Positions 1 to 64,000 of a stretch of 64,000 bases of DNA are shown here, piece after piece (within the stretch, counting starts at the first letter, position 1; each line of letters opens with the position of its first letter). The notes beneath the pieces were generated by a model. That model made no database searches. It worked only from the letters and a program-made list of their open reading frames with translations, and was not told the origin of the DNA. The position numbers and the translations under genes are program-made. Origin of the DNA: Antedon mediterranea (lineage: Eukaryota; Echinodermata; Crinoidea; Comatulida; Antedonidae). The stretch is from NCBI RefSeq assembly GCF_964355755.1, contig NC_092673.1, positions 16,559,001-16,623,000 on the forward strand. Reading direction: 5' to 3'.

Positions 1-3000
1 TAGCGCTCACTCCACTGTGAGATAATTTATGTACCTTCTCGGTATACAACTTAGAAAACGTATGATCTGTTGGAAGTAGAGGTACTAGTTTGTTATTGTA
101 ACTGAAATGAACATGGTTCTTGATTCTCTCTCCCACTACCACAATTCCATCTTCGTCTATCATCGGTCCTAAGCTACCATATTTGTTCGTAAATGCTACT
201 GGCGTTTTAATCTTTAAGTCTCTTATCGGGCGTTGTACAGTCTTGATCCAATACCGTTCGGCTTCATATATGTCGTTCTCGTTCAGATCTATTCCAGCGG
301 ACTTAAAGCTTTTTTGCTTTGCTATGCGCTTAACCATGGCGGTTGTTTTTAACAATTTGTCGAAGCTTCCAAATCTTTTAATGTTAATAGGGCTTTCTAT
401 CACTTCCTCTACGTCTGCCACCATGATCACTCCAACTCTTTCTGGTATGTCCGAAACGCTACAACTCTGAGAGATTGGCCATTGCTCTAAAGGATTTCTC
501 ATGAATTCTGGCCCCTGGAACCACTGTTTATTCTCTTCTAAACATTTGCTCGTAATACTCCTAGAAATAATATCTGCAATGTTATCTTTGCCGGCAACCC
601 AGAACCAGTCTGTAGAGTCACTAAACTGCTGAATTTCTCCTATCCTGGTCGCAGCAAATGTTTTAAAACCATAGCTCTCTTTCTGTATCATGGATCGGAC
701 AATTTCGCTGTCTACTAGGTATAAAACCCTCACAAACGGGATTCTGCTCTCTTCTCTGATTGTTTTTGCTAGTCGCACACTCATTACTGCCGCGCTCAAC
801 TCCAACCTGACTATACTTGTTATTCTCACGGGGGCAACTCTACTTTTAGCAGCCATCAAGCGAGATTCGAATACCCCAAGATTCGTCTCATATCTGATGT
901 AGGCAACTGTCCCCATAGCTTCTTTTGAGGCATCTGAGAACATTATCAACGTAGGGTTTTCGCTTTGTTTGCTTGGTTTTACACTTCGAGGTATTGACAC
1001 CTTTTCGCAATTTTTAACATCCTTTAGAAAGCTGCGCCATTCGTCTAAGTCTCCCGGCTCAATTTCTTGATCCCAATCCACCTTCTTTCCCCACAAATTT
1101 CTCAGTAGTATCTTTGCTCTTACGGTCACCGGAGATAGTAACCCCAATGGATCATATATGGAATTGGCTGCACCTAAGCATTTTCTCTTAGTCAGGCTTC
1201 CTATTTCTTCGCAGTACGTTGGTACTGGTACCTTTAGCTTATCGTCTCGGGGGTTCCATTCTAACCCTAAAAATTTGGTAGTGTCCATGTTTACACCTGA
1301 GATGGTCCATTCTTTTACATTGAAACTTCCTTTGCTCAGTATAGCGTTGATCTCTTCGGATCTCTCGTAGGCCTTTTCTACGGTCTGTAGATTATCGGCT
1401 ATGTCGTCCATATACACGTTTTCCTGTAGCGTTTGTGCTGCTTCCGGAAACAGTTCTGCCGAAAGCTCTGCTGTCCTTTGTAGTGCTCTTATAGCCATAG
1501 TAGCAGATGGTCCATCTCCAAAATTCACCGCTGTGACACAATAAGTGTGAATTGGACGATCTATCTCCATATTCCTCCAAAGAAAGCGATGGGTATGCTG
1601 GTCCAACATTGAAATATCAATACTGTGGTACATTTTCTTGATATCTCCTACTAAAGCAACTTGTTCTCTTCTAAATCGAAATAGAACGGCCAACAAGTTA
1701 TTGTTAACGTCTGGTCCTTTGGCCCAATATTCGTTCAGCACATGGCCCTTATAGTTTGCACTACTGTTAAAAACAATTCTTAAAGGTGTACTTTTACTGT
1801 CCGGTTTTGCTATTCCGTGATGTGATATGTAGTGAACAGGTCCTTTATAGCTCCTCATCTCACTGTCAGATAACTTACGAGCAACTTTCCGCTGTAACAT
1901 ATCATCTATCTGTGAAGCATAGCACTCTGCATATTTCTCATTTTTCTGCAATCTCTTTTCGGTTGCTCTCAGTTTCGCTTCCGCAACTAATCGGTTGTCC
2001 GGTAAATCTTTAGGATCTCTGATCCATGGATATTTGGCTGTCCATTTACCATCTGAATAACTCAAACCTTCGTCAATAAGATTCAGTTCTCTTTCTTCCT
2101 TTAGGGTAAATCGTTTTGACCCAATGGGACAATTGCCACACTTGCAACTTCCGCACTTCGGATTGCAAGCAACTCCCATACTTTCTATATCAAGGAATTG
2201 CGAAGAAACCTGTTTTTCTATGTACGTAAGGTTGGTTGCGTTAGACTCACTCCGACACACAGGATGTTTACCAAAAACCATTACTCCAAACGTCCCTTCA
2301 CATAGAGCCAATTCCCCTTCAGTCCGCAGAATGTTCGGAAATAGACTTGCATTGTCTGCTCCTATCAACAATTCTACCGCACCTGTAGGTCTCTCTATCA
2401 GATGCTTTTCCACCTTAAAGATGTCAGCTAACTTCTCAGTGTCTTGAGGGAGTAGTCTGTTTGTAATGCGTGGCATCCCAAATACTTCTATTTTAATATA
2501 TCCATTATACTTCGTCTTTAGCGGCAATGTATAACTGAATGTCTCGATTTGCTCAGTTTCACCGCCAAATTTTGTCACAGAGACTGTCAGCGGCTTTCCT
2601 TTCAACTTTAGTTTTTCAGCTACGTCTGCCAATATAACGGATGACGTACTTGCCGTATCAAACATCGCGTTGACTTTGGTGCCCCCTTTCGTTATCACGC
2701 TCTTGGCCATTAAGATACACGGCGCGTCAGTGCCGGTACTAGTCTGTTGCGACGTTGCGGTGTTCTGAGTATTTGAAGCTGGCTCTTTTTTCGGTGGAAA
2801 ATGAATTAACGGGTGATGCTTCCTACTGCATCCATCCTTTCCACAATTTCCCAACTTACATGTTTTCACTTGATGCCCATGTTTGAGGCATCTGAAACAA
2901 ACTCTTTTCTGTTTGATGACCTCTATTCGTTCTTGCATTGACATGGCCTTAAAACCTTTGCAGTCTTGCGTTTGGTGTTTAGCATTGTCATGTAAGATAC

Positions 3001-3973
3001 AAGCAGCAATATCTGTGGGCTTCTCTGTAAATACCGTGTTGACAATGCTGCGTTGCTGTTTTGGTCTCTGATTAGTTTCGTGTAAGCTAGTCATCATATA
3101 TTTCAAACTTTTGGCTTCTTCTTCTAGGTAGTCCAAAAGAATCTTCAGTTTACCGTCTTTTTCTATTTTATCCTTCGATTGAGGATCATGTATTAGTCTG
3201 ACCCATCTTCTCTTTTGATCGTCGGGTAATCTACTCTCAATTTCACTTATTACTCTGGTATTGTTCATCTCGTGCTCTATTGCCATCCGCTTCAGATTTC
3301 GATGGCATGCTGAAATTAGATCTATGAACTCAACAAATTGTTTCTCTTCTCCTTCCTTTAAAGGATTTTGCTTCAGAATGTCCCCTATGAGCGCATTGAC
3401 CAGCTTGTGTCTATCGCCATATTTCTCGTCTAGTAGGGTCCACATTTGCTCATAATCGTCTTCAGCTGCTTGTACAACAACTTTATTCACCTCGTTACCT
3501 AAACAAGACCGGAGTCTGAAAGGCAACTGCTCTGGATGTGTAGCCTTTTCCACAAATTTCTTAAAGTCCGTCTTAAACCTCGTGTATGTCTTTATGTCCC
3601 CATTGAATTTCGGCAACTCCATTTTCTTTAGCTCAATTTTATGTGTTTCGGTTTGTCTCATTCCGTCTTTGGAGTCCTTTTGTACCGCCTCTTCTTGATC
3701 TTTTCTATGTTTATAAAAGAGTAGTCTGATCGAGCTATGAACGTCTATCCGTGGTAGCATCCATGCGTCTTCTTCCGCTTCTTTGTCAGCCTCAGTCAGA
3801 TCTAGTATCTTCTCGTGCGCAATCTTTAAATTTTGGAATGACTCGTCCAACTCTTCATACAAATCTTTTAACAACTCCGGTGGATGATTTGCGTGTACCG
3901 ATGTTTTCATCTCCTCTGCCTTTGTTTTAAAGCTCCGTTCTCTCCTCCGTCTGTGCCTTTTTGCATCCTCCAT
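1..3973 (-). CDS. gag-pol: BEL/Pao retrotransposon Gag-Pol polyprotein, cut by the window edge
   Basis: One frame stays open from an ATG at 3973 to base 1, so the 3' part is outside the window. Read on the minus strand, the order is a Gag region, a CCHC-type zinc-knuckle cluster (about 2900-2830, C-F-R-C-L-K-H-G-H followed by further Cys/His), an aspartic protease with the motif AMFDTAST (about 2668-2645), a reverse transcriptase with the YMDD active site (about 1414-1403), an RNase H-like FSDAS motif (about 940-926) and the start of an integrase zinc-binding segment (HKLSHSG near 35-15). Protease-RT-RNase H-integrase with Gag fused in the same frame is typical of BEL/Pao. I saw no stop in the parts translated. 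The element looks young, although whether it is mobile cannot be judged without the rest. Confidence 0.9.
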   Translation of the reverse strand, partial: MEDAKRHRRRRERSFKTKAEEMKTSVHANHPPELLKDLYEELDESFQNLKIAHEKILDLTEADKEAEEDAWMLPRIDVHSSIRLLFYKHRKDQEEAVQKDSKDGMRQTETHKIELKKMELPKFNGDIKTYTRFKTDFKKFVEKATHPEQLPFRLRSCLGNEVNKVVVQAAEDDYEQMWTLLDEKYGDRHKLVNALIGDILKQNPLKEGEEKQFVEFIDLISACHRNLKRMAIEHEMNNTRVISEIESRLPDDQKRRWVRLIHDPQSKDKIEKDGKLKILLDYLEEEAKSLKYMMTSLHETNQRPKQQRSIVNTVFTEKPTDIAACILHDNAKHQTQDCKGFKAMSMQERIEVIKQKRVCFRCLKHGHQVKTCKLGNCGKDGCSRKHHPLIHFPPKKEPASNTQNTATSQQTSTGTDAPCILMAKSVITKGGTKVNAMFDTASTSSVILADVAEKLKLKGKPLTVSVTKFGGETEQIETFSYTLPLKTKYNGYIKIEVFGMPRITNRLLPQDTEKLADIFKVEKHLIERPTGAVELLIGADNASLFPNILRTEGELALCEGTFGVMVFGKHPVCRSESNATNLTYIEKQVSSQFLDIESMGVACNPKCGSCKCGNCPIGSKRFTLKEERELNLIDEGLSYSDGKWTAKYPWIRDPKDLPDNRLVAEAKLRATEKRLQKNEKYAECYASQIDDMLQRKVARKLSDSEMRSYKGPVHYISHHGIAKPDSKSTPLRIVFNSSANYKGHVLNEYWAKGPDVNNNLLAVLFRFRREQVALVGDIKKMYHSIDISMLDQHTHRFLWRNMEIDRPIHTYCVTAVNFGDGPSATMAIRALQRTAELSAELFPEAAQTLQENVYMDDIADNLQTVEKAYERSEEINAILSKGSFNVKEWTISGVNMDTTKFLGLEWNPRDDKLKVPVPTYCEEIGSLTKRKCLGAANSIYDPLGLLSPVTVRAKILLRNLWGKKVDWDQEIEPGDLDEWRSFLKDVKNCEKVSIPRSVKPSKQSENPTLIMFSDASKEAMGTVAYIRYETNLGVFESRLMAAKSRVAPVRITSIVRLELSAAVMSVRLAKTIREESRIPFVRVLYLVDSEIVRSMIQKESYGFKTFAATRIGEIQQFSDSTDWFWVAGKDNIADIISRSITSKCLEENKQWFQGPEFMRNPLEQWPISQSCSVSDIPERVGVIMVADVEEVIESPINIKRFGSFDKLLKTTAMVKRIAKQKSFKSAGIDLNENDIYEAERYWIKTVQRPIRDLKIKTPVAFTNKYGSLGPMIDEDGIVVVGERIKNHVHFSYNNKLVPLLPTDHTFSKLYTEKVHKLSHSGVSA

Positions 3974-3998
3974 CTCTGTGCGTTGACAATCTTGCCAA

Positions 3999-5012
3999 GT
4001 GTTCGAATGTTTCGATATTCAAACTGATAAAAACTCGTGAACTCAGATTGACTTGAATAGTGGATTTATTGTGTCCCAACTGATTATCTCAAGTAGGTTG
4101 TTCGAACCTATCAATAAAAATACAATACTATACGTAAATCCTAGAACGTTTAACTCAGTAACAAATGTATAATCTAAGCTATTTATAATTAAAATTAAAG
4201 TTCAGCTCATGATCAAAGTGTATACGCAAACTTACACTTTTCGACATCCAAAACTCAACTCAAATTACTCAACAGCTTGAACATTGAAATGTTAAATATC
4301 ACCTAAAAAAAACACAAGAACGTTTATACATGTTAAATCATTCCGTAAAATTGTAAGCTCAAAACTAATAAAAGTAGATCAAATCAAAGTAATAAAATCT
4401 CTCCTTATCTTTCTACACTCAAAAACTTCTAACCACAAAATACCATTAATCAGGGATCAACATTCACGAGCCGAACCCCAACCTCAGCACAATAGAAACT
4501 CAAAATGATATCAATCCGCGTTATGTACTTGTACAGAACATTACTAACATTTTACTCTTACATTAATACACGGATAGAATATAGTTCCAATAATATAATG
4601 TTCTTAAACATCTACAACTAACATGCATTACTAATACATATGCCGTATCATTCAATCCACAACTTAGTTCAACCATAAGCTATAATGTTGATTAAGTAAT
4701 TAAACATACAGTCAACTCTCTTTCAAACTTTAAGTTCACTAACTATCTATACTGTTACCGTATTTATAGACTATGATTTCGGCATTTAAATCGTTCTAAT
4801 ATAACTAATACTTTTATAATCACGTTTAATACAATAAAATAGATTAACTCACCGATCGTTTCTTAAAATACTCTTAAACAACGGCGTTAATTTACTCAAT
4901 TATTTCTCTTAATGTTTTCACGTTTTCTCAGAAAAGTATGCAGTCTTCTCACGTGTATTACTGTAAAACCACAACTTTGTAGAGGGCGTTAATTCCTTTC
5001 TCTAACGAAACA
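3999..5012 (-). repeat. Probable 5' LTR of the BEL/Pao element
   Basis: About 1 kb of AT-rich non-coding DNA lies between the Gag start and a foreign gag fragment. Read on the minus strand it would begin with TGTTTCG at 5012 and end just before a possible primer-binding site starting TGGCAAG near 3997. The outer boundary is supported because the neighbouring gag reading frame is interrupted exactly there. The second LTR is outside the window, so identity between LTRs and the target duplication cannot be checked. Confidence 0.5.
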
Positions 5013-5511
5013 GGTACCGCTAGGGGCTGAATAATTATCAAAAGGGATCGAGAGCAAGGGTTCTGGGGAATAACTCGATGTAGGTTGGGGAGGGCCTTGG
5101 GATGCGGGACTGTAACTAGGAAACGGCGGAGCTATTGATTGAATGGTGGATATTCTCGGGGAAGGTCTGGTGTTGGGTTTAGAGATAGATTCCATCCAGG
5201 GTTTACCTTTAATTTCAATCAGGGTATCGGCAATTCGGGAAAATTCATGGGACGTTTTAGGCTCTCTTTCTTTGATTAGGGAAGCAAGTGGGAAGGGGAG
5301 TTTTTGGATCGCCTGATCTAAAAGAAAAAAGTCAAGAATTTCCTTGGGGTCTTGTAGGTTAACTTTTGCACTTCGGAGCCACCTCGTCATGTCTCGATCA
5401 AGTTTTCCAACCCACACTCTAGTGGACACTGAAAGGGGTTTTGGGGTTTGTCTAAATTGTTTCCGATATGTTTCAGCTGTGAGGTGGTACTTCAGGATAG
5501 CATCTTTAAGG
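5013..5511 (-). pseudogene. Older retroelement Gag, downstream fragment
   Basis: The minus frame encodes a SCAN/retroviral-Gag-like helical stretch (AILKYHLTAETYRKQFR, then KLDRDMTRWLRSAKV and LPFPLASLIKEREPKTSHEF) followed by a proline/serine-rich tail. It is cut at 5012 by the BEL/Pao LTR, whose first bases supply a few artefactual residues and a stop. On its other side it is separated from its upstream half (6712-6925) by a TIR transposon. The resemblance is to Ty3-type or domesticated Gag; no pol is visible. Confidence 0.65.
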
Positions 5512-5517
5512 TCGTTG

Positions 5518-6705
5518 CAGACCTTAATTTATAAATATAAGAGGAGAGCTCCTAATGGCCTTGTTGAGGCCATTAGGAGAGCCATTATTTATCCGAGGCA
5601 CAGGCCCACCATGGTTGGGCCTGTGGCGAGCCGAATTTTGATAAATGACACCTCTAGATGGCCGGAAATGGTACTCTCGCACGTAAAATTCATCGTAGGT
5701 CATTGTTCTCTGAACGTAGTCTACGATGTATTGTTATGATAATTATCTACGCGTCGATCGTAGGGTGGTTCGTAGGGTTAGTAAACACCATTGTCATCGC
5801 CTTTAGAAGCATGGACAATGCAAACAAACAATGTATTGTTTGCTAATTAAAATCATATCTAAAGATAGTAGACGTCAATTTTTGTAGCCACCCTAGCTAG
5901 GCCTACGCATCGGTTATCCTAATTTGGACGGAAATCCGCCGACGAGACGACATCGGGTCCCGTGGACCTCAGCTCACGCAGAGAGAGTCGAGGCTATCTA
6001 GTCTAGTTTCGGCGGCCTACACTATAAATTATTTAATCCTACCTTGGGTTAGCGAATTATAAAAAGAACGACACCTAGCCTAGGCTAGGACACCAACAAA
6101 ATATATGCAAAATAAATATATATTCCATATTATTATTAATTACTATAAGATTTAACATAAAGGCTTAAGCCTTTTAAAATGATTACGACCAGAATTTGGA
6201 GGGGAAAACATGTGAGCAGTTAAGATCAGAGAGTATTATGTTTCATGTCATGTGACACAAAATCCAGGTACACGATCTTAATTACTGTTTATCGTCGGCA
6301 GCCACCCTCCAAAAAAACATGTGAGATGTTGCGGTAAAGCAGAGAGTATCGCGTTTCATGCCATGTGACCAAAAAAACTAGGTCTGTATAATTACGGTCT
6401 TCTGTCGGCAGTCTTTTTGAGCGACCGATTGAACGTTCTGATACTATATTTAGAATGAATTGTTTACGATATTTTTCTCGCAACATCAAAGATCGTAGGC
6501 GCGCCTAGCCTATCGGGGGTAGCCATAACAAAGATCGTTTGCGCGACTATATATAGACTGTGTGTTGTATTCGGGGTTAATATTCTTATTATTTTTATGA
6601 CGCACTGTAACAGGTTGGGGAGCGCTATTTTAGGCGCTCCTTTGATCGTTTTCAGGAGCGCCAAGGAGCGTCAGCGCCATGGCGCTCCTTTTAAATCAAG
6701 GTCTG
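5518..6705. mobile_element. Non-autonomous TIR DNA transposon, 1188 bp
   Basis: The ends are imperfect inverted repeats (CAGACCTTAATTTA on the left, TAAATCAAGGTCTG on the right). The flanking bases TCGTTG occur at both 5512-5517 and 6706-6711, a 6-bp target-site duplication. Removing the element and one TCGTTG copy makes the gag frame on the two sides continuous, which independently confirms the boundaries. Inside there are short palindromes (5552-5581, 6616-6690) but no transposase ORF. Confidence 0.7.
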
Positions 6706-6711
6706 TCGTTG

Positions 6712-6925
6712 TATGTGAAGTTCTGTAAGGGCATATCGTTGTAGGCCTCTCTGGCTTTACCAGTTAATTTTGGGAGAAGAAGGTGTAGAGTCCAATTTTC
6801 AGGGGGAATTTGGCACTGTCTTGCAATACGCTCAAAGCATGACAAGTAAATATCAATTTCATCCTTATCTGTGATTTTAGGGATCTTATTAATGAAGCAA
6901 TCTCCTTCAGTGCGATCCAGTCAAG
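6712..6925 (-). pseudogene. Older retroelement Gag, upstream fragment
   Basis: The minus frame reads a Gag-like helical region with the signatures IPKITDKDEIDIYLSCFERIA, PPENW and LPKLTGKAREAY, which match the start of a Ty3/SCAN-type Gag core. A stop lies just upstream in frame, so the N-terminus is gone. The frame is in register with the fragment at 5013-5511 once the transposon between them is ignored. Confidence 0.6.
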
Positions 6926-7547
6926 GAAGCCCTTCAACAGTCGGACCCAGCATATATTTGGATGCTACTGATGTTATAGTCTCAAGAATCAATACCCAAA
7001 CTAACTAACTTAACTACAAAACAGTATTTATATTAAGGGGACAAAAGTATGACTAATTAAATGGTACCACATCCTGATTGACTTTCCTTGGAAGACCCTC
7101 CTCAGGAATGTAGTGTTCCAAGTTAAGTAGGCATCGGGGAGAGTAAGGGGTGAATAGCCTGTGTGACTAATAGGGTTTGGTCCCACCATGTTACACTAAT
7201 ACTGAAATTTATTACAAAAATTTGAGAACTAATAAAGAAATTGGTACACTATTTAAAAAGTGTAATAAGGGATCATCTCACAGTGTGTTGATTGACTTGG
7301 TACTTTGGAGGGAACATAAAGTTGTGAACAACCTAAATACACATTTTATATGTCAAGGAGAATAATAATAATAATGCTGTATTATGGCTACTGTAAATCT
7401 GATTCAAGCTTCGCCGTCAAAAATACTTATTCTTTTTTGTTTTTATTGACATTAATTTATTGTGACTTAAAAGTTTAATTTGTTTAAAAGAATATTAGTA
7501 TTTCTAATCTAGAGTATACTACAAAGGATTGTGTTGTTTTGTGTGTT
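6926..7547. other. Intergenic, no gene recognised
   Basis: AT-rich sequence with no convincing ORF. It may hold remnants of the upstream part of the old gag element (6926-7180), but no LTR ends could be fixed. Confidence 0.4.
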
Positions 7548-8377
7548 AGATTGTGTACATAAGGCATGTGCATTGTTAGATTGTACACATAAGGCATGTG
7601 CAGTGTTAGATTGTACACATAAGGCATGTGCATTGTTAGATTGTACACATAAGGCATGTGTATTGTTAGATTGTACACATAAGGCATGTGCATTGTTAGA
7701 TTGTACACATAAGGCAGTGTATTGTTAGATTGTGCACATAAGGCATGTGTATTGTTAGATTGTACACATAAGGCATGTGTATTGTTAGATTGTGCACATA
7801 AGGCATGTGCATTGTTAGATTGTACACATAAGGCAGTGTATTGTTAGATTGTACACATAAGGCATGTGTATTGTTAGATTGTACACATAAGGCATGTGCA
7901 TTGTTAGATTGTACACATAAGGCATGTGTATTGTTAGATTGTACACATAAGGCATGTGCATTGTTAGATTGTACACATAAGGCATGTGCATTGTTAGATT
8001 GTACACATAAGGCATGTGTATTGTTAGATTGTGCACATAAGGCATGTGCATTGTTAGATTGTACACATAAGGCATGTGCATTGTTAGATTGTACACATAA
8101 GGCATGTGTATTGTTAGATTGTACACATAAGGCATGTGCATTGTTAGATTGTACACATAAGGCAGTGTATTGTTAGATTGTGCACATAAGGCATGTGTAT
8201 TGTTAGATTGTACACATAAGGCATGTGCATTGTTAGATTGTACACATAAGGCATGTGTATTGTTAGATTGTACACATAAGGCATGTGTATTGTTAGATTG
8301 TACACATAAGGCATGTGTATTGTTAGATTGTGTACATAAGGCATGTGTATTGTTAGATTGTACACATAAGGCATGTA
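7548..8377. repeat. 30-bp minisatellite, about 27-28 copies
   Basis: The unit is TTGTACACATAAGGCATGTG plus CATTGTTAGA, repeated head to tail with mostly C/T and A/G variants. Some copies lose 2 bp (the AAGGCAGTGT variant at about 7713, 7833 and 8163). Because 30 is divisible by three, frames on both strands stay open and give repetitive ORFs that are not genes. A short CCA/CAC tract follows at 8378-8407. Confidence 0.95.
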
Positions 8378-8477
8378 CCCCACCTCCACCACCACCACCA
8401 CCACCATCACAGACAGTGGATGCATCGTTTGCGTTCAAAGACGACGGATTCAATTATTGGCAAGCTACTCATCAGAA

Positions 8478-8828
8478 TTACATAATGCGATAGTTGACAC
8501 TGAACCACGTTCGTTTTCCTTTCATCGAACGCTCCAGTTCATCGAACCAATACGGTATCTGCATCTCAGCCAGTGGCGGTGGTGATGCAAGATGATCAAC
8601 ATTCAACGATGATGATGATGATGATGGTGGTGCTGGTGATGTAACTTTAACTGTTGCATTTCGCTGACATTTCAAGTTCTTCAAAGAAGCGCATAGACTG
8701 TCAACACTCTTAACGTATCGATCGGTGGCCATAGACACGACTCCGTTCACATCGTTCTCTACAAAGTCATCTACTCTGTACTTTTCCGAAAAGAATCTGC
8801 ATACATCCATTTGCGTACATCGATTCAT
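8478..8828 (-). CDS. Hypothetical small protein, 116 aa
   Basis: The start is taken at the ATG at 8828 (MNRCTQMDVCRFF); the longer frame above it only has non-ATG starts and overlaps the neighbouring gene. The protein has a Cys-containing N-terminus, a mixed helical middle and a serine run from an ATC/ATG trinucleotide tract (8607-8627). It diverges from the gene at 8863 with only 34 bp between the ATGs, matching the tight spacing elsewhere in the block. No family is recognised. Confidence 0.5.
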   Translation of the reverse strand: MNRCTQMDVCRFFSEKYRVDDFVENDVNGVVSMATDRYVKSVDSLCASLKNLKCQRNATVKVTSPAPPSSSSSSLNVDHLASPPPLAEMQIPYWFDELERSMKGKRTWFSVNYRIM

Positions 8829-8862
8829 CACAAACACACAGGCGCACACACACACTTTAGAA

Positions 8863-9582
8863 ATGTCCACACTGCGTATACCCTTACTGCGATTGCCTAT
8901 TTCTGACGACGACAATGATGATGATGATGATGATAATGATAATGATACTACTTTAACAGATTCACGATTTACAGAGTTGAGTGAGAGGTACGCTAAGCTG
9001 ATTAACAGTTTTAGATTGACCAGCGATGAGAACGCGAGGCTATCGAACGTCAACCGACAGTTGAAAAGTCAACTGGAAAGTGTTAGCGACGAACGAGACG
9101 AACTTCAAAATCGACTTGAAACCGATGCACACGTTCGAGATTTGCAAGAGGATCCATCGCCCATCGAGCAGTTGGTCGAAATGTACGCCAGCGTTGTGAA
9201 CGTGCCCATAACCGAATTGAGGAACGAACGTACAATCAACGGACTGTCAAGTTACTACGGCGTTGCTTTCTGGTTCCGCCTGTTGGTCGAAGAAACGTTC
9301 AATTTCCTCGATAATAAACTCAAAAAGCAACTGACAAATGAATACAATCTAAATTGCCACAAATTTGTCACCATTGTCGTCGAAAATGGAGTGACCGGTT
9401 CGCTGTGTCAAATGATTCGACAGTTGCAATTGTTCAACTTAAACAAAAACAAACTAACCACCGAAATCAATCACAAAATAATTGCCAAGAATCTCTCTGA
9501 TGAATATCAACGGTTCACCGTTCTGATTGTTCCCATCGTTGTCAAGGAGGACGCGGCTCGTCGTACACAAACGTCACTGTAA
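8863..9582 (+). CDS. Hypothetical coiled-coil protein, 239 aa
   Basis: The start is ATG 8863 (MSTLRIPLL). An acidic run (GAT tract, 8908-8943) lies near residues 16-27. A heptad-rich stretch at about residues 40-90 (LSERYAKLINSF, ARLSNVNRQLKSQLESV) predicts a coiled coil. A mixed alpha/beta C-terminal half follows. The last 76 bp overlap antiparallel with the end of the next gene (9507-10544). Function unknown. Confidence 0.7.
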   Translation: MSTLRIPLLRLPISDDDNDDDDDDNDNDTTLTDSRFTELSERYAKLINSFRLTSDENARLSNVNRQLKSQLESVSDERDELQNRLETDAHVRDLQEDPSPIEQLVEMYASVVNVPITELRNERTINGLSSYYGVAFWFRLLVEETFNFLDNKLKKQLTNEYNLNCHKFVTIVVENGVTGSLCQMIRQLQLFNLNKNKLTTEINHKIIAKNLSDEYQRFTVLIVPIVVKEDAARRTQTSL

Positions 9583-10544
9583 GAAAATACGTCAAAGTAA
9601 TGCACATCGTCCACGATGCATTCATGGAACTTGACAAACGGAGGTATGGACAGTGGAAACATCGTGGAAGCTTCTCTCGTGCACGCTTCCTTGATTTCAG
9701 GCGGCACTGCTTTTCCGTTCCATAGTACGCATTCTCTTGTCTTCCAAAGAACGATTCCTTCTACGCCCACGCGCTGTCGGTGATTATCGCCCGTGAACAC
9801 TAGGTTTTGTTGCGGATCGTACAGACCGACATTGTATTCATCGTTTGAAACGTCCACGCACGGACGCCATCTCTGGAACGTTTCGCAAAATCCACTGTAT
9901 TCGGCTGCATCCAACAGTATTCCAACGCTTAACAAAAGACGAACGTCCCGGCGCACAAGCATCAACGATGGAATCAAGCGTATCAATCGCAACAGTCTGT
10001 GCTCTCTATTACTACTCGGAGAAACTGTCGAATCGATTGCCAGCTTGTTGTCCAGAAACTTGTTGTACTGGAAGAAATCGTCTCGTTCTTTTTCGTTACA
10101 ACACAGCGCAGTCATTTTCCATAACGGAAACATACAAGTCTGTGTTTTCACCATGTCCGAACGTGAAGCGAGTAGTTGATCTTCGTCGACAACAAGACGA
10201 GTGCGATGGCGTCGTTCCGCTTCTATCACTGTCAAAACAATGGAAACTCCGTCATCGTACAACCGTTGGTTTTCACAGAAATTGTACACACGTGCGCCAA
10301 AGTTATGCCTACCGTCTCGAAGCTCTAACGCGATGGCAATTCGTCGAATCTCTTTAGGCGAGCACGTTCGAAACCAAAGTTCGAATTCATACGTATCCTG
10401 TTGGCTTTGATGAAATGATGCAGTGCTAGTGATCGTTCTCGACGTACCGCTGAAATCGGAAGCTATCAAATGCGCCTTTGTTGGAACGTGTGGCGATTTC
10501 AAACTGAGCGCAAACATAATTCCATAATTCACATAAAAAGGCAT
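9507..10544 (-). CDS. Hypothetical protein, 345 aa
   Basis: A complete frame from ATG 10544 to a stop at 9507. Its composition is soluble, rich in Cys, Arg and aromatic residues, with no signal peptide and no long hydrophobic segment. The 5' end is 61 bp from the caspase-like gene that runs the other way, so both share a short divergent promoter. The 3' end overlaps the gene at 8863-9582. I recognise no domain. Confidence 0.75.
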   Translation of the reverse strand: MPFYVNYGIMFALSLKSPHVPTKAHLIASDFSGTSRTITSTASFHQSQQDTYEFELWFRTCSPKEIRRIAIALELRDGRHNFGARVYNFCENQRLYDDGVSIVLTVIEAERRHRTRLVVDEDQLLASRSDMVKTQTCMFPLWKMTALCCNEKERDDFFQYNKFLDNKLAIDSTVSPSSNREHRLLRLIRLIPSLMLVRRDVRLLLSVGILLDAAEYSGFCETFQRWRPCVDVSNDEYNVGLYDPQQNLVFTGDNHRQRVGVEGIVLWKTRECVLWNGKAVPPEIKEACTREASTMFPLSIPPFVKFHECIVDDVHYFDVFSYSDVCVRRAASSLTTMGTIRTVNR

Positions 10545-10605
10545 ACTAATAATGATTGACGTTCAGATTGCACTCTGACGACTTGTGGTTAAATTACTAA
10601 ATAAA

Positions 10606-11415
10606 ATGAACAGATCAGACAAGAAAAAATTGCGTCAAAATCGTCTCTATTTTATTCGTAACATAAACAGCATTAGAGAAGTAATGGAGAAATTGGTACA
10701 GAAAGGCGTGTATTCGACCAAGAAGATGGATGCAATTTTATCTAACACGAACGCTCGTGAACGATTGTTGATCGACATCGAAACACGAGGTAGTTTTGCG
10801 TACAATGCATTTATCGATTCTATCCATGATGGCGGATTGAACGAGTACAAGATGACTTCAAATCCGCGCGGTTTCACAGTAATCATCAACAATTATGATG
10901 ATGATGATGATGATGATGATGATTGTGCAGCGCTTGAAAATGTCTTCAATTATCTCGGCTTCCAACTGTCTGTTAATCACAATCTGACGTCCATAGAAAC
11001 GAAGACGTTGCTCACACGTCTAAGTGAATACGATCACTCTAGACTAGATTGCATTGCCGTGTGCATTCTCACTCACGGTACTGTCAATGTCACTGAAATC
11101 GTCGACTGTTTCGAAAAATGTGAAACGTTGAACGGAAAACCTAAACTCTTTTTCATACAAGCTTGTCAAGTAGACGAAACAATTGTCGTGCAGCCTCAAT
11201 CGTTGCCGAGAGGCTGTGACGTATCCATTACGTATTCGACCCTGGACCGTCAGTATAAGTTTATTCAGTCACTCTGTAAAGTGTTTCATTCGTATTCAAC
11301 AAAACACGATTTAATGTCCATGTTGACTCTTGCCAACGGAACAATTAAAAGCAATCAGGTGGCCGCAACCCAGCACGGTCTTTGTAAGAAACTCTTTCTA
11401 CGTCCCGTGCACTAA
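10606..11415 (+). CDS. CARD-containing caspase-like protein, probably catalytically impaired
   Basis: 269 aa from ATG 10606 (the frame extends upstream only to a GTG). Residues about 5-85 resemble a CARD helix bundle ending in RGSFAYNAFIDSI. The p20 region has the strand GFTVIINNY, then LGFQLSV, the catalytic His in ILTHG (His157) and the catalytic Cys in LFFIQACQ (Cys187). The p10 region ends with the typical LCKKLFLRP. Several features are unusual. The usual Gly after QACx is Val. The Arg-Gly-Thr segment after the first strand is replaced by nine Asp from a GAT microsatellite. The p20-p10 linker is short. The loop that normally supplies the substrate-binding Arg before the FIQSLC helix is about 15 residues too short. 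These losses suggest a decoy or regulator rather than an Asp-specific protease. The gene ends 3 bp before the DNA polymerase ATG. Confidence 0.85.
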   Translation: MNRSDKKKLRQNRLYFIRNINSIREVMEKLVQKGVYSTKKMDAILSNTNARERLLIDIETRGSFAYNAFIDSIHDGGLNEYKMTSNPRGFTVIINNYDDDDDDDDDCAALENVFNYLGFQLSVNHNLTSIETKTLLTRLSEYDHSRLDCIAVCILTHGTVNVTEIVDCFEKCETLNGKPKLFFIQACQVDETIVVQPQSLPRGCDVSITYSTLDRQYKFIQSLCKVFHSYSTKHDLMSMLTLANGTIKSNQVAATQHGLCKKLFLRPVH

Positions 11416-11418
11416 AAC

Positions 11419-13659
11419 ATGCATGCCTACTTTACACGAGTGAAATACTGCCAGAAAAAACTGACAATTCGTTGTACAGACCCGATCGGACGACGTTTGT
11501 CGCTGCAGACAAGCAATGTTGAATTCGTCGAATACGTTGAAGATGACGTGTGCGGTGACTGTGTAATGAGCAGAGGTGACAAATACGTAGCATCGAATCG
11601 AAAATACAGAAAAGTTGTATCAAACAACAGAAAGAGAATGATAAACGCTTTCGGCAATCTTCCATCTGTCGACGACGATCTGGACGCTCAGTGTGCAGTC
11701 GGTGTACACGGATGTGCATGGCATCGATACTCGTTGAATGAGCATGGATTCGTTTCGAACGTACACTATGATGAGCAAGTGCACTTTGAATGCGAAAAAA
11801 TACATCCTGTAAAACTGTCCGTTCTCTACTTGATCATTAGATTGAACGTATACGGACGAATCATTGCGGCACTGTCTTACGACGGTACGAGTGTTGTACA
11901 AGCAGCAACAACAGACGACAATGAACGAAGCATACTGCTTGGAATCATAAAATCTTTCGATTCAGTTGACGTGCTCGTCTATCACGGAGAATGGGTGAGA
12001 GCGAGCATACGAGCACGATGTAAGACATTGAACGTGCCGATCGATAGCATGCCCATTTGTCTAGACACCACGAACGATGCGCGCACGTTATGTTGTGATC
12101 CAAACTCCCTGTACGAGTACGTTGGTAGACGATCCTGTTTCGAGTTGATGGCCAGCGTATCGGACGGGGCCATGCAAGACGACGCGTCTCTTTTGCCAGA
12201 ATATTGCAAACAGGTAGAATCGAAAAAATTGATTGATACACTGATGAACGTGTCTAGACTCGTCGGAGTGTTCCCGAACGCATCGAGAACGCAGGTGCTC
12301 TCATCCCTGCTTTGCCGCGAGGCTATACGTCGACAAACTGTTTTCCCAAACACTCGTCGTAGAAAATCGACGCGAGACGTTAAAGGTGGTCTTGTACTGG
12401 AAACTGTACCCGATATTCACGAACACGTAGAAGTGTACGATTTCAAATCCTACTATCCACGCTTTATAGTAGACAAGAATGTAGACTATTCAACAATGTG
12501 TGAGGACGGTTCTTTTGTCGATCGGAACGTACGCGAAGGTCTTTTGCCGTCTATCATGAAGAGACTGGTGTTGGGGCGAGATGCTCATCCGCAGCACGCG
12601 ACTGCCTACAAACGAGCCGCCAACGAATGCATAGGGTGTCTAGTAATTACCGGCAGTGTTCAACTGTACAACTACGTGACCTCGAAATGCAGACAGCAAC
12701 TTTGTCGTCTAAAGAAATGCGCCGAAGATAACGGAGCTCGCGTTCTGTACGGAGACACGGATTCATTGTTTGTGAAACTAGCTGATGATTGTTGCAGCAG
12801 CAGAAAACGTTTGGAAGAAAGATTTGCGCAGGTTATAGGCGGCGGCGGCGGCGGCGGTGATAGCTGGCAGAAATTTGTACACAGAGAGACACTCTGTCGA
12901 TTGTTATTGACCAACAAGAAGAAAAGGTACGCGTGTTTGCACGCCGACGGGAACATCAGCACCACTGGCATGTTCACCTTAAAATGTGACGTTGAACCAT
13001 TACTTACAGAACTGGATAAAAACTTTGTTGAAACTGCTCTGAAGGAACGCGATTGCAACGCGGCCATAGATACGTGCATCGACATCATGCAAACACTTGT
13101 CTGTAAACTGAAAGACTCGCAGCAAGTAGACGAGCTAATGATGCGTAGAGTGTCCAAGAAAGAGACTAGCTCTGCCGCGTACAAGCAAATGTGCATCGCC
13201 TTTGGACTGTATCGACAAGTGCCCTACTACATCCGACATAACGGAGTGGCGTATCATCCGTTGGCTGCTGCCTGTTGCAATTCGACAGTGGACGCAACCG
13301 ATCTACTAAGAGGTCTAAGAAAACGTTGTCGCATTGATACAGATTCCGTGCTGGGCGTTCTCGTTTCTTCTTCTTACAACAACAATATCATAAGTATACA
13401 AGAACGAATGGATAAGATGTACGCTATGATTGCAAACGTTCCATTGCATCTCTCTCGCGCGAAAACATATGAGCAGCAGCAGCAGACAACAAATGTGGAC
13501 TGTTGCGCTAAAGTTGTATGCACAACGAGCCAAGAAGAACGTCAGGTTAGAAAGAACGAGCACGTTTTTAGCAGCGTGCAAGAAGAAGATAAAAGAATAC
13601 TGTTTATTGTACGCTGTCACGATGCCCTTTGTAAACGGGCACATGCTTTCTGCGCTTGA
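11419..13659 (+). CDS. dnapol: DNA polymerase, family B
   Basis: 746 aa, compact for the family. Polymerase motif A is DFKSYYP (about residues 341-347), motif B is KRAANECIG (about 398-406) and motif C is YGDTDS (about 444-449), all in the usual order; the two metal-binding Asp pairs are present. The N-terminal 300 residues look like a worn 3'-5' exonuclease domain (an Exo II-like block DVLVYHGEWV), but I could not place a full set of catalytic Asp/Glu residues, so proofreading may be lost. An eight-Gly run (12838-12858) sits between motif C and the thumb. The gene would drive genome replication with the primase-helicase at 37043-41398. It follows the caspase-like gene by 3 bp and is followed directly by AATAAA signals. 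Confidence 0.92.
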   Translation: MHAYFTRVKYCQKKLTIRCTDPIGRRLSLQTSNVEFVEYVEDDVCGDCVMSRGDKYVASNRKYRKVVSNNRKRMINAFGNLPSVDDDLDAQCAVGVHGCAWHRYSLNEHGFVSNVHYDEQVHFECEKIHPVKLSVLYLIIRLNVYGRIIAALSYDGTSVVQAATTDDNERSILLGIIKSFDSVDVLVYHGEWVRASIRARCKTLNVPIDSMPICLDTTNDARTLCCDPNSLYEYVGRRSCFELMASVSDGAMQDDASLLPEYCKQVESKKLIDTLMNVSRLVGVFPNASRTQVLSSLLCREAIRRQTVFPNTRRRKSTRDVKGGLVLETVPDIHEHVEVYDFKSYYPRFIVDKNVDYSTMCEDGSFVDRNVREGLLPSIMKRLVLGRDAHPQHATAYKRAANECIGCLVITGSVQLYNYVTSKCRQQLCRLKKCAEDNGARVLYGDTDSLFVKLADDCCSSRKRLEERFAQVIGGGGGGGDSWQKFVHRETLCRLLLTNKKKRYACLHADGNISTTGMFTLKCDVEPLLTELDKNFVETALKERDCNAAIDTCIDIMQTLVCKLKDSQQVDELMMRRVSKKETSSAAYKQMCIAFGLYRQVPYYIRHNGVAYHPLAAACCNSTVDATDLLRGLRKRCRIDTDSVLGVLVSSSYNNNIISIQERMDKMYAMIANVPLHLSRAKTYEQQQQTTNVDCCAKVVCTTSQEERQVRKNEHVFSSVQEEDKRILFIVRCHDALCKRAHAFCA

Positions 13660-13665
13660 AAAAAA

Positions 13666-13729
13666 AATAAATAAAATTCAATAATAAATAAACAACTTGT
13701 TTGTTTTTTTTTCTTTGTGGTTTTTTATT
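13666..13729. terminator. Convergent polyadenylation signals
   Basis: AATAAA occurs at 13666 and 13670, a few bases after the polymerase stop. On the opposite strand AATAAA (plus TTTATT, 13724-13729) abuts the stop of the gene at 13731-14867. The two genes end tail to tail, 71 bp apart, with each signal next to its own stop codon. Confidence 0.7.
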
Positions 13730-13730
13730 C

Positions 13731-14867
13731 TCACAATACATTGCAATTACACGAGTAACTTGCGTCCATGTCTTCTACACCGAGTGTAACATTGTCCAAC
13801 AGTCTACGTCGGCCAATAAACGATGGTGGGTTCACGACTTCATCGCCGGTACGCAGACAACGTCTAAGTCTGTCTCGTTTGATTTTGTTCTCGTCAATAC
13901 ACAAATCATCACTATCATCACATTCGTTGTGCCGGCCCAAAAATAGAGAAAACACACTCTCGGTGCTTGCTCTGTCCGGTTCGTGTAACACGGTTGATTC
14001 GGTTACGCACGGAGGCAACGTGATTCCAATGGCACCTAATCGTTTCCATACACTCGGTTGAAATATGTCGGCACTTGACGTGAACGCCGTACTGCGATCA
14101 TTCACTTCTGTGAGTAATCGTAACGGACATACAAACTGCGAGAATACTGTATCGATGTACTGACGATACTGATACCAATTTCGTAACGGATTGCGCCTAT
14201 TCAACGACACGTCTGAAATGAACGCTCGAACGTCAGTGTCGGCCAATTCGAAATCTAATACAGTCCGGTTACCGTCATCCTCCTCCTCCTCCTCCTCCTC
14301 ATTCTCTTGACCAAGAAAAACCAAGTCTCGAGATCGATTGGCAAGATCTACAAACATGTCGTTCATCGTTTGCAACGAGAAAACGGCTGTAAGAAAGTCA
14401 GCGTTTAACCATCGAATCGGTTCGTTGACTCGAGCTTTAAGAAATTTCGGCCGATTACCCGTTTGTATATCACCTCCTACGTACAATTGATCGAGACACG
14501 TCTTCAGAATGCGCGCACAATCAGACGCTTGCGAGCCCTGATTGTACGATAAACACAAGTGTCGGAATATTCTCATGAGAAGCTCAAAGTAAGGATTGTC
14601 CGAACCGTAACGTTTACCATCAAAGTACCATTGAAACGTTGCAACAGTGTCTATAGTGTACGATCCAACGAACATTCGCCAATCGTGCATCGAGTCTAGC
14701 GTACGAAATAGATCCATAAATTGTGTAAAATCGTCTAATCTAGCCATCCATAAACGTTCAGTTTTTTTGTCATCATCGTCTACAGTCAAAAGTTTCGACC
14801 AAGAAACGTGCACGGCAGGTGATGGAAGTCCGAGTCTCAACACACACACTGTCTTTAACAATTCCAT
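13731..14867 (-). CDS. Hypothetical protein, 378 aa
   Basis: The start is ATG 14867 (MELLKTVCVL); upstream codons lack an ATG. A soluble protein with a Glu/Asp run (EEEEEEDD, CTC/CTT tract at 14279-14302), many Trp and Tyr in the first half, and an Arg-rich patch near the C-terminus (NKIKRDRLRRCL). No transmembrane segment or known motif. It lies between DNA polymerase (convergent) and a small gene on the same strand. Confidence 0.75.
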   Translation of the reverse strand: MELLKTVCVLRLGLPSPAVHVSWSKLLTVDDDDKKTERLWMARLDDFTQFMDLFRTLDSMHDWRMFVGSYTIDTVATFQWYFDGKRYGSDNPYFELLMRIFRHLCLSYNQGSQASDCARILKTCLDQLYVGGDIQTGNRPKFLKARVNEPIRWLNADFLTAVFSLQTMNDMFVDLANRSRDLVFLGQENEEEEEEEDDGNRTVLDFELADTDVRAFISDVSLNRRNPLRNWYQYRQYIDTVFSQFVCPLRLLTEVNDRSTAFTSSADIFQPSVWKRLGAIGITLPPCVTESTVLHEPDRASTESVFSLFLGRHNECDDSDDLCIDENKIKRDRLRRCLRTGDEVVNPPSFIGRRRLLDNVTLGVEDMDASYSCNCNVL

Positions 14868-14919
14868 AATACACACAACAACAAACAAACAAAAAAACAC
14901 TGTATTACATAAACATTTA

Positions 14920-15102
14920 TTATTTATTTCTTATACACATTTTCGTAAATGTTGAAAGTAAATGTTTTTCGTGTTTGTATTCTGCTAAAATCTCTTCTAC
15001 TCTACAAACTAATTGTTTGTTTACGTCAGTTTTTTGGTGAAGTTGTTCCAATACACGATACAGGTCATGCACTGGCATCTGAATACATGCTTCCAAGTTC
15101 AT
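14920..15102 (-). CDS. Hypothetical small helical protein, 60 aa
   Basis: ATG 15102 to the stop at 14920. The sequence has leucine/valine heptads (YRVLEQLHQK, VCRVEEILAEY), suggesting one coiled coil. AATAAA-type signals for this strand lie at the stop (TTTATT repeats, 14917-14932). Its length is short, but the codon use and spacing fit the gene block. Confidence 0.45.
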   Translation of the reverse strand: MNLEACIQMPVHDLYRVLEQLHQKTDVNKQLVCRVEEILAEYKHEKHLLSTFTKMCIRNK

Positions 15103-15299
15103 TTTTTTTCCTAATTTTTTTTTTCTACTTCATCATAAATATCATCATATGATTTTTTTGTTTTTATTTTGTTTTTGCATTCTTCTCTTGTAGAGTAGCG
15201 ATGATCCGAGTTGTATAATGAATACGTCGTTCATGACACATTTTCCACCACCACCACCACCACCACCACCACCACCAACAACAACAACAACGGCTTGAG

Positions 15300-16079
15300 T
15301 CATTTCAATTGATAGCGTTTTCGTTTGCTGCCAGATCGTTTACGGCACATGTAATGGAATGCTACATTGATTTGCAACAGTTTCTGATCAGTCAACGGTT
15401 TACCGTACTGCAGTTCATGTTCCATAGACAGTCGACAGTCAACTGAATCGAAATCGTTGATGTGTCTTAGAATTGTATCGAGAAATATGCGGCCGGTACG
15501 TTTGAGTGAATCGACCGTTTGAAATTGCGTGTTGCAACGGAGTGACGGTGAAAACAGTTGAAACTTTCGATTGCGTCCGTCTCCTCCGTCCTTGCGATCG
15601 TTTGAGATTGTAAACTTGATGGATGGGAAACGATCGTTACTGTCCACCGACTGAGATTCGTTCAACTTGAGGCGTTCCACAACAACCGATGGATTGTCTC
15701 GAATTCCATAAATTCTTCCCGCGTGATTCAGGTTATTTGTAGACGTGTGCATCGGAACGCTCTTGAACTTTCCCCATAACAGTGTCTGATGAAATTGATA
15801 ATTCAATGACGTTTTTGTTCGTACGTTGAAATTTCCTCTCGTCGTAATGTTTGTCGAGCCGGTGGATGCAAACGACAAGGCGGTGGATCCTCGACATAAC
15901 GGCGATTGAAATTCTACCATGTCGTCTTGTAATTTGGTTCCTCGCATGTGTATGGAATGTGTCTTTTCACGTTTGTCGTACGCGTATCGATGAGCAATGT
16001 TCTGCGACGACACCACGTTCACTAGGAAGAAATTGATGGCAGCTGTTTTACACGTAGATTCGACTTGGACGTGCACCAT
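15300..16079 (-). CDS. Hypothetical protein, 259 aa
   Basis: ATG 16079 (MVHVQVEST) to 15300. The first 58 bp overlap the end of the protein kinase gene upstream on the same strand, so it is the third gene of an IAP-kinase-259 aa series. Basic C-terminus (CRKRSGSKRKRYQ), a possible nuclear signal. Otherwise soluble and without a recognised domain. A long CAC tract follows the stop (15248-15277). Confidence 0.75.
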   Translation of the reverse strand: MVHVQVESTCKTAAINFFLVNVVSSQNIAHRYAYDKREKTHSIHMRGTKLQDDMVEFQSPLCRGSTALSFASTGSTNITTRGNFNVRTKTSLNYQFHQTLLWGKFKSVPMHTSTNNLNHAGRIYGIRDNPSVVVERLKLNESQSVDSNDRFPSIKFTISNDRKDGGDGRNRKFQLFSPSLRCNTQFQTVDSLKRTGRIFLDTILRHINDFDSVDCRLSMEHELQYGKPLTDQKLLQINVAFHYMCRKRSGSKRKRYQLK

Positions 16080-17686
16080 GAGTTTTCTCGTATAGGCGTG
16101 TGTATCGATTTTATTTTGTTTCCTAACATCTCTTTGAAAACCCTATCGGTGACCGTTTGCTGCTTCACTCCAAGAGGAAGAATGATTGACGAATCCTTTT
16201 CAATCTCGACAACTAAATGACCGTCTGTCGTTTGTCGATGCGTTGGAAACAATGACACCAAGAATCGACGTTCTCTGTCGTTGTAAACTCTAAACTCTAC
16301 CGACGACGACGATGACGACGACGACGATGACGAAGGTTTTCGATACAGATTCAATGCTGATCGAACAAACACGACCGCTAACGTGCCGTCTGCGTTGTCA
16401 ATCAACAGGTTCATATGATCAACTGTTATGTTTGCGCCACTTTCTTGAAACACCACATCTCCAACTAGCGTTTGAAAGTCTCTGTAAAACAAATGAACGA
16501 CATTCTGCGCAACCATCTTCACCGATAACATGTCCATAGATTCGATGTTGGTGCGCTGTGATTGAACGTCGTTCTTCAACACTAGAAACGACTTTCTGTT
16601 CTCCGGTATTGGATTTAAATTGTCAACAAGCCGATCGATAAAACGTTCACCGAGAACACTTCGATATCGATCCAGTATAGGCAGTTCATCGGACGGCTGG
16701 CATTCCAGAGCCTTACATATGTTCATGTCAGAGTTTACGTACGTGTACCAGTAAGCCGTTTCGAATTTTGTCATACCACCTCTTATCTTCACAAATTGTC
16801 TGCAGAGGCCGACAAGAGTGTGTAATATCTTCGACTTTTGCCCAGTGTCTCCAAGTCTTTTCATGTCTGTGTATTGCACCTCATCAAATTGTTGGCATTC
16901 GTTGTACATTGTGGCCGTCACCACGGTCATTGCGGCAGAAAACACGTCCGATTCACTATTCAGCAGTTTCACCACTCTGTCTGTCATCACGTGACTGATA
17001 TCTCGATACCCTATGGACACTAGTCTTTCTACGCTGCGCACTCCTCCGAATCCAGTGTCAACGTCCATTGTGTAGATCGGCATGTCCGATGGTATGTACG
17101 CGGAGGCTATCGATTCTCCGTGAACGCATCCAACACCTCCAAATAAGCCGACCTTTTTGCTCGATTCAAATTCGATCATTTTTCGACGATGTACTTCGGC
17201 CGAACCAAAATCAATAAACTTGAATCGGCCCTGCCGTCTGTTGTACGTCACATTCCTGATGGTTATGTCGTTATGTGCGACTCCTATCTTGTCCAGAAAA
17301 GCAAGCCCCTCGCCAACATGTCGATAAAGTGTAAGCACGCACGGCAACATTTGCATTGTCATCCGTATTGTAAACAAGTCAAAACCTTCGTTTGTCATGC
17401 GCAGACATTGAGTCACTCCTGAATCGACGACTGCCTGACATATCTGCGGCGTGTACCGTTTCAATCTGTCAAAGTAGTTTGCGTAAGCTAAAATGAAAGT
17501 TTCCTTGTTGAATGTTAAACGTACTCGTGCATCGCTGCTATTCTGATTGCCACAATGTAATTTTTCAACTAAACCAGACTCTATCGAATGGACAACGCCA
17601 AAAGAACCTCGGCTGTTCACAGTCACCAACGGATCGATTGTATTATCCAATTTGCCAAACGATAAAATCTTTTTTTGACCGTGCAT
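16022..17686 (-). CDS. Serine/threonine protein kinase-like protein 1
   Basis: 554 aa from ATG 17686 (MHGQKKIL). A glycine loop NSRGSFGVV (about residues 24-32), a beta-3 Lys in LVEKL (about 42), the catalytic loop HNDITIRN (about 138-145: HRD changed to HND, catalytic Asp and D-x4-N kept) and IDFGSAE (about 158-164) mark an active-type kinase fold. The C-terminal 200 residues hold a second conserved region shared with the kinase at 22690-24330 (GDVVF...HMNLLI...RSALNLY) plus an 11-Ser run from a CGA/GAC tract (16300-16330). Likely a viral kinase acting on viral or host proteins; substrate unknown. It starts 26 bp after the IAP stop on the same strand. Confidence 0.88.
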   Translation of the reverse strand: MHGQKKILSFGKLDNTIDPLVTVNSRGSFGVVHSIESGLVEKLHCGNQNSSDARVRLTFNKETFILAYANYFDRLKRYTPQICQAVVDSGVTQCLRMTNEGFDLFTIRMTMQMLPCVLTLYRHVGEGLAFLDKIGVAHNDITIRNVTYNRRQGRFKFIDFGSAEVHRRKMIEFESSKKVGLFGGVGCVHGESIASAYIPSDMPIYTMDVDTGFGGVRSVERLVSIGYRDISHVMTDRVVKLLNSESDVFSAAMTVVTATMYNECQQFDEVQYTDMKRLGDTGQKSKILHTLVGLCRQFVKIRGGMTKFETAYWYTYVNSDMNICKALECQPSDELPILDRYRSVLGERFIDRLVDNLNPIPENRKSFLVLKNDVQSQRTNIESMDMLSVKMVAQNVVHLFYRDFQTLVGDVVFQESGANITVDHMNLLIDNADGTLAVVFVRSALNLYRKPSSSSSSSSSSSVEFRVYNDRERRFLVSLFPTHRQTTDGHLVVEIEKDSSIILPLGVKQQTVTDRVFKEMLGNKIKSIHTPIRENSWCTSKSNLRVKQLPSISS

Positions 17687-17712
17687 TGCCGTCGTGTGCG
17701 TCAATCGAATGA

Positions 17713-18945
17713 TTAAGAGAGAATGGCTTTCTGACGTTTATCTATTTTACCTCGACAAATCGGACACAACAGCAAACTGTTTGAACACGACCAGCAGGCG
17801 ACCAAATGCGAACATGGAATGAAAAGAACACAAACGTCAGCGTCCATGCATATCTTACATGTTTTTTTTTCGCGTAAATCGCGCACAACAGATTGCAAAT
17901 CTTCTTCTTCCTCCACTTCTTCCTCTTCTACCACTGTTGGTTTATCGTTCACTGGAATCGTGACAGCGTTCAGAAGCTCAAGGCTAGACGTAAAGTTTCC
18001 ACCGGTTCTCTTCACGTGATCGTTTACAGTAGTCGATACATGTTGCATGTCAAAACCCATTTCTAAAACTTTCACAACGATTTCAGAGCGCATTGCAATA
18101 TCAAACGGACTTTTTGACGAAATAAGAGCCGTCTCGATGAAAGGAAAACCTTTTTCGATTCTCAACCAATTGCAGAACGGAAACCACTTTGCATGCTCGA
18201 TCCAAGGATTATCGTCTAATTGCCAGTCTTTCAGTCCACCGCCGCAATGGAAACACATTGCCTGGCTCCGATTGATTGCAAAGAATCCGGCCTCGGCTAT
18301 TCCGTTCGGCGTATGATCGGTAGCCCATACTGTAGTAAACGTCATTTTTCGAACATTCAAAAGAGCGTATTGTGGATGCATTGCCCGTTGCCTATTGGTG
18401 GTGGTGGTGGTGGGGGTCGCCACGGTGGCCGCGGTGGATAACATGAACTTACACAACGGAAAATGTTTTCTATGCTCTTCGTCGACATTCACTCCTCTTT
18501 TCCATCGCTCAAGTAAACCGTTGCAAGAGAAGCATTCGACTACGTCACAGCATGACCTGTAATAAAATCCAGACTTTGCTAAAGTGCACGCCGATACGAT
18601 GTGTCCAAATGGCCAGTTTTTAAAAGTCGACAATCTGACCATATGCGAGTTTGAGTCGACCAAATGTGTTTTACTGCCGATTAAAGGACTGCTGTTACCA
18701 CATGACATCAGTTTGCACAACGGGAAGTGTTTCTTGTGCTCTGTATCGGCATCTGCTCCGGCGTTCCATCTCGAAAGTTTACCGTGACAACGGTAACATT
18801 CTACCCGGTCGTCTTGCCCCGTATAAAAGAAGCCCGACATTGCTAACGATGTAGGCGATATCACGTGTCCCGCAATCCAAAACTCATACGTGGCCAATCG
18901 TCTTTCATAACATTCCATCGCGCCTGTATGCACTATTTTATTCAT
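17713..18945 (-). CDS. iap: Inhibitor of apoptosis protein, BIR-BIR-BIR-UBA-RING
   Basis: 410 aa from ATG 18945 (MNKIVHTGAM); the upstream extension is encoded by a TG microsatellite and is unlikely to be translated. Three BIR domains each show C-x2-C-x16-H-x6-C: about residues 11-79, 104-170 and 195-265. The third has the XIAP-like DDNPWIEHAKWFP block. A UBA-like segment (VLEMGFDMQHV) follows, then a C3HC4 RING (CKICMDAD to CPICRG) near the C-terminus, giving E3 ubiquitin ligase activity in this family. This full animal-type architecture is larger than the usual two-BIR baculovirus IAPs and suggests capture from a host. It is expected to block caspases in the cytoplasm. Confidence 0.95.
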   Translation of the reverse strand: MNKIVHTGAMECYERRLATYEFWIAGHVISPTSLAMSGFFYTGQDDRVECYRCHGKLSRWNAGADADTEHKKHFPLCKLMSCGNSSPLIGSKTHLVDSNSHMVRLSTFKNWPFGHIVSACTLAKSGFYYRSCCDVVECFSCNGLLERWKRGVNVDEEHRKHFPLCKFMLSTAATVATPTTTTTNRQRAMHPQYALLNVRKMTFTTVWATDHTPNGIAEAGFFAINRSQAMCFHCGGGLKDWQLDDNPWIEHAKWFPFCNWLRIEKGFPFIETALISSKSPFDIAMRSEIVVKVLEMGFDMQHVSTTVNDHVKRTGGNFTSSLELLNAVTIPVNDKPTVVEEEEVEEEEDLQSVVRDLREKKTCKICMDADVCVLFIPCSHLVACWSCSNSLLLCPICRGKIDKRQKAILS

Positions 18946-19042
18946 TTCTGTCTGTGTGCGCGAGCGGGTGTGTGTGTGTGTGTGTGTGTGGCCCGAAGAG
19001 TATATATTATAGCAATTTGTAAATTCAGATTCACCACACACG
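18946..19042. promoter_or_regulatory. Divergent promoter between IAP and a 120-aa gene
   Basis: 97 bp separate the two ATGs. A TATA element (TATATATTAT, 19001-19010) lies about 33 bp before the rightward ATG, and a TG dinucleotide run (18968-18990) lies on the IAP side. No clear TATA box was seen for the leftward gene. Confidence 0.5.
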
Positions 19043-19405
19043 ATGGAGGATTCGATCGCAAAAGAAATGAACACTGTTGTGGAAAATCTGAAATCGATAT
19101 ATTTTAAACAATTCTCTGATATTTTGAATACGATGATTAGAAACGGATGCAACGGATGTATTCACGAGCATCCTTCTCAGATCGAACATGATCTATGTTT
19201 GATGGCTCCGGATAGAGAGAATATAGAACGTTTCTTTGACAACATTGTTATCGATAAAGAGGTACTGTTCATAGAATGGTGTCATCAAAATGCTGATTTT
19301 CTGGAAAGTTGCTCTAATGTCAACGCCTGGTTCGAAGTTCTATTGTCGGAAATAAAAGATAGCAACAATTTAATCGATCAAATATACCGTTATAGATTAA
19401 TTTAA
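19043..19405 (+). CDS. Hypothetical protein with a Cys-Cys/HPSQ motif, 120 aa
   Basis: ATG 19043 lies just after a TATA box. The central block NGCNGCIHEHPSQIEHDLCL has the spacing C-x2-C-x4-HPSQ-x2-HD-x-C, which looks like a small metal-binding knuckle. The rest is helical and acidic. I associate HPSQ-type motifs with uncharacterised proteins of aquatic animals and their mobile elements, but the family has no function I can name. Codon use is more AT-rich than in the polymerase block. Confidence 0.65.
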   Translation: MEDSIAKEMNTVVENLKSIYFKQFSDILNTMIRNGCNGCIHEHPSQIEHDLCLMAPDRENIERFFDNIVIDKEVLFIEWCHQNADFLESCSNVNAWFEVLLSEIKDSNNLIDQIYRYRLI

Positions 19406-19537
19406 TTTCTCTTGCGCCGGTATTTTCTTCGGTAGATTTGATATGAATTTTTACTCGACATACAACTTGTAATATAGAAACAACTGAATGTATTCTCCTT
19501 CATTCATAAGCAAGTCAAACACGAGTGTAGGTGCAGA

Positions 19538-20968
19538 ATGATTTCATCCAATGATCTGGTGAAAACGACCGCAGAGAAGGTTATGCCTAAGTCAGATGAT
19601 TTGTTACAGGACGAAAACGCTTCGTTGAAGAAAAGTGTAAAATGTATACACCTTCTAGAACAGTTGTTGAAAGACCGTGATAAATCGTTGAACCACTTAG
19701 AGAAGACGGTAAAAAACTATAAATTATGTATTGAACATCTACAATGGCGCTTACACAAACACAACTTGGACTCATCAGTTGATTTGAAAGAACATGAAAT
19801 ATTCGAGCCTGGTCACGATAAACCGATTTTAATAAGCTTGTTGAATGACGCTATACGATATAAAAGATTTCTTGACGAGAAGTTTAGCTCCGAAGAGGTA
19901 AGACGAAACTAAGTGTGAGAATATTTGTCATGAATTCGTTAAAATTATCATAGTGGTGTGAGTGTGTGATTTATTATTATTTTTTTTTAATGTTCAGGTT
20001 GCCGAAGCAAAAGAAACCATTTCTGTTCTTGAGAAAGAAGTTAGTAAGCTGTGTGTACAGTTGAAACGGAAAGAGAACGAACTCATTGTTGTTTTAACTA
20101 AAATGAGATCCTCAGACGACGAGAAAGATGTAGTAATTAGTAAGTTAAAATGTCAGCTACGAGATTATTTTTCACAGCGTAACAATGATGACGCTGTTCG
20201 TGACACGTTGAGCTCCGAAATAAGAACATTAAAATCAAATACTGAACAGTTTGTTGAAGAGAAAAAGAAGATAACAAATGAACTAAAAGCATATGCGCAA
20301 AGAGAGAAGGTATGGGTACAGGAAAGAAATATGTGTTTTGCTCACGCTAGAATTTTACATTCAGAATCAAAGTTCGAAGATGAATGTAAAACGTTGCAAG
20401 AACAGGTTCGAAATTTAAGTCGTGAAAATACAGATTTATGTAGGCAATTAAAAGAGATAATTGTTATGAACACTCGCTGGCAAAAGTACTCTGAACAAAG
20501 AGAAGCACACGTTGTGCAGTTGAAACAACAATTGAAAGTATCTGAAAACAAAGTTTTCAAGAATCATTGCCTTATTTCTGAACTTGAGCGGATGGAAAAA
20601 GAGAAACGAAAAAAAGAAATCGATACTGCTGTTCTTAGTTTGGCCAGGGAGTTGTTATTGGCAACAGATTTGGGAAAGACATGCGAATTGAATTGACTAA
20701 ACACAATAACAGACTTGATGAAATAATTGGTCAATATCAAGAGACGTATGCGTCACTTCAACAATCTTACTTACCTTCTTCTAATACTCCCGATATTCTT
20801 GAATTAGTTTGTGATGATGATGATTATGCAGCTGTAGAAGACGGTAATTTGGATGAATTATTACAATGTCCTCGTTTTCTGAAAGAGTTTAATATCATAG
20901 AACATGTTCAGTTAGTTGATCATTTAGATACATGTGATGTTGATGAATACAATAATTCTATCTTATAA
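19538..20968 (+). CDS. Spliced coiled-coil protein with a possible frame break
   Basis: Exon 1 is 19538-19897 (120 codons, phase 0). A 100-bp intron, 19898-19997, has GTAAGA at the donor and a T-rich tract before TTCAG at the acceptor. Exon 2 continues with VAEAKETISVLEKEV and long heptads. The exon 2 frame stops at 20696 (GKTCELN), while an overlapping frame, open from an ATG at 20681, continues the same heptad pattern (RLDEIIGQYQETYASLQQSY) to a stop at 20968 with an acidic tail. A single-base indel near 20672-20681 would explain this, so the copy may be frameshifted; the alternative is two separate overlapping genes. Rich in Lys/Glu and AT-rich codons. Function unknown. Confidence 0.65.
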
Positions 20969-22632
20969 AATCTGTGCTGTTTTTTGTTTTTATTTTTGTT
21001 TTTTTTGTTTCTTGCTAACAATCATTAATCAATAATAAAAGAAATTAACATAATCTATAGTACGATCTATTCGATAACAATAAAGTGCATTTGGTAATCT
21101 AGACGGGTATGTATGCTTTTAATATAAATGATGGCGTGTTTTTCTCTAACACGATGTTCTCAATAAAGGAATAATAAATTGATAATAAAGTGTGTATTTT
21201 GTAAACTAAACAGTATACAGAATTAAAAGTGTATTCGAAGTTATACTAAACGTAGAAGACGGCGTGTTTGTTCTCGATAAAGGGATACTGAATTAAACGG
21301 CGTATAGTACTAATATTGTAGTCCTGATAACGAAGAAAATAAGTATTGCGCCCTCTATTGACAGATAATATGACTATTATTATTATATCGTGACAGACAA
21401 TATACTGTTTTTTTTTAAACGGGTATAATATTCTTTTATTATAGAAGACGGCGTGATGTTCTGTAACGCGATGTTGTCGATAAAGGGATAATGAATTGAT
21501 AAAGGGATAATGAATTGATAATATTGAGTGAGAAGTATAAGGAAAGATCTAGAAGATTATAAACATATTTTGTATAACAGGATGTATGTTCTCTCTTGTG
21601 TGTGTGTAAACTGAATGCTTAAACATTGATGCACACTGTCATTGAGGTCGAAGTAATCAAAGGCTGTTTTCTAATTGTTGATAATCTATTGAATTCGAAA
21701 GTAATCTATTGAATTCGGAAGTGATTTGTTGAAATCGGGTCATATCTTAATTGCCTTGAAAGAAATATAAAGCAAGTTACATATTTTTGGAAAGCTTAGA
21801 GAGTATAAACGTGTACTGCCCTTGGTGAAGAAAGTCTTGAAGATGAGTTTTTCATAAATTTTTAATGTCCCAATGTATTATGTACATCGAACGAATACCC
21901 ATTGAAAAGTTAAACAATCAAATGCTTTGACTTCTTACCGAAGTAAAAAAAAAAGATTTTAATTGATTTACTCATCATTATACAACATGCGACGAATGCA
22001 CGACATGTTATGCCTCTTCAGTTCTCTCTTTGTTGTAAACTGAATGTTTAAATATTGACGCGCGCTGTCATTGGCGTCGATGTAAAGCTTTTATTTTTCT
22101 AAAACATTATCGACTGAACGCTATGCGTACTATCACATGTTGAATGCTTTAACAATAAATGGGCACTGTCCTTGAGAGGGAGGTCTTGAATATGAGTTTT
22201 TCATAACACAAAGTTTATTCGAGTTTATAGTAACGGACTTTCTATTTAGAAACAAATGAGAGAAGATTTGTTAATTGCGTAATACTTTTATTGATTTTTA
22301 CTTTACCTATATAAAATACAATGTAAACAAAACTAATGCCCATGATTCAGTGACAACAAAGTATTGCACCCTATATCTATAATTTATAAAATCGAATTCA
22401 ATCAATTCACGTTTTATTTCAGAACAAAGTCCATATCATAACACACAACAATATTCAATAAATTAATGTAAGTAAGTAAAAAAAAATATATAAAACAAGT
22501 CGCACAAAAATGCCGTCGGAAAACCGTCGGTTTTAAATTAGGAGTGAAAAAAACATTTTAATGGCTATACTGTTACGTAAAAAGTATACATGAAATTATG
22601 TATACAGAAGTTCAATCCATTTTCTGTGCAAT

Positions 22633-22664
<32 letters not shown>

Positions 22665-22689
22665 ATTTATTTTAAAAAAAAACCAAAAA
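20969..22689. repeat. Non-coding segment made of dispersed repeats
   Basis: No gene. It contains diverged copies of the repeat family seen at 27.1-29.9 kb: blocks with GATAAAGGGATAATGAATTG, GCGCCCTCTATTGACA, and the TGAATGCTTAAACATTGA block (21613 and 22036). A stretch at 21655-21800 also matches 28667-28812 and, inverted, 47226-47330 and 55380-55500. A CTA trinucleotide run lies at 22634-22665. Confidence 0.65.
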
Positions 22690-24330
22690 TCATCTACATG
22701 GTCGTTTAGCAGATGAAACCTCTTCTTCATCATCGGCCACCACCACCGTATTATATTCGGATCTGGATTTTTCGACGCTTACTATGAGCGGTACGTCGTC
22801 GTTGACTTTCACATACATTCGGCGTATTCCATCATGTAATTTTAATTTAGCGTTGGTGCCGAATGAATTCGACAAATGTTTAATGTCCTCGTCGCTGAAC
22901 ACGCAGAATTCTACTGTAGTTGCAATATATTGACTCAGTCTGAGAGCCGACATGAGAAACGACATGATCAGTTTCCGATCGTTTGACATGATGTGCATAT
23001 GTTCCACCACCACAACGTTTCGATTCGGGCTTTCGTTGCCAAATTTGATGTCTCCAATCGAAATGTCATGTTCGTGTACTAGATACACCAATCTATCTTC
23101 AACGCGTTTCAACGAAAACTGTTTACCGCCAAACAATACAGTTGAGTCGTGTAGTTTCGAAGCCGCCTTTTCTAGTTTCGATACACATCGACGTTCCGGT
23201 ACAGGGTTCAAACATTCTTTTAAAGCGTCCGTAAACTCGACTCCCAAGAACGGACTGAATCTATCGATGTATGAATTGTATTTCTTGCTGCTGGAACAAT
23301 GCGACAGTGAAAATGCGTCGGTCAGTGATCTATCCGGATTCACGTGCGTGTACCAAAACTGGAGATCACGTTCGTTCATCGGACCACGTAGTTCTACCGA
23401 ATGTCTACACACCTTAATCAAATTGTTGTACGCAAATTTGTCCTTTTTTAAATCACAATAGTCGCTTTGCGTCTCAAACTTATTCCGATTGTTGTCATCA
23501 TAAAACATTAAAGCCACACTCATCGAGGCGCTGTAAACGTCCGAATTTCGACGCAACATCTTCACTCGTCTGTCTGACATCACATGACTTATGTCCCTGA
23601 AAGGTATCCTTGTCAGTTTCTCCTCACTCCTGACGCACGAATAGTTTGGTTCGGTGTCGGAAAAGCGTAGTCGACTTCCCGGTGGCAAGTACTTTGACGC
23701 CATGGAACCGGTTCGAACGATACCCAAACACCGATGGCCATGTCTCTCTTTCACAGAAACGCCAAACGTGCTTGCACCGTGCTTTGTAAACTCGGCAGAA
23801 CCAAAGTCTATTATACGAAATCGATTATCTAATCGACTATACGCCACGTTCTCGATTGTTATGTCGTTGTGAACCACACCTGCGTTTTCGAGAAACGTCA
23901 ACGCTTTGCAAACATGTAACGAAAGCGTTTTCACGCAAGGCAGAAGCTTGTAACAATAGCGTACCCTGTACAGATTACATCCTTCGTTTCTCATTGTGAT
24001 TGATATTGCGATGTTACGCCGATAAGAAACTTCGAGCAGACGAGGCGTACACATTCGAGCCGCGTCCGTTTGTTTTAAGTGTGCAAGAACCAAAACTTCC
24101 TTGTTTCCCGACAAGTTCACGTCTTCATGCTCGAGCGTAGACGTGTGGCTGGCCGTGAAATCATACAATGTCTTTATCACAACGTGCACGTTTTCTTTAG
24201 CTGTCTTCACTTTGCCATGTTTCCCACTTTCTTGAATTCGAATAGCGCCGTACTTGCCGTTTACAGCCGGTAAACTTTCATACTTTCTCGTTGTTATTTG
24301 CGTCTTGTACAGGGGTAGAAATTCAACCAT
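22690..24330 (-). CDS. Serine/threonine protein kinase-like protein 2
   Basis: 546 aa from ATG 24330 (MVEFLPLYKT); the longer frame starts at TTG and would overlap the divergent neighbour. Kinase signatures: GKHGKV loop, beta-3 Lys in VVIKTL (about residue 53), catalytic loop HNDITIEN (about 154-161) and IDFGSAE (about 174-180). The C-terminal half shares a domain with kinase 1 (GDIKFGNES, VEHMHIM, MSALRLSQY, VEFCVFSD), so the two are ancient paralogues of nearly equal length rather than a host kinase picked up twice. It ends in a basic Lys-Arg-Pro-Cys-Arg tail. Its ATG is 12 bp from that of the 826-aa gene. Confidence 0.88.
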   Translation of the reverse strand: MVEFLPLYKTQITTRKYESLPAVNGKYGAIRIQESGKHGKVKTAKENVHVVIKTLYDFTASHTSTLEHEDVNLSGNKEVLVLAHLKQTDAARMCTPRLLEVSYRRNIAISITMRNEGCNLYRVRYCYKLLPCVKTLSLHVCKALTFLENAGVVHNDITIENVAYSRLDNRFRIIDFGSAEFTKHGASTFGVSVKERHGHRCLGIVRTGSMASKYLPPGSRLRFSDTEPNYSCVRSEEKLTRIPFRDISHVMSDRRVKMLRRNSDVYSASMSVALMFYDDNNRNKFETQSDYCDLKKDKFAYNNLIKVCRHSVELRGPMNERDLQFWYTHVNPDRSLTDAFSLSHCSSSKKYNSYIDRFSPFLGVEFTDALKECLNPVPERRCVSKLEKAASKLHDSTVLFGGKQFSLKRVEDRLVYLVHEHDISIGDIKFGNESPNRNVVVVEHMHIMSNDRKLIMSFLMSALRLSQYIATTVEFCVFSDEDIKHLSNSFGTNAKLKLHDGIRRMYVKVNDDVPLIVSVEKSRSEYNTVVVADDEEEVSSAKRPCR

Positions 24331-24342
24331 AGCAGCAGCACA

Positions 24343-26823
24343 ATGTCGGCGATTTACAGATGGCAAGACACAAATTCAAAGAAATTGTACGCGGCACTGA
24401 TCGTTGAACGTAAATGGATAATACTGGAACGTTTCTCCCCTAGTGATGAATGGAGTCCACCGTTGCCTACACTCGACGTTACACCGGACACATTGGAAAT
24501 CGAAATGATAACAAAGCCAAGCTGGAACGGTGTTGTGTTCGGAGACTATAATCCGCATCCGTTGCGTGAGCGAGGAGTCGCAATGAGACCGACGCTAAAT
24601 TTAGCTTCGAATCTGTCGATGGCGCAGATATCCGAATGGCCAACGCATGTCGGTAAGTTCACCGATACCGATATGACGTACGAGAAGAGAACCGATGTTC
24701 TTGTGATTAACGGCTGTAGGGTAAACAGATCATATCCGACAATTTCGAGAATCATCAATCATCATCTTCACCACCACCGTCCCAATGTGAAAACTAAAAA
24801 CAAACGTCGACTCATCACGCATATTACACCACCACCACCATCACCACCACCACCACCACCACCATCATCATCAGAAGAAGAAGACTTTATGCACACGCCT
24901 CGAATGTTGAAGCTGTTCACGTCGATGACAAGCGATCCGAACGTAGCTCTATTGGCACTCTCATTTGAGCTGTTCACCGCGTCTACCAAAAATGTGCACG
25001 CGCTACGACGGCTGCTCTCGAACATATGCGAGAGAACATCGGCATCAGATCACATACTGACGCAATCGAAACAGTTTTGGTTTCATATGCGATCGCATGG
25101 AATCAATCAACACAACTGGCATTCAAAATCTCCATCGAATGTCGTTGCAAAGGCGAGAGAGTATCATCGTCCGCCAGTACAAGACGAATTGATTCTGGCC
25201 AGCGTTCTGTTGTGGGAAACGGCCACGTTTGCGCGTGGTAGACGTACCCCGTTCACTTTTGAAGCAGTAAAGATGCAGTGTTATTTGAACGAAGCGCGTG
25301 CTGCTGCTGCTGCTGCTGCTGTTGAAGAAGAAGAAATCCTACGCAGAGCGTTGAATGAAGTCGCCAAGAAAAGAGAACGCACGACGTTCGCGTTAGAAGC
25401 TGAGAAGATGGGTCTAGAGAACTACGCAGTTATGAACGGTGTCTACATCGATCTTGAAACAGTTTTGTTCAATCTTCCAAAATTACGCGCTACTCTCTAC
25501 AAAGAAATCGGAAAAAGATTGTTACTGTTTGAGGATTTTGAAACGACGATTCAATGTCTGTGCCTGGACGTGCTTCGACAAGCTTCTTCCTTCTTGAGCA
25601 GTTTCGAACTCATCAAATCCATCGCTCCTTTGTATCCGAAAAAACGCAGACGAATCACACAGAAACGCATCGAAGGAATCGACAGGTTTCTTACGAATTT
25701 TGAGCGACGCGTTGACGGCAAACGAAGAAAACGTTTTGTCAAGTACCTGCAAACTTGGATTCCGAAATTTCCTGTTCCGGAACACGACGGTTACGCTTCC
25801 TTACAACAAAGATGCGATCAAAACGAGGCGCTTCGACTGTTTGCAATTGCCTATCCGGCCATAACATTCTCGTTCGCCGTTCCCGAAGTAAAAAACGACG
25901 CCCAGCTTATGTTTGCTCTCGCCAACTGCACATCACACCTGGGTAGACTGATGTGGTTTGACTTTGATCCGGTGACGGTACGCATCAGATCATCCGTGAT
26001 CGGTCTCACGCCCCTACAAGAACAACGCCTCGAAATGGCTTCTCTTCAACCAGCGTATGACGCGTACGAAGAGTCTATCCGCGTCACTCAGCACATTAGA
26101 CACAGTATACCTTTCATGCACGCATCGATATTCGAAGGCGTTCAAGCCAACGTGGTTTGCCGACAGAACGAACGCTACGTAACTCGTCTCTCGGCATATC
26201 CTCTTATCTTGGCCTCGTATGACGTTATAGACGCGAATGAAGGTAATCGGCAACCTCCACAACCCAAACACGGAGAATGTACATCCTATTACCAGAACGT
26301 TGTCACTGTCGACAATGCTGGAGTGGTTAAATGGAATCATACATCGCCATGTTTTGCGCGATTCATTCAATGTGCAAACGTTTTGCTTTTATGTCATAAG
26401 AAATCAGACTTTGTTCGTGGCCCTATTCATTCCCCTGAAGATAGCGTTCACGTACTTTGTCAACTTGCACTCGATCACAAGGACGACGATAACGATGACG
26501 GAGAACTTGCGTCACCGAGATCGTTTCCTTGTCATCTACCTCGACCGTTTGATGACAATATAGTATTGATAAACGATGACAGTGGTGGTGATGGCGAGGA
26601 GAAAATACGGTTCTGTATCGTCAGCCCGGACGATATGAGGCCTTTTTTCCCAAAAGATTTCATCGAAAGTATCATTGCCGATCCCCATCGGACGCCCGTT
26701 ATACAGAAAAAGATGGTGTTTTACTTGAGGGCCGATCTTACCAATGAATACACAGAAAATCACTTTCTCTCCGACAAGGACAGAAGTGTTCTTGTAGCCG
26801 GTTCAATCATAAGACGTCGGTGA
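24343..26823 (+). CDS. Hypothetical large protein, 826 aa
   Basis: A complete frame from ATG 24343 (MSAIYRWQDT). The N-terminal third ends in a proline run (24829-24864) next to a Ser/Glu patch. Residues about 320-326 are an alanine run (GCT tract, 25302-25322). A helical middle part rich in Arg/Lys (KKRRRITQKRI) could bind nucleic acid. The C-terminal part is mixed alpha/beta with acidic insertions. No signal peptide, membrane segment or recognised domain. Its size and its place beside a kinase suggest a virion or tegument-like protein, which is only a guess. Confidence 0.8.
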   Translation: MSAIYRWQDTNSKKLYAALIVERKWIILERFSPSDEWSPPLPTLDVTPDTLEIEMITKPSWNGVVFGDYNPHPLRERGVAMRPTLNLASNLSMAQISEWPTHVGKFTDTDMTYEKRTDVLVINGCRVNRSYPTISRIINHHLHHHRPNVKTKNKRRLITHITPPPPSPPPPPPPSSSEEEDFMHTPRMLKLFTSMTSDPNVALLALSFELFTASTKNVHALRRLLSNICERTSASDHILTQSKQFWFHMRSHGINQHNWHSKSPSNVVAKAREYHRPPVQDELILASVLLWETATFARGRRTPFTFEAVKMQCYLNEARAAAAAAAVEEEEILRRALNEVAKKRERTTFALEAEKMGLENYAVMNGVYIDLETVLFNLPKLRATLYKEIGKRLLLFEDFETTIQCLCLDVLRQASSFLSSFELIKSIAPLYPKKRRRITQKRIEGIDRFLTNFERRVDGKRRKRFVKYLQTWIPKFPVPEHDGYASLQQRCDQNEALRLFAIAYPAITFSFAVPEVKNDAQLMFALANCTSHLGRLMWFDFDPVTVRIRSSVIGLTPLQEQRLEMASLQPAYDAYEESIRVTQHIRHSIPFMHASIFEGVQANVVCRQNERYVTRLSAYPLILASYDVIDANEGNRQPPQPKHGECTSYYQNVVTVDNAGVVKWNHTSPCFARFIQCANVLLLCHKKSDFVRGPIHSPEDSVHVLCQLALDHKDDDNDDGELASPRSFPCHLPRPFDDNIVLINDDSGGDGEEKIRFCIVSPDDMRPFFPKDFIESIIADPHRTPVIQKKMVFYLRADLTNEYTENHFLSDKDRSVLVAGSIIRRR

Positions 26824-27144
26824 ATGAACACACACGCACACAATTCAAAACTCGGTGTTCAATTTAGTTATTATTAAGCATTGGCAATTTGGAACAGGAC
26901 AGTGTAGAAATTGAAACATCATCATCCATTTAAGTTTAGTACTTTTTTTACGTATGGTGTTTGTTAGCACGCGATTAATAGCGCCTACAATTTTCGGTGA
27001 AGATATATACTTATTGTCAAACCTGCTAATGATAAAATAATTTTCATAAAGCCCGGCGAGCAGTCTTGTCCAAAAAAAAAAAAGAGAGCAAAAGGGTTTA
27101 ATTTGTGATTGTGAGATTAATATTAAAATAATAATTAAAAAAAA
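26824..27144. other. Intergenic, nothing recognised
   Basis: AT-rich sequence after the 826-aa gene; no ORF with gene-like features and no clear polyadenylation signal next to the stop. Confidence 0.4.
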
Positions 27145-28089
27145 TTTAATTTCAACACAAGGCTCCTTTTGTGGTGACACGAGCCATATTTTCTTTTATT
27201 ATCCCTAACACAATGTTCTCGAAAAAAAAAATTGACCATAACGTGTCACTTTGTAAACTAAACGGTATACATTCTTTTAGTTATAGTTGTTCACTAACAC
27301 GAATTATTCGATAATGAACCTTAATTAAAAAAAAACAAACAAAAGTGTATTCGAAGTTATACTAAACGGTATATTAATAGAAGACAAAGTATTTGTTATC
27401 GATGAAGGGATAATGAAATTGATATTATTATAATTTAAACGGCGTGTTTAGTATTTTGTAGTCCTGATAACGAATACAATAAGTAGTTCGCCCTCTATTG
27501 ACAAATAATATACCTGCGTTATACGCCGCGTGACAGACAATAATTATACTAGGCCTACTGTGTTTCTTAATGGGTATATTTTAGTTTTATTATAGAAGTT
27601 CTGTAACGCGATGTTGTCGATAAAGGGATAATGAATTGATAAAGGGATAATGAATTGATGATTGAGTGAGAAGTATAAGGAATGATCTAGAAGGTTAAGA
27701 ACATAATATTTTGTATAAGGGGATGTATGTTCTGTCTTGTGTGTAAACTGAATGCTTAAACATTGACGCACACTGCCATTGAGGTCGAAGTAATCTTTGC
27801 ATACGGATGCGTGTTACTGCTCTATCAAGATCAGGACTGCATTATTCACACACATAAAACACTGAGAGTAATAAAGAGAATCTATGCTTGATTGTTTTAC
27901 ACTCGAAAAATGTATTAGTATTTTGTAATAAAATAAAGGTAATTCAAATTGTCACATGATGCATTAATAAATTAATTAATGTTCATAAACGTCCAAATAC
28001 TAGTTTTCTAGCATTTGTATTAAAATAATGCCTGCTATCTGTCTATATAGCAGATATATTTTCATGTTTCGTTCTGCTCTGCATACGGG

Positions 28090-28128
<39 letters not shown>

Positions 28129-28302
28129 TGTGTCTTCTACTGACTGACTGACTGACGTTCACGATCTAACGTTACCGCTCCAAGAATTCAATACTACAAT
28201 ACATTGTTTCTTGTAATATTGATATTGCTATACCTTTCAATGTTCATAAATGTCAATATGCTGGTGTCTCCTATTCCATCTATCTTTGGTACAGTTCTTG
28301 AG
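27145..28302 (+). repeat. Direct segmental duplication, copy 1
   Basis: This 1.1-kb block is nearly identical to 28851-29969. Both start at TTAATTTCAACACAAGGCTC and run to the point CTTGA in the AlkB-like gene. Copy 1 carries a longer TG run (28090-28125) and ends with the last ~100 bp of the AlkB-like gene, so its edge cuts that gene. Confidence 0.85.
28200..28302 (-). pseudogene. 3' fragment of the AlkB-like gene
   Basis: Sequence matching the last 30-odd codons of the gene at 29862-30536 (compare 28268-28302 with 29935-29969). It stops abruptly at the duplication breakpoint, so it is a dead fragment. Confidence 0.65.
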
Positions 28303-28850
28303 GATGAGGATACTAAAGACTGGATGGGGATAGACAAAGGTTCTGACGGCGAGGATAGTTATTGAAAACGAAGAAGAATGTGTAAGAATTTGTATAGGCC
28401 TAATCATGATCTAGAGTAGAAGTGAGTTATGTTAACAGATTGTGTGTGCTCAAAATAATCCATTAATCAAAATAATTATGCATTTTTAATTGTTGATTTT
28501 ATATATGAAGATGATAATAAAATTGAAAGAAATTAAAGTGTATTCTTTATTCGTATTCATTGTTTAAGTGTGTAAAATTTCATGTAGATCCAGTAATAAT
28601 AACTAATGGTATCCAATGCGAATGTGTTGTGGTTATTGAATAGAACCAATGTAATGGTCCACTGAACTTCAAAGGCTGCTTTCTAATTGTTGATAATCTA
28701 TTGAATTCGGAAGTAATCTATTGAATTCGGAGGTGATTTGTTGAAATCGGGTCATATTTAATTGCCTTGAAAGAAATATAAAGCAAGTTACATATTTTTT
28801 TGGAAAGTTTAAAGAATGGAGATTAATATAATAATAATAATAATAAAATT
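28303..28850 (+). repeat. Segment with an inverted copy at 47.2-48.1 kb
   Basis: This stretch matches the reverse complement of 47226-48130: GGATGAGGATACTAAAGACT at the left, the AAAGGCTG and CTATTGAATTCGGAAG blocks at the right. The copy here lacks the LINE fragment found in the right-hand copy. Confidence 0.75.
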
Positions 28851-29969
28851 TTAATTTCAACACAAGGCTCCTTTTGTGGTGACACTAGCCATATTTTCTT
28901 TTATTATCCCTAACACGATGTTCTCTAAAAAAAAAAATTGACCATAACATGTCACTTTGTAAACTAAACGGTATACATTCTTTTAGTTATAGTTGTTCAC
29001 TAACACGATTTATTCGATAATGAACCCTAATTAAAAAAAACAAACAAAAGTGTATTCGAAGTTATACTAAACGGTATATTAATAGAAGACAAAGTATTTG
29101 TTATCGATGAAGGGATAATGAAATTGATATTATTATAATTTAAACGGCGTGTTTAGTATTTTGTAGTCCTGATAACGAATACAATAAGTAGTTCGCCCTC
29201 TATTGACAAATAATATACCTGCGTTATATGCCGCGTGACAGACAATAATTATAGGCCTATTGTGTTTCTAAATGGGTATATTTTAGTTTTATTATAGAAG
29301 CTCTGTAACGCGATGTTGTCGATAAAGGGATAATGAATTGATAAAAGGATAATGAATTGATGATTGAGTGAGAAGTATAAGGAATGATCTAGAAGGTTAT
29401 GAACATAATATTGTATAAGGCGATGTATGTTCTCTCTTGTGTGTAAACTGAATGCTTAAACATTGACGCACACTGTCATTGAGGTCGAAGTAATCATTGG
29501 ATACGGATGCGTGTTACTGCTATATCAGGATCAGGACTGCATTATTCAAACACATAAAACACTGAGAGTAATAAAGAGAATCTATGCTTGATTGTTTTAC
29601 ACTCGAAAAATTTATTAGTATTTTGTAATAAAATAAAGGTAATTCAAATTGTTACATGATGCATTAATAAATTAATTAATGTTCATAAACGTCCAAATAC
29701 TAGTTTTCTAGAATTTGTATTAAAATAATGTCTGCTATCTGTCTATGTAGCAGATATATGTTCATGTTTCGTTCTGTTCTGCATACGGGATGTGTGTGTG
29801 TGTGTCTTCTACTGACTGGCTGACGTTCACGATTTAACGTTACCGCTCCAAGAATTCAATACTACAATACATTGTTTGTTGTAATATTGATATTGCTATA
29901 CCTTTCAATGTTCATAAATGTCAATATGCTGGTGCTTCCTATTCCATCTATCTTTGGTACAGTTCTTGA
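28851..29969 (+). repeat. Direct segmental duplication, copy 2
   Basis: Partner of 27145-28302. It runs into the 3' end of the intact AlkB-like gene, so this is the better candidate for the original arrangement. The TG run is short here (29791-29804). Confidence 0.85.
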
Positions 29970-30536
29970 CCATTCATTGATTGTTTCAGAATTTATTACC
30001 AGCATCGAACCGTGCTCCATTTTTATGTTCACAGGTTTAATGTTTTTGTTGGTGCGGTGTTCGAATCTACAGATTCTAGTAGGTCCCAGAGACATAATGC
30101 ATACAGGACTTATTTTGCTCCTTTGTACATCATTAAGATAGCATTCCGCTGAATCCTCTGCTCTTGTCAAAGTTACCATATTGTAAAAATGACCAGTCGC
30201 AATGTGTATCCATTCACGCATTTCGAGTAGAAACTTTGGCCAGTAACACAGAGGACTTCTCGCTGTGTCGTCGATGTTTGTGTGAACTCCTATTTGGAAT
30301 GACAACTCCAAATCACCGTACGCTGCACATCTAATGTGATCTACTTCAGTGATCACATCGCGTAACTTATATAGAGAATCGAATAAATGTGTTTTCCTAC
30401 ATTGTTTTAAAATAGTGTCTGCTATCAGTCTATGTAGCAGATGTACACGAACGCATTTCATGTTATCTTCCGGTCTGCATACGGTGTGTGAATGAAAGCC
30501 GAAATAAAACTCATCTTCTGACTGGCTGACGTTCAT
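29862..30536 (-). CDS. AlkB-like 2-oxoglutarate oxygenase fold, probably without iron ligands
   Basis: 224 aa from ATG 30536 (MNVSQSEDE). The C-terminal half has the AlkB order of elements: FYNMVTL, SPVCIMSLGPTRICRFEH, then a GSMLVIN strand, NEWSRTVPKI and a final STSILTFMNI strand. In active AlkB enzymes an HxD pair precedes the SLG strand and a His follows the Trp of the W-x-H-x-VP block. Here the matching places read LND and W-S-R-T, so iron binding looks lost. Active dealkylation is therefore doubtful. A truncated duplicate of its 3' end lies at 28200-28302. Alternative: an unrelated beta-helix protein with chance similarity. Confidence 0.5.
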   Translation of the reverse strand: MNVSQSEDEFYFGFHSHTVCRPEDNMKCVRVHLLHRLIADTILKQCRKTHLFDSLYKLRDVITEVDHIRCAAYGDLELSFQIGVHTNIDDTARSPLCYWPKFLLEMREWIHIATGHFYNMVTLTRAEDSAECYLNDVQRSKISPVCIMSLGPTRICRFEHRTNKNIKPVNIKMEHGSMLVINSETINEWSRTVPKIDGIGSTSILTFMNIERYSNINITTNNVL

Positions 30537-30630
30537 GATTACTTTATTGCTACAAGAATTCACTACAACTTCCAATTAAAGTTTGAAACTAAAACTCCAT
30601 ACTGGTCGATTTTTATACTTTGCGATGAAG

Positions 30631-31571
30631 GTTAACTACACGCGTTGTCAACAAACAACGAAACCGATGAATGATTGTCGATTATACTGATGTGTATGTG
30701 TGGTGCGCGCTTTAAAATTCGTATTGAATATATCGTGCCTTCTCTTCCTCCTACCCGGCTTAATTTGCGTATGGTTTTCGAATGATGATCATGAAACACA
30801 CAAACGGGTGTAATTCCATCGTTAGTTACTTTAGTGTTACAATAAAACCGTCTCTCGGCAATATGATGGAAATAAGCGTCACTGTCGGTAAATGTATACA
30901 CCGGTCCCAAAGAGTCAGGGTCAATTACTTTTTTTTAAGAAATATGTTTAATGTGTATTATTATTATTATAGTTTAATATAAGCGTATTTTATAAATTTA
31001 ATCTCCATTGATTCTATCATCATATTTTAAAATCAAAATGCTATGTTTTAAATTCTATTTGGGTTTCTCTCTCTCTCTCTCTCTCTCTCCCTCTCCCTCT
31101 CCTTCTCTCCTTATTAATTTAGATTCGACTATGTAGAAACGGAATTTAATTTCCAAATTAAAACACTGCATTGTAACAATATTATAATCGGTCTGCTTTT
31201 CTTTTATCGATGATGACAATAGAAATAAGGGTAGGGCGTGTGTATGTATCACCGCCGGTCAGTGTACACACCAGGTCACAAAGCTTTAAAGAAATATTTT
31301 TAATTGTTATCCCGAATATGTGTGTTAGAGTAATTCGTTTTGGTATATAATCATTTTGGTATACTAACAATTTGAACAAGCTGCCTCTACGCGCCTAGTC
31401 GTAAATCCAATCCTAGATTCTATATTTACCGATATTGCGCCCCCTATATAGTTTTTGATAAATTACTAATAATGTTATGGTATCGATAGATTGTAAGCCA
31501 GCTGAATGGTTAGTTCTTGAGTCTCGTAATGTAACGCTGTAGCATTAGGCTAGGGTTCGAGAATTGATTTG

Positions 31572-31606
<35 letters not shown>

Positions 31607-32645
31607 TAATATTTGTTTTACTCACCATCTTCTTTATTGACCATAGTTAAGGTTAACTACACGCGATTTGTCAACAAACAACGAAACCGATGAATGATTG
31701 TCGATTACACTGATGTGTATGTGTGGTGCGCGCTTTTAAATTCGTATTGAATATATCGTGCCTCCTCTTCCTCCTACCCGGCTTAATTTGCGTATGGTTT
31801 TCGAATGATGATCATGAAATACACAAACGGGTGTAATTCCATCGTTAGTTACTTTAGTGTTTCAATAAAACCGTCTCTGCAATATCATGGAAATAAGCGT
31901 CACTGTCGGTAAATGTATACACCGGTCCCAAAGAGTCAGGGTCAATTAATTTTTTAAAGAAATATGTTTAATGTGTATTATTATTATTATTATAGTTTAA
32001 TATATTAAGCGTATTTTATAAATTTCATCTCCATCGATTCTACCATCACATTTTAAAATCAAAATGCTATGTTTTAAATTCTATCTAGGTTTCTCTCTCT
32101 CTCTCTCTCTCTCTCTCCTTCTCTCCTTATTAATTTGGATTCGACTATGTAGAAACGGAATCTTCTCTCCCTCTCCTTCTCTCCTTATTAATTTGGATTC
32201 GACTATGTAGAAACGGAATTTAATTTCCAAATTAAAACACTGCATTGTAACAATATTATAATCGGTCTGCTTTTCTTTCATCGATGATGACAATAGAAAT
32301 AAGGGTAGGGCGTGTGTATGTATCACCGCCGGTCAGTGTACACACCAGGTCACAAAGCTTTAAAGAAATATTTTTAATTGTTATCCCGAATATGTGTGTT
32401 AGAGTAATTCGTTTTGATATATAATCATTTTGGTATACTAACAATTTGAACAAGCTGCCTCTACGCGCCTAGTCGTAAATCCAATCCTAGATTCTATATT
32501 TACCGATATTGCGCCCCCTATATAGTTTTTGATAAATTACTAATAATGTTATGGTATCGATAGATTGTAAGCCAGCTGAATGGTTAGTTCTTGAGTCTCG
32601 TAATGTAACGCTGTAGCATTAGGCTAGGGTTCGAGAATTGATTTG

Positions 32646-32702
<57 letters not shown>

Positions 32703-33678
32703 ATATTTGTTTTACTCACCATCTTCTTTATTGACCATAGTTAAGGTTAACTACACGCGATTTGTCAACAAACAACGAAACCGATGAATGATTGTCGATT
32801 ACACTGATGTGTATGTGTGGTGCGCGCTTTTAAATTCGTATTGAATATATCGTGCCTCCTCTTCCTCCTACCCTGCTTAATTTGCGTATGGTTTTCGAAT
32901 GATGATCATGAAATACACAAACGGGTGTAATTCCATCGTTAGTTATTTTAGTGTTTCAATAAAACCGTCTCTGCAATATGATGGAAATAAGCGTCACTGT
33001 CGGTTAATGTATACACCGGTCCCAAAGAGTCAGGGTCAATTACTTTTTTTTTAGAAATATGTTTAATGTGTATTATTATTATTATAGTTTAATATAAGCG
33101 TATTTTATAAATTTCATCTCCATCGATTCTATAATCATATTTTAAAATCAAAATGCTATGTTTTAAATTCTATCTAGGTTTCTCTCTCTCTCTCTCTCTG
33201 CCCCTCTCCTTCTCTGCTTATTAATTTGGATTCGACTATGTAGAAACGGAATTTAGATTCCAAATTAAAACACTGCATTGTAACAATATTATAATCGGTC
33301 TGCATTGCTTTTATCGATGATGACAATAGAAATAAGGGTAGGGCGTGTGCATGTATCACCGTCGGTCAGTGTACGCACCAGGTCACAAAGCTTTAAAGAA
33401 ATATTTTTAATTGTTATCCCGAATATGTGTGATAGAGTGATTCGTTTCGATATATAATCATTTTGGTATACTAACAATTTGAACCTGCTGCCTCTACGCG
33501 CCCAGTCGTAAATCCAATCCTAGATTCTATATTTACCGATATTAAGCCCCTATATAGTTTTTGATAAATTACTAATAATGTTATGGTATCGATAGATTGT
33601 AAGCCAGCTGAATGGTTAGTTCTTGAGTCTCGTAATGTAACGCTGTAGCATTAGGCTAGGGTTCGAGAATTGATTTGA

Positions 33679-33709
<31 letters not shown>

Positions 33710-36325
33710 TTAATATTTGTTTTACTCACCATCTTCTTTATTGACCATAGTTAAGGTTAACTACACGCGATTTGTCAACAAACAACGAAACCGATGAATG
33801 ATTGTCGATTACACTGATGTGTATGTGTGGTGCGCGCTTTTAAATTCGTATTGAATATATCGTGCCTCCTCTTCCTCCTACCCTGCTTAATTTGCGTAGA
33901 GTTTTCGCATGATGATCATTAAACACACAAACGGGTGTAATTCCATCGTTAGTTACTTTAGTGTTTCAATAAAACCGTCTCGGCAATATGATGGAAATAA
34001 GCGACACCGTCGGTAAATGTATACACCGGTCCCAAAGAGTCAGGGTCAATTAATTTTTTTAATAAATATGTTTAATGTGTATTATTATTATTATTATAGT
34101 TTAATATATTAAGCGTATTTTATAAATTTCATCTCCATTGATTCTATCATTCGTTTCGATATATAATCATTTGGTATACTAACAATTTCAACCAGCTGCC
34201 TCTACGCGCCTAGTCGTGTGTCTGTATCACCGTCGGTCAGTGTATACACCGGTCACCGGAACCGGTCACAAAGCTTTAAAGAAATATTTTTAATTGTTGT
34301 CCCGAATATGTGTGATAGAGTAATTCGTTTCGATATATAATCATTTTGGTATACTAACAATTTGAACAAGCTTCCTCTACGCGCCTAGTCGTAAATCCAA
34401 TCCTATAGATTCTATATTTACCGATATTGCGCCCCTATATAGTTTTTGATAAATTACTAATACTGTTAGGGTATTGATAGATTGTAAGCCAGCTGAATGG
34501 TTAGTTCTTGAGTCTCGTTATGTAACGCTGTAGCCTTAGGCTAGGGTTCGAGAATTTATTTGATACATATATATATTTTTTTAATATTTGTTTTACTCAC
34601 CATCTTCTTTATTGACCATAGTTAAGGTTAACTACACGCGATTTGTCAACAAACAACGAAACCGATGAATGATTGTCGATTACACTGATGTGTATGTGTG
34701 GTGCGCGCTTTTAAATTCGTATTGAATATATCGTGCCTCCTCTTCCTCCTACACTGCATAATTTATGCGTATGGTTTTTGAATGATGATCATGAAACACA
34801 CAAACGGGTGTAATTCCATCGTAAGTTACTTTAGTGTTTCAATAAAACCGTCTCTGCAATATCATGGAAATAAGCGTCACTGTCGGTAAATGTATACACC
34901 GGTCCCAAAGAGTCAGGGTCAATTAATTTTTTTAAGAAATATGTTTAATGTGTATTATTATTATTATAGTTTAATATATTAAGCGTATTTTATAAATTTC
35001 ATCTCCATCGATTCTATCATCACATTTTAAAATCAAAATGCTATGTTTTAAATTCTATTTAGGTTTCTCTCCCTCTCCTTCTCTCCTTATTAATTTAGAT
35101 TCGACTATGTAGAAACGGAATTTAATTTTCAAATTAAAACACTGCATTGTAACAATATTATAATCGGTCTGCATTGCTTTTATCGATGATTACAATAGAA
35201 ATGCGGGTAGGGCGTGTGCATGTATCACCGTCGGTCAGTGTACACACCAGGTCACAAAGCTTTAAAGAAATATTTTTAATTGTTATCCCGAATATGTGTG
35301 TTAGAGTGATTCGTTTCGATATATAATCATTTTGGTATACTAACAATTTCAACCAGCTGCCTCTACGCGCCTAGTCATAAATCCAATCCGATATTGCGCC
35401 CCTATATAGTTTTTGATAAATTACTAATAATGTTATGGTATCGATAGATGGTAAGCCAGCTGAATGGTTAGTTGTTGAGTCTCGTAATGTAACGCTGTAG
35501 CATTAGGCTAGGGTTCGAGAATTGATTTGATACACACACATATATATATATATATATATTTAATATTTGTTTTACTCACCATCTTCTTTATTGACCATAG
35601 TTAAGGTTAACTACACGCGATTTGTCAACAAACAACGAAACCGATGAATGATTGTCGATTACACTGATGTGTATGTGTGGTGCGCGCTTTTAAATTCGTA
35701 TTGAATATATCGTGCCTCCTCTTCCTCCTACCCTGTTTAAATTTGCGTATGGTTTTCGAATGATGATCAATGATTCAATAAAACCGTCTCGGCAATATGA
35801 TGGATATAAGCGACACCGTCGGTAAATGTATACACCGGTCCCAAAGAGTCAGGGTCAATTAATTTTTTAAAGAAATATGTTTAATGTGTATTATTATTAT
35901 TATTATAGTTTAATATATTAAGCGTATTTTATGAATTTCATCTCCATCGATTCTATCATTCGTTTCGATATATAATCATTTGGTATACTAACAATTTCAA
36001 CCAGCTGCCTCTACGCGCCTAGTCGTGTGTCTGTATCACCGTCGGTCAGTGTATACACCGGTCACCGGAACCGGTCACAAAGCTTTAAAGAAATATTTTT
36101 AATTGTTATCCCGAATATGTGTGATAGAGTAATTCGTTTTGATATATAATCATTTTGGTATACTAACAATTTGAACAAGCTTCCTCTGCGCGCCTAGTCG
36201 TAAATCCAATCCTAGATTCTATATTTACCGATATTGCGCCCCTATATAGTTTTTGATAAATTACTAATACTGTTATGGTATCGATAGATTGTAAGCCAGC
36301 TGAATGGTTAGTTCTTGAGTCTCAT
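30631..36325 (+). repeat. Tandem array of six ~0.7-1.1-kb units
   Basis: Each unit begins at GGTTAACTACACGCG: near 30631, 31651, 32745, 33755, 34625 and 35605. Units contain the same blocks in order: a CpG-rich start, a GTATACACCGGTCCCAAAG block, TC-rich run, a GTCACAAAGCTTTAAAG block, a TTAGGCTAGGGTTCGAGAATT block and a TA run before the next unit. Some units lack the TC block. Short minus-strand ORFs (e.g. 31182-31379, 32256-32453, 33289-33477) recur in the units but start at different codons and are broken in others, so they are not called as genes. Confidence 0.9.
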
Positions 36326-36395
36326 CATTTTCTTAGAGGAATGTTTTTTTTTTTTTTCCTTTGTTTTTTTAAATGAAAATATAACTTCAAGTCAA

Positions 36396-36680
36396 TGATA
36401 ACAACAGCGCGCTTCATTGTTAAGCATTCAGGTAGACCATCATGATAACAGCGCGCTTCATTGTTAAGCATTCAGGTAGACCATCATGATAACAGCGCGC
36501 TTCATTGTTAAGCATTCAGGAAGACCATCATGATAATCAGCGCGCTTCATTGTTAAGCATTCAGGTAGACCATCATGATAACAGCGCGCTTCATTGTTAA
36601 GCATTCAGGAAGACCATCATGATAATCAGCGCGCTTCATTGTTAAGCATTCAGGTAGACCATCATGATAACAGCGCGGCG
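36396..36680 (+). repeat. 44-45-bp satellite, six full copies and a partial
   Basis: The unit GCGCGCTTCATTGTTAAGCA plus TTCAGGTAGACCATCATGATAACA repeats at 36406, 36451, 36495, 36540, 36584 and 36629, with a broken copy at 36673. Units differ only at GGTAG/GGAAG and AACA/AATCA, which partly alternate. It directly abuts the 1-kb array. Confidence 0.9.
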
Positions 36681-37042
36681 CTTTATCGGAAAATTTTTCC
36701 TAGAATCGGTAGTATACATTTTTATTTTATTCGATGAGAAGTGTATAATAATTACGCGATGTTATTTCTTTCAGTAAACATACTATCTGTACATAATCAT
36801 TATAAAGTGCGCGTTTATCAATGGTATTCTTGCATGTGTAATGATTAAAACAGAGAACGAGACGGCTAAATTTCATTCGTTTTATTGGCAACACACACAC
36901 ACACACAAAATATATATTAAAAAAAAACTCACACGTATACAATGTAATTTATATAAGACCATAAACATAATATGAATGCACGGAGGTATGGTATGAAATC
37001 ATTTTTTTTTTTTTTATATATACATATTTACATATTATTAGT
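36681..37042. other. Intergenic, nothing recognised
   Basis: AT-rich with CA and poly-T runs. It is the 3' flank of the primase-helicase gene. Confidence 0.4.
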
Positions 37043-40000
37043 TCATAACGTTTGTTTTGAGCACGTACACGGTGAAAGTTTCTTTTCACCAGTCTTGTAA
37101 ACCAGTGGTCTGAATGCGTGCAGTTTGTCCTTTTCTATAATTGCATCTTCTACGAGTCTTATGTGGCGTAAATAAGTGTCCACGTCGTGTCCAAATCGTT
37201 CTCTCAGTTTAATCTCCGTACCATCGGACAACATTCTAATCCATGCTTTTCGTCGTTGAACGTGCGACGGTTCGGCTTCAAGAAATTGCGGTTCTTCTAA
37301 CTTGAATCTTAATCTATCACGATCTACTACCTCGGTTGTTGGATTTCGAAGTGTTTGTGTCAGATACGGATTTTTACACTTGTGTACCGGTAGACTACCG
37401 CCGTTCTTTTCGGCCAATTGCTGAATGTCTAACGTCTGAAACACATCTCTTGTACTACGATCCACGTACATGATGGTTTTACGTTCAGTCATATTTTTAA
37501 ACACGCACTTTTCCAATACACTCTTGATCATTGATTCGCCGGCTTTCACTTTGTAATGCTTACACGCGTCTTCCAATGAATTCAACGTCAACAGATTTAC
37601 GTGAAAGAATACGTTCGGTGGTGGTGTTTCCGAGATGATCGAAGAAGAATTGATCAAGTGTCTCAAGTCGTTTGTTAGCAAATTCACACCGTTTCTCAGC
37701 TCATCCGCCTCGAACTCGTCATTTACCAGAACGCGTATTCGATTACCTCGGCACGCGTTTTTATCTTCGAGCACAACCTTTGTGCACAATTCGAGTATTT
37801 TTTTCAAACGTCTATGTTGTGGCAAAAAGACGCTAACGTGTACCATAAAGGCTCGAGCGTTCGACGTTTCCAATACCAATCTGCACGTGTGATCGTTGTT
37901 CATCACCGGCGGTGGCATCGGTAGTCTATCTCTGCTACCGTCATATGATCTGCATTTCAACACCCTTAAACTGTCGGCAATCTCTTTCACGTCAACACCG
38001 ACCGCAATTGATCCGTTTTCGTCGCAGTCTCCACTCACACACGATTGGATTGCGAGTTTCCTAACGTACGCCAGTCGGGTCTCGTGAAAATCTAAATTTA
38101 TTTTTATCCAGTATCTTTCTTCGTTGGTAAACTTTTTCGGCACCGATCCTAGATAATTGATGCTGGATTTGGGATCTTGAGAGTTTGACTGGCCCCAGTA
38201 CATATGTCGAGCGAAGACGGGCAAATGAGACAAGAAGCGTGCGGCTTGTGTAAGTTTTCCATTGAGCATAACGTATATGTAATGTTTTCCCCTGTACTGT
38301 TTTGCATTGCACATTCCTGCCATCATCACGTCCGATATTTCACGGTACTCGTTTGCATGTGACGAAAGATGAGCTTCCGTTGCCTCGCTACATTTGAACA
38401 GAAGCTGTTTTTGTCCGTTATCGTCCATTTTTCGAAACAACTTACTCCGTCCACTGTGCATAGCCAACAATATTTCCTTACATTGTTTGCGAGCAACACC
38501 CGTTTTGCGCTCTAAAATGGACAGAAGCGCCTCTTCGCTCCTGCACGTCAATTCAAAGTAAGTTTCACCATCTCGATGAACGGGATCATGAGAAGGATCA
38601 ATCAACTGATCCGCTATCGTTCTCACGATTATCAGTTCGTTCTGTGGCATCGGACACATTAACGAAAATGCAAACAAAATATCAGCAGGATCCGGCTGCG
38701 CCTCGGACATTACCATGTCGTGTAGTCGCTTCATGTCCTGTTGCATCAGCCACCGTTGATGTTTGGCTATGATTCTTGAATTGAGACAACAAGTGTTCTC
38801 GTTCGGTAATCGAGGTGTATTGGCGTGCAGACTTTGTAACGGACAGCCGTTCACTTGAATCACTGCATTGTGAAAGGCGCACAAACGTGCCAGGTCGATG
38901 AGTTTATTGATGGTTCTAGTTTCTGTGGCGAATCCGAATCGGACTCCTTGCCTTTCCAATTCGACAGATATTCTATCGCAAGTCAACAGTAGCATACGAT
39001 CGTCTTTGTACGAATCTCCTTCCGATCGACGTGGATACAGACCGCACTCTGCCAACCGTACATGTTCCATTACTTTGTGGCGCAGAGCGCCGAATTGCGT
39101 TCGAATTTTTAAACGATCCAATTCCTTCTCGTATCCCTCCATTTTCTTGGGCACGTTGACAACACCACTGGGTGCCACGTCAAAAGTGACAACTCGTTCG
39201 TTTAACGAGTTACACAAGTTTTTTTCGTTCATGGCCATTATGGTGGCATTATCGCAAACGTTGATTACGGTTCGAACACCGTGTCGAGTGGTTCCCGTGT
39301 TCGGATCCGTTACCTTCTCGGTTCGTTCGGTGCGCGTACAGCCGGAATCGAGTTCCTCTTTCATTATTGCCGCTTCTTGACTGCTTTCAATTGACAACGG
39401 ATTCTTATCGCTTTTAGATCCAGACGACGGTGGCACAAATTCGTTCATGAAGCGTATTTTTTTTGAATTTTTGTACTTTCGCTCATTATCGACGAGCACG
39501 GCTTTCTGTGTTCGGTAAGTAACGTCGTCTGAGTAAGCGTTACCGATTACAGATTTAGCGGCTACCATCACAGACGTTTTACCCGTACCGGGAGGTCCAA
39601 CCAGAATGGCGTGCATGGCCATCGCATCGTGTGGGCATACGATACGTATAGCCGACAGTAAAATGTACAAAAGTTCACCTTTAGCGTTAGACACACCGGC
39701 CACATTACCTATCAGAGCCACCATGTTCAAAAGATATCGATAACCTATCGATATTTTCACGTCAGTTTCCTCTTCGTATACGAATGGAACAAAACTGCCG
39801 TCACTGTGTCTAGACGCGTTCATACACCAACCCTTCATCTCGTTATCCCACATATCGGCATACGATTGCGTTATTACTTCGCTCATTTGCACGTGTCTTC
39901 CCATATGCACTTGCGTGTACATGTCAAAGAAAATTTTGCCGACAGTCTTGTCACGGTATCTTTCCGGAGTCAATTGCAAATTGTGAAAAATCTTTCTCAT

Positions 40001-41398
40001 CATCACTATGCCCGGATTCTTTGCCGTGTATTTTTCACCGTATAAATGCCTATTAAGAAAAAAAAAAAAACAAAAAACAAAACGAAAACAATTATAAATC
40101 AAAAGTAAAACACGCACACTACAATTTGTGTTGTGGTGATGATGATGATGATGATGATGATTATAAAATACGTACCTCGAGTCTATGGTCACTTCGTTCT
40201 GATTCTGGTTGGTTACATACAGTTTTCCGATTGCCGAAATTTTGTCTTCGTCCAATTGCGCTGCATCATCGCGCATAGCGTGAACAAACAATTTTGTATT
40301 ACCAATGTTCGTATCACTTTCAAGTGCAGGAAAGTGTCTTTTCAAAAAATAATTCGCCTCGTACATGTGAGGTTCCAATATCCACGCTTTCATATGTTGG
40401 AAGCTTACACAACGACTATCGCCTTCGTTCATTATAACTCTCGGATCAATCTGTTGCAAAGACAGTTTAAGAGTCGGAGGTAGATTCAATTCTTTGTCGG
40501 CAATTGTCATCAACTGATCGAGAGTTAGCGCATTACTCGATTCATTTGCAATCAAACGTGTCAGCTCACGTCGATGAGTTGCACGTCTAGATGACGAAAA
40601 AAGAGTCTTTGGTGTAAACAGATCTGCGCGCTTTTGCCACGCCTCTGCTGTATCTTGTTCTCTAACAGTCGGGGGCAATCGATTGCCTTCGATTTTCGGT
40701 ATGTCTAAACAGAAATATTTTTCAATGCTTCTTTCAAAATCCCCGAGCACTGTCACGTGTGGAACATAGCTATTTATCTTGGTTCGTTTCATTTGCGACG
40801 TTCCACGACCCAATCGGCAATCGAAATGTTTAAATGCATATTTTATTGTCGCCGTTGCTGAATCGTTTCGTTTACGTTTTGTCTTTTTACGTTTCGGTTC
40901 ATTATCATCATCATCGTCGTCATCATCATCATCATCATCATCAAGATCGTTGTCGGAAAACATTTCGCATCGGACGTCTGTCAAGAATGTTGTGTCCCAT
41001 GCTGGCAGGTATCCGTTGTTTATCAACAGTATGGACTTGACAACGTACTGTAACATTTTGTGCAAACGTCGTGGGAAGATCAACCAGAACACGTAACCGC
41101 ACGACACCTTACCCCGAACCGTTTCATCCACGATGCGACTAGGTTCAATAAGAGAGCACACCAGTGCGTGCTGTTCATCGTTGCAGTGCAACTGTAACGC
41201 TTTTCTCAACAACACCATCATCATTATGTACGTATGCGGGGAGCAATTGCGCAGCGAGTTTGTCGGTATTTCAAACGATTTCAACTCGACGCACATGATG
41301 TGCATGGGTTCACCAAACACAATATCGTCCGTAATTCGACTGCCCGGCCATAATTCACATGGCAGTAGATCATCGGCTGTACTCTCAGATTTACTCAT
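37043..41398 (-). CDS. D5-like primase / SF3 helicase with one intron
   Basis: The gene runs from ATG 41398 (MSKSES) to a stop at 37043. An intron at 40175-40050 (126 nt) has GTACGT at the donor and a long pyrimidine tract before TTAATAG at the acceptor. It is a multiple of three without a stop, so the unspliced frame also stays open, but the 42 residues it would add (poly-His then hydrophobic) do not look like protein. Spliced length 1409 aa. The helicase part has Walker A GPPGTGKT (about residue 557), an acidic KIRFMNEF strand, motif C ATIMAMNE and a following Arg in NERVVTFDV, which is the SF3/D5 pattern. The N-terminal 230 residues may be a primase-polymerase domain (YVFWLIFPRRL; GRGTSQMKRTKINSYVP), less certain. 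A 13-Asp run and a KRKKTKRKR stretch sit near residues 157-180. It would act with DNA polymerase in replication. Confidence 0.82.
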   Translation of the reverse strand: MSKSESTADDLLPCELWPGSRITDDIVFGEPMHIMCVELKSFEIPTNSLRNCSPHTYIMMMVLLRKALQLHCNDEQHALVCSLIEPSRIVDETVRGKVSCGYVFWLIFPRRLHKMLQYVVKSILLINNGYLPAWDTTFLTDVRCEMFSDNDLDDDDDDDDDDDDDNEPKRKKTKRKRNDSATATIKYAFKHFDCRLGRGTSQMKRTKINSYVPHVTVLGDFERSIEKYFCLDIPKIEGNRLPPTVREQDTAEAWQKRADLFTPKTLFSSSRRATHRRELTRLIANESSNALTLDQLMTIADKELNLPPTLKLSLQQIDPRVIMNEGDSRCVSFQHMKAWILEPHMYEANYFLKRHFPALESDTNIGNTKLFVHAMRDDAAQLDEDKISAIGKLYVTNQNQNEVTIDSRYVFYNHHHHHHHHHNTNCSVRVLLLIYNCFRFVFCFFFFLNRHLYGEKYTAKNPGIVMMRKIFHNLQLTPERYRDKTVGKIFFDMYTQVHMGRHVQMSEVITQSYADMWDNEMKGWCMNASRHSDGSFVPFVYEEETDVKISIGYRYLLNMVALIGNVAGVSNAKGELLYILLSAIRIVCPHDAMAMHAILVGPPGTGKTSVMVAAKSVIGNAYSDDVTYRTQKAVLVDNERKYKNSKKIRFMNEFVPPSSGSKSDKNPLSIESSQEAAIMKEELDSGCTRTERTEKVTDPNTGTTRHGVRTVINVCDNATIMAMNEKNLCNSLNERVVTFDVAPSGVVNVPKKMEGYEKELDRLKIRTQFGALRHKVMEHVRLAECGLYPRRSEGDSYKDDRMLLLTCDRISVELERQGVRFGFATETRTINKLIDLARLCAFHNAVIQVNGCPLQSLHANTPRLPNENTCCLNSRIIAKHQRWLMQQDMKRLHDMVMSEAQPDPADILFAFSLMCPMPQNELIIVRTIADQLIDPSHDPVHRDGETYFELTCRSEEALLSILERKTGVARKQCKEILLAMHSGRSKLFRKMDDNGQKQLLFKCSEATEAHLSSHANEYREISDVMMAGMCNAKQYRGKHYIYVMLNGKLTQAARFLSHLPVFARHMYWGQSNSQDPKSSINYLGSVPKKFTNEERYWIKINLDFHETRLAYVRKLAIQSCVSGDCDENGSIAVGVDVKEIADSLRVLKCRSYDGSRDRLPMPPPVMNNDHTCRLVLETSNARAFMVHVSVFLPQHRRLKKILELCTKVVLEDKNACRGNRIRVLVNDEFEADELRNGVNLLTNDLRHLINSSSIISETPPPNVFFHVNLLTLNSLEDACKHYKVKAGESMIKSVLEKCVFKNMTERKTIMYVDRSTRDVFQTLDIQQLAEKNGGSLPVHKCKNPYLTQTLRNPTTEVVDRDRLRFKLEEPQFLEAEPSHVQRRKAWIRMLSDGTEIKLRERFGHDVDTYLRHIRLVEDAIIEKDKLHAFRPLVYKTGEKKLSPCTCSKQTL

Positions 41399-41660
41399 TT
41401 TCAACAACCGCGCGACTTTAACTAAACATTAAAAATACACAATCTTGCCTCTTATATATTCACAATCACATACGTTGATATTTTCCAAGGTGGACATCGA
41501 TTAGACAGTGTACAACTTACCAGGAGATAATACTCATGCCTATTAATTATGCATAAACTTTTGAAGGTCATCGTCTTTTCAATTCGCAAGGAAGTCTTTT
41601 ATTTAGAAACGTTCAATGCCAACGATTCAATTGTATACACACATAATTCACTTTGCTAGC

Positions 41661-41752
41661 AGTATATATAGCCTACACACACTTCAGTGAAGCAGTATCC
41701 TACACACACTTCAGTGAAGCAGTATCCTACACACACTTCAGTGAAGCAGTAT
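41661..41752 (+). promoter_or_regulatory. TATA box and three 27-bp direct repeats before the six-exon gene
   Basis: GTATATATAG at 41662-41671 is a good TATA box about 100 bp before the ATG at 41766. It is followed by three exact copies of CCTACACACACTTCAGTGAA plus GCAGTAT (41672-41752), which would fall in the 5' untranslated region. Confidence 0.5.
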
Positions 41753-41765
41753 ATACTAACTAATA

Positions 41766-44312
41766 ATGTCTCAGCAAACAGCTAAGTGTAAAGTGCAAGA
41801 ACATACAATGTGGATGACTCCGTGGTGGACTGACGATGTTGAAGGTAATTCATAAATGTGTATTGTTTGATTTAGCAACGTAATATTATTTCTATAGTGT
41901 CACTAGTTTTGTTGTTTTTGTTTTATCAAGAAGAAATAATGTTACCATAGTTTTACAAGGGCATGATTCGATATTATCAAGAATATTGTAATATATCTTT
42001 TCATTTCATTTCATTTATTTATTTCACTTTACAAATATATAAATATAAAGTGGAGGAGCCTAAAAGAAAGCAAAGCTTGTTGTGAATAGGCTCCTCAAAA
42101 CAAAACAAATAAAATAGAAATAATATTATAACACAATTAGAAACTCCAAAAAAAAAATAACAACAATTAAACTAATATCTTTTCTCTAACACATAAGTTT
42201 AACATGTTTAAAACTAAAAAAAAAAACAAGTAAAAAATAGATTATATAAATTATTTAAGAAATATCAAATACATCAATAATAAAAGAATTTACAAAGAAC
42301 CTTCAACCAATAATAGTTTAAATTGACGTTTAAATAAAGCACAGTTATGAGATTTTTTTAAGAGATAAAGGAAGAGAATTCCAGAGTTTAGGTCCAGTGT
42401 ATACAAGGGTATTCATTTTAGTTCGAGTAAATGGCAGGTGATACTAATCTTTTTGTCTTGTTTGGTGAGTGTGGTATTGTTTATTTTAAGTGAATTTACT
42501 GGATATTATAGGTGTCGGGCGGTTAATTGAAACATGATGACACCAACATTAAATCTATAGAGATCCTCAATTTTTAATATTTTATTTTTTTTTTGAAAGA
42601 GATCTTGGGTGTGAGCACGAAAAATTACCCCTGAGATAATTCTGACAGCTCGTTTCTGGATTAATAAAATTTTAGTAATAATTGATTTTGAAGCATTTCC
42701 CCAAGCAAGAACACCATAATTTAAGTACGATAAAATAAGAGTAGAATATAAAATATTTAATACTTTTTGAGGAAATATTGATTTCAATTTATACATCATG
42801 CCAACATTTTTTTTGATAATAATTTGCAAAGGTAATTAACATGGGCTTTCCAGTCAAGTCTGTCGTCAATAAATATACCAAGAAATTTTGTGTTGGTTAT
42901 TTGATTAATAGGAACATTGTTGAAAATAATATCTTTTGGTAACATACTATATTATTTGTTACTAAACAACATAAAATTGTTTTTTAGCATATTTAGTGAT
43001 AGCTTGTTTGCATGTATCCAATTAGTAACCCTTTTTACCGTGTTATGCAGCGCATAATGACAATGATTGTGGTTTGTCAACTTTTTTTTTTTTTTTAAAT
43101 TTGGTTTTAGTACAACGAACATCAGTTCAGAATGTTTCACAATGGAAAGATAGTGTTAAAGGTAAATACAATACTAACGTTATATATCTATATTATAAGT
43201 GAGAGAGTTTGTACGTCTGTCTGTTTGTTTGTTTGTCTCTTACTTATAATATAGATATTTAGATAGATATGATTCATACTGAAAAACTTGATGCTCATTG
43301 GCATAAATAAATATTCAAAGAGGGCACGAATCAGATGTGTACCCTGAACACATCCAGTAGTAAATCCTTCTCCGAGAAGCCTTGTATATGTTTTAATTGG
43401 TTGCAAACTAGCACCAGCACCACGTACTATTAGTTGTATAATAAAACCAGTTTTTCTTCTTTTTTTTTTTATAATTTCAGTAACAAGAATACCAATAATG
43501 CCGTAAGTATTTTTTCTTCTCTTGACATTACATTTTTGTTTATTTATTCGATTCATATATACATATATATAATTTATTCATAGTACATTCGTAAGAGTTC
43601 CCTCGGAAGAGCACCCGTTCAACCCGAAAGAAGAAGAAACCGTGGACAAAGGTAAATTAAAGTAAATGCATTGTTGGCGAACGATACTATTTAACGCTGC
43701 TCATATGATTGTTATAATATAATATTATATATATTTGATTTCATATAGAATCAACACAGCAACAACCGTTACATTCGACGGGTCGTTGTAAACGCCCTCA
43801 ACGAACCAGAGGCGTGTTTTCATGGTAGGTTCACCAACTATTATTCTTGTTCATGCAGGAAAATGCTCCCCAAAAACCCGAAAATCATTATTTTTTATTT
43901 ACGTCATGTTTTCTTTCACAGGCAAAGCACACTTCTGCCTTTTAAGGAAACGTACGCCTTTGATTCCGAAAACGACAACAACAGCAATATAGACTACCTG
44001 ATAGCTTCGTCGTGCTCTGCTGTACATAACAGTGACACGGCAAAAGTAGCAGATATATTAAAATGGAATGGCTTCACGTATATCAGAATGAAGCCAACAA
44101 AAGACAAACAAACCATAATGAGGTATTTGAATAGATGCAAACGCGTTATTGTGTTCCAAAATCTATTCTTTGAAGATTACGTCAATGACGTATTTACTAT
44201 CTGCAGCGAAAATTTAGGAATGGTGGAGACAACTCTACCATTCAAAAATAACATTTTTGATATAACGGTTTTTTCTAGTGGTACTGTCATGCGCGTATTG
44301 AAAAGAAAATAG
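41766..44312 (+). CDS. Six-exon gene, 228-aa product of unknown function
   Basis: Exons: 41766-41844, 43111-43161, 43481-43502, 43584-43651, 43749-43824 and 43922-44312. All five introns begin GT and end AG with good consensus (GTAATT, GTAAAT, GTAAGT, GTAAAT, GTAGGT), and phases 1, 1, 2, 1, 2 agree exactly, leaving one 687-nt frame. Exon 3 is only 22 nt. The N-terminal 97 residues are low-complexity, Gln/Glu/Pro rich. The last exon encodes a compact alpha/beta region (TYAFDSEND, ADILKWNGFTYIRM, RYLNRCKRVIVFQNLFFEDY). I recognise no family. This intron density is unlike the viral genes, so it may be a host gene or a captured one. Intron 1 holds a LINE fragment. Confidence 0.7.
42000..43085 (-). 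mobile_element. LINE fragment inside intron 1, minus strand
   Basis: Minus-strand pieces read the C-terminal part of a CR1/Jockey-type reverse transcriptase: VTNWIHANKLSLNM, KFLGIFIDDRLDWKAHVNYL, TLILSYLNYGVLAWGNA and LLIQKRAVRII. The 3' end has the AAATG-type tail (plus TCATTTCATTTCATT at 42001). The frame is broken and the 5' part is missing, so it is dead. Confidence 0.8.
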
Positions 44313-45265
44313 TTTCATTGTCAATAATTTGTCTTTTGTTGGTTTAATTAAATAATACCTTTCATCATTAGTTGTACAAGTATAAATTTTTAACTAAATA
44401 TATATAGGCCTATAGACCTAAATCATAGGCAGGACATAGAAAAAAAAAATCAAGATCAAATCAGTTAAAACTGCCTCAATATATAAGTTTATGTTTCGGG
44501 CATAGCCGATCATCAGGTGAAGAAAATCATCAAATATGAAAAGGCATAGTTATAAAGGCACACTTCCAAACGCTTTGGGGTACAAAGCAGAAATGGTTAG
44601 TTATAAAGCAGGAAAAATATACATATGTATAATATATTTGTTTGTGGATGTTAACCTAGTTCGTTGTACGTGAATCCATACTTTTGTAATATCTGCTGCT
44701 AGTGGTGCATATTGTTATGTACATACAGCATCACGGTTGACTGAAATTTCAGTTTGTTTAATGTTTTATTTATTGATAGAATTTCAATATATTATTGTAC
44801 TGTATTTATTGTTTATGAATTTAAATGTCGTTAACTCGGAAATCGTTTTAACAAATAAAAAAAATTTAAAAAGTTACATCACGTTTGTTTCTTTTTATTT
44901 ATTCATTTCTTGTGTGTGGGTGCGTGTGCGCGTGCGTGTGTGTGTGTGTTCATGGCTCTGTCATCCTGTGTGCAGAATTTAGGACGACTACTGAATGCGG
45001 ATAAAAACTCTATTCGAAGACATGCACAGAAAACCGGTTACATATAAACTTTAATTGTCGAATACAATTGCACCAAAGTGCAAATGTATTCCACGTTATA
45101 ATCAATATTACATTTTAAAATAGATATAGCTAAAAAGTAATACATTAAGGGCGTAATAATATTTTACATAAAATAAGTGTTATCTTTTAACTATTGAAAA
45201 CACATTAAATAAATGATTGTTTGATACCGCCCGCTCGAAAAAATCTTCCGCGCGGTTCAGTAAAC
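44313..45265. other. Intergenic with a possible Penelope-like remnant
   Basis: No gene. The stretch TATGTTTCGGGCATAGCCGA, then TCATCAGGTGA (44489-44521), resembles the end of Penelope-like or related retroelements; this is recalled by pattern only. A GT/GC run lies at 44912-44950. Confidence 0.3.
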
Positions 45266-45267
45266 GT

Positions 45268-46080
45268 TATCAAAGAATATATATCACAAGAATGAGTATT
45301 CCGCGATTTTTTCATGAGATATTTGTAACAGAGAGCTCCAGAGAGTGATGTCCGCCCTCATAAGGGCGGATGTATACATACTAAATAAGACTTGATTTAA
45401 TAGATACCGTATTATACATGTCACATTAAATAGAATTATGATAATATATTTTGCAATTGTAATATATTTTATAATACATATTTATTAAAAAAACTAGTGT
45501 ACATTCACTTTATTTACAGACAATTATTTACTAACATGCTAAATTCGTTCACAAAAAAAGGCCTAACACAGCAACACCAAAAATCAACGAATCCTTACTC
45601 AGCACGGTCTATTCTTATCATTGCCGCGTAGTACTCTACGCCCGGTAAATTAAGTATTGTTTTTATGATACAAATTAGTATAAAATACATGTTATTAATA
45701 GGATAAAATGTTAAATGTCATTAACATGTATTTGTTTTACCAGAAACAAGTTAAATATAGGAATATTATTAAACTATCCTTCGTGAAAACGCGTAAACAC
45801 CAACACGCCCGGTCACGCTATCGTAGCGCCCGGTTGATAAAGCAAACTGTTTATACGGCAGTTTTTACTAAATAAATTGCATAAAACGAACAATTAAATA
45901 TCCAAATAGCATTTAACATAATGTTGGCATCTAGTTGATAACATTTTTTTATCATGAAAAGTTGTATACATCCCAGATACATCCTCACTTATGGCGGCCC
46001 CCTACCACATGGACAAATTACTGTTACATGGAAAATCACGGATTTCTCATTCTTGTGATATAATATTCTTTGACGTTATC
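45268..46080. mobile_element. MITE-like element with ~130-bp imperfect inverted repeats
   Basis: The left arm (45268-45400) with TCACAAGAATGAG, a CGCGATTTT block and GGATGTATACA matches the reverse complement of 45960-46080 in the same order. No transposase is present. Flanking target duplication was not resolved. Confidence 0.5.
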
Positions 46081-46494
46081 TGCTTACACTGAGGGTGCCT
46101 GACTTGTTCATTATCATGGGAGCCGTGAAAATCATTTGTGTATGGGTAAATAATAAAAAATATACAGAGGGCGCAATCACACAAAAAGTCAGAAGAGTAA
46201 ACAAGTTTACTATCTTGTGTACGTGTGTGTGAGTGTGTGTATACAAATAATATTGTTCGCTTCTTGATAAAATCGAAACGGTATAGTGTAGAAAGCGAGC
46301 ATTACATATTTGTACCGTTTCTTCACGGCTCGAGAACTTATTATCCAGAGAATACTATATTATTTGTGCATGGTAAAATAATAGTTTATAAAAAAAAATT
46401 AGACTTTAATATCGTGTGTGTGTATACACAAAACACTTCTTGATAGTGGTGGGTGTGGTGTGAAAAGTATTCAACGTTTCAGAGTGACAAAGCT
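46081..46494. other. Intergenic, nothing recognised
   Basis: AT-rich with GT runs (46215-46240, 46412-46425); no gene supported. Confidence 0.35.
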
Positions 46495-47067
46495 TTACGA
46501 GTGTACTTTTAACCGATGTTTACCGTTTCGCGACGACCAACATTTCTTCGTGGACAGTGCAGTAACGAATACGGTGTTTGGACGACTGTACTTTAGACAG
46601 AGTAAATAGACGAACGTAACTGTAGCTATGAGCATAGAAGACCATGTTAATAGGGCAGGAATCCAGATTGAAATTGGAATTCTGCCTATGAAATTCAAGT
46701 TAAAGTCAGACATTGCCTTTCCAAGTGCCCGAGCAGGAATTTCTATCAAGCTAGAAACGGTCTTGGCAAACGCTTCAACCGGCGAAACGGACAGGATCGG
46801 ATGTACTACATAGTTTCTGTGATATTCGGTACATTCGTCTCTTTCTTCTATAAAGATATTTGTTCGCAACCACGACACAAACACATTCATCGTATCAGCA
46901 TTCTCTGTGATTCGTCTCTGTTGCTTTTCACATTTGTTGACAAGCTGTGTCATCTCGGCCCGATTAACCGCCACTCTCTCTCTGTACAATAATAACCAAT
47001 TCCATGGAACACTTACAACGAATAAAACAATAAATACGTCGAAAATCAATCCTCTTAGCTTCAACAT
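46495..47067 (-). CDS. CLCC1-like (chloride channel CLIC-like 1) membrane protein
   Basis: 190 aa from ATG 47067 (MLKLRGLIFDV). Residues about 7-26 are a hydrophobic signal or first membrane segment. A charged helix with NKCEKQQRRITEN follows. The core has EYHRNYVVHPILSVSPVEAF, then IEIPARALGKAMSDF, the IPISIWIPALL strand and a second membrane segment (about 138-160). The order Cys-x-x-Tyr, a P-x-x-x-V-x-P block, a helix with PxxxxGK and a proline-rich start of the membrane segment recalls CLCC1. Host CLCC1 sits in the ER and nuclear envelope, and homologues have been reported in some herpesviruses of molluscs and fish, where nuclear egress needs it. The protein is much shorter than cellular CLCC1, so it would be a minimal version. 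Confidence 0.55.
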   Translation of the reverse strand: MLKLRGLIFDVFIVLFVVSVPWNWLLLYRERVAVNRAEMTQLVNKCEKQQRRITENADTMNVFVSWLRTNIFIEERDECTEYHRNYVVHPILSVSPVEAFAKTVSSLIEIPARALGKAMSDFNLNFIGRIPISIWIPALLTWSSMLIATVTFVYLLCLKYSRPNTVFVTALSTKKCWSSRNGKHRLKVHS

Positions 47068-47164
47068 CACGCACGCATGTGCACTCGACGCTGTACATTA
47101 ACGATAACTTTTAATCTTCATACTTTTTAAAAAAAATATATAATAATAATAATACATGTAATTT

Positions 47165-48140
47165 GATTCAAAGGCTGAAGAATAAATGGCTCGTGTCATA
47201 ACAAACGGAGCCTTGTGTTGAAATTATAATTCTTTCAAGGCAATTAAGATACGACCCGAATTCAATAGATTACTTCCGAATTCAATAGATTATCAACAAT
47301 TAAAAAACAGCCTTTGAAGTTCAGTGGACAATTACCGGTACTTTGGTTCTATTCAATATCCACAACACATTCGCCTTGAATACCATTAGTCATTATTAAT
47401 GGATCTACATTAAATTTTACACACTTAAACAATGAATTCAATGAATTACCACATCACATTTTAAATATTCTTAATTACTGTGACAGTATTAGGCCTACTC
47501 ATAACCTCAGAACAGAAACTGAATTCGAAATTCCCTTCACAAGACTAACTTGCAGTCAACAGTTTATACACATATATGGACCAAAATTGTGGAAAGAATT
47601 CACTTGTAATGGTGGTAATAAACCGGTTATCTTAAAGAAACAAAATAAATGTATAAAAAAACAGGTTAAAAAATACTTTTTATCACTATATGCTGATTAA
47701 CAACACCTTTGTTTATTTAAGTTCTATATACTTGTTCTTATGTAAAAGGGTCCTACAAAAAAACGAAGCTATAGCTTTTTTATGCAGGATCCCTGTTCTC
47801 AGTTGTACTGTAATTATGATGTACTGTAGTTGATGACTAAATAAATGTGGAATAAATGAAATGAAAATAAATGAATACGAATAAAGATTACACTTTAATT
47901 TCTTTCAATTTTATTATCATCTTCATATATAAAATCAACCATTAAAAATTGCATAATTATGTTGATTAATGGATTATTTTGAGCACACAATCTGTTAACA
48001 TAACTCACTTCTACTCTTAGATCATGATTAGGCCTATACAAATTCTTACACATTCTTCTTCGTTTTCAATAACTATCCTCGCCGTCAGAATCTTCGTCTA
48101 TCTCCCATCCAGTCTTTAGTATCCTCATCCTCATTTTCAC
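47165..48140 (-). repeat. Inverted copy of the 28.3-28.88-kb segment
   Basis: Read in reverse complement it follows 28303-28880, including the AACTTCAAAGGCTG block (47310-47330) and the CTATCCTCGCCGTCAGAA block (48073-48090). It differs by the insertion of a LINE fragment at about 47440-47868. Confidence 0.8.
47440..47868 (+). mobile_element. 5'-truncated LINE, plus strand
   Basis: The plus frame encodes the end of a LINE reverse transcriptase (LRTETEFEIPFTRLTCSQQF, IYGPKLWKEF, KKQVKKYFLSLYAD then stop) followed by a tail with AATAAATG repeats. It interrupts the repeat segment, whose empty form is present at 28560 (GTATTCATTGTTTAAGTG). CAATGAAT on both sides is a possible target duplication. 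Confidence 0.75.
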
Positions 48141-48394
48141 TTACCCCATTTTCTTCAGCCCCTCACCGAGTAAAAAAAAAAAAATCCTGAATGTATGTAA
48201 GCCTAGCTAGTCGATGAACAGGGCCGTATCGTCAGCAATAGCAAGAAGGCCAGCATTTAAAGCGTCAGCTAATTATAGCAATATAGCTTTTGCGACACAA
48301 AGCTCCTTTCGTGGTGACGCGACCCAAATAGAAACAAAAAAAAAACACGCAATGTAAAGACATTTTTTTTTTTGTATTTGCCTTTGTCGTATCA

Positions 48395-49420
48395 TCAAAC
48401 TTTCCGTTCTTTAGTGAACAGAACATCTTCATCATCCTCCTCTCCATCGGCATCGCCTTTTCTCAGAAAATGACGTTTATGCATCAGCATAAAGCATTGA
48501 ATAAAGACTATGGTGAAGAATCTGATCAGATGCGAAATCATGAGAGCGAATGCCCAGTGTCGACCTACTTTGTTGATCGGACAGTCTGATGAATCTAGTT
48601 TGTGTGCGCTCAAATCGAGTAGATTCTGATAGCAGCTATCGAGCTCATCACATTTGAACAGTTCACGACCGTCAAACATACATGGACCGAGTTTATAGAT
48701 AAAAACGTTGCGTATCAGATCCAGGATTGTCATAGCCACCGACGTCAATGAAACCGCCTCCCATATGCGTTCCAACGATGAGTATCTGGACATCATGGCG
48801 GCAGACAGGAACGCGTACACTACGTGCTCAGAACAAAGTGGATATACAACGGCTCCGGCTAGAACGTCCACCAGTAGCGTGGCAACGACTATAGGCAGTC
48901 CAACGAACATGTACCACGTCCAGCAGTCTAGAACTTGATTTCCTTTTGAACGATCGGTTATGTGTAGCATTACCGGCAGAATACCGGTGGGCAGATAGAC
49001 AAGCAACATTTGTACAGTGTAGTAAATGGAACCGGCAGCTGTCCCCAACTCTACCATGGGACAACGTCGTTGATCGGCTTGCCATCGAAGAGCGTCCGTC
49101 ATGGCGCAATGACAACGTGCATCAGTTCCGTGAGCACCGCACTCTTGCATCGGATCTCGATAGGATACACCGCACGGTCCGATCAGAAATTTCATATTGG
49201 ACAGAAACGATATGTTTGCAGCCGCGCACATGCTCAATCGAAACGCCGATATGAGTTTTGTTGTCGATGCAGCGTGTACGAATATGGCGTAGAGGCAAAC
49301 GGGTAGAAAGATGGCGTGCCAATCGATTATCGGATGAACGTTTGTCTGTAACAGTACGTCGATTACAATAGACGTAGCGAAACATGTTGTGATCAACGAA
49401 CAAACAGTGTACTCTTTCAT
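48395..49420 (-). CDS. Multi-pass membrane protein, 341 aa
   Basis: ATG 49420 (MKEYTVCSLI) to 48395. About six or seven hydrophobic segments are visible (around residues 5-27, 35-52, 128-150, 170-195, 210-225, 290-312), with a Cys-rich loop between them (CGVSYRDPMQECGAHG, CHCAMTD) that could form disulphides on the outer face, and an acidic cytoplasmic tail (GDADGEEDDEDV). Likely an envelope or endomembrane protein. No family recognised. It begins 54 bp after the stop of the 345-aa gene on the same strand. Confidence 0.8.
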   Translation of the reverse strand: MKEYTVCSLITTCFATSIVIDVLLQTNVHPIIDWHAIFLPVCLYAIFVHAASTTKLISAFRLSMCAAANISFLSNMKFLIGPCGVSYRDPMQECGAHGTDARCHCAMTDALRWQADQRRCPMVELGTAAGSIYYTVQMLLVYLPTGILPVMLHITDRSKGNQVLDCWTWYMFVGLPIVVATLLVDVLAGAVVYPLCSEHVVYAFLSAAMMSRYSSLERIWEAVSLTSVAMTILDLIRNVFIYKLGPCMFDGRELFKCDELDSCYQNLLDLSAHKLDSSDCPINKVGRHWAFALMISHLIRFFTIVFIQCFMLMHKRHFLRKGDADGEEDDEDVLFTKERKV

Positions 49421-49474
49421 CGTCTCTGTGCTGCTGTGTCGTTTCGTGCGCGAAATACGTTCATGTGCTCATCA

Positions 49475-50512
49475 TCATGACACAGAGGAGGGAGAACGAG
49501 GAGAAGGCGGCGGCAGAGGAATGAGAATCGTGAATTCAACTTCTCCGTTCGACAGATTTCTTCTGACAACGGGACAATGCATGAATCTGTAAACGGACTG
49601 TATACATTTTTCAAAGTCGTGCGCGTTAGTCCATCCAACTTGTGAGTAGAATTCACGATATGCGGTGGGCGTCATGACGTCGGCCGGTCGAAGAGCAAAC
49701 TTGTCACCGTGTTTATCTATTACAATGGGCTCGGCGCGCAAAAAAGAGGCCGATTCACCGGATTGTAACGGTAATCGTTTGTTTCTAACGCTCGTTCTGA
49801 AATCAACTGAGCGCATGATGGCTTCGAAGTATTCGATATCTGGCGCGGGAGGAGGAAGCGGTATGTTCAGTATGTATTGTCTGACTTCGACAGTCCACGG
49901 TGGCTGTTTATCACGTTGCACCAACGCTCTGTAATACGATTCTGGAGATTTGTATTGTGGACTGTCGGTCAAGAGAACCTTGTAGAAGAGTGTACTCGCA
50001 TCGCGTATATCGAACGTGGTGTCGCGATCCATGTATCGAATCGGGATAGCCGCGTACGGAATCTTTGTGTTTTGTTTCCAGCATTTCCGGGCCGCGATCG
50101 ATGCATGACCGAAGCGTATCCGATCAGGATTGTTACACGACAGCTGCGTGTACGCGCTTGCAGGTAAACGATGTGTAGTGAGAAACGTCGTTCTGTCTTC
50201 ATCGTGGTAACATATCAAAGTGTCAACATCTATTAATATCCATTGATTGGGATGTACGTGCGGTTGGAGTAATCGTCTGCCTTGTACCGTCATTTTGTTA
50301 AGCTGTATTCGTTTATTTGATTTTGAATGTTGTAGAACGGGTAGACGTGTTGCTGCTGCTGCTGCTGCTGCTTCATCATCCGTCTTCATCACCTTCCAAC
50401 TCGTCCAATCGGTATTATTAAATTCATCTCGTAGTGTTTCACCAACACCACCCGTCGCATTCTCGTTGCCTACAATAAACCAATCGGTGTTGAAGTTGAG
50501 AGCCTTTGTCAT
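49475..50512 (-). CDS. Hypothetical protein, 345 aa
   Basis: ATG 50512 (MTKALNFNTDW) to 49475. Soluble, with an eight-Ala run (GCT tract, 50350-50373), several conserved-looking Trp/Tyr blocks (VHPNQWILIDVDTLICYH, YRALVQRDKQPPW) and a proline-rich C-terminus. No recognised domain. Its 5' end diverges from the gene at 50616; the 103 bp between hold a TC run. Confidence 0.75.
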   Translation of the reverse strand: MTKALNFNTDWFIVGNENATGGVGETLRDEFNNTDWTSWKVMKTDDEAAAAAAATRLPVLQHSKSNKRIQLNKMTVQGRRLLQPHVHPNQWILIDVDTLICYHDEDRTTFLTTHRLPASAYTQLSCNNPDRIRFGHASIAARKCWKQNTKIPYAAIPIRYMDRDTTFDIRDASTLFYKVLLTDSPQYKSPESYYRALVQRDKQPPWTVEVRQYILNIPLPPPAPDIEYFEAIMRSVDFRTSVRNKRLPLQSGESASFLRAEPIVIDKHGDKFALRPADVMTPTAYREFYSQVGWTNAHDFEKCIQSVYRFMHCPVVRRNLSNGEVEFTILIPLPPPSPRSPSSVS

Positions 50513-50615
50513 CGTCGCGCTGTGCGTGTCTCTCTCTCTCTCTCTCTCTCTGTATGTGTCTTGTTAATGGTTAAAAGGAACTGATTACGATTCCATATTT
50601 TCATTTTCATTCACG

Positions 50616-51542
50616 ATGATGTCAAACGATGACCATAGATTTGCTTACAGATTTAACAACGATTCAACGTGGTACATCGAAGACCATGCACTTACGTACG
50701 GCGATGCAAAAGAGCGTATAATGCTTCAGTGGAACATAAATCCGACGTCGCGTAGACTAGAAATGCGATGTGAAGATAGCATGCGTATACTCGACGACTA
50801 CGACCCGATCATAAAGAACAGGAACGTTATAATCGATAGTTATTCCGTCCAATATCCTATAGATAATTTCGAAGATATGTTTCATAGAAAAATTGATGAA
50901 CGAAAGAAAATGAGTAAAGAAGATATACGAAATTGGCTATCAACTGCGTTCAAGTACTGCAATATCGACTACAACTACCCGTATACTCAACCGTTACCGA
51001 TAATGTCAGATTTGTACGTGTACGTGAACAATCTTCACGCTAAGCTGAACAATTGCAACTCGTTGTCAAAGTTGACGAGATGTGTGCGACTGTTGCAGGA
51101 AGCACGATCGATGTTCCCGAACGATACAAAAATGTTTGGTTTGGTAGGCTACGAATTGGACACGTTGCTCAACATATGTTTAGGCGTGTATCAGTATCCA
51201 GAGTACAACAAGGCATCAACGTTTGGAGAAGTGATAAGTCTTCGACAGTCAATGTACGTGGGAGACTTGATGAACTTTATTCAGAATGCCCTCGTCAGTT
51301 ACAATGCTCAGTCAGTATCAGTAGAGAGAGAAGCTTACGACGGCGGCTACAGCGCTATCAGAACGGACATTTGTATGCTTAAACACAAATTGTTGGCAGC
51401 AAACAGTTACGAAGACGTCCGAGATTGTTATGACGTGTGCTTAGATATGAAAATGGCCAGTGCAGAACATGATCATTTGAGTTATTATTTCAGAGACTGC
51501 AGTGAAGCACTGTTGAACATTCTATGGGATATTGAGATTTGA
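50616..51542 (+). CDS. Hypothetical protein, 308 aa
   Basis: ATG 50616, with a second in-frame ATG next to it. A soluble, mostly helical protein, rich in Tyr, Asp and Asn (ITRK-poor), with the segments MSKEDIRNWLSTAFKY and LTRCVRLLQEARSMF. It lacks the homopolymer runs seen in its neighbours. AATAAA signals (51552 onward) follow the stop. No family recognised. Confidence 0.75.
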   Translation: MMSNDDHRFAYRFNNDSTWYIEDHALTYGDAKERIMLQWNINPTSRRLEMRCEDSMRILDDYDPIIKNRNVIIDSYSVQYPIDNFEDMFHRKIDERKKMSKEDIRNWLSTAFKYCNIDYNYPYTQPLPIMSDLYVYVNNLHAKLNNCNSLSKLTRCVRLLQEARSMFPNDTKMFGLVGYELDTLLNICLGVYQYPEYNKASTFGEVISLRQSMYVGDLMNFIQNALVSYNAQSVSVEREAYDGGYSAIRTDICMLKHKLLAANSYEDVRDCYDVCLDMKMASAEHDHLSYYFRDCSEALLNILWDIEI

Positions 51543-51761
51543 AAAAAAAAATAAATAAATAAAAAAATGTTATGAATTTATTTCGTTTATATATGCGCAG
51601 TACGTACTAGCATTAAATTTTTGTTTCTGAGATGATGATAATAAAGAATCGAAACGTTAATTTGTTGTTTGTTTTTTTTAATGTGTGCGTAAAAGTGATG
51701 ATGATGATGATGATATCGTTGTGTTGATGTTATAAACGTGTTTTCAACGCGTCCACGCGAC

Positions 51762-52610
51762 ATGACAATGATCAAGGTACCGTTAGAGGTATGCCTGAGT
51801 ATACGCGATTGTCTAAAAGATGATCCGACACGCCGACTGTGTACGTCGAATATTTCAAAAGTTTGGAACGACTTGATATACGGTGATGAGAAAACGGATC
51901 GTTGTCGAAAGTGCACTCGATTCTTGCTACAGAATTGTATACACTGCGGCGCAAAAGCATGCGATACATGTAAAATGATGTATAGATGCGCAAATTGCAA
52001 GGTGTCTTCGTGTCAGAAATGCGTCGTGACTGTAGTACGTATTGACAGGAAATATTGTAACGAATGCACTTGCGCGAGTCGAAGACGCAAGTGTATTGCT
52101 CAGATTTTGCAACGTATGCACAACAACGTAGAGGATCAGAAAATGGATTTGCGGTCTATTGTACGTTTTGTGAGTGAAGCAGTCGAGCACGATCCAGACG
52201 AGATTTTGATCGCGGCAATACGCGAACGACAACGTGCCACGATGGGAAGAACGTTTGCTGAAAGTGTACTCTGCATACAATCTCTGCAACGTTTAACTTT
52301 GATAGATGTGCCGATCGTCGACAGTTTTTTATCTACGTTGATGACAAATGTAGGAGGTGCAGGAGGAGGAGGAGGAGGAGGTTTGAAAGACGTTCGACTT
52401 GTAAGGTGCAACAGGCTGACGTTTGGTAATGATATGCGGCCGAGCGCTTATCCGATGACGGTGTGTATCGAATGTATGGACGTATCTCCGATACAATTGT
52501 CAAGTGTGTTTGACAAGGAGCATGTGACGTTAGTGTTGAGAAATTGTAATTTTAGCGAAGACGAACTGGCTGCAGTCGACGACTTTAAATTTGTTATAGA
52601 AACGAAATGA
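51762..52610 (+). CDS. F-box-like protein with a Cys-rich zinc region, 282 aa
   Basis: The start is ATG 51762 (MTMIKVPLEVC); the upstream extension begins at GTG. Residues 4-45 (VPLEVCLSIRDCL...LCTSNISKVWNDLIYG) resemble an F-box, which would dock to Skp1 in an SCF ubiquitin ligase. Next comes a cluster of about 14 Cys with one His (CRKCTRFLLQNCIHCGAKAC, CKMMYRCANCKVSSCQKC, CNECTC), probably binding two or three zinc ions like B-box or RING relatives. The C-terminal part is helical then LRR-like, with a Gly run (52353-52382). Proposed role: redirecting host ubiquitination. Its TGA overlaps the next ATG as ATGA. Confidence 0.75.
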   Translation: MTMIKVPLEVCLSIRDCLKDDPTRRLCTSNISKVWNDLIYGDEKTDRCRKCTRFLLQNCIHCGAKACDTCKMMYRCANCKVSSCQKCVVTVVRIDRKYCNECTCASRRRKCIAQILQRMHNNVEDQKMDLRSIVRFVSEAVEHDPDEILIAAIRERQRATMGRTFAESVLCIQSLQRLTLIDVPIVDSFLSTLMTNVGGAGGGGGGGLKDVRLVRCNRLTFGNDMRPSAYPMTVCIECMDVSPIQLSSVFDKEHVTLVLRNCNFSEDELAAVDDFKFVIETK

Positions 52611-53485
52611 ATAAAAAACAAATAATTCTGATTCTATTTCTGTTTATTGCAAACAAGTCATTATGTACGTCGTCGCAGGTTGGTTACCTGAAAGACATAA
52701 ATTATAGAAACGATGCACACGATACGTACGTTGTTATTCCAGACGACGCGTTAAACGTTTCCTCGTGCATTTCCTCTAGTCTCGAGAGTATTAGTTATGA
52801 TGAAGTGTTTGTATCGAACGTGACTGTGCGACCGTTGTGCGGTAAAGGCATCATAGTGACAGCGAATGATTGCACGTCGTTTTTGATCGGTGATCACGTT
52901 CACGTACAAGACTTTTCGTTTAAATGCAACAACTGGTCGCGTTCGTCGTCTGCGCTGCGTCTCACAGGAGTCGGACGCGTGTACAACGTTACATTGGAGC
53001 GTCTCGGTGTACACGGTGGTGGTGGTGGTGGTGGTGGTGATGATGATGATGTAATGAATATCGATTCAGCGCCACCGCCCATACTCGTTCACGTATCACC
53101 GCTGTTGTCTGAAGAAACGTTGCGGGTACACAACGTGAGTTTAAACTCGATCGTCGGTGGCTCTGTTGTGTTGAATCGACTGTATGGCTCGATGACAGTG
53201 TCTAGATCTACGCTCGTCGAGCGTGTAGAGTGTGTTCGACTGGAACTCATCAGAAACGCCACCAAACTATTGGACTGGGACCGATGGATGTCGTTAGGCT
53301 GCTCCAGTACTGTACACGAAGACGACTGTGATTGTACACTAGAATTGATTACCTGTTGTACAGCGTTTTTAGTAGCGATCGTGTCTGTCTACGCAATATG
53401 CGCTGGAGCCAGAATGCACGTGCATAACCGCAAAGTGGCTGAAAGTGCTCTGGCCGAAGATCATTCATTTCATCAATCAAAGTGA
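52607..53485 (+). CDS. Type I membrane glycoprotein, 292 aa
   Basis: ATG 52607 overlaps the stop of the F-box gene. A clear signal peptide (IILILFLFIANKSLC, cleavage near residue 21) is followed by an ectodomain with several N-glycosylation sequons (NVS, NVT, NWS, NVT, NVS, NAT) and Cys pairs, a GGT/GAT-coded Gly-Asp run (53011-53049), one membrane segment (CCTAFLVAIVSVYAICAGA, about residues 246-265) and a short basic cytoplasmic tail. An envelope or surface glycoprotein of unknown family. Its last 13 bp overlap the antiparallel gene at 53473. Confidence 0.82.
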   Translation: MNKKQIILILFLFIANKSLCTSSQVGYLKDINYRNDAHDTYVVIPDDALNVSSCISSSLESISYDEVFVSNVTVRPLCGKGIIVTANDCTSFLIGDHVHVQDFSFKCNNWSRSSSALRLTGVGRVYNVTLERLGVHGGGGGGGGDDDDVMNIDSAPPPILVHVSPLLSEETLRVHNVSLNSIVGGSVVLNRLYGSMTVSRSTLVERVECVRLELIRNATKLLDWDRWMSLGCSSTVHEDDCDCTLELITCCTAFLVAIVSVYAICAGARMHVHNRKVAESALAEDHSFHQSK

Positions 53486-54168
53486 AAAAAATGTTTGATT
53501 CGTTTTGCAAAGCGTCCGCGCGTCAAAGAATGACCGCCGGGATCAAGTCTGTGTAACTGATAGCACATTTCTCGATGCAAAGTTCTAAAGATGCGTTTTA
53601 ATGTGGCCATATAATGAGAGACGAGAGGCCAAGTATTGTACAAAACCACGACGGATATGATAAGATATCGCCGAATCACGTCCAAGATTAGATTTAGATG
53701 AAAGGCAAAGCAGATATCGTCCTGATAACTGACGGAGCAGTCACCGTGCGTCGGTTGCCATACGAGTAGATTCATTGGATAATAGACAAGATAACGAGTG
53801 AACGTTATCGAGTAAAACCATCGCATTTTGTCACAGAAAACGTATCCCATCGTTCTGTGAAATCCGTAACGTACGACTTGATACCAAGTTTGAAAAGCTT
53901 CGCATCCGTCGATGGTGTGCCACAGAGCCTGGAATTGATGCATGTACACGCGTAAACTTTTCTTCTTGGCTTGACTGATGATGATTCGCTCCACTTGTTT
54001 CGTTACAGCGGACAATACTTTACATACGTTGCCGACGATGGCTCTGGACGCTACGATGACATAACTGATGAGACTGAACGTTATGAAAAGTATGATAGAT
54101 ATGTAGAAATACGGTTGAATGGGCAACCATCGATAAGCGCATTCGAACAAGGCCAGTTTAATGCCCAT
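53473..54168 (-). CDS. Membrane protein, 231 aa
   Basis: ATG 54168 (MGIKLALFEC). A strong membrane segment at about residues 20-42 (FYISIILFITFSLISYVIVA), a likely second around 105-125 and a third near 158-175 (YLIISVVVLYNTW). Cys residues between them (GDCSVSYQDDIC) recall those in the 341-aa membrane protein (a C-G/S-V-S-Y-x-D pattern), so the two may be distantly related. The C-terminus is basic. Unknown function. Confidence 0.72.
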   Translation of the reverse strand: MGIKLALFECAYRWLPIQPYFYISIILFITFSLISYVIVASRAIVGNVCKVLSAVTKQVERIIISQAKKKSLRVYMHQFQALWHTIDGCEAFQTWYQVVRYGFHRTMGYVFCDKMRWFYSITFTRYLVYYPMNLLVWQPTHGDCSVSYQDDICFAFHLNLILDVIRRYLIISVVVLYNTWPLVSHYMATLKRIFRTLHREMCYQLHRLDPGGHSLTRGRFAKRIKHFFHFD

Positions 54169-54208
54169 AGTGTAGTGCGTGTGTGCGGTGGTTTTTTTTT
54201 TGTTTTTT

Positions 54209-54595
54209 TTAGAGACAAGCCTGAACGTACGCTAACATCGCTGCCGATACACCACCGACGTACCGATACTCACACGAGAATCCGAAACGATCGTTGGGAC
54301 ACACGCAATAGTTACCGTCTGCGGCGTCAGAGTATACACATCGGCCATTATGCGCTGTACACATCGTGCAGTTTACTGTTGTTTTAGGAATCGATTGTTT
54401 GCACACGGCTCCGGAGACGCCATCGCCTACACACACGCAATATTTCGATACACCATCGTACTCCATTCGTCCACTGATGCCACACAACCGTTCGTTGCAT
54501 GCGCTATTTCTTCCACGGGACACGTAGACAAGTAGCAACGTTATGCATACGATTGTCAACAAAGTGATAGTGATAGTTTTGACTTCTAGAATCAT
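54209..54595 (-). CDS. Single-pass membrane protein with two EGF-like modules, 128 aa
   Basis: ATG 54595 (MILEVKTITI). Residues 7-26 form a signal-anchor. The outside part has two Cys-rich modules; the second (CTMCTAHNGRCVY...YCVCPNDRFGFSC) has the EGF spacing C-x2-C-x6-C-x9-C-x-C-x8-C. The first (CNERLCG...YCVCVGDGVSGAVC) is similar. Such modules usually mediate protein contacts, and viral EGF-like proteins are known in several families. On the same strand as the next two small membrane genes. Confidence 0.8.
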   Translation of the reverse strand: MILEVKTITITLLTIVCITLLLVYVSRGRNSACNERLCGISGRMEYDGVSKYCVCVGDGVSGAVCKQSIPKTTVNCTMCTAHNGRCVYSDAADGNYCVCPNDRFGFSCEYRYVGGVSAAMLAYVQACL

Positions 54596-54604
54596 AGTTT
54601 ATTA

Positions 54605-54844
54605 TTATACAATTAGTGTTTGTTTACTGTGTTTGGTTTGTAAATGGAAGGTGCTTTTTTTTTTTGTTAATATTCTCGCGTAATGTACGACCAATGCTAT
54701 TAATAACAGAATCAATAGCAAACAAATAGTGCTGACGATACAACATACAGTATTTATGCGTGTATAAACAAACGAATCCATGTCTTTCTCACTCTCTCTC
54801 TCTCTCTCTCCTCCCTCGACATTCTCAATCACATTTATAGTCAT
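54605..54844 (-). CDS. Small single-pass membrane protein, 58-79 aa
   Basis: The start is ATG 54844 (79 aa) or, more likely, ATG 54781 (58 aa, MDSFVYTRIN), since the longer N-terminus is coded by a TC run. A long hydrophobic segment CCIVSTICLLLILLLIALVV is followed by a basic tail. Its upstream region is duplicated at 57200-57380 and 62350-62510, where the coding part is lost. Confidence 0.55.
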   Translation of the reverse strand: MTINVIENVEGGERERESEKDMDSFVYTRINTVCCIVSTICLLLILLLIALVVHYARILTKKKSTFHLQTKHSKQTLIV

Positions 54845-55340
54845 AACATTCTGTCGTCGTCATCACGTTGAAAGAGAGAAAAACACAATATATATTTTTT
54901 TCTTTCAAACGTTTAATTTTATTGTCACTACTGTACTATTACTACAATGTTTATTGCTGCATTGAATTGATTACTACTACAATATAATTTTAAGTTTTCT
55001 CAATGGATTCGTTGTTACTACGATTTAGTGTTACTGTCAAGAGGTATCTTTCTATAAAACTATAGCAAGTTCGGTATACGTTTCTGTCTGCAGAAATGAT
55101 GTACATATAGTATAGAGTGTGCTATATAGAGTATCTTGTGTAAACATGTTTTGCCAACCGAAATGTTTAGTCTAGTGACTTTAACGTTGCGCACAGCCAT
55201 CGGTTCAAGGTGTGTCAAGGACATGCATTTTTTTTTTCAATAGTTGAGAGAGAATATTTAGAGGGTTAGGTTTGTATAATTAGAAAGTACACTATCATGT
55301 AGCACAATTAAATATTTTTTTATTATTATTATAATATTAA
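54845..55340. other. Intergenic, nothing recognised
   Basis: AT-rich upstream flank of the small membrane gene. Parts resemble 57290-57440 (AATCACATTTATA/CGTTTAATTGTATTATCACT blocks). No ORF. Confidence 0.4.
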
Positions 55341-55677
55341 TCTCCATTCTTTAAGCTTTCGAAAAAATAATGTAACTTGCTTTATAATTTCTTTCAAGGC
55401 AATTAAGATATGACCCGATTTCAACAAAGCACTTCCGAATTCAACAAAGCACTTCCGAATTCAATAGATTATCAACAATTAGAAAACAGCCTTTGAAGAT
55501 TTTACACCCTTAAACAATGAAACCTTAGTCTCTTGCGCTTTATAAATGTTATTTATTATTTATTATTATTAATACGAATAAAGATTACACTTTAATTTCT
55601 TTTAATTTTATTATCATCTTCATATATAAAATCAACAATTAAAAATGCATAATTTTTATTGATTAATGGATTATTTT
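55341..55677 (-). repeat. Third, shortened copy of the 28.3-kb repeat segment
   Basis: Blocks AACAGCCTTTGAAG (55483), TACGAATAAAGATTACACTT (55573) and GATTAATGGATTATTTT (55661) match the inverted copy at 47.2-48.0 kb, with an internal deletion around 55500-55570. It breaks off where the next inverted-repeat element begins. Confidence 0.7.
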
Positions 55678-57177
55678 AGTCCAGTCAAAAAATCACCCTC
55701 ACCATGGTATAAGAACGTACCCTAATAAAATTTCATCCGTAGGTTCTATGTATATAGGTAATAACATTTCTTGATGTTGCGTCTTGCAAAACTTGGGATT
55801 TTACGAGAAAATTAGACTTAATATTATTAGAAAGTATTTAATACTTAAAAAAGGAGAATTGGGTAATACAGTATGTAGTTTCTCGCGAATCTTACATCAC
55901 ACTCCAACATTCTCACTCTCTCTTTTATTTAGTGGAAAAACACTTTAACTTTAGAATGCTTTGAATTCTGGAAGACGACTTCGAACTTAAAGAATCGTCA
56001 TGAATGAAGTTTATTGGCTCAAACTTCACACATCGGTACGATGTGAAGGCCAGACGGATTCAGAGAGGATCAAACCGGCTCCTCCTCCCCATTGGCAGTG
56101 GGCAGCGGTGGGTGGCGGCGGGTGAAAGGGGAAAATGAAAAATGTTGATTCAGACGAATGCCAACCAGCCCCTTTGATACGCTCTTAATAATTGTTGGAA
56201 AGTGAAAGTAGGTCTACTTGAGGTAGTATCTTTCGTATAGGAGGCGCGCCTACGCGAAATGGATTATCCTTAAATAATTGGTTCTTACTCTAATTAAGAT
56301 TATAATCGCGAATGATAGTTCAAAATATGCAATGCATTGTGATATTCACGCAAGTAGGCCTAATGCTGTGGAAAAAAAAGAATGTCCAAAATAAAACCAG
56401 CGGAACTATCTATCATTACGCTTCAGCAGATATACAAATATACACTTAATCCATCATGATGGTATACTGGAGGTTGTAATGTGTTTAAATATATACAATC
56501 CGTTTTTCCATGATAAAAAATATAAATACATTTGTGAAAATATAATAATAATATTCTGCCTCTTGCAGAGGCAATAACTAACAAACCGCATCGGGTTTCG
56601 TATATTAATGCCGTGTACTGTGTAACCATCCGGCCATACAAGTCCGATAAAAGTATGACAAAAACCGCATCGGGTTTCGTATATTAATGCCTTGTATATA
56701 TATAATCATCCATACAAGTCCGATAAAAGTATGACGCGTGAGGGCGCACTTTATTCTATGAAAGGCCATTTTGATTTGTACATTTTTAAACACATATCTG
56801 TAAATATTTTAGTTTATAATTGGGTTTTGTTTATAATTTTATGTATTTTATTATACAATTTATTGTAAACTATATTTAAATTTTTGTATAAACTATTAAT
56901 TTTGTAGGTTTTTAGCTTTGTTAATGCATTTTTCAACGGGCGCTAACGGCGTCTCGTAATTTCAGTCACGCTTCGTCGCATTTGCTGTACACAATAATAC
57001 GACATGAGGCGGTTATAAATTGGGTATAAAAAGTCTAATTTTCTCGTAAAATCCCAAGTTTTGCAAGACGCAACCATCAAGAAATGTTATTACCTATATA
57101 CATAGAACCTACGGATGAAATTTAATTAGGGTACGTTCTTATACCATGGTGAGGGTGATTTTTTGACTGGACTGACG
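55676..57177. mobile_element. Inverted-repeat element with ~145-bp arms
   Basis: The left arm 55676-55821 (AGTCCAGTCAAAAAATCACC...) matches the reverse complement of 57032-57177 almost perfectly, including the CCATGGTATAAGAACGTACC and AAACTTGGGATTTTACGAGA blocks. A one-sided third copy of the right arm is at 62173-62318. The ~1.2 kb between the arms has no ORF with gene-like features. It could be a non-autonomous transposon or an inverted segmental repeat; no target duplication was found. Confidence 0.6.
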
Positions 57178-57640
57178 GTGTCAATATCCATGGGTGTCTA
57201 AGCAAACCGTATCCATGTCTCTCTCTCTCTCTCTTTATTTCTTCATCAACATTCTCACAATCACATAAAATTCTGTCGTCGTCGTCGTCATCGCGTTGGA
57301 AGAGAGAAAAAACACAATATTTTTTTTTTCTTTCAAACGTTTAATTGTATTATCACTACTATTACTACAATGTTTGTTGCGGCATTGAATTGATTATTAC
57401 TACACTACAATTTTTAGTTTTCTTAATGAATTCGTTGTTACTATTATATTGAGGTAGACGCAACGTTAAAATTGCATTGAGTTGTACAATAAATTATAAA
57501 TAGAAATAATCAAACGTTTAATTATTATTATTATCACTACTAATATTACTACTACAATTACGGCATTGATTTGTACAATAAAAAATTACTAATACAAAAT
57601 AAACTACAAAAACAACAACAATGTTTTTTTTTTTTTAAAG
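57178..57640. repeat. Duplicated upstream region of the small membrane gene
   Basis: 57185-57440 resembles 54760-55010 (ATCCATGTCTCTCTCTC, TTCTGTCGTCGTC and CAAACGTTTAATTGTATTAT blocks) and 62330-62525. No coding capacity. Confidence 0.55.
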
Positions 57641-59215
57641 TCAATGGATTCGTTGTTTTTTCTTAATATTGCCGCATTGAGGAAGACGCTTTCGTTTTGT
57701 CAGTTGTTGGCGCATCTCATCACGCAAAGTATCGGCCATCGAAAGCAAACTGTCTTGAAACGTAGAAACCATATCGGTTTCTCGTTTTTGCATATTTTCT
57801 ATTACTTGTTGATATTTGATTTCTCTTTCTTCCGATTTGGTGATGTGATTTTGGAATTCTATCAACATGTTATTGAATTGTGTTTGTAAAGTACTCAATT
57901 TGGTCTCTGTTTCGCGTAAATCTTGGCGTGCCTGCTCCAATTGGCTTATCAGTTGTTGAATGCCAATGTTAGATGAGGGTATATTATTTACATCACTAAT
58001 AAAACCTCTTGTTGAAGGATACTTGTCTATTAGAGAATCTTTTAAGATTCGTTTTCGTTTGTACTCACATTTTTCTTTTAATTTCGTCATTTGATCTGAT
58101 ATCTGAAGAATGTTTATTATGGCAGTCCAATCACTGCTTGCATGTGATTCCATCGCTCGTCCAACAAATCTAGCAAATAGTGTTTTGTTGATTGAATTGG
58201 TTTTGGCAATATTCGCAATGGCGGTGGCAACACCATTCTTTTTCTCCGATGCGCACGGTGTGGAAAAGGCACCGTGCAAAGTTATGGGATACTTCATGTC
58301 CGCACCGCAGTGATAGGTTCTTTTTTCTTGTTTATGCAATAACAATATACGGTTGTTGTTGGTCACCGTAATTTGCAACTCTTCCAGTTTACCGTTGTCC
58401 AATTCGTTATCCAGAGTCAACTCTAGTCGCATGCGTCGTTTTACAGTTATCGGCATGATGGCGGCCGTATAGACAACTCCATTTGGAGTTCTAAGTCGAA
58501 CGCCATTCATCGGCGGCGACGACGACGACGACGACGACGCAACATCATCATCGCATTGTGGACTGTAGAGACAGCCGAGTGCCATATAGAAACAAATACG
58601 TTTCACGTCGCCATTTATTATGTCAAAAATCGGCACGGGCATCGTCGATACATCGGCGCCGACAAAGTCAGCAACACAGTTTTTATTTCGTGAAGAAACG
58701 TTCATAAACACGTTGTCCCTACCGTATTGCTGCATTATTGTTTTCCTATTGTCTTCTCCAAGTACACTCATGACTTGATTTTCAATTGTAGATTCGACAA
58801 GTCGCGATGATTCCAGAACACTTGCAACAACCGCGTACTCTTCTTCACCGTCCGTACACATCAATAACATTGGCATCTCGTGCATACGTCCTTTTGCCTT
58901 TTGCAAAGATCCGATCATTCGACCGTATGATTGCGTTAGTGTATGTTCAGATCCATCGCAGAAAGCAATTAGTTTACCGAGACTGCCTCGAACATTTATC
59001 ATCGTGTTTGCCTTTGTTGATTCTTGCGGCGTCGGTGGTGGTGGTGATGGGTGTGGTTGTTGTTCTGATGCTATATCATCTTCTTGTTGGTACTCCATGA
59101 AAACTGGTTCGACCGGGTCTTGCAATTCCAACATTGCCGTCTTTAATATGTCGTCGTCTGTTGAATTGAACGCTAATAGGTTTTCTAAAAACATGTCCAT
59201 ATCGCAATGATCCAT
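57641..59215 (-). CDS. Hypothetical protein with coiled coil and nuclear signal, 524 aa
   Basis: ATG 59215 (MDHCDMDMFLENLL); the frame extends upstream only to TTG and past the TATA box. An acidic, hydrophobic N-terminus (residues 1-50) looks like a transactivation-type segment. A proline run follows (HPSPPPPTPQ), then a globular middle with a six-Ser run (58518-58535). Residues about 410-500 are a long coiled coil (LISQLEQARQDLRETETKL). The tail TKRKRLPQCGNIKKKQRIH is a good bipartite nuclear signal. A nuclear regulator or capsid-associated protein is plausible, not shown. Confidence 0.8.
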   Translation of the reverse strand: MDHCDMDMFLENLLAFNSTDDDILKTAMLELQDPVEPVFMEYQQEDDIASEQQPHPSPPPPTPQESTKANTMINVRGSLGKLIAFCDGSEHTLTQSYGRMIGSLQKAKGRMHEMPMLLMCTDGEEEYAVVASVLESSRLVESTIENQVMSVLGEDNRKTIMQQYGRDNVFMNVSSRNKNCVADFVGADVSTMPVPIFDIINGDVKRICFYMALGCLYSPQCDDDVASSSSSSSPPMNGVRLRTPNGVVYTAAIMPITVKRRMRLELTLDNELDNGKLEELQITVTNNNRILLLHKQEKRTYHCGADMKYPITLHGAFSTPCASEKKNGVATAIANIAKTNSINKTLFARFVGRAMESHASSDWTAIINILQISDQMTKLKEKCEYKRKRILKDSLIDKYPSTRGFISDVNNIPSSNIGIQQLISQLEQARQDLRETETKLSTLQTQFNNMLIEFQNHITKSEEREIKYQQVIENMQKRETDMVSTFQDSLLSMADTLRDEMRQQLTKRKRLPQCGNIKKKQRIH

Positions 59216-59252
59216 GATGACTACTGACGAATGCACGGTGAGCGAGTTAACG

Positions 59253-59260
59253 TATATATA
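59253..59260 (-). promoter_or_regulatory. TATA box of the 524-aa gene
   Basis: TATATATA lies 38-45 bp before ATG 59215 on the minus strand. The divergent IFITM-like gene starts 187 bp away. Confidence 0.55.
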
Positions 59261-59401
59261 GACCCAAACAGCCAATCAACGTCCAGCTTGAATAAGCGGT
59301 GTTGACTACCATTTGAAGATGATGCGTTGTTTTTTTGTTGTTTTTTTTGTTCACGCTGCTGTTTTTCGTAATGCAATAAGAGTATCGATTAGAGTGTATT
59401 T

Positions 59402-59843
59402 GTGTACGTGTACATTGGAGAGAAAGAGAATGCTTTTGTCATGCAATCTGTTTCCCGTATAGTGGCGAGAAGACCTAACAATTACCTGATTTCAGCTATA
59501 CTCGTGACTTTATTATGCTGTATTCCATTCGGTATTATAGGAATCGTGTACAGCGTAGATGTAAGTAATCTATTTCCTCTACAACCTCATCCCATCACCA
59601 CTTTTTTTTAAATTTTTTTAATCTATTTTAGTTTCTATTCTTTTACTTTTACAGAGTTCGAGAAAGTTCGACTACGGTGACAGTGAGGGTGCAGCCAGAT
59701 CAGCACGATCGGCAAAGAGATGGTCTATTGCAGGATTGCTGTTTGGAATCATCATCATCGTCGTCGTTTGCATCATATGGACCTTGAACTCAAGTCTACC
59801 TAATCATTCCACTCACCCTCCTTCGTTACAAGACATCATGTGA
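59402..59843 (+). CDS. IFITM/CD225 (dispanin) family membrane protein, two exons
   Basis: Exon 1 is 59402-59560 (or from ATG 59441), a 94-bp intron follows (59561-59654, GTAAGT...TTTTACAG), exon 2 is 59655-59843. Product 115 aa (102 aa from the later ATG). Exon 1 gives the intramembrane segment NYLISAILVTLLCCIPFGII with the double Cys and then YSVD at its end. Exon 2 carries the GD-x-x-x-A-x-x-S-x-x-A-K-x-W linker and a second membrane helix. The intron sits right after the YSV motif, the same place as in vertebrate IFITM genes. IFITMs restrict virus entry at membranes in vertebrates; other dispanins have neuronal or unknown roles. AATAAA follows at 59938. Confidence 0.85.
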
Positions 59844-59959
59844 TTCAAGCGAGAGGCAGTTGAAAACATTTGTATTTGATAATACATATATAACAGCGTT
59901 GTTGTTGTTGAATGATTATGTTTTTTTTTTTTTCAAAAATAAATAATATGTGCATATAA

Positions 59960-62900
59960 ATAAGAAATGACCAAGTTTAATGCGTTTACAATAAAATACA
60001 TGCACTGTCCTTGGTGCGTGGGTATTGAAGAATAGTTTTGTCATAAAACTGTTAAAGATCATTTCATACATCGAATGAATGCAATTGTCTTAAACGGCAA
60101 GTTAGATATTATAACGCGCCTCCTATAATGCGCACCTTTGGCAACTGTATCGGTATTGAAAATGTTTTGGCATCGTTTGCCATCGTATAATGAACCTTGG
60201 TATCAAGTTCTAAACCAATTTCAACTCACCCTCCTTCGTTAAAAGATTATCATGTGATTGAGAGCGGTAGAGGTAATGAATTACTATTTCCTAATTTTAT
60301 ATACTGTAACATCTAAATGAACATTCTAGAATGTGTTTAGATTTTAAGAAACCGTGTATAATAATTATTATAAAAACATTCCAAAAGTATCTATTATTTT
60401 TGTTCTAAAGAATTATCGAACGAATGATTGATGATGACCAATGACCATGACACTGTCCTCCTTTGTGCTGGGTGTATTGAAGAATAATTTTCTCATAAAA
60501 CGGTTAAAGGGTCATTTCATATATCGACCAAATGCAAACGGGTACCAGTTTTCTGTCTCTTTTTTGTTCTAAAGAATTATCGATGACAGATGACCAAGTT
60601 GAATGCGTTTACAATAACAGCCACGCACTGTCCTCTTTGGTGCGCGTGTATTGAAGAATAATTTTCTCATAAAACTGTTAAAAGGGTCATTTCATACATC
60701 CAATGAATGCAAACGGGTACCAGTTTTCTGTCTCTTTTTTGTTCTAAACAATGATGACAGATGACCAAGTTGAAAGCGTTTACAATAAGAGACATGCATT
60801 GTCCATTGGTGCGGGAGTATTGAAGAATGGTTTTGTCATACAACTGTTAAAGGGTCATTTCATACATCGAACCAATGCAATTGTCTTAAACGGCAAGTTA
60901 GATAATATATCTCGCCTATAATGCGTGCCTCTGCCACTCGGTATTGAATATGTTTAACCGTCATCATAAAATTTTCCAACATTATACAGTAACATGTACA
61001 TGGACATTCTAGAATGTGTTTAGATTTTAAGAAACCGTGTATAATAATTATTATAAGAACAATTAGAAACAATCCAAAAGTATGATTAGAAACTGTAATA
61101 CCAATAGAGTAAGAAGTATCATCTAGAAGGTTACGAACATATCGTATACAAGGAAGAAGAGGGAACGGGTAGTGTTCTCTCTCCGTTTGGGTGAACTGAA
61201 TGCTTGAAAACATTGACTCGCGCTGTTTCCTGAAGTATGCTATCATTAGAAACTGTAATCGAATAGAATAAGAAGTATGATCTGGAAAGTTATAAACATT
61301 ATTGTATATATACAACAGGCGACGAATGCACGGCATGTATGCCTCTTATTGATTGCACGACCGTATCAACTCGATCGGTAAAGAGACGGTGTATGTATCT
61401 ACATGAACATTCTAGAATAAGAGTGTGTTTGGATTTAAGAAACCATGTATAATAATTATACAACGCGCGATGAATGCACGGCATGTTATGCATGTTACTG
61501 ATTGCGCGGCTTACTCAACTTAACATTGACTATAATCGCGAATAAACAATGCATTGTGATATCCGCGCAAGTAATGCTGTTAAAAAAAGAATGTCCAGAA
61601 TATAGGCTAACCAGACAACTAGGAGATCATTACGCTTTAGCAGATACAATACGGCGCTTCACTTAATCCATCATGATGGTAGACTGGAGGTTGTAATGTG
61701 TTTAAATATATACAATCCTTTTTTTGTTTCCATGATAAAAACTAGAAATACATTTGTGAAAATATAATAATAAAAGTCTGCCTCTTGCAGAGGCAATAAA
61801 CTAACAAACCGCATCGGGTTTCGTATATTAATGCCTTGTATATATATAATCATCCATACAAGTCCGATAAAAGTATGACGCGTGAGGGCGCACTTTATTC
61901 TATGAAAGGCCATTTTGATTTGTACATTTTTAAACACATATCTGTAAATATTTTAGTTTATAATTGGGTTTTCTTTATAATTTTATGTATTTTATTATAC
62001 AATTTATTGTAAACTATATTTAAATTTTTGTATAAACTATTAATTTTGTAGGTTTTTAGCTTTGTTAATGCATTTTTCAACGGGCGCTAACGGCGTCTCG
62101 TAATTTCAGTCACGCTTCGTCGCATTCGCTGTACACAATAATACGACATGAGGCGGTTATAAATTGGGTATAACAAGTCTAATTTTCTCGTAAAATCCCA
62201 AGTTTTGCAAGACGCAACCATCAAGAAATGTTATTACCTATATACATAGAACCTACGGATGAAATTTTATTAGGGTACGTTCTTATACCATGGTGAGGGT
62301 GATTTTTTGACTGGACTCAACATTCAATATCCATGGGTGTCTAAGCAAACCGTATCCATGTCTCTCTCTCTCTCTCTCTCTTTATCAACATTCTCACAAT
62401 CACATAACATTCTGTCGTCGTCGTCATCGCGTTGGAAGAGAGAAAAAACACAATATTTTTTTTTTCTTTCAAACGTTTAATTGTATTATCACTACTATTA
62501 CTACAAATTGCGGCATTGAATTGATTAAATGAATGCAAACGGGTACCAGTTTTCTGTCTCTTTTTTGTTCTAAAGAATTATCGATGACAGATGACCAAGT
62601 CGAATGCGTTTACAATAACAGACACGCACTGTCCTCTTTGGTGCGCGTGTATTGAAGAATAATTTTCTCATAAAACTGTTAAAAGGGTCATTTCATACAT
62701 CCAATGAATGCAAACGGGTACCAGTTTTCTGTCTCTTTTTTGTTCTAAACAATGATGACAGATGACCAAGTTGAAAGCGTTTACAATAAGAGACATGCAT
62801 TGTCCATTGGTGCGGGAGTATTGAAGAATGGTTTTGTCATACAACTGTTAAAGGGTCATTTCATACATCGAACAAATGCAATTGTCTTAAACGGCAAGTT

Positions 62901-64000
62901 AGATAATATATCTCGCCTATAATGCGTGCCTCTGCCACTCGGTATTGAATATGTTTAACCGTCATCATAAAATTTTCCAACATTATACAGTAACATGTAC
63001 ATGGACATTCTAGAATGTGTTTAGATTTTAAGAAACCGTGTATAATAATTATTATAAGAACAATCAGAAACATTCCAAAAGTATGATTAGAAACTGTAAT
63101 ACCAATAGAGTAAGAAGTATCATCTAGAAGGTTACGAACATATCGTATACAAGAAGAGAGAACGGGTAGTGTTCTCTCTCCGTTTGGGTGAACTGAATGC
63201 TTGAAAACATTGACTCGCGCTGTTTCCTGAAGGATGCTATCATTAGAAACTGTAATCGAATAGAATAAGAAGTATGATCTGGAAAGTTATAAACATTATT
63301 GTATATATACAACACGCGATGCATGCACGGCATGTTATGCCTGTTACTGATTGCGCGACCGTATCAACTCGATCGGTAAAAAGAGACGGTGTATTGCTTC
63401 TTCTCGAAGTAAACAATATTTTAAATTGGTTCTCTCGGTATACAACACGCGATGAATGCACGGCATGTTATGCCTCTTATTGATTGCACGACCGTATCAA
63501 CTCGATCGGTAAAGAGACGGTGTATGTATCTACATGAACATTCTAGAATAAGAGTGTGTTTGGATTTAAGAAACCATGTATAATAATTATACAACGCGCG
63601 ATGAATGCTCGGCATGTTATGCATGTTACTGATTGCGCGGCTTACTCAACTTAACATTGACTATAATCGCGAATAAACAATGCATTGTGATATCCGCGCA
63701 AGTAATGCTGTTAAAAAAAGAATGTCCAGAATATAGGCTAACCAGACAACTAGGAGATCATTACGCTTTAGCAGATACAATACGGCGCTTCACTTAATCC
63801 ATCATGATGGTAGACTGGAGGTTGTAATGTGTTTAAATATATACAATCCTTTTTTTGTTTCCATGATAAAAACTAGAAATACATTTGTGAAAATATAATA
63901 ATAAAAGTCTGCCTCTTGCAGAGGCAATAAACTAACAAACCGCATCGGGTTTCGTATATTAATGCCTTGTATATATATAATCATCCATACAAGTCCGATA
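59960..64000 (+). repeat. Tandem segmental duplication of a ~2-kb non-coding unit
   Basis: 60531-62525 repeats from 62533 to the window end with an offset of about 2.0 kb, rising to 2.1 kb after a 120-bp extra block at 63309-63434. Inside the unit a shorter block with CAAACGGGTACCAGTTTTCT recurs (60536, 60714, 62536, 62713). 61660-62320 also matches 56445-57177, and 63785-64000 repeats it again. ORFs in the unit are copies of each other, start mostly without credible context and hold no domain. Confidence 0.85.

Follow-up and report, generated by a model that had tools for sequence, protein, structure and literature searches.

Within the window, the stretch of 64,000 nucleotides analysed here, a dense block of genes is surrounded by DNA that is likely animal chromosome, and the question is whether this block derives from a virus and, if so, from which one. 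Between 8401 and 59300 we found 21 ATG-to-stop open reading frames (ORFs) of at least 190 aa, the longest of 1451 aa, as against a mean of 0.02 such ORFs and a longest ORF of 202 aa in 50 first-order Markov simulations. The gene block is real, with an ORF density far above chance. Its packing is tight and virus-like: 3 bp separate the ORF ending at 11415 from that starting at 11419, divergent ATGs at 24330 and 24343 have 12 bp between them, and ORFs overlap at 9507-9582, 16022-16079, 52607-52610 and 53473-53485 (Table 1). An original prediction of about 20 compact genes, divergent or overlapping, is thus borne out in number and position, as is its statement that most frames are open; the absence of frameshifts was checked against relatives for three proteins, i.e., the polymerase, the helicase and the CLCC1-type protein. 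GC content was 0.41-0.48 in 20 of 25 ORFs, compared with about 0.29-0.37 in the gaps; non-ORF sequence made up about half of the block (24.8 kb vs 26.6 kb in the 21 ORFs). Searches for Rfam families and tRNA returned none. Pfam domains were scanned in 26 ORFs and in further stretches, leaving out 30.5-37.0 and 47.1-48.4 kb.

Table 1. Features of the gene block, in window coordinates
Position	Strand	Feature	Evidence
8863..9582	+	239-aa ORF, weak coiled-coil matches below cut-off	Pfam
9507..10544	-	345-aa ORF, no Pfam match	ORF scan, Pfam
10606..11415	+	CARD and caspase-like protein, 269 aa	Pfam C14 9.9e-21, CARD 9.2e-10; alignment to caspase-3
11419..13659	+	Family B DNA polymerase, 746 aa, exonuclease acids largely lost	Pfam 1.8e-20; relative P0001; motif columns; model and fold searches
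13731..14867	-	378-aa ORF, no Pfam match	ORF scan, Pfam
15300..16079	-	259-aa ORF, no Pfam match	ORF scan, Pfam
16022..17686	-	Protein-kinase-like protein 1, 554 aa	Pfam Pkinase 3.4e-5, below cut-off; HND and DFG motifs
17713..18945	-	IAP, 410 aa: three BIR, UBA-like stretch (below cut-off), RING	Pfam BIR 2.7e-47, RING 3.7e-12
22690..24330	-	Protein-kinase-like protein 2, 546 aa, paralogue of 1	Pfam Pkinase 8.1e-8, just above cut-off
24343..26823	+	826-aa ORF, no domain above cut-off	Pfam, PDB sequence search, viral-contig scan
29862..30536	-	224-aa ORF, weak AlkB-type 2OG-oxygenase resemblance	Pfam 9.2e-4, below cut-off
30628..36323	.	Roughly six arrayed units of 0.8-1.1 kb within the block, either a host satellite or a viral repeat	Repeat comparison
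37043..41398	-	SF3-type helicase ORF, 1451 aa including 42 residues of predicted intron	Relatives P0121, P0122; invariant motifs
40050..40175	-	Predicted 126-nt GT-AG intron, in frame, inside helicase ORF	Relatives' residues at intron site
46495..47067	-	CLCC1-type membrane-fusion-domain protein, 190 aa	Pfam MCLC (PF05934) 2.9e-16, profile 214-349 of 549; stand-alone relatives
48395..49420	-	Multi-spanning membrane protein, 341 aa, five predicted TM stretches	TM prediction
49475..50512	-	345-aa ORF, no domain above cut-off	ORF scan, Pfam
50616..51542	+	308-aa ORF, no domain above cut-off	ORF scan, Pfam
51762..52610	+	282-aa Cys-rich ORF (22 Cys), no Pfam match	Pfam
52607..53485	+	292-aa predicted membrane protein, TM near 247-265	TM prediction
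53473..54168	-	231-aa membrane protein, three predicted TM stretches	TM prediction
54209..54595	-	128-aa membrane protein, N-terminal TM, Cys-rich EGF-like ectodomain (by eye; no Pfam EGF match)	
57641..59215	-	524-aa ORF, no domain above cut-off	ORF scan, Pfam
59441..59843	+	Two-exon CD225/IFITM-type gene, exons 59441-59560 and 59655-59843	Pfam CD225 3.1e-10 (exon 1), 6.5e-7 (exon 2), searched apart

The predicted B-family DNA polymerase exceeded the Pfam cut-off (PF00136), and no match to PF03175, the protein-primed type, was obtained at E up to 1. Motifs A (DxxSxYP), B (KxxxN) and C (DTDS) and KKRY were present, as in RNA/DNA-primed family B enzymes, with the catalytic aspartates D341, D446 and D448 retained. 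A Maverick/Polinton/adintovirus origin was dropped on account of this polymerase type. Among the best 120 of 262 relatives listed, the ENA protein P0001 (47%) was the sole full-length one, the others being partial matches to prokaryotic-type family B polymerases. By tblastn against a phage collection, the polymerase matched two Salmonella records at 26% over one third of the query, one of them annotated as DNA polymerase II. Named polymerases returned by the fold search were those of baculovirus, hytrosavirus, herpesvirus, mininucleovirus, phage and others, all at low TM-score, together with herpes helicase-primase (UL8-type) subunits; the top match was a 739-aa protein without a name. With a query-normalised TM-score of at most 0.36 in the 50 fold matches listed, this search discriminates nothing and places the polymerase nowhere, and comparison of the model with the PDB gave the general family B fold only.

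The 3'-5' exonuclease columns were read in an alignment with 112 of the 119 listed references, seven having been dropped for length. The four columns hold D in 95, E in 86, D in 95 and D in 86 references; in the window polymerase they read R, N, V and a gap, and in P0001 R, D, V and a gap. All four of the ExoI-III acids are lost in the former and three of four in the latter, which keeps the acid at the second ExoI column; in both proteins a glutamate stands two columns ahead of the ExoII acid. The family B polymerase was likely unable to proofread, a reading that depends on alignments of 21-24% identity and on a low-confidence model (mean pLDDT 54). Inactive exonucleases are known within family B from Pol alpha, Pol zeta and archaeal B2 (PMC7544198). 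Like Pol alpha and Pol zeta, the window polymerase retains its polymerase motifs with the exonuclease acids gone, but unlike these and archaeal B2 it sits in a virus-like block; in the available portion of the same source, we found no eukaryotic viral polymerase described as exonuclease-inactive (PMC7544198).

Two ENA proteins without a name, P0121 and P0122, are related to the helicase (57% and 37% over 96% of the searched region), and P-loop, Walker B-, B'- and sensor-like motifs are invariant in the three sequences, in the order expected of SF3 helicases. At the 42 residues of the predicted intron, P0121 has none and P0122 has seven. No SF3, D5 (D5_N) or primase Pfam domain was detected at an E limit of 1, although divergence could hide one. 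The 'D5-type primase-helicase' of the original prediction was thus only half confirmed, since the helicase motifs are present but a D5 or primase domain is not recognised by Pfam. Against the PDB, the helicase profile best matched replication factor C P-loops (31 positions, E 0.002); its structural model was unusable (mean pLDDT 37), with an empty fold search at E 0.001.

A scan of 2.9 million viral contigs with proteins or alignments of the polymerase, the helicase, the CLCC1-type protein, the 826-aa ORF and the kinases returned no relative. With these scans empty, and with a polymerase and a helicase that have no close named relatives, the predicted viral origin without a clear family is supported. 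The description 'largely intact' did not hold, as we recognised no gene for a capsid, a packaging ATPase/terminase, an RNA polymerase or an integrase in the block, neither terminus is defined, and about half of it is non-ORF; its right end, 59843, is the stop codon of the CD225/IFITM-type gene, which may be viral or host. Our preferred reading, which we consider fairly probable, is that the block represents an endogenous copy, or a large part, of a dsDNA virus of an unplaced lineage, with predicted nuclear replication, a helicase of its own and a polymerase likely devoid of proofreading. Against it, the intron-bearing genes at 59441-59843 and, as judged by eye, at 41766-44312 and 19.0-20.7 kb may belong to the host and lie between distinct viral pieces, in which case the block would not be a single virus.

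The Pfam match of the CLCC1-type protein coincides approximately with the MFH region, the part of CLCC1 described as its membrane-fusion domain (PMC13061601). With CLCC1/Brl1/Brr6 MFH proteins it shares this region and the order TM, loop with Cys, amphipathic stretch, TM (two predicted TM stretches); unlike CLCC1, it stands alone at 190 aa, without the rest of that protein, in a virus-like gene block (PMC13061601). Its ENA relatives were P0123 (59% over 81%) and P0124 (51% over 85%), both of them likewise short single-ORF genes; a PDB sequence search with the alignment gave nothing that places it. CLCC1 has been proposed to act in membrane fusion during herpesvirus egress and nuclear-pore assembly, a preprint being cited for the role in herpesvirus nuclear egress (PMC13061601). 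Our literature search on viral CLCC1 homologues in this process found no direct paper. The preprint is said to report viral CLCC1 homologues in mollusc and fish herpesviruses.

Several genes may have acted on the host cell. The predicted IAP was confirmed, with BIR and RING above Pfam cut-offs, and the two predicted paralogous kinases proved 34% identical to each other, kinase 2 lying above and kinase 1 below the Pfam cut-off; a PDB sequence search with the kinase alignment yielded nothing that places them, as did that with the 826-aa ORF. In the CARD-caspase, both domains of which exceed their Pfam cut-offs, one pairwise alignment with a caspase-3 chain showed the His/Cys dyad kept and nine substrate-loop residues missing. 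CARD, caspase fold and dyad are as in caspases with a CARD, but the substrate loop is shortened and the gene adjoins the viral polymerase. Because of the shortened loop we read the protein as a putative decoy, for which we take c-FLIP-type decoys as the comparison system. The predicted cluster of membrane proteins was recovered as a group with predicted TM stretches (Table 1).

Integration, which rests on interspersed repeats, would place the block among host elements. Of the host-repeat surroundings originally predicted, we found a BEL/Pao element in the left flank, a 30-bp satellite in the window, and dispersed and tandem repeats within the block and to its right; for LINEs, Pfam gave no confirmation in the parts that were scanned (30.5-37.0 and 47.1-48.4 kb left out). 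What is presumably a reverse-transcriptase tail lies near 42.6-42.9 kb. The repeats occupy five separate gaps between genes, and some are common to the right flank; a single weak repeat match reaches the beginning of the 29862-30536 ORF, the others lying in gaps. The BEL/Pao element was considered as a yardstick of decay and dropped, its own 1339-residue reading frame being still open. Microsatellites with units of 1, 2, 3, 4 and 5 nt numbered 2, 0, 13, 0 and 0 in the 21 ORFs (26.6 kb), and 32, 15, 13, 14 and 1 in the rest of the block (24.8 kb). Triplets thus account for 13 of 15 inside ORFs, while all unit lengths occur outside, and the frames were therefore protected; the contrast is one between viral ORFs and host-like gaps and could date from the free phase of the virus.

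If the block is such an endogenous virus, the polymerase and helicase would have replicated the viral genome inside the nucleus, the site at which introns of viral genes would be removed. Particles would have left via the nuclear envelope, with the CLCC1-type protein fusing membranes as proposed for host CLCC1, while the IAP and the CARD-caspase decoy may have kept the infected cell alive. After integration, repeats would have settled between the genes, the reading frames being kept by recent insertion or by selection. More tentatively, with the odds somewhat against it, the block may be the first example seen of nuclear animal DNA viruses that form a new family or a group of higher rank, in which a family B polymerase without proofreading goes with a host nuclear-envelope fusion protein taken as a minimal 190-aa fusogen and with an IAP and a decoy caspase that protect infected cells, and of which at least two more members would exist in public contigs. 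Few families of large DNA viruses of invertebrates are known, most of them discovered through disease, and a lineage known solely as genomic copies would widen this picture. A virus-borne minimal CLCC1 domain would make the question of nuclear-membrane fusion testable with a small natural protein. For a replicative viral polymerase, lack of proofreading would be an unusual trait, from which a high mutation rate is predicted.

The block could instead stem from a very divergent member of Nimaviridae or other Naldaviricetes (relatives of baculo-, nudi- and hytrosaviruses), endogenised as nimaviruses are in crustaceans, which we regard as unlikely. Endogenous nimaviruses (majaniviruses, pemoniviruses, clopoviruses) likewise carry BIR genes and intron-bearing eukaryotic-like genes, and polymerase, helicase and protein kinase are on the nimaviral core gene list (PMC10871703). 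Baculovirus and hytrosavirus polymerases were among the named fold matches, but at TM-scores that, within the 50 listed, do not discriminate. No baculoviral or PIF Pfam family was matched in the 26 ORFs at the limits used. Nimaviral core genes include the wsv514 polymerase, the wsv447 helicase and the wsv360 capsid, among others; none could be recognised in the block, and the polymerase and helicase searches gave no named nimaviral relative. Unlike endogenous nimaviruses, the block also showed no tyrosine recombinase in the ORFs scanned, and the window no TAACC array. The WSSV polymerase exceeds 2,000 aa, compared with 746 aa here, which counts further against this origin.

A malacoherpesvirus or other relative of Herpesvirales, leaving the nucleus by nuclear-envelope fusion, is improbable. 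It would account for the CLCC1-type gene, given the link of CLCC1 to herpesvirus nuclear egress (preprint cited in PMC13061601), but no herpes terminase or capsid Pfam match was found in the 26 ORFs of a block that may be incomplete. Moreover, the helicase is putatively of SF3 type instead of the UL5/UL52 pair, which is the herpes type.

Still less probable is a reduced nucleocytoplasmic large DNA virus (NCLDV) such as a mininucleovirus, for which the fold matches included the polymerase of Carcinus maenas virus 1 and the divergent one of Dikerogammarus haemobaphes virus 1. Both are viruses of crustaceans, and they have reduced genomes as well as regions of low complexity (PMC6960288). The divergent polymerase and low-complexity tracts are shared, but Mininucleoviridae keep the capsid protein, packaging ATPase, three RNA polymerase subunits and thiol oxidoreductase (PMC6960288), none of which was recognised here. 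Double jelly-roll capsid, A32 ATPase and RNA polymerase gave no Pfam match in the 26 ORFs, the block possibly being incomplete, and the CLCC1-type gene would suggest a nuclear stage.

We give equally little credence to an assembly chimera of free virus and host DNA, or to several unrelated pieces that adjoin. A chimera is the less fitting because one false join would not yield repeats in five separate gaps, some of them common to the right flank. A giant transposon or a host gene cluster without any virus is very improbable: eukaryotic-type domains do occur in several genes other than the replication pair, and introns are predicted in some, but the genes are compact single ORFs with overlaps, the polymerase has P0001 as its sole full-length relative among the best 120 of 262 listed, and no PF03175, retroviral-type integrase or transposase was found in the 26 ORFs and further stretches scanned (30.5-37.0 and 47.1-48.4 kb left out).

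The predicted introns in the helicase and CD225 genes are not mentioned in the original prediction. Of the two further intron-bearing genes seen by eye, that at 19.0-20.7 kb is a coiled-coil gene and that at 41766-44312 is five-exon-like.

The compact gene block of the original prediction was confirmed: closely packed ORFs run on both strands from 8863 to 59215, and within 8401-59300 there are 21 that reach 190 aa or more, against a mean of 0.02 in 50 first-order Markov simulations (longest simulated ORF no more than 202 aa). Gaps lie at approximately 20.7-22.7, 26.8-29.9, 30.5-37.0, 41.4-46.5, 47.1-48.4 and 54.6-57.6 kb, five of them partly occupied by repeats. Gap GC was about 0.29-0.37, as compared with 0.41-0.48 in 20 of the 25 block ORFs measured; the other five (at 19.0-20.7, 29.9 and 43.9 kb) had 0.34-0.38.

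Features of the window, in order of position
Feature	Position	Strand	Length	Remark
BEL/Pao retroelement	2-4018	-		Left flank; frame open for 1339 residues, up to window edge
30-bp satellite	7544-8376			~28 copies, directly left of first putative viral ORF
CARD-caspase	10606-11415	+		THG at 156, QACQ at 185 (dyad His and Cys kept)
Family B DNA polymerase	11419-13659	+	746 aa	
Kinase-like protein	16022-17686	-		
IAP	17713-18945	-		Three BIR domains and a RING
Low-GC, coiled-coil-like ORFs	19013-20696			Apparent intron between 19912 and ~20000
Kinase-like protein	22690-24330	-		
ORF	29862-30536		224 aa	Weak AlkB resemblance, below Pfam cut-off
Repeat array	30628-36323			~Six units of 0.8-1.1 kb, about 83-96% alike, beside helicase
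44/89-bp tandem units	36395-36677			After the array
Helicase ORF	37043-41398	-	1451 aa	
Five-exon-like gene (by eye)	41766-44312			Retroelement fragment in largest intron; some frames join uncleanly
CLCC1-type ORF	46495-47067	-	190 aa	PF05934 (MCLC/CLCC1), 2.9e-16, profile positions 214-349 of 549
Predicted membrane proteins (four)	48.4-54.6 kb			
Duplication	60531-64000			~2-kb spacing, 93-99% identity
Small membrane-protein-like ORF, twice	60860-61345; 62861-63286			Within the duplication

The viral interpretation stood in part. The best reading, and a reasonably probable one, is an endogenous large DNA virus whose lineage is unplaced. Pfam scans of 26 ORFs out of 32 found no hallmark gene of Naldaviricetes, Herpesvirales or NCLDV (of the remaining six, four run antisense to longer ORFs, and frame scans took in the other two). 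In a divergent and possibly partial copy such an absence is weak evidence, and the block may yet belong to one of those groups. Endogenous nimaviruses, which according to PMC10871703 carry BIR genes and eukaryotic-like genes with introns and were endogenised repeatedly, are the best functional and genomic parallel, the block likewise having BIR and putatively intron-bearing eukaryotic-like genes. Mininucleoviruses retain capsid, ATPase and RNA polymerase genes according to PMC6960288, and none of these was recognised in the block. A Maverick/adintovirus was rejected, the block polymerase being of another type; Pfam found no integrase in the ORFs and stretches scanned.

The polymerase likely lacks proofreading, a newly noted trait that it would have in common with P0001, an unnamed ENA protein and its one full-length relative. 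The glycine run of P0001 is much shorter than that in the window. Among 6349 candidates, the helicase ORF had two relatives, the unnamed ENA proteins P0121 (57%) and P0122 (37%). The P-loop GPPGTGK, E653, the MKEELDxG stretch, N724 and R735 were invariant across the three; Pfam P-loop matches were weak, and the motif order suggests an SF3-type protein. Introns are newly predicted in block genes: in the helicase ORF, residues 409-450 fall on a 126-nt segment that has GT-AG ends and contains a pyrimidine tract. Of these 42 residues P0121 has none and P0122 seven, and the segment is likely a frame-preserving intron.

To the original gene list we add a stand-alone CLCC1-type protein. Its TM stretches are at 2-20 and 130-148, and the top amphipathic stretch is 100-117, with 38-58 scoring almost equally. 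According to PMC13061601 (2026), CLCC1 residues 204-378 share homology with Brl1/Brr6 of yeast and are laid out as TM - amphipathic helix - TM, and nuclear pore assembly requires this region; a CLCC1 role in herpesvirus nuclear egress comes from a preprint cited there. Two further proteins, 193 and 197 aa long and likewise stand-alone (59% over 81% and 51% over 85%), were recovered in a search from which full-length host CLCC1 was excluded by its length. This makes it likely that the short form is an established gene rather than a stray exon. We infer a role in nuclear envelope crossing.

Also new is the CARD-caspase, whose gene adjoins that of the polymerase. Aligned to one caspase-3 chain, it lacks nine residues of the substrate-binding loop, which bears the SWR motif. 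These features suggest a decoy that would occupy CARD partners; the protein may instead be catalytically active, with an altered specificity.

The two kinase-like proteins share 34% identity and HND and DFG motifs, one missing the Pfam cut-off. Nine more large ORFs had no Pfam match above cut-off, one giving weak coiled-coil matches. The start of the 224-aa ORF is overlapped by a repeat match (71%); its AlkB-type iron-binding residues, judged by eye against the expected motif, are apparently lost. The low-GC ORFs may be a host or acquired gene, and the pieces scanned of the five-exon-like gene had no Pfam match. At the right end of the block, a two-exon gene carries CD225/IFITM domain halves (3.1e-10 and 6.5e-7) and may be viral or host.

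Perfect microsatellites were compared between 21 ORFs (26.6 kb; without those at 19.0-20.7 and 43.9 kb, with a 128-aa ORF at 54209) and the remaining 24.8 kb of the block. Counts were 2 versus 32 for unit 1, 0 versus 15 for unit 2, 13 versus 13 for unit 3, 0 versus 14 for unit 4 and 0 versus 1 for unit 5, one unit-1 and one unit-3 ORF tract lying in the predicted helicase intron. Frame-breaking length changes are thus excluded from the block ORFs, a pattern compatible with a recent integration, with selection acting within the host, or with constraint dating from the free existence of the virus. Triplet tracts give single-residue runs in many window ORFs.

Since its frame is open to the window edge, the BEL/Pao element is probably young, and the neighbourhood is therefore not visibly decayed. 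Together with the CARD-caspase and CD225 domains, this element suggests that the host is an animal. The array and 44/89-bp units beside the helicase could be either host satellite or viral repeats that would act like an origin.
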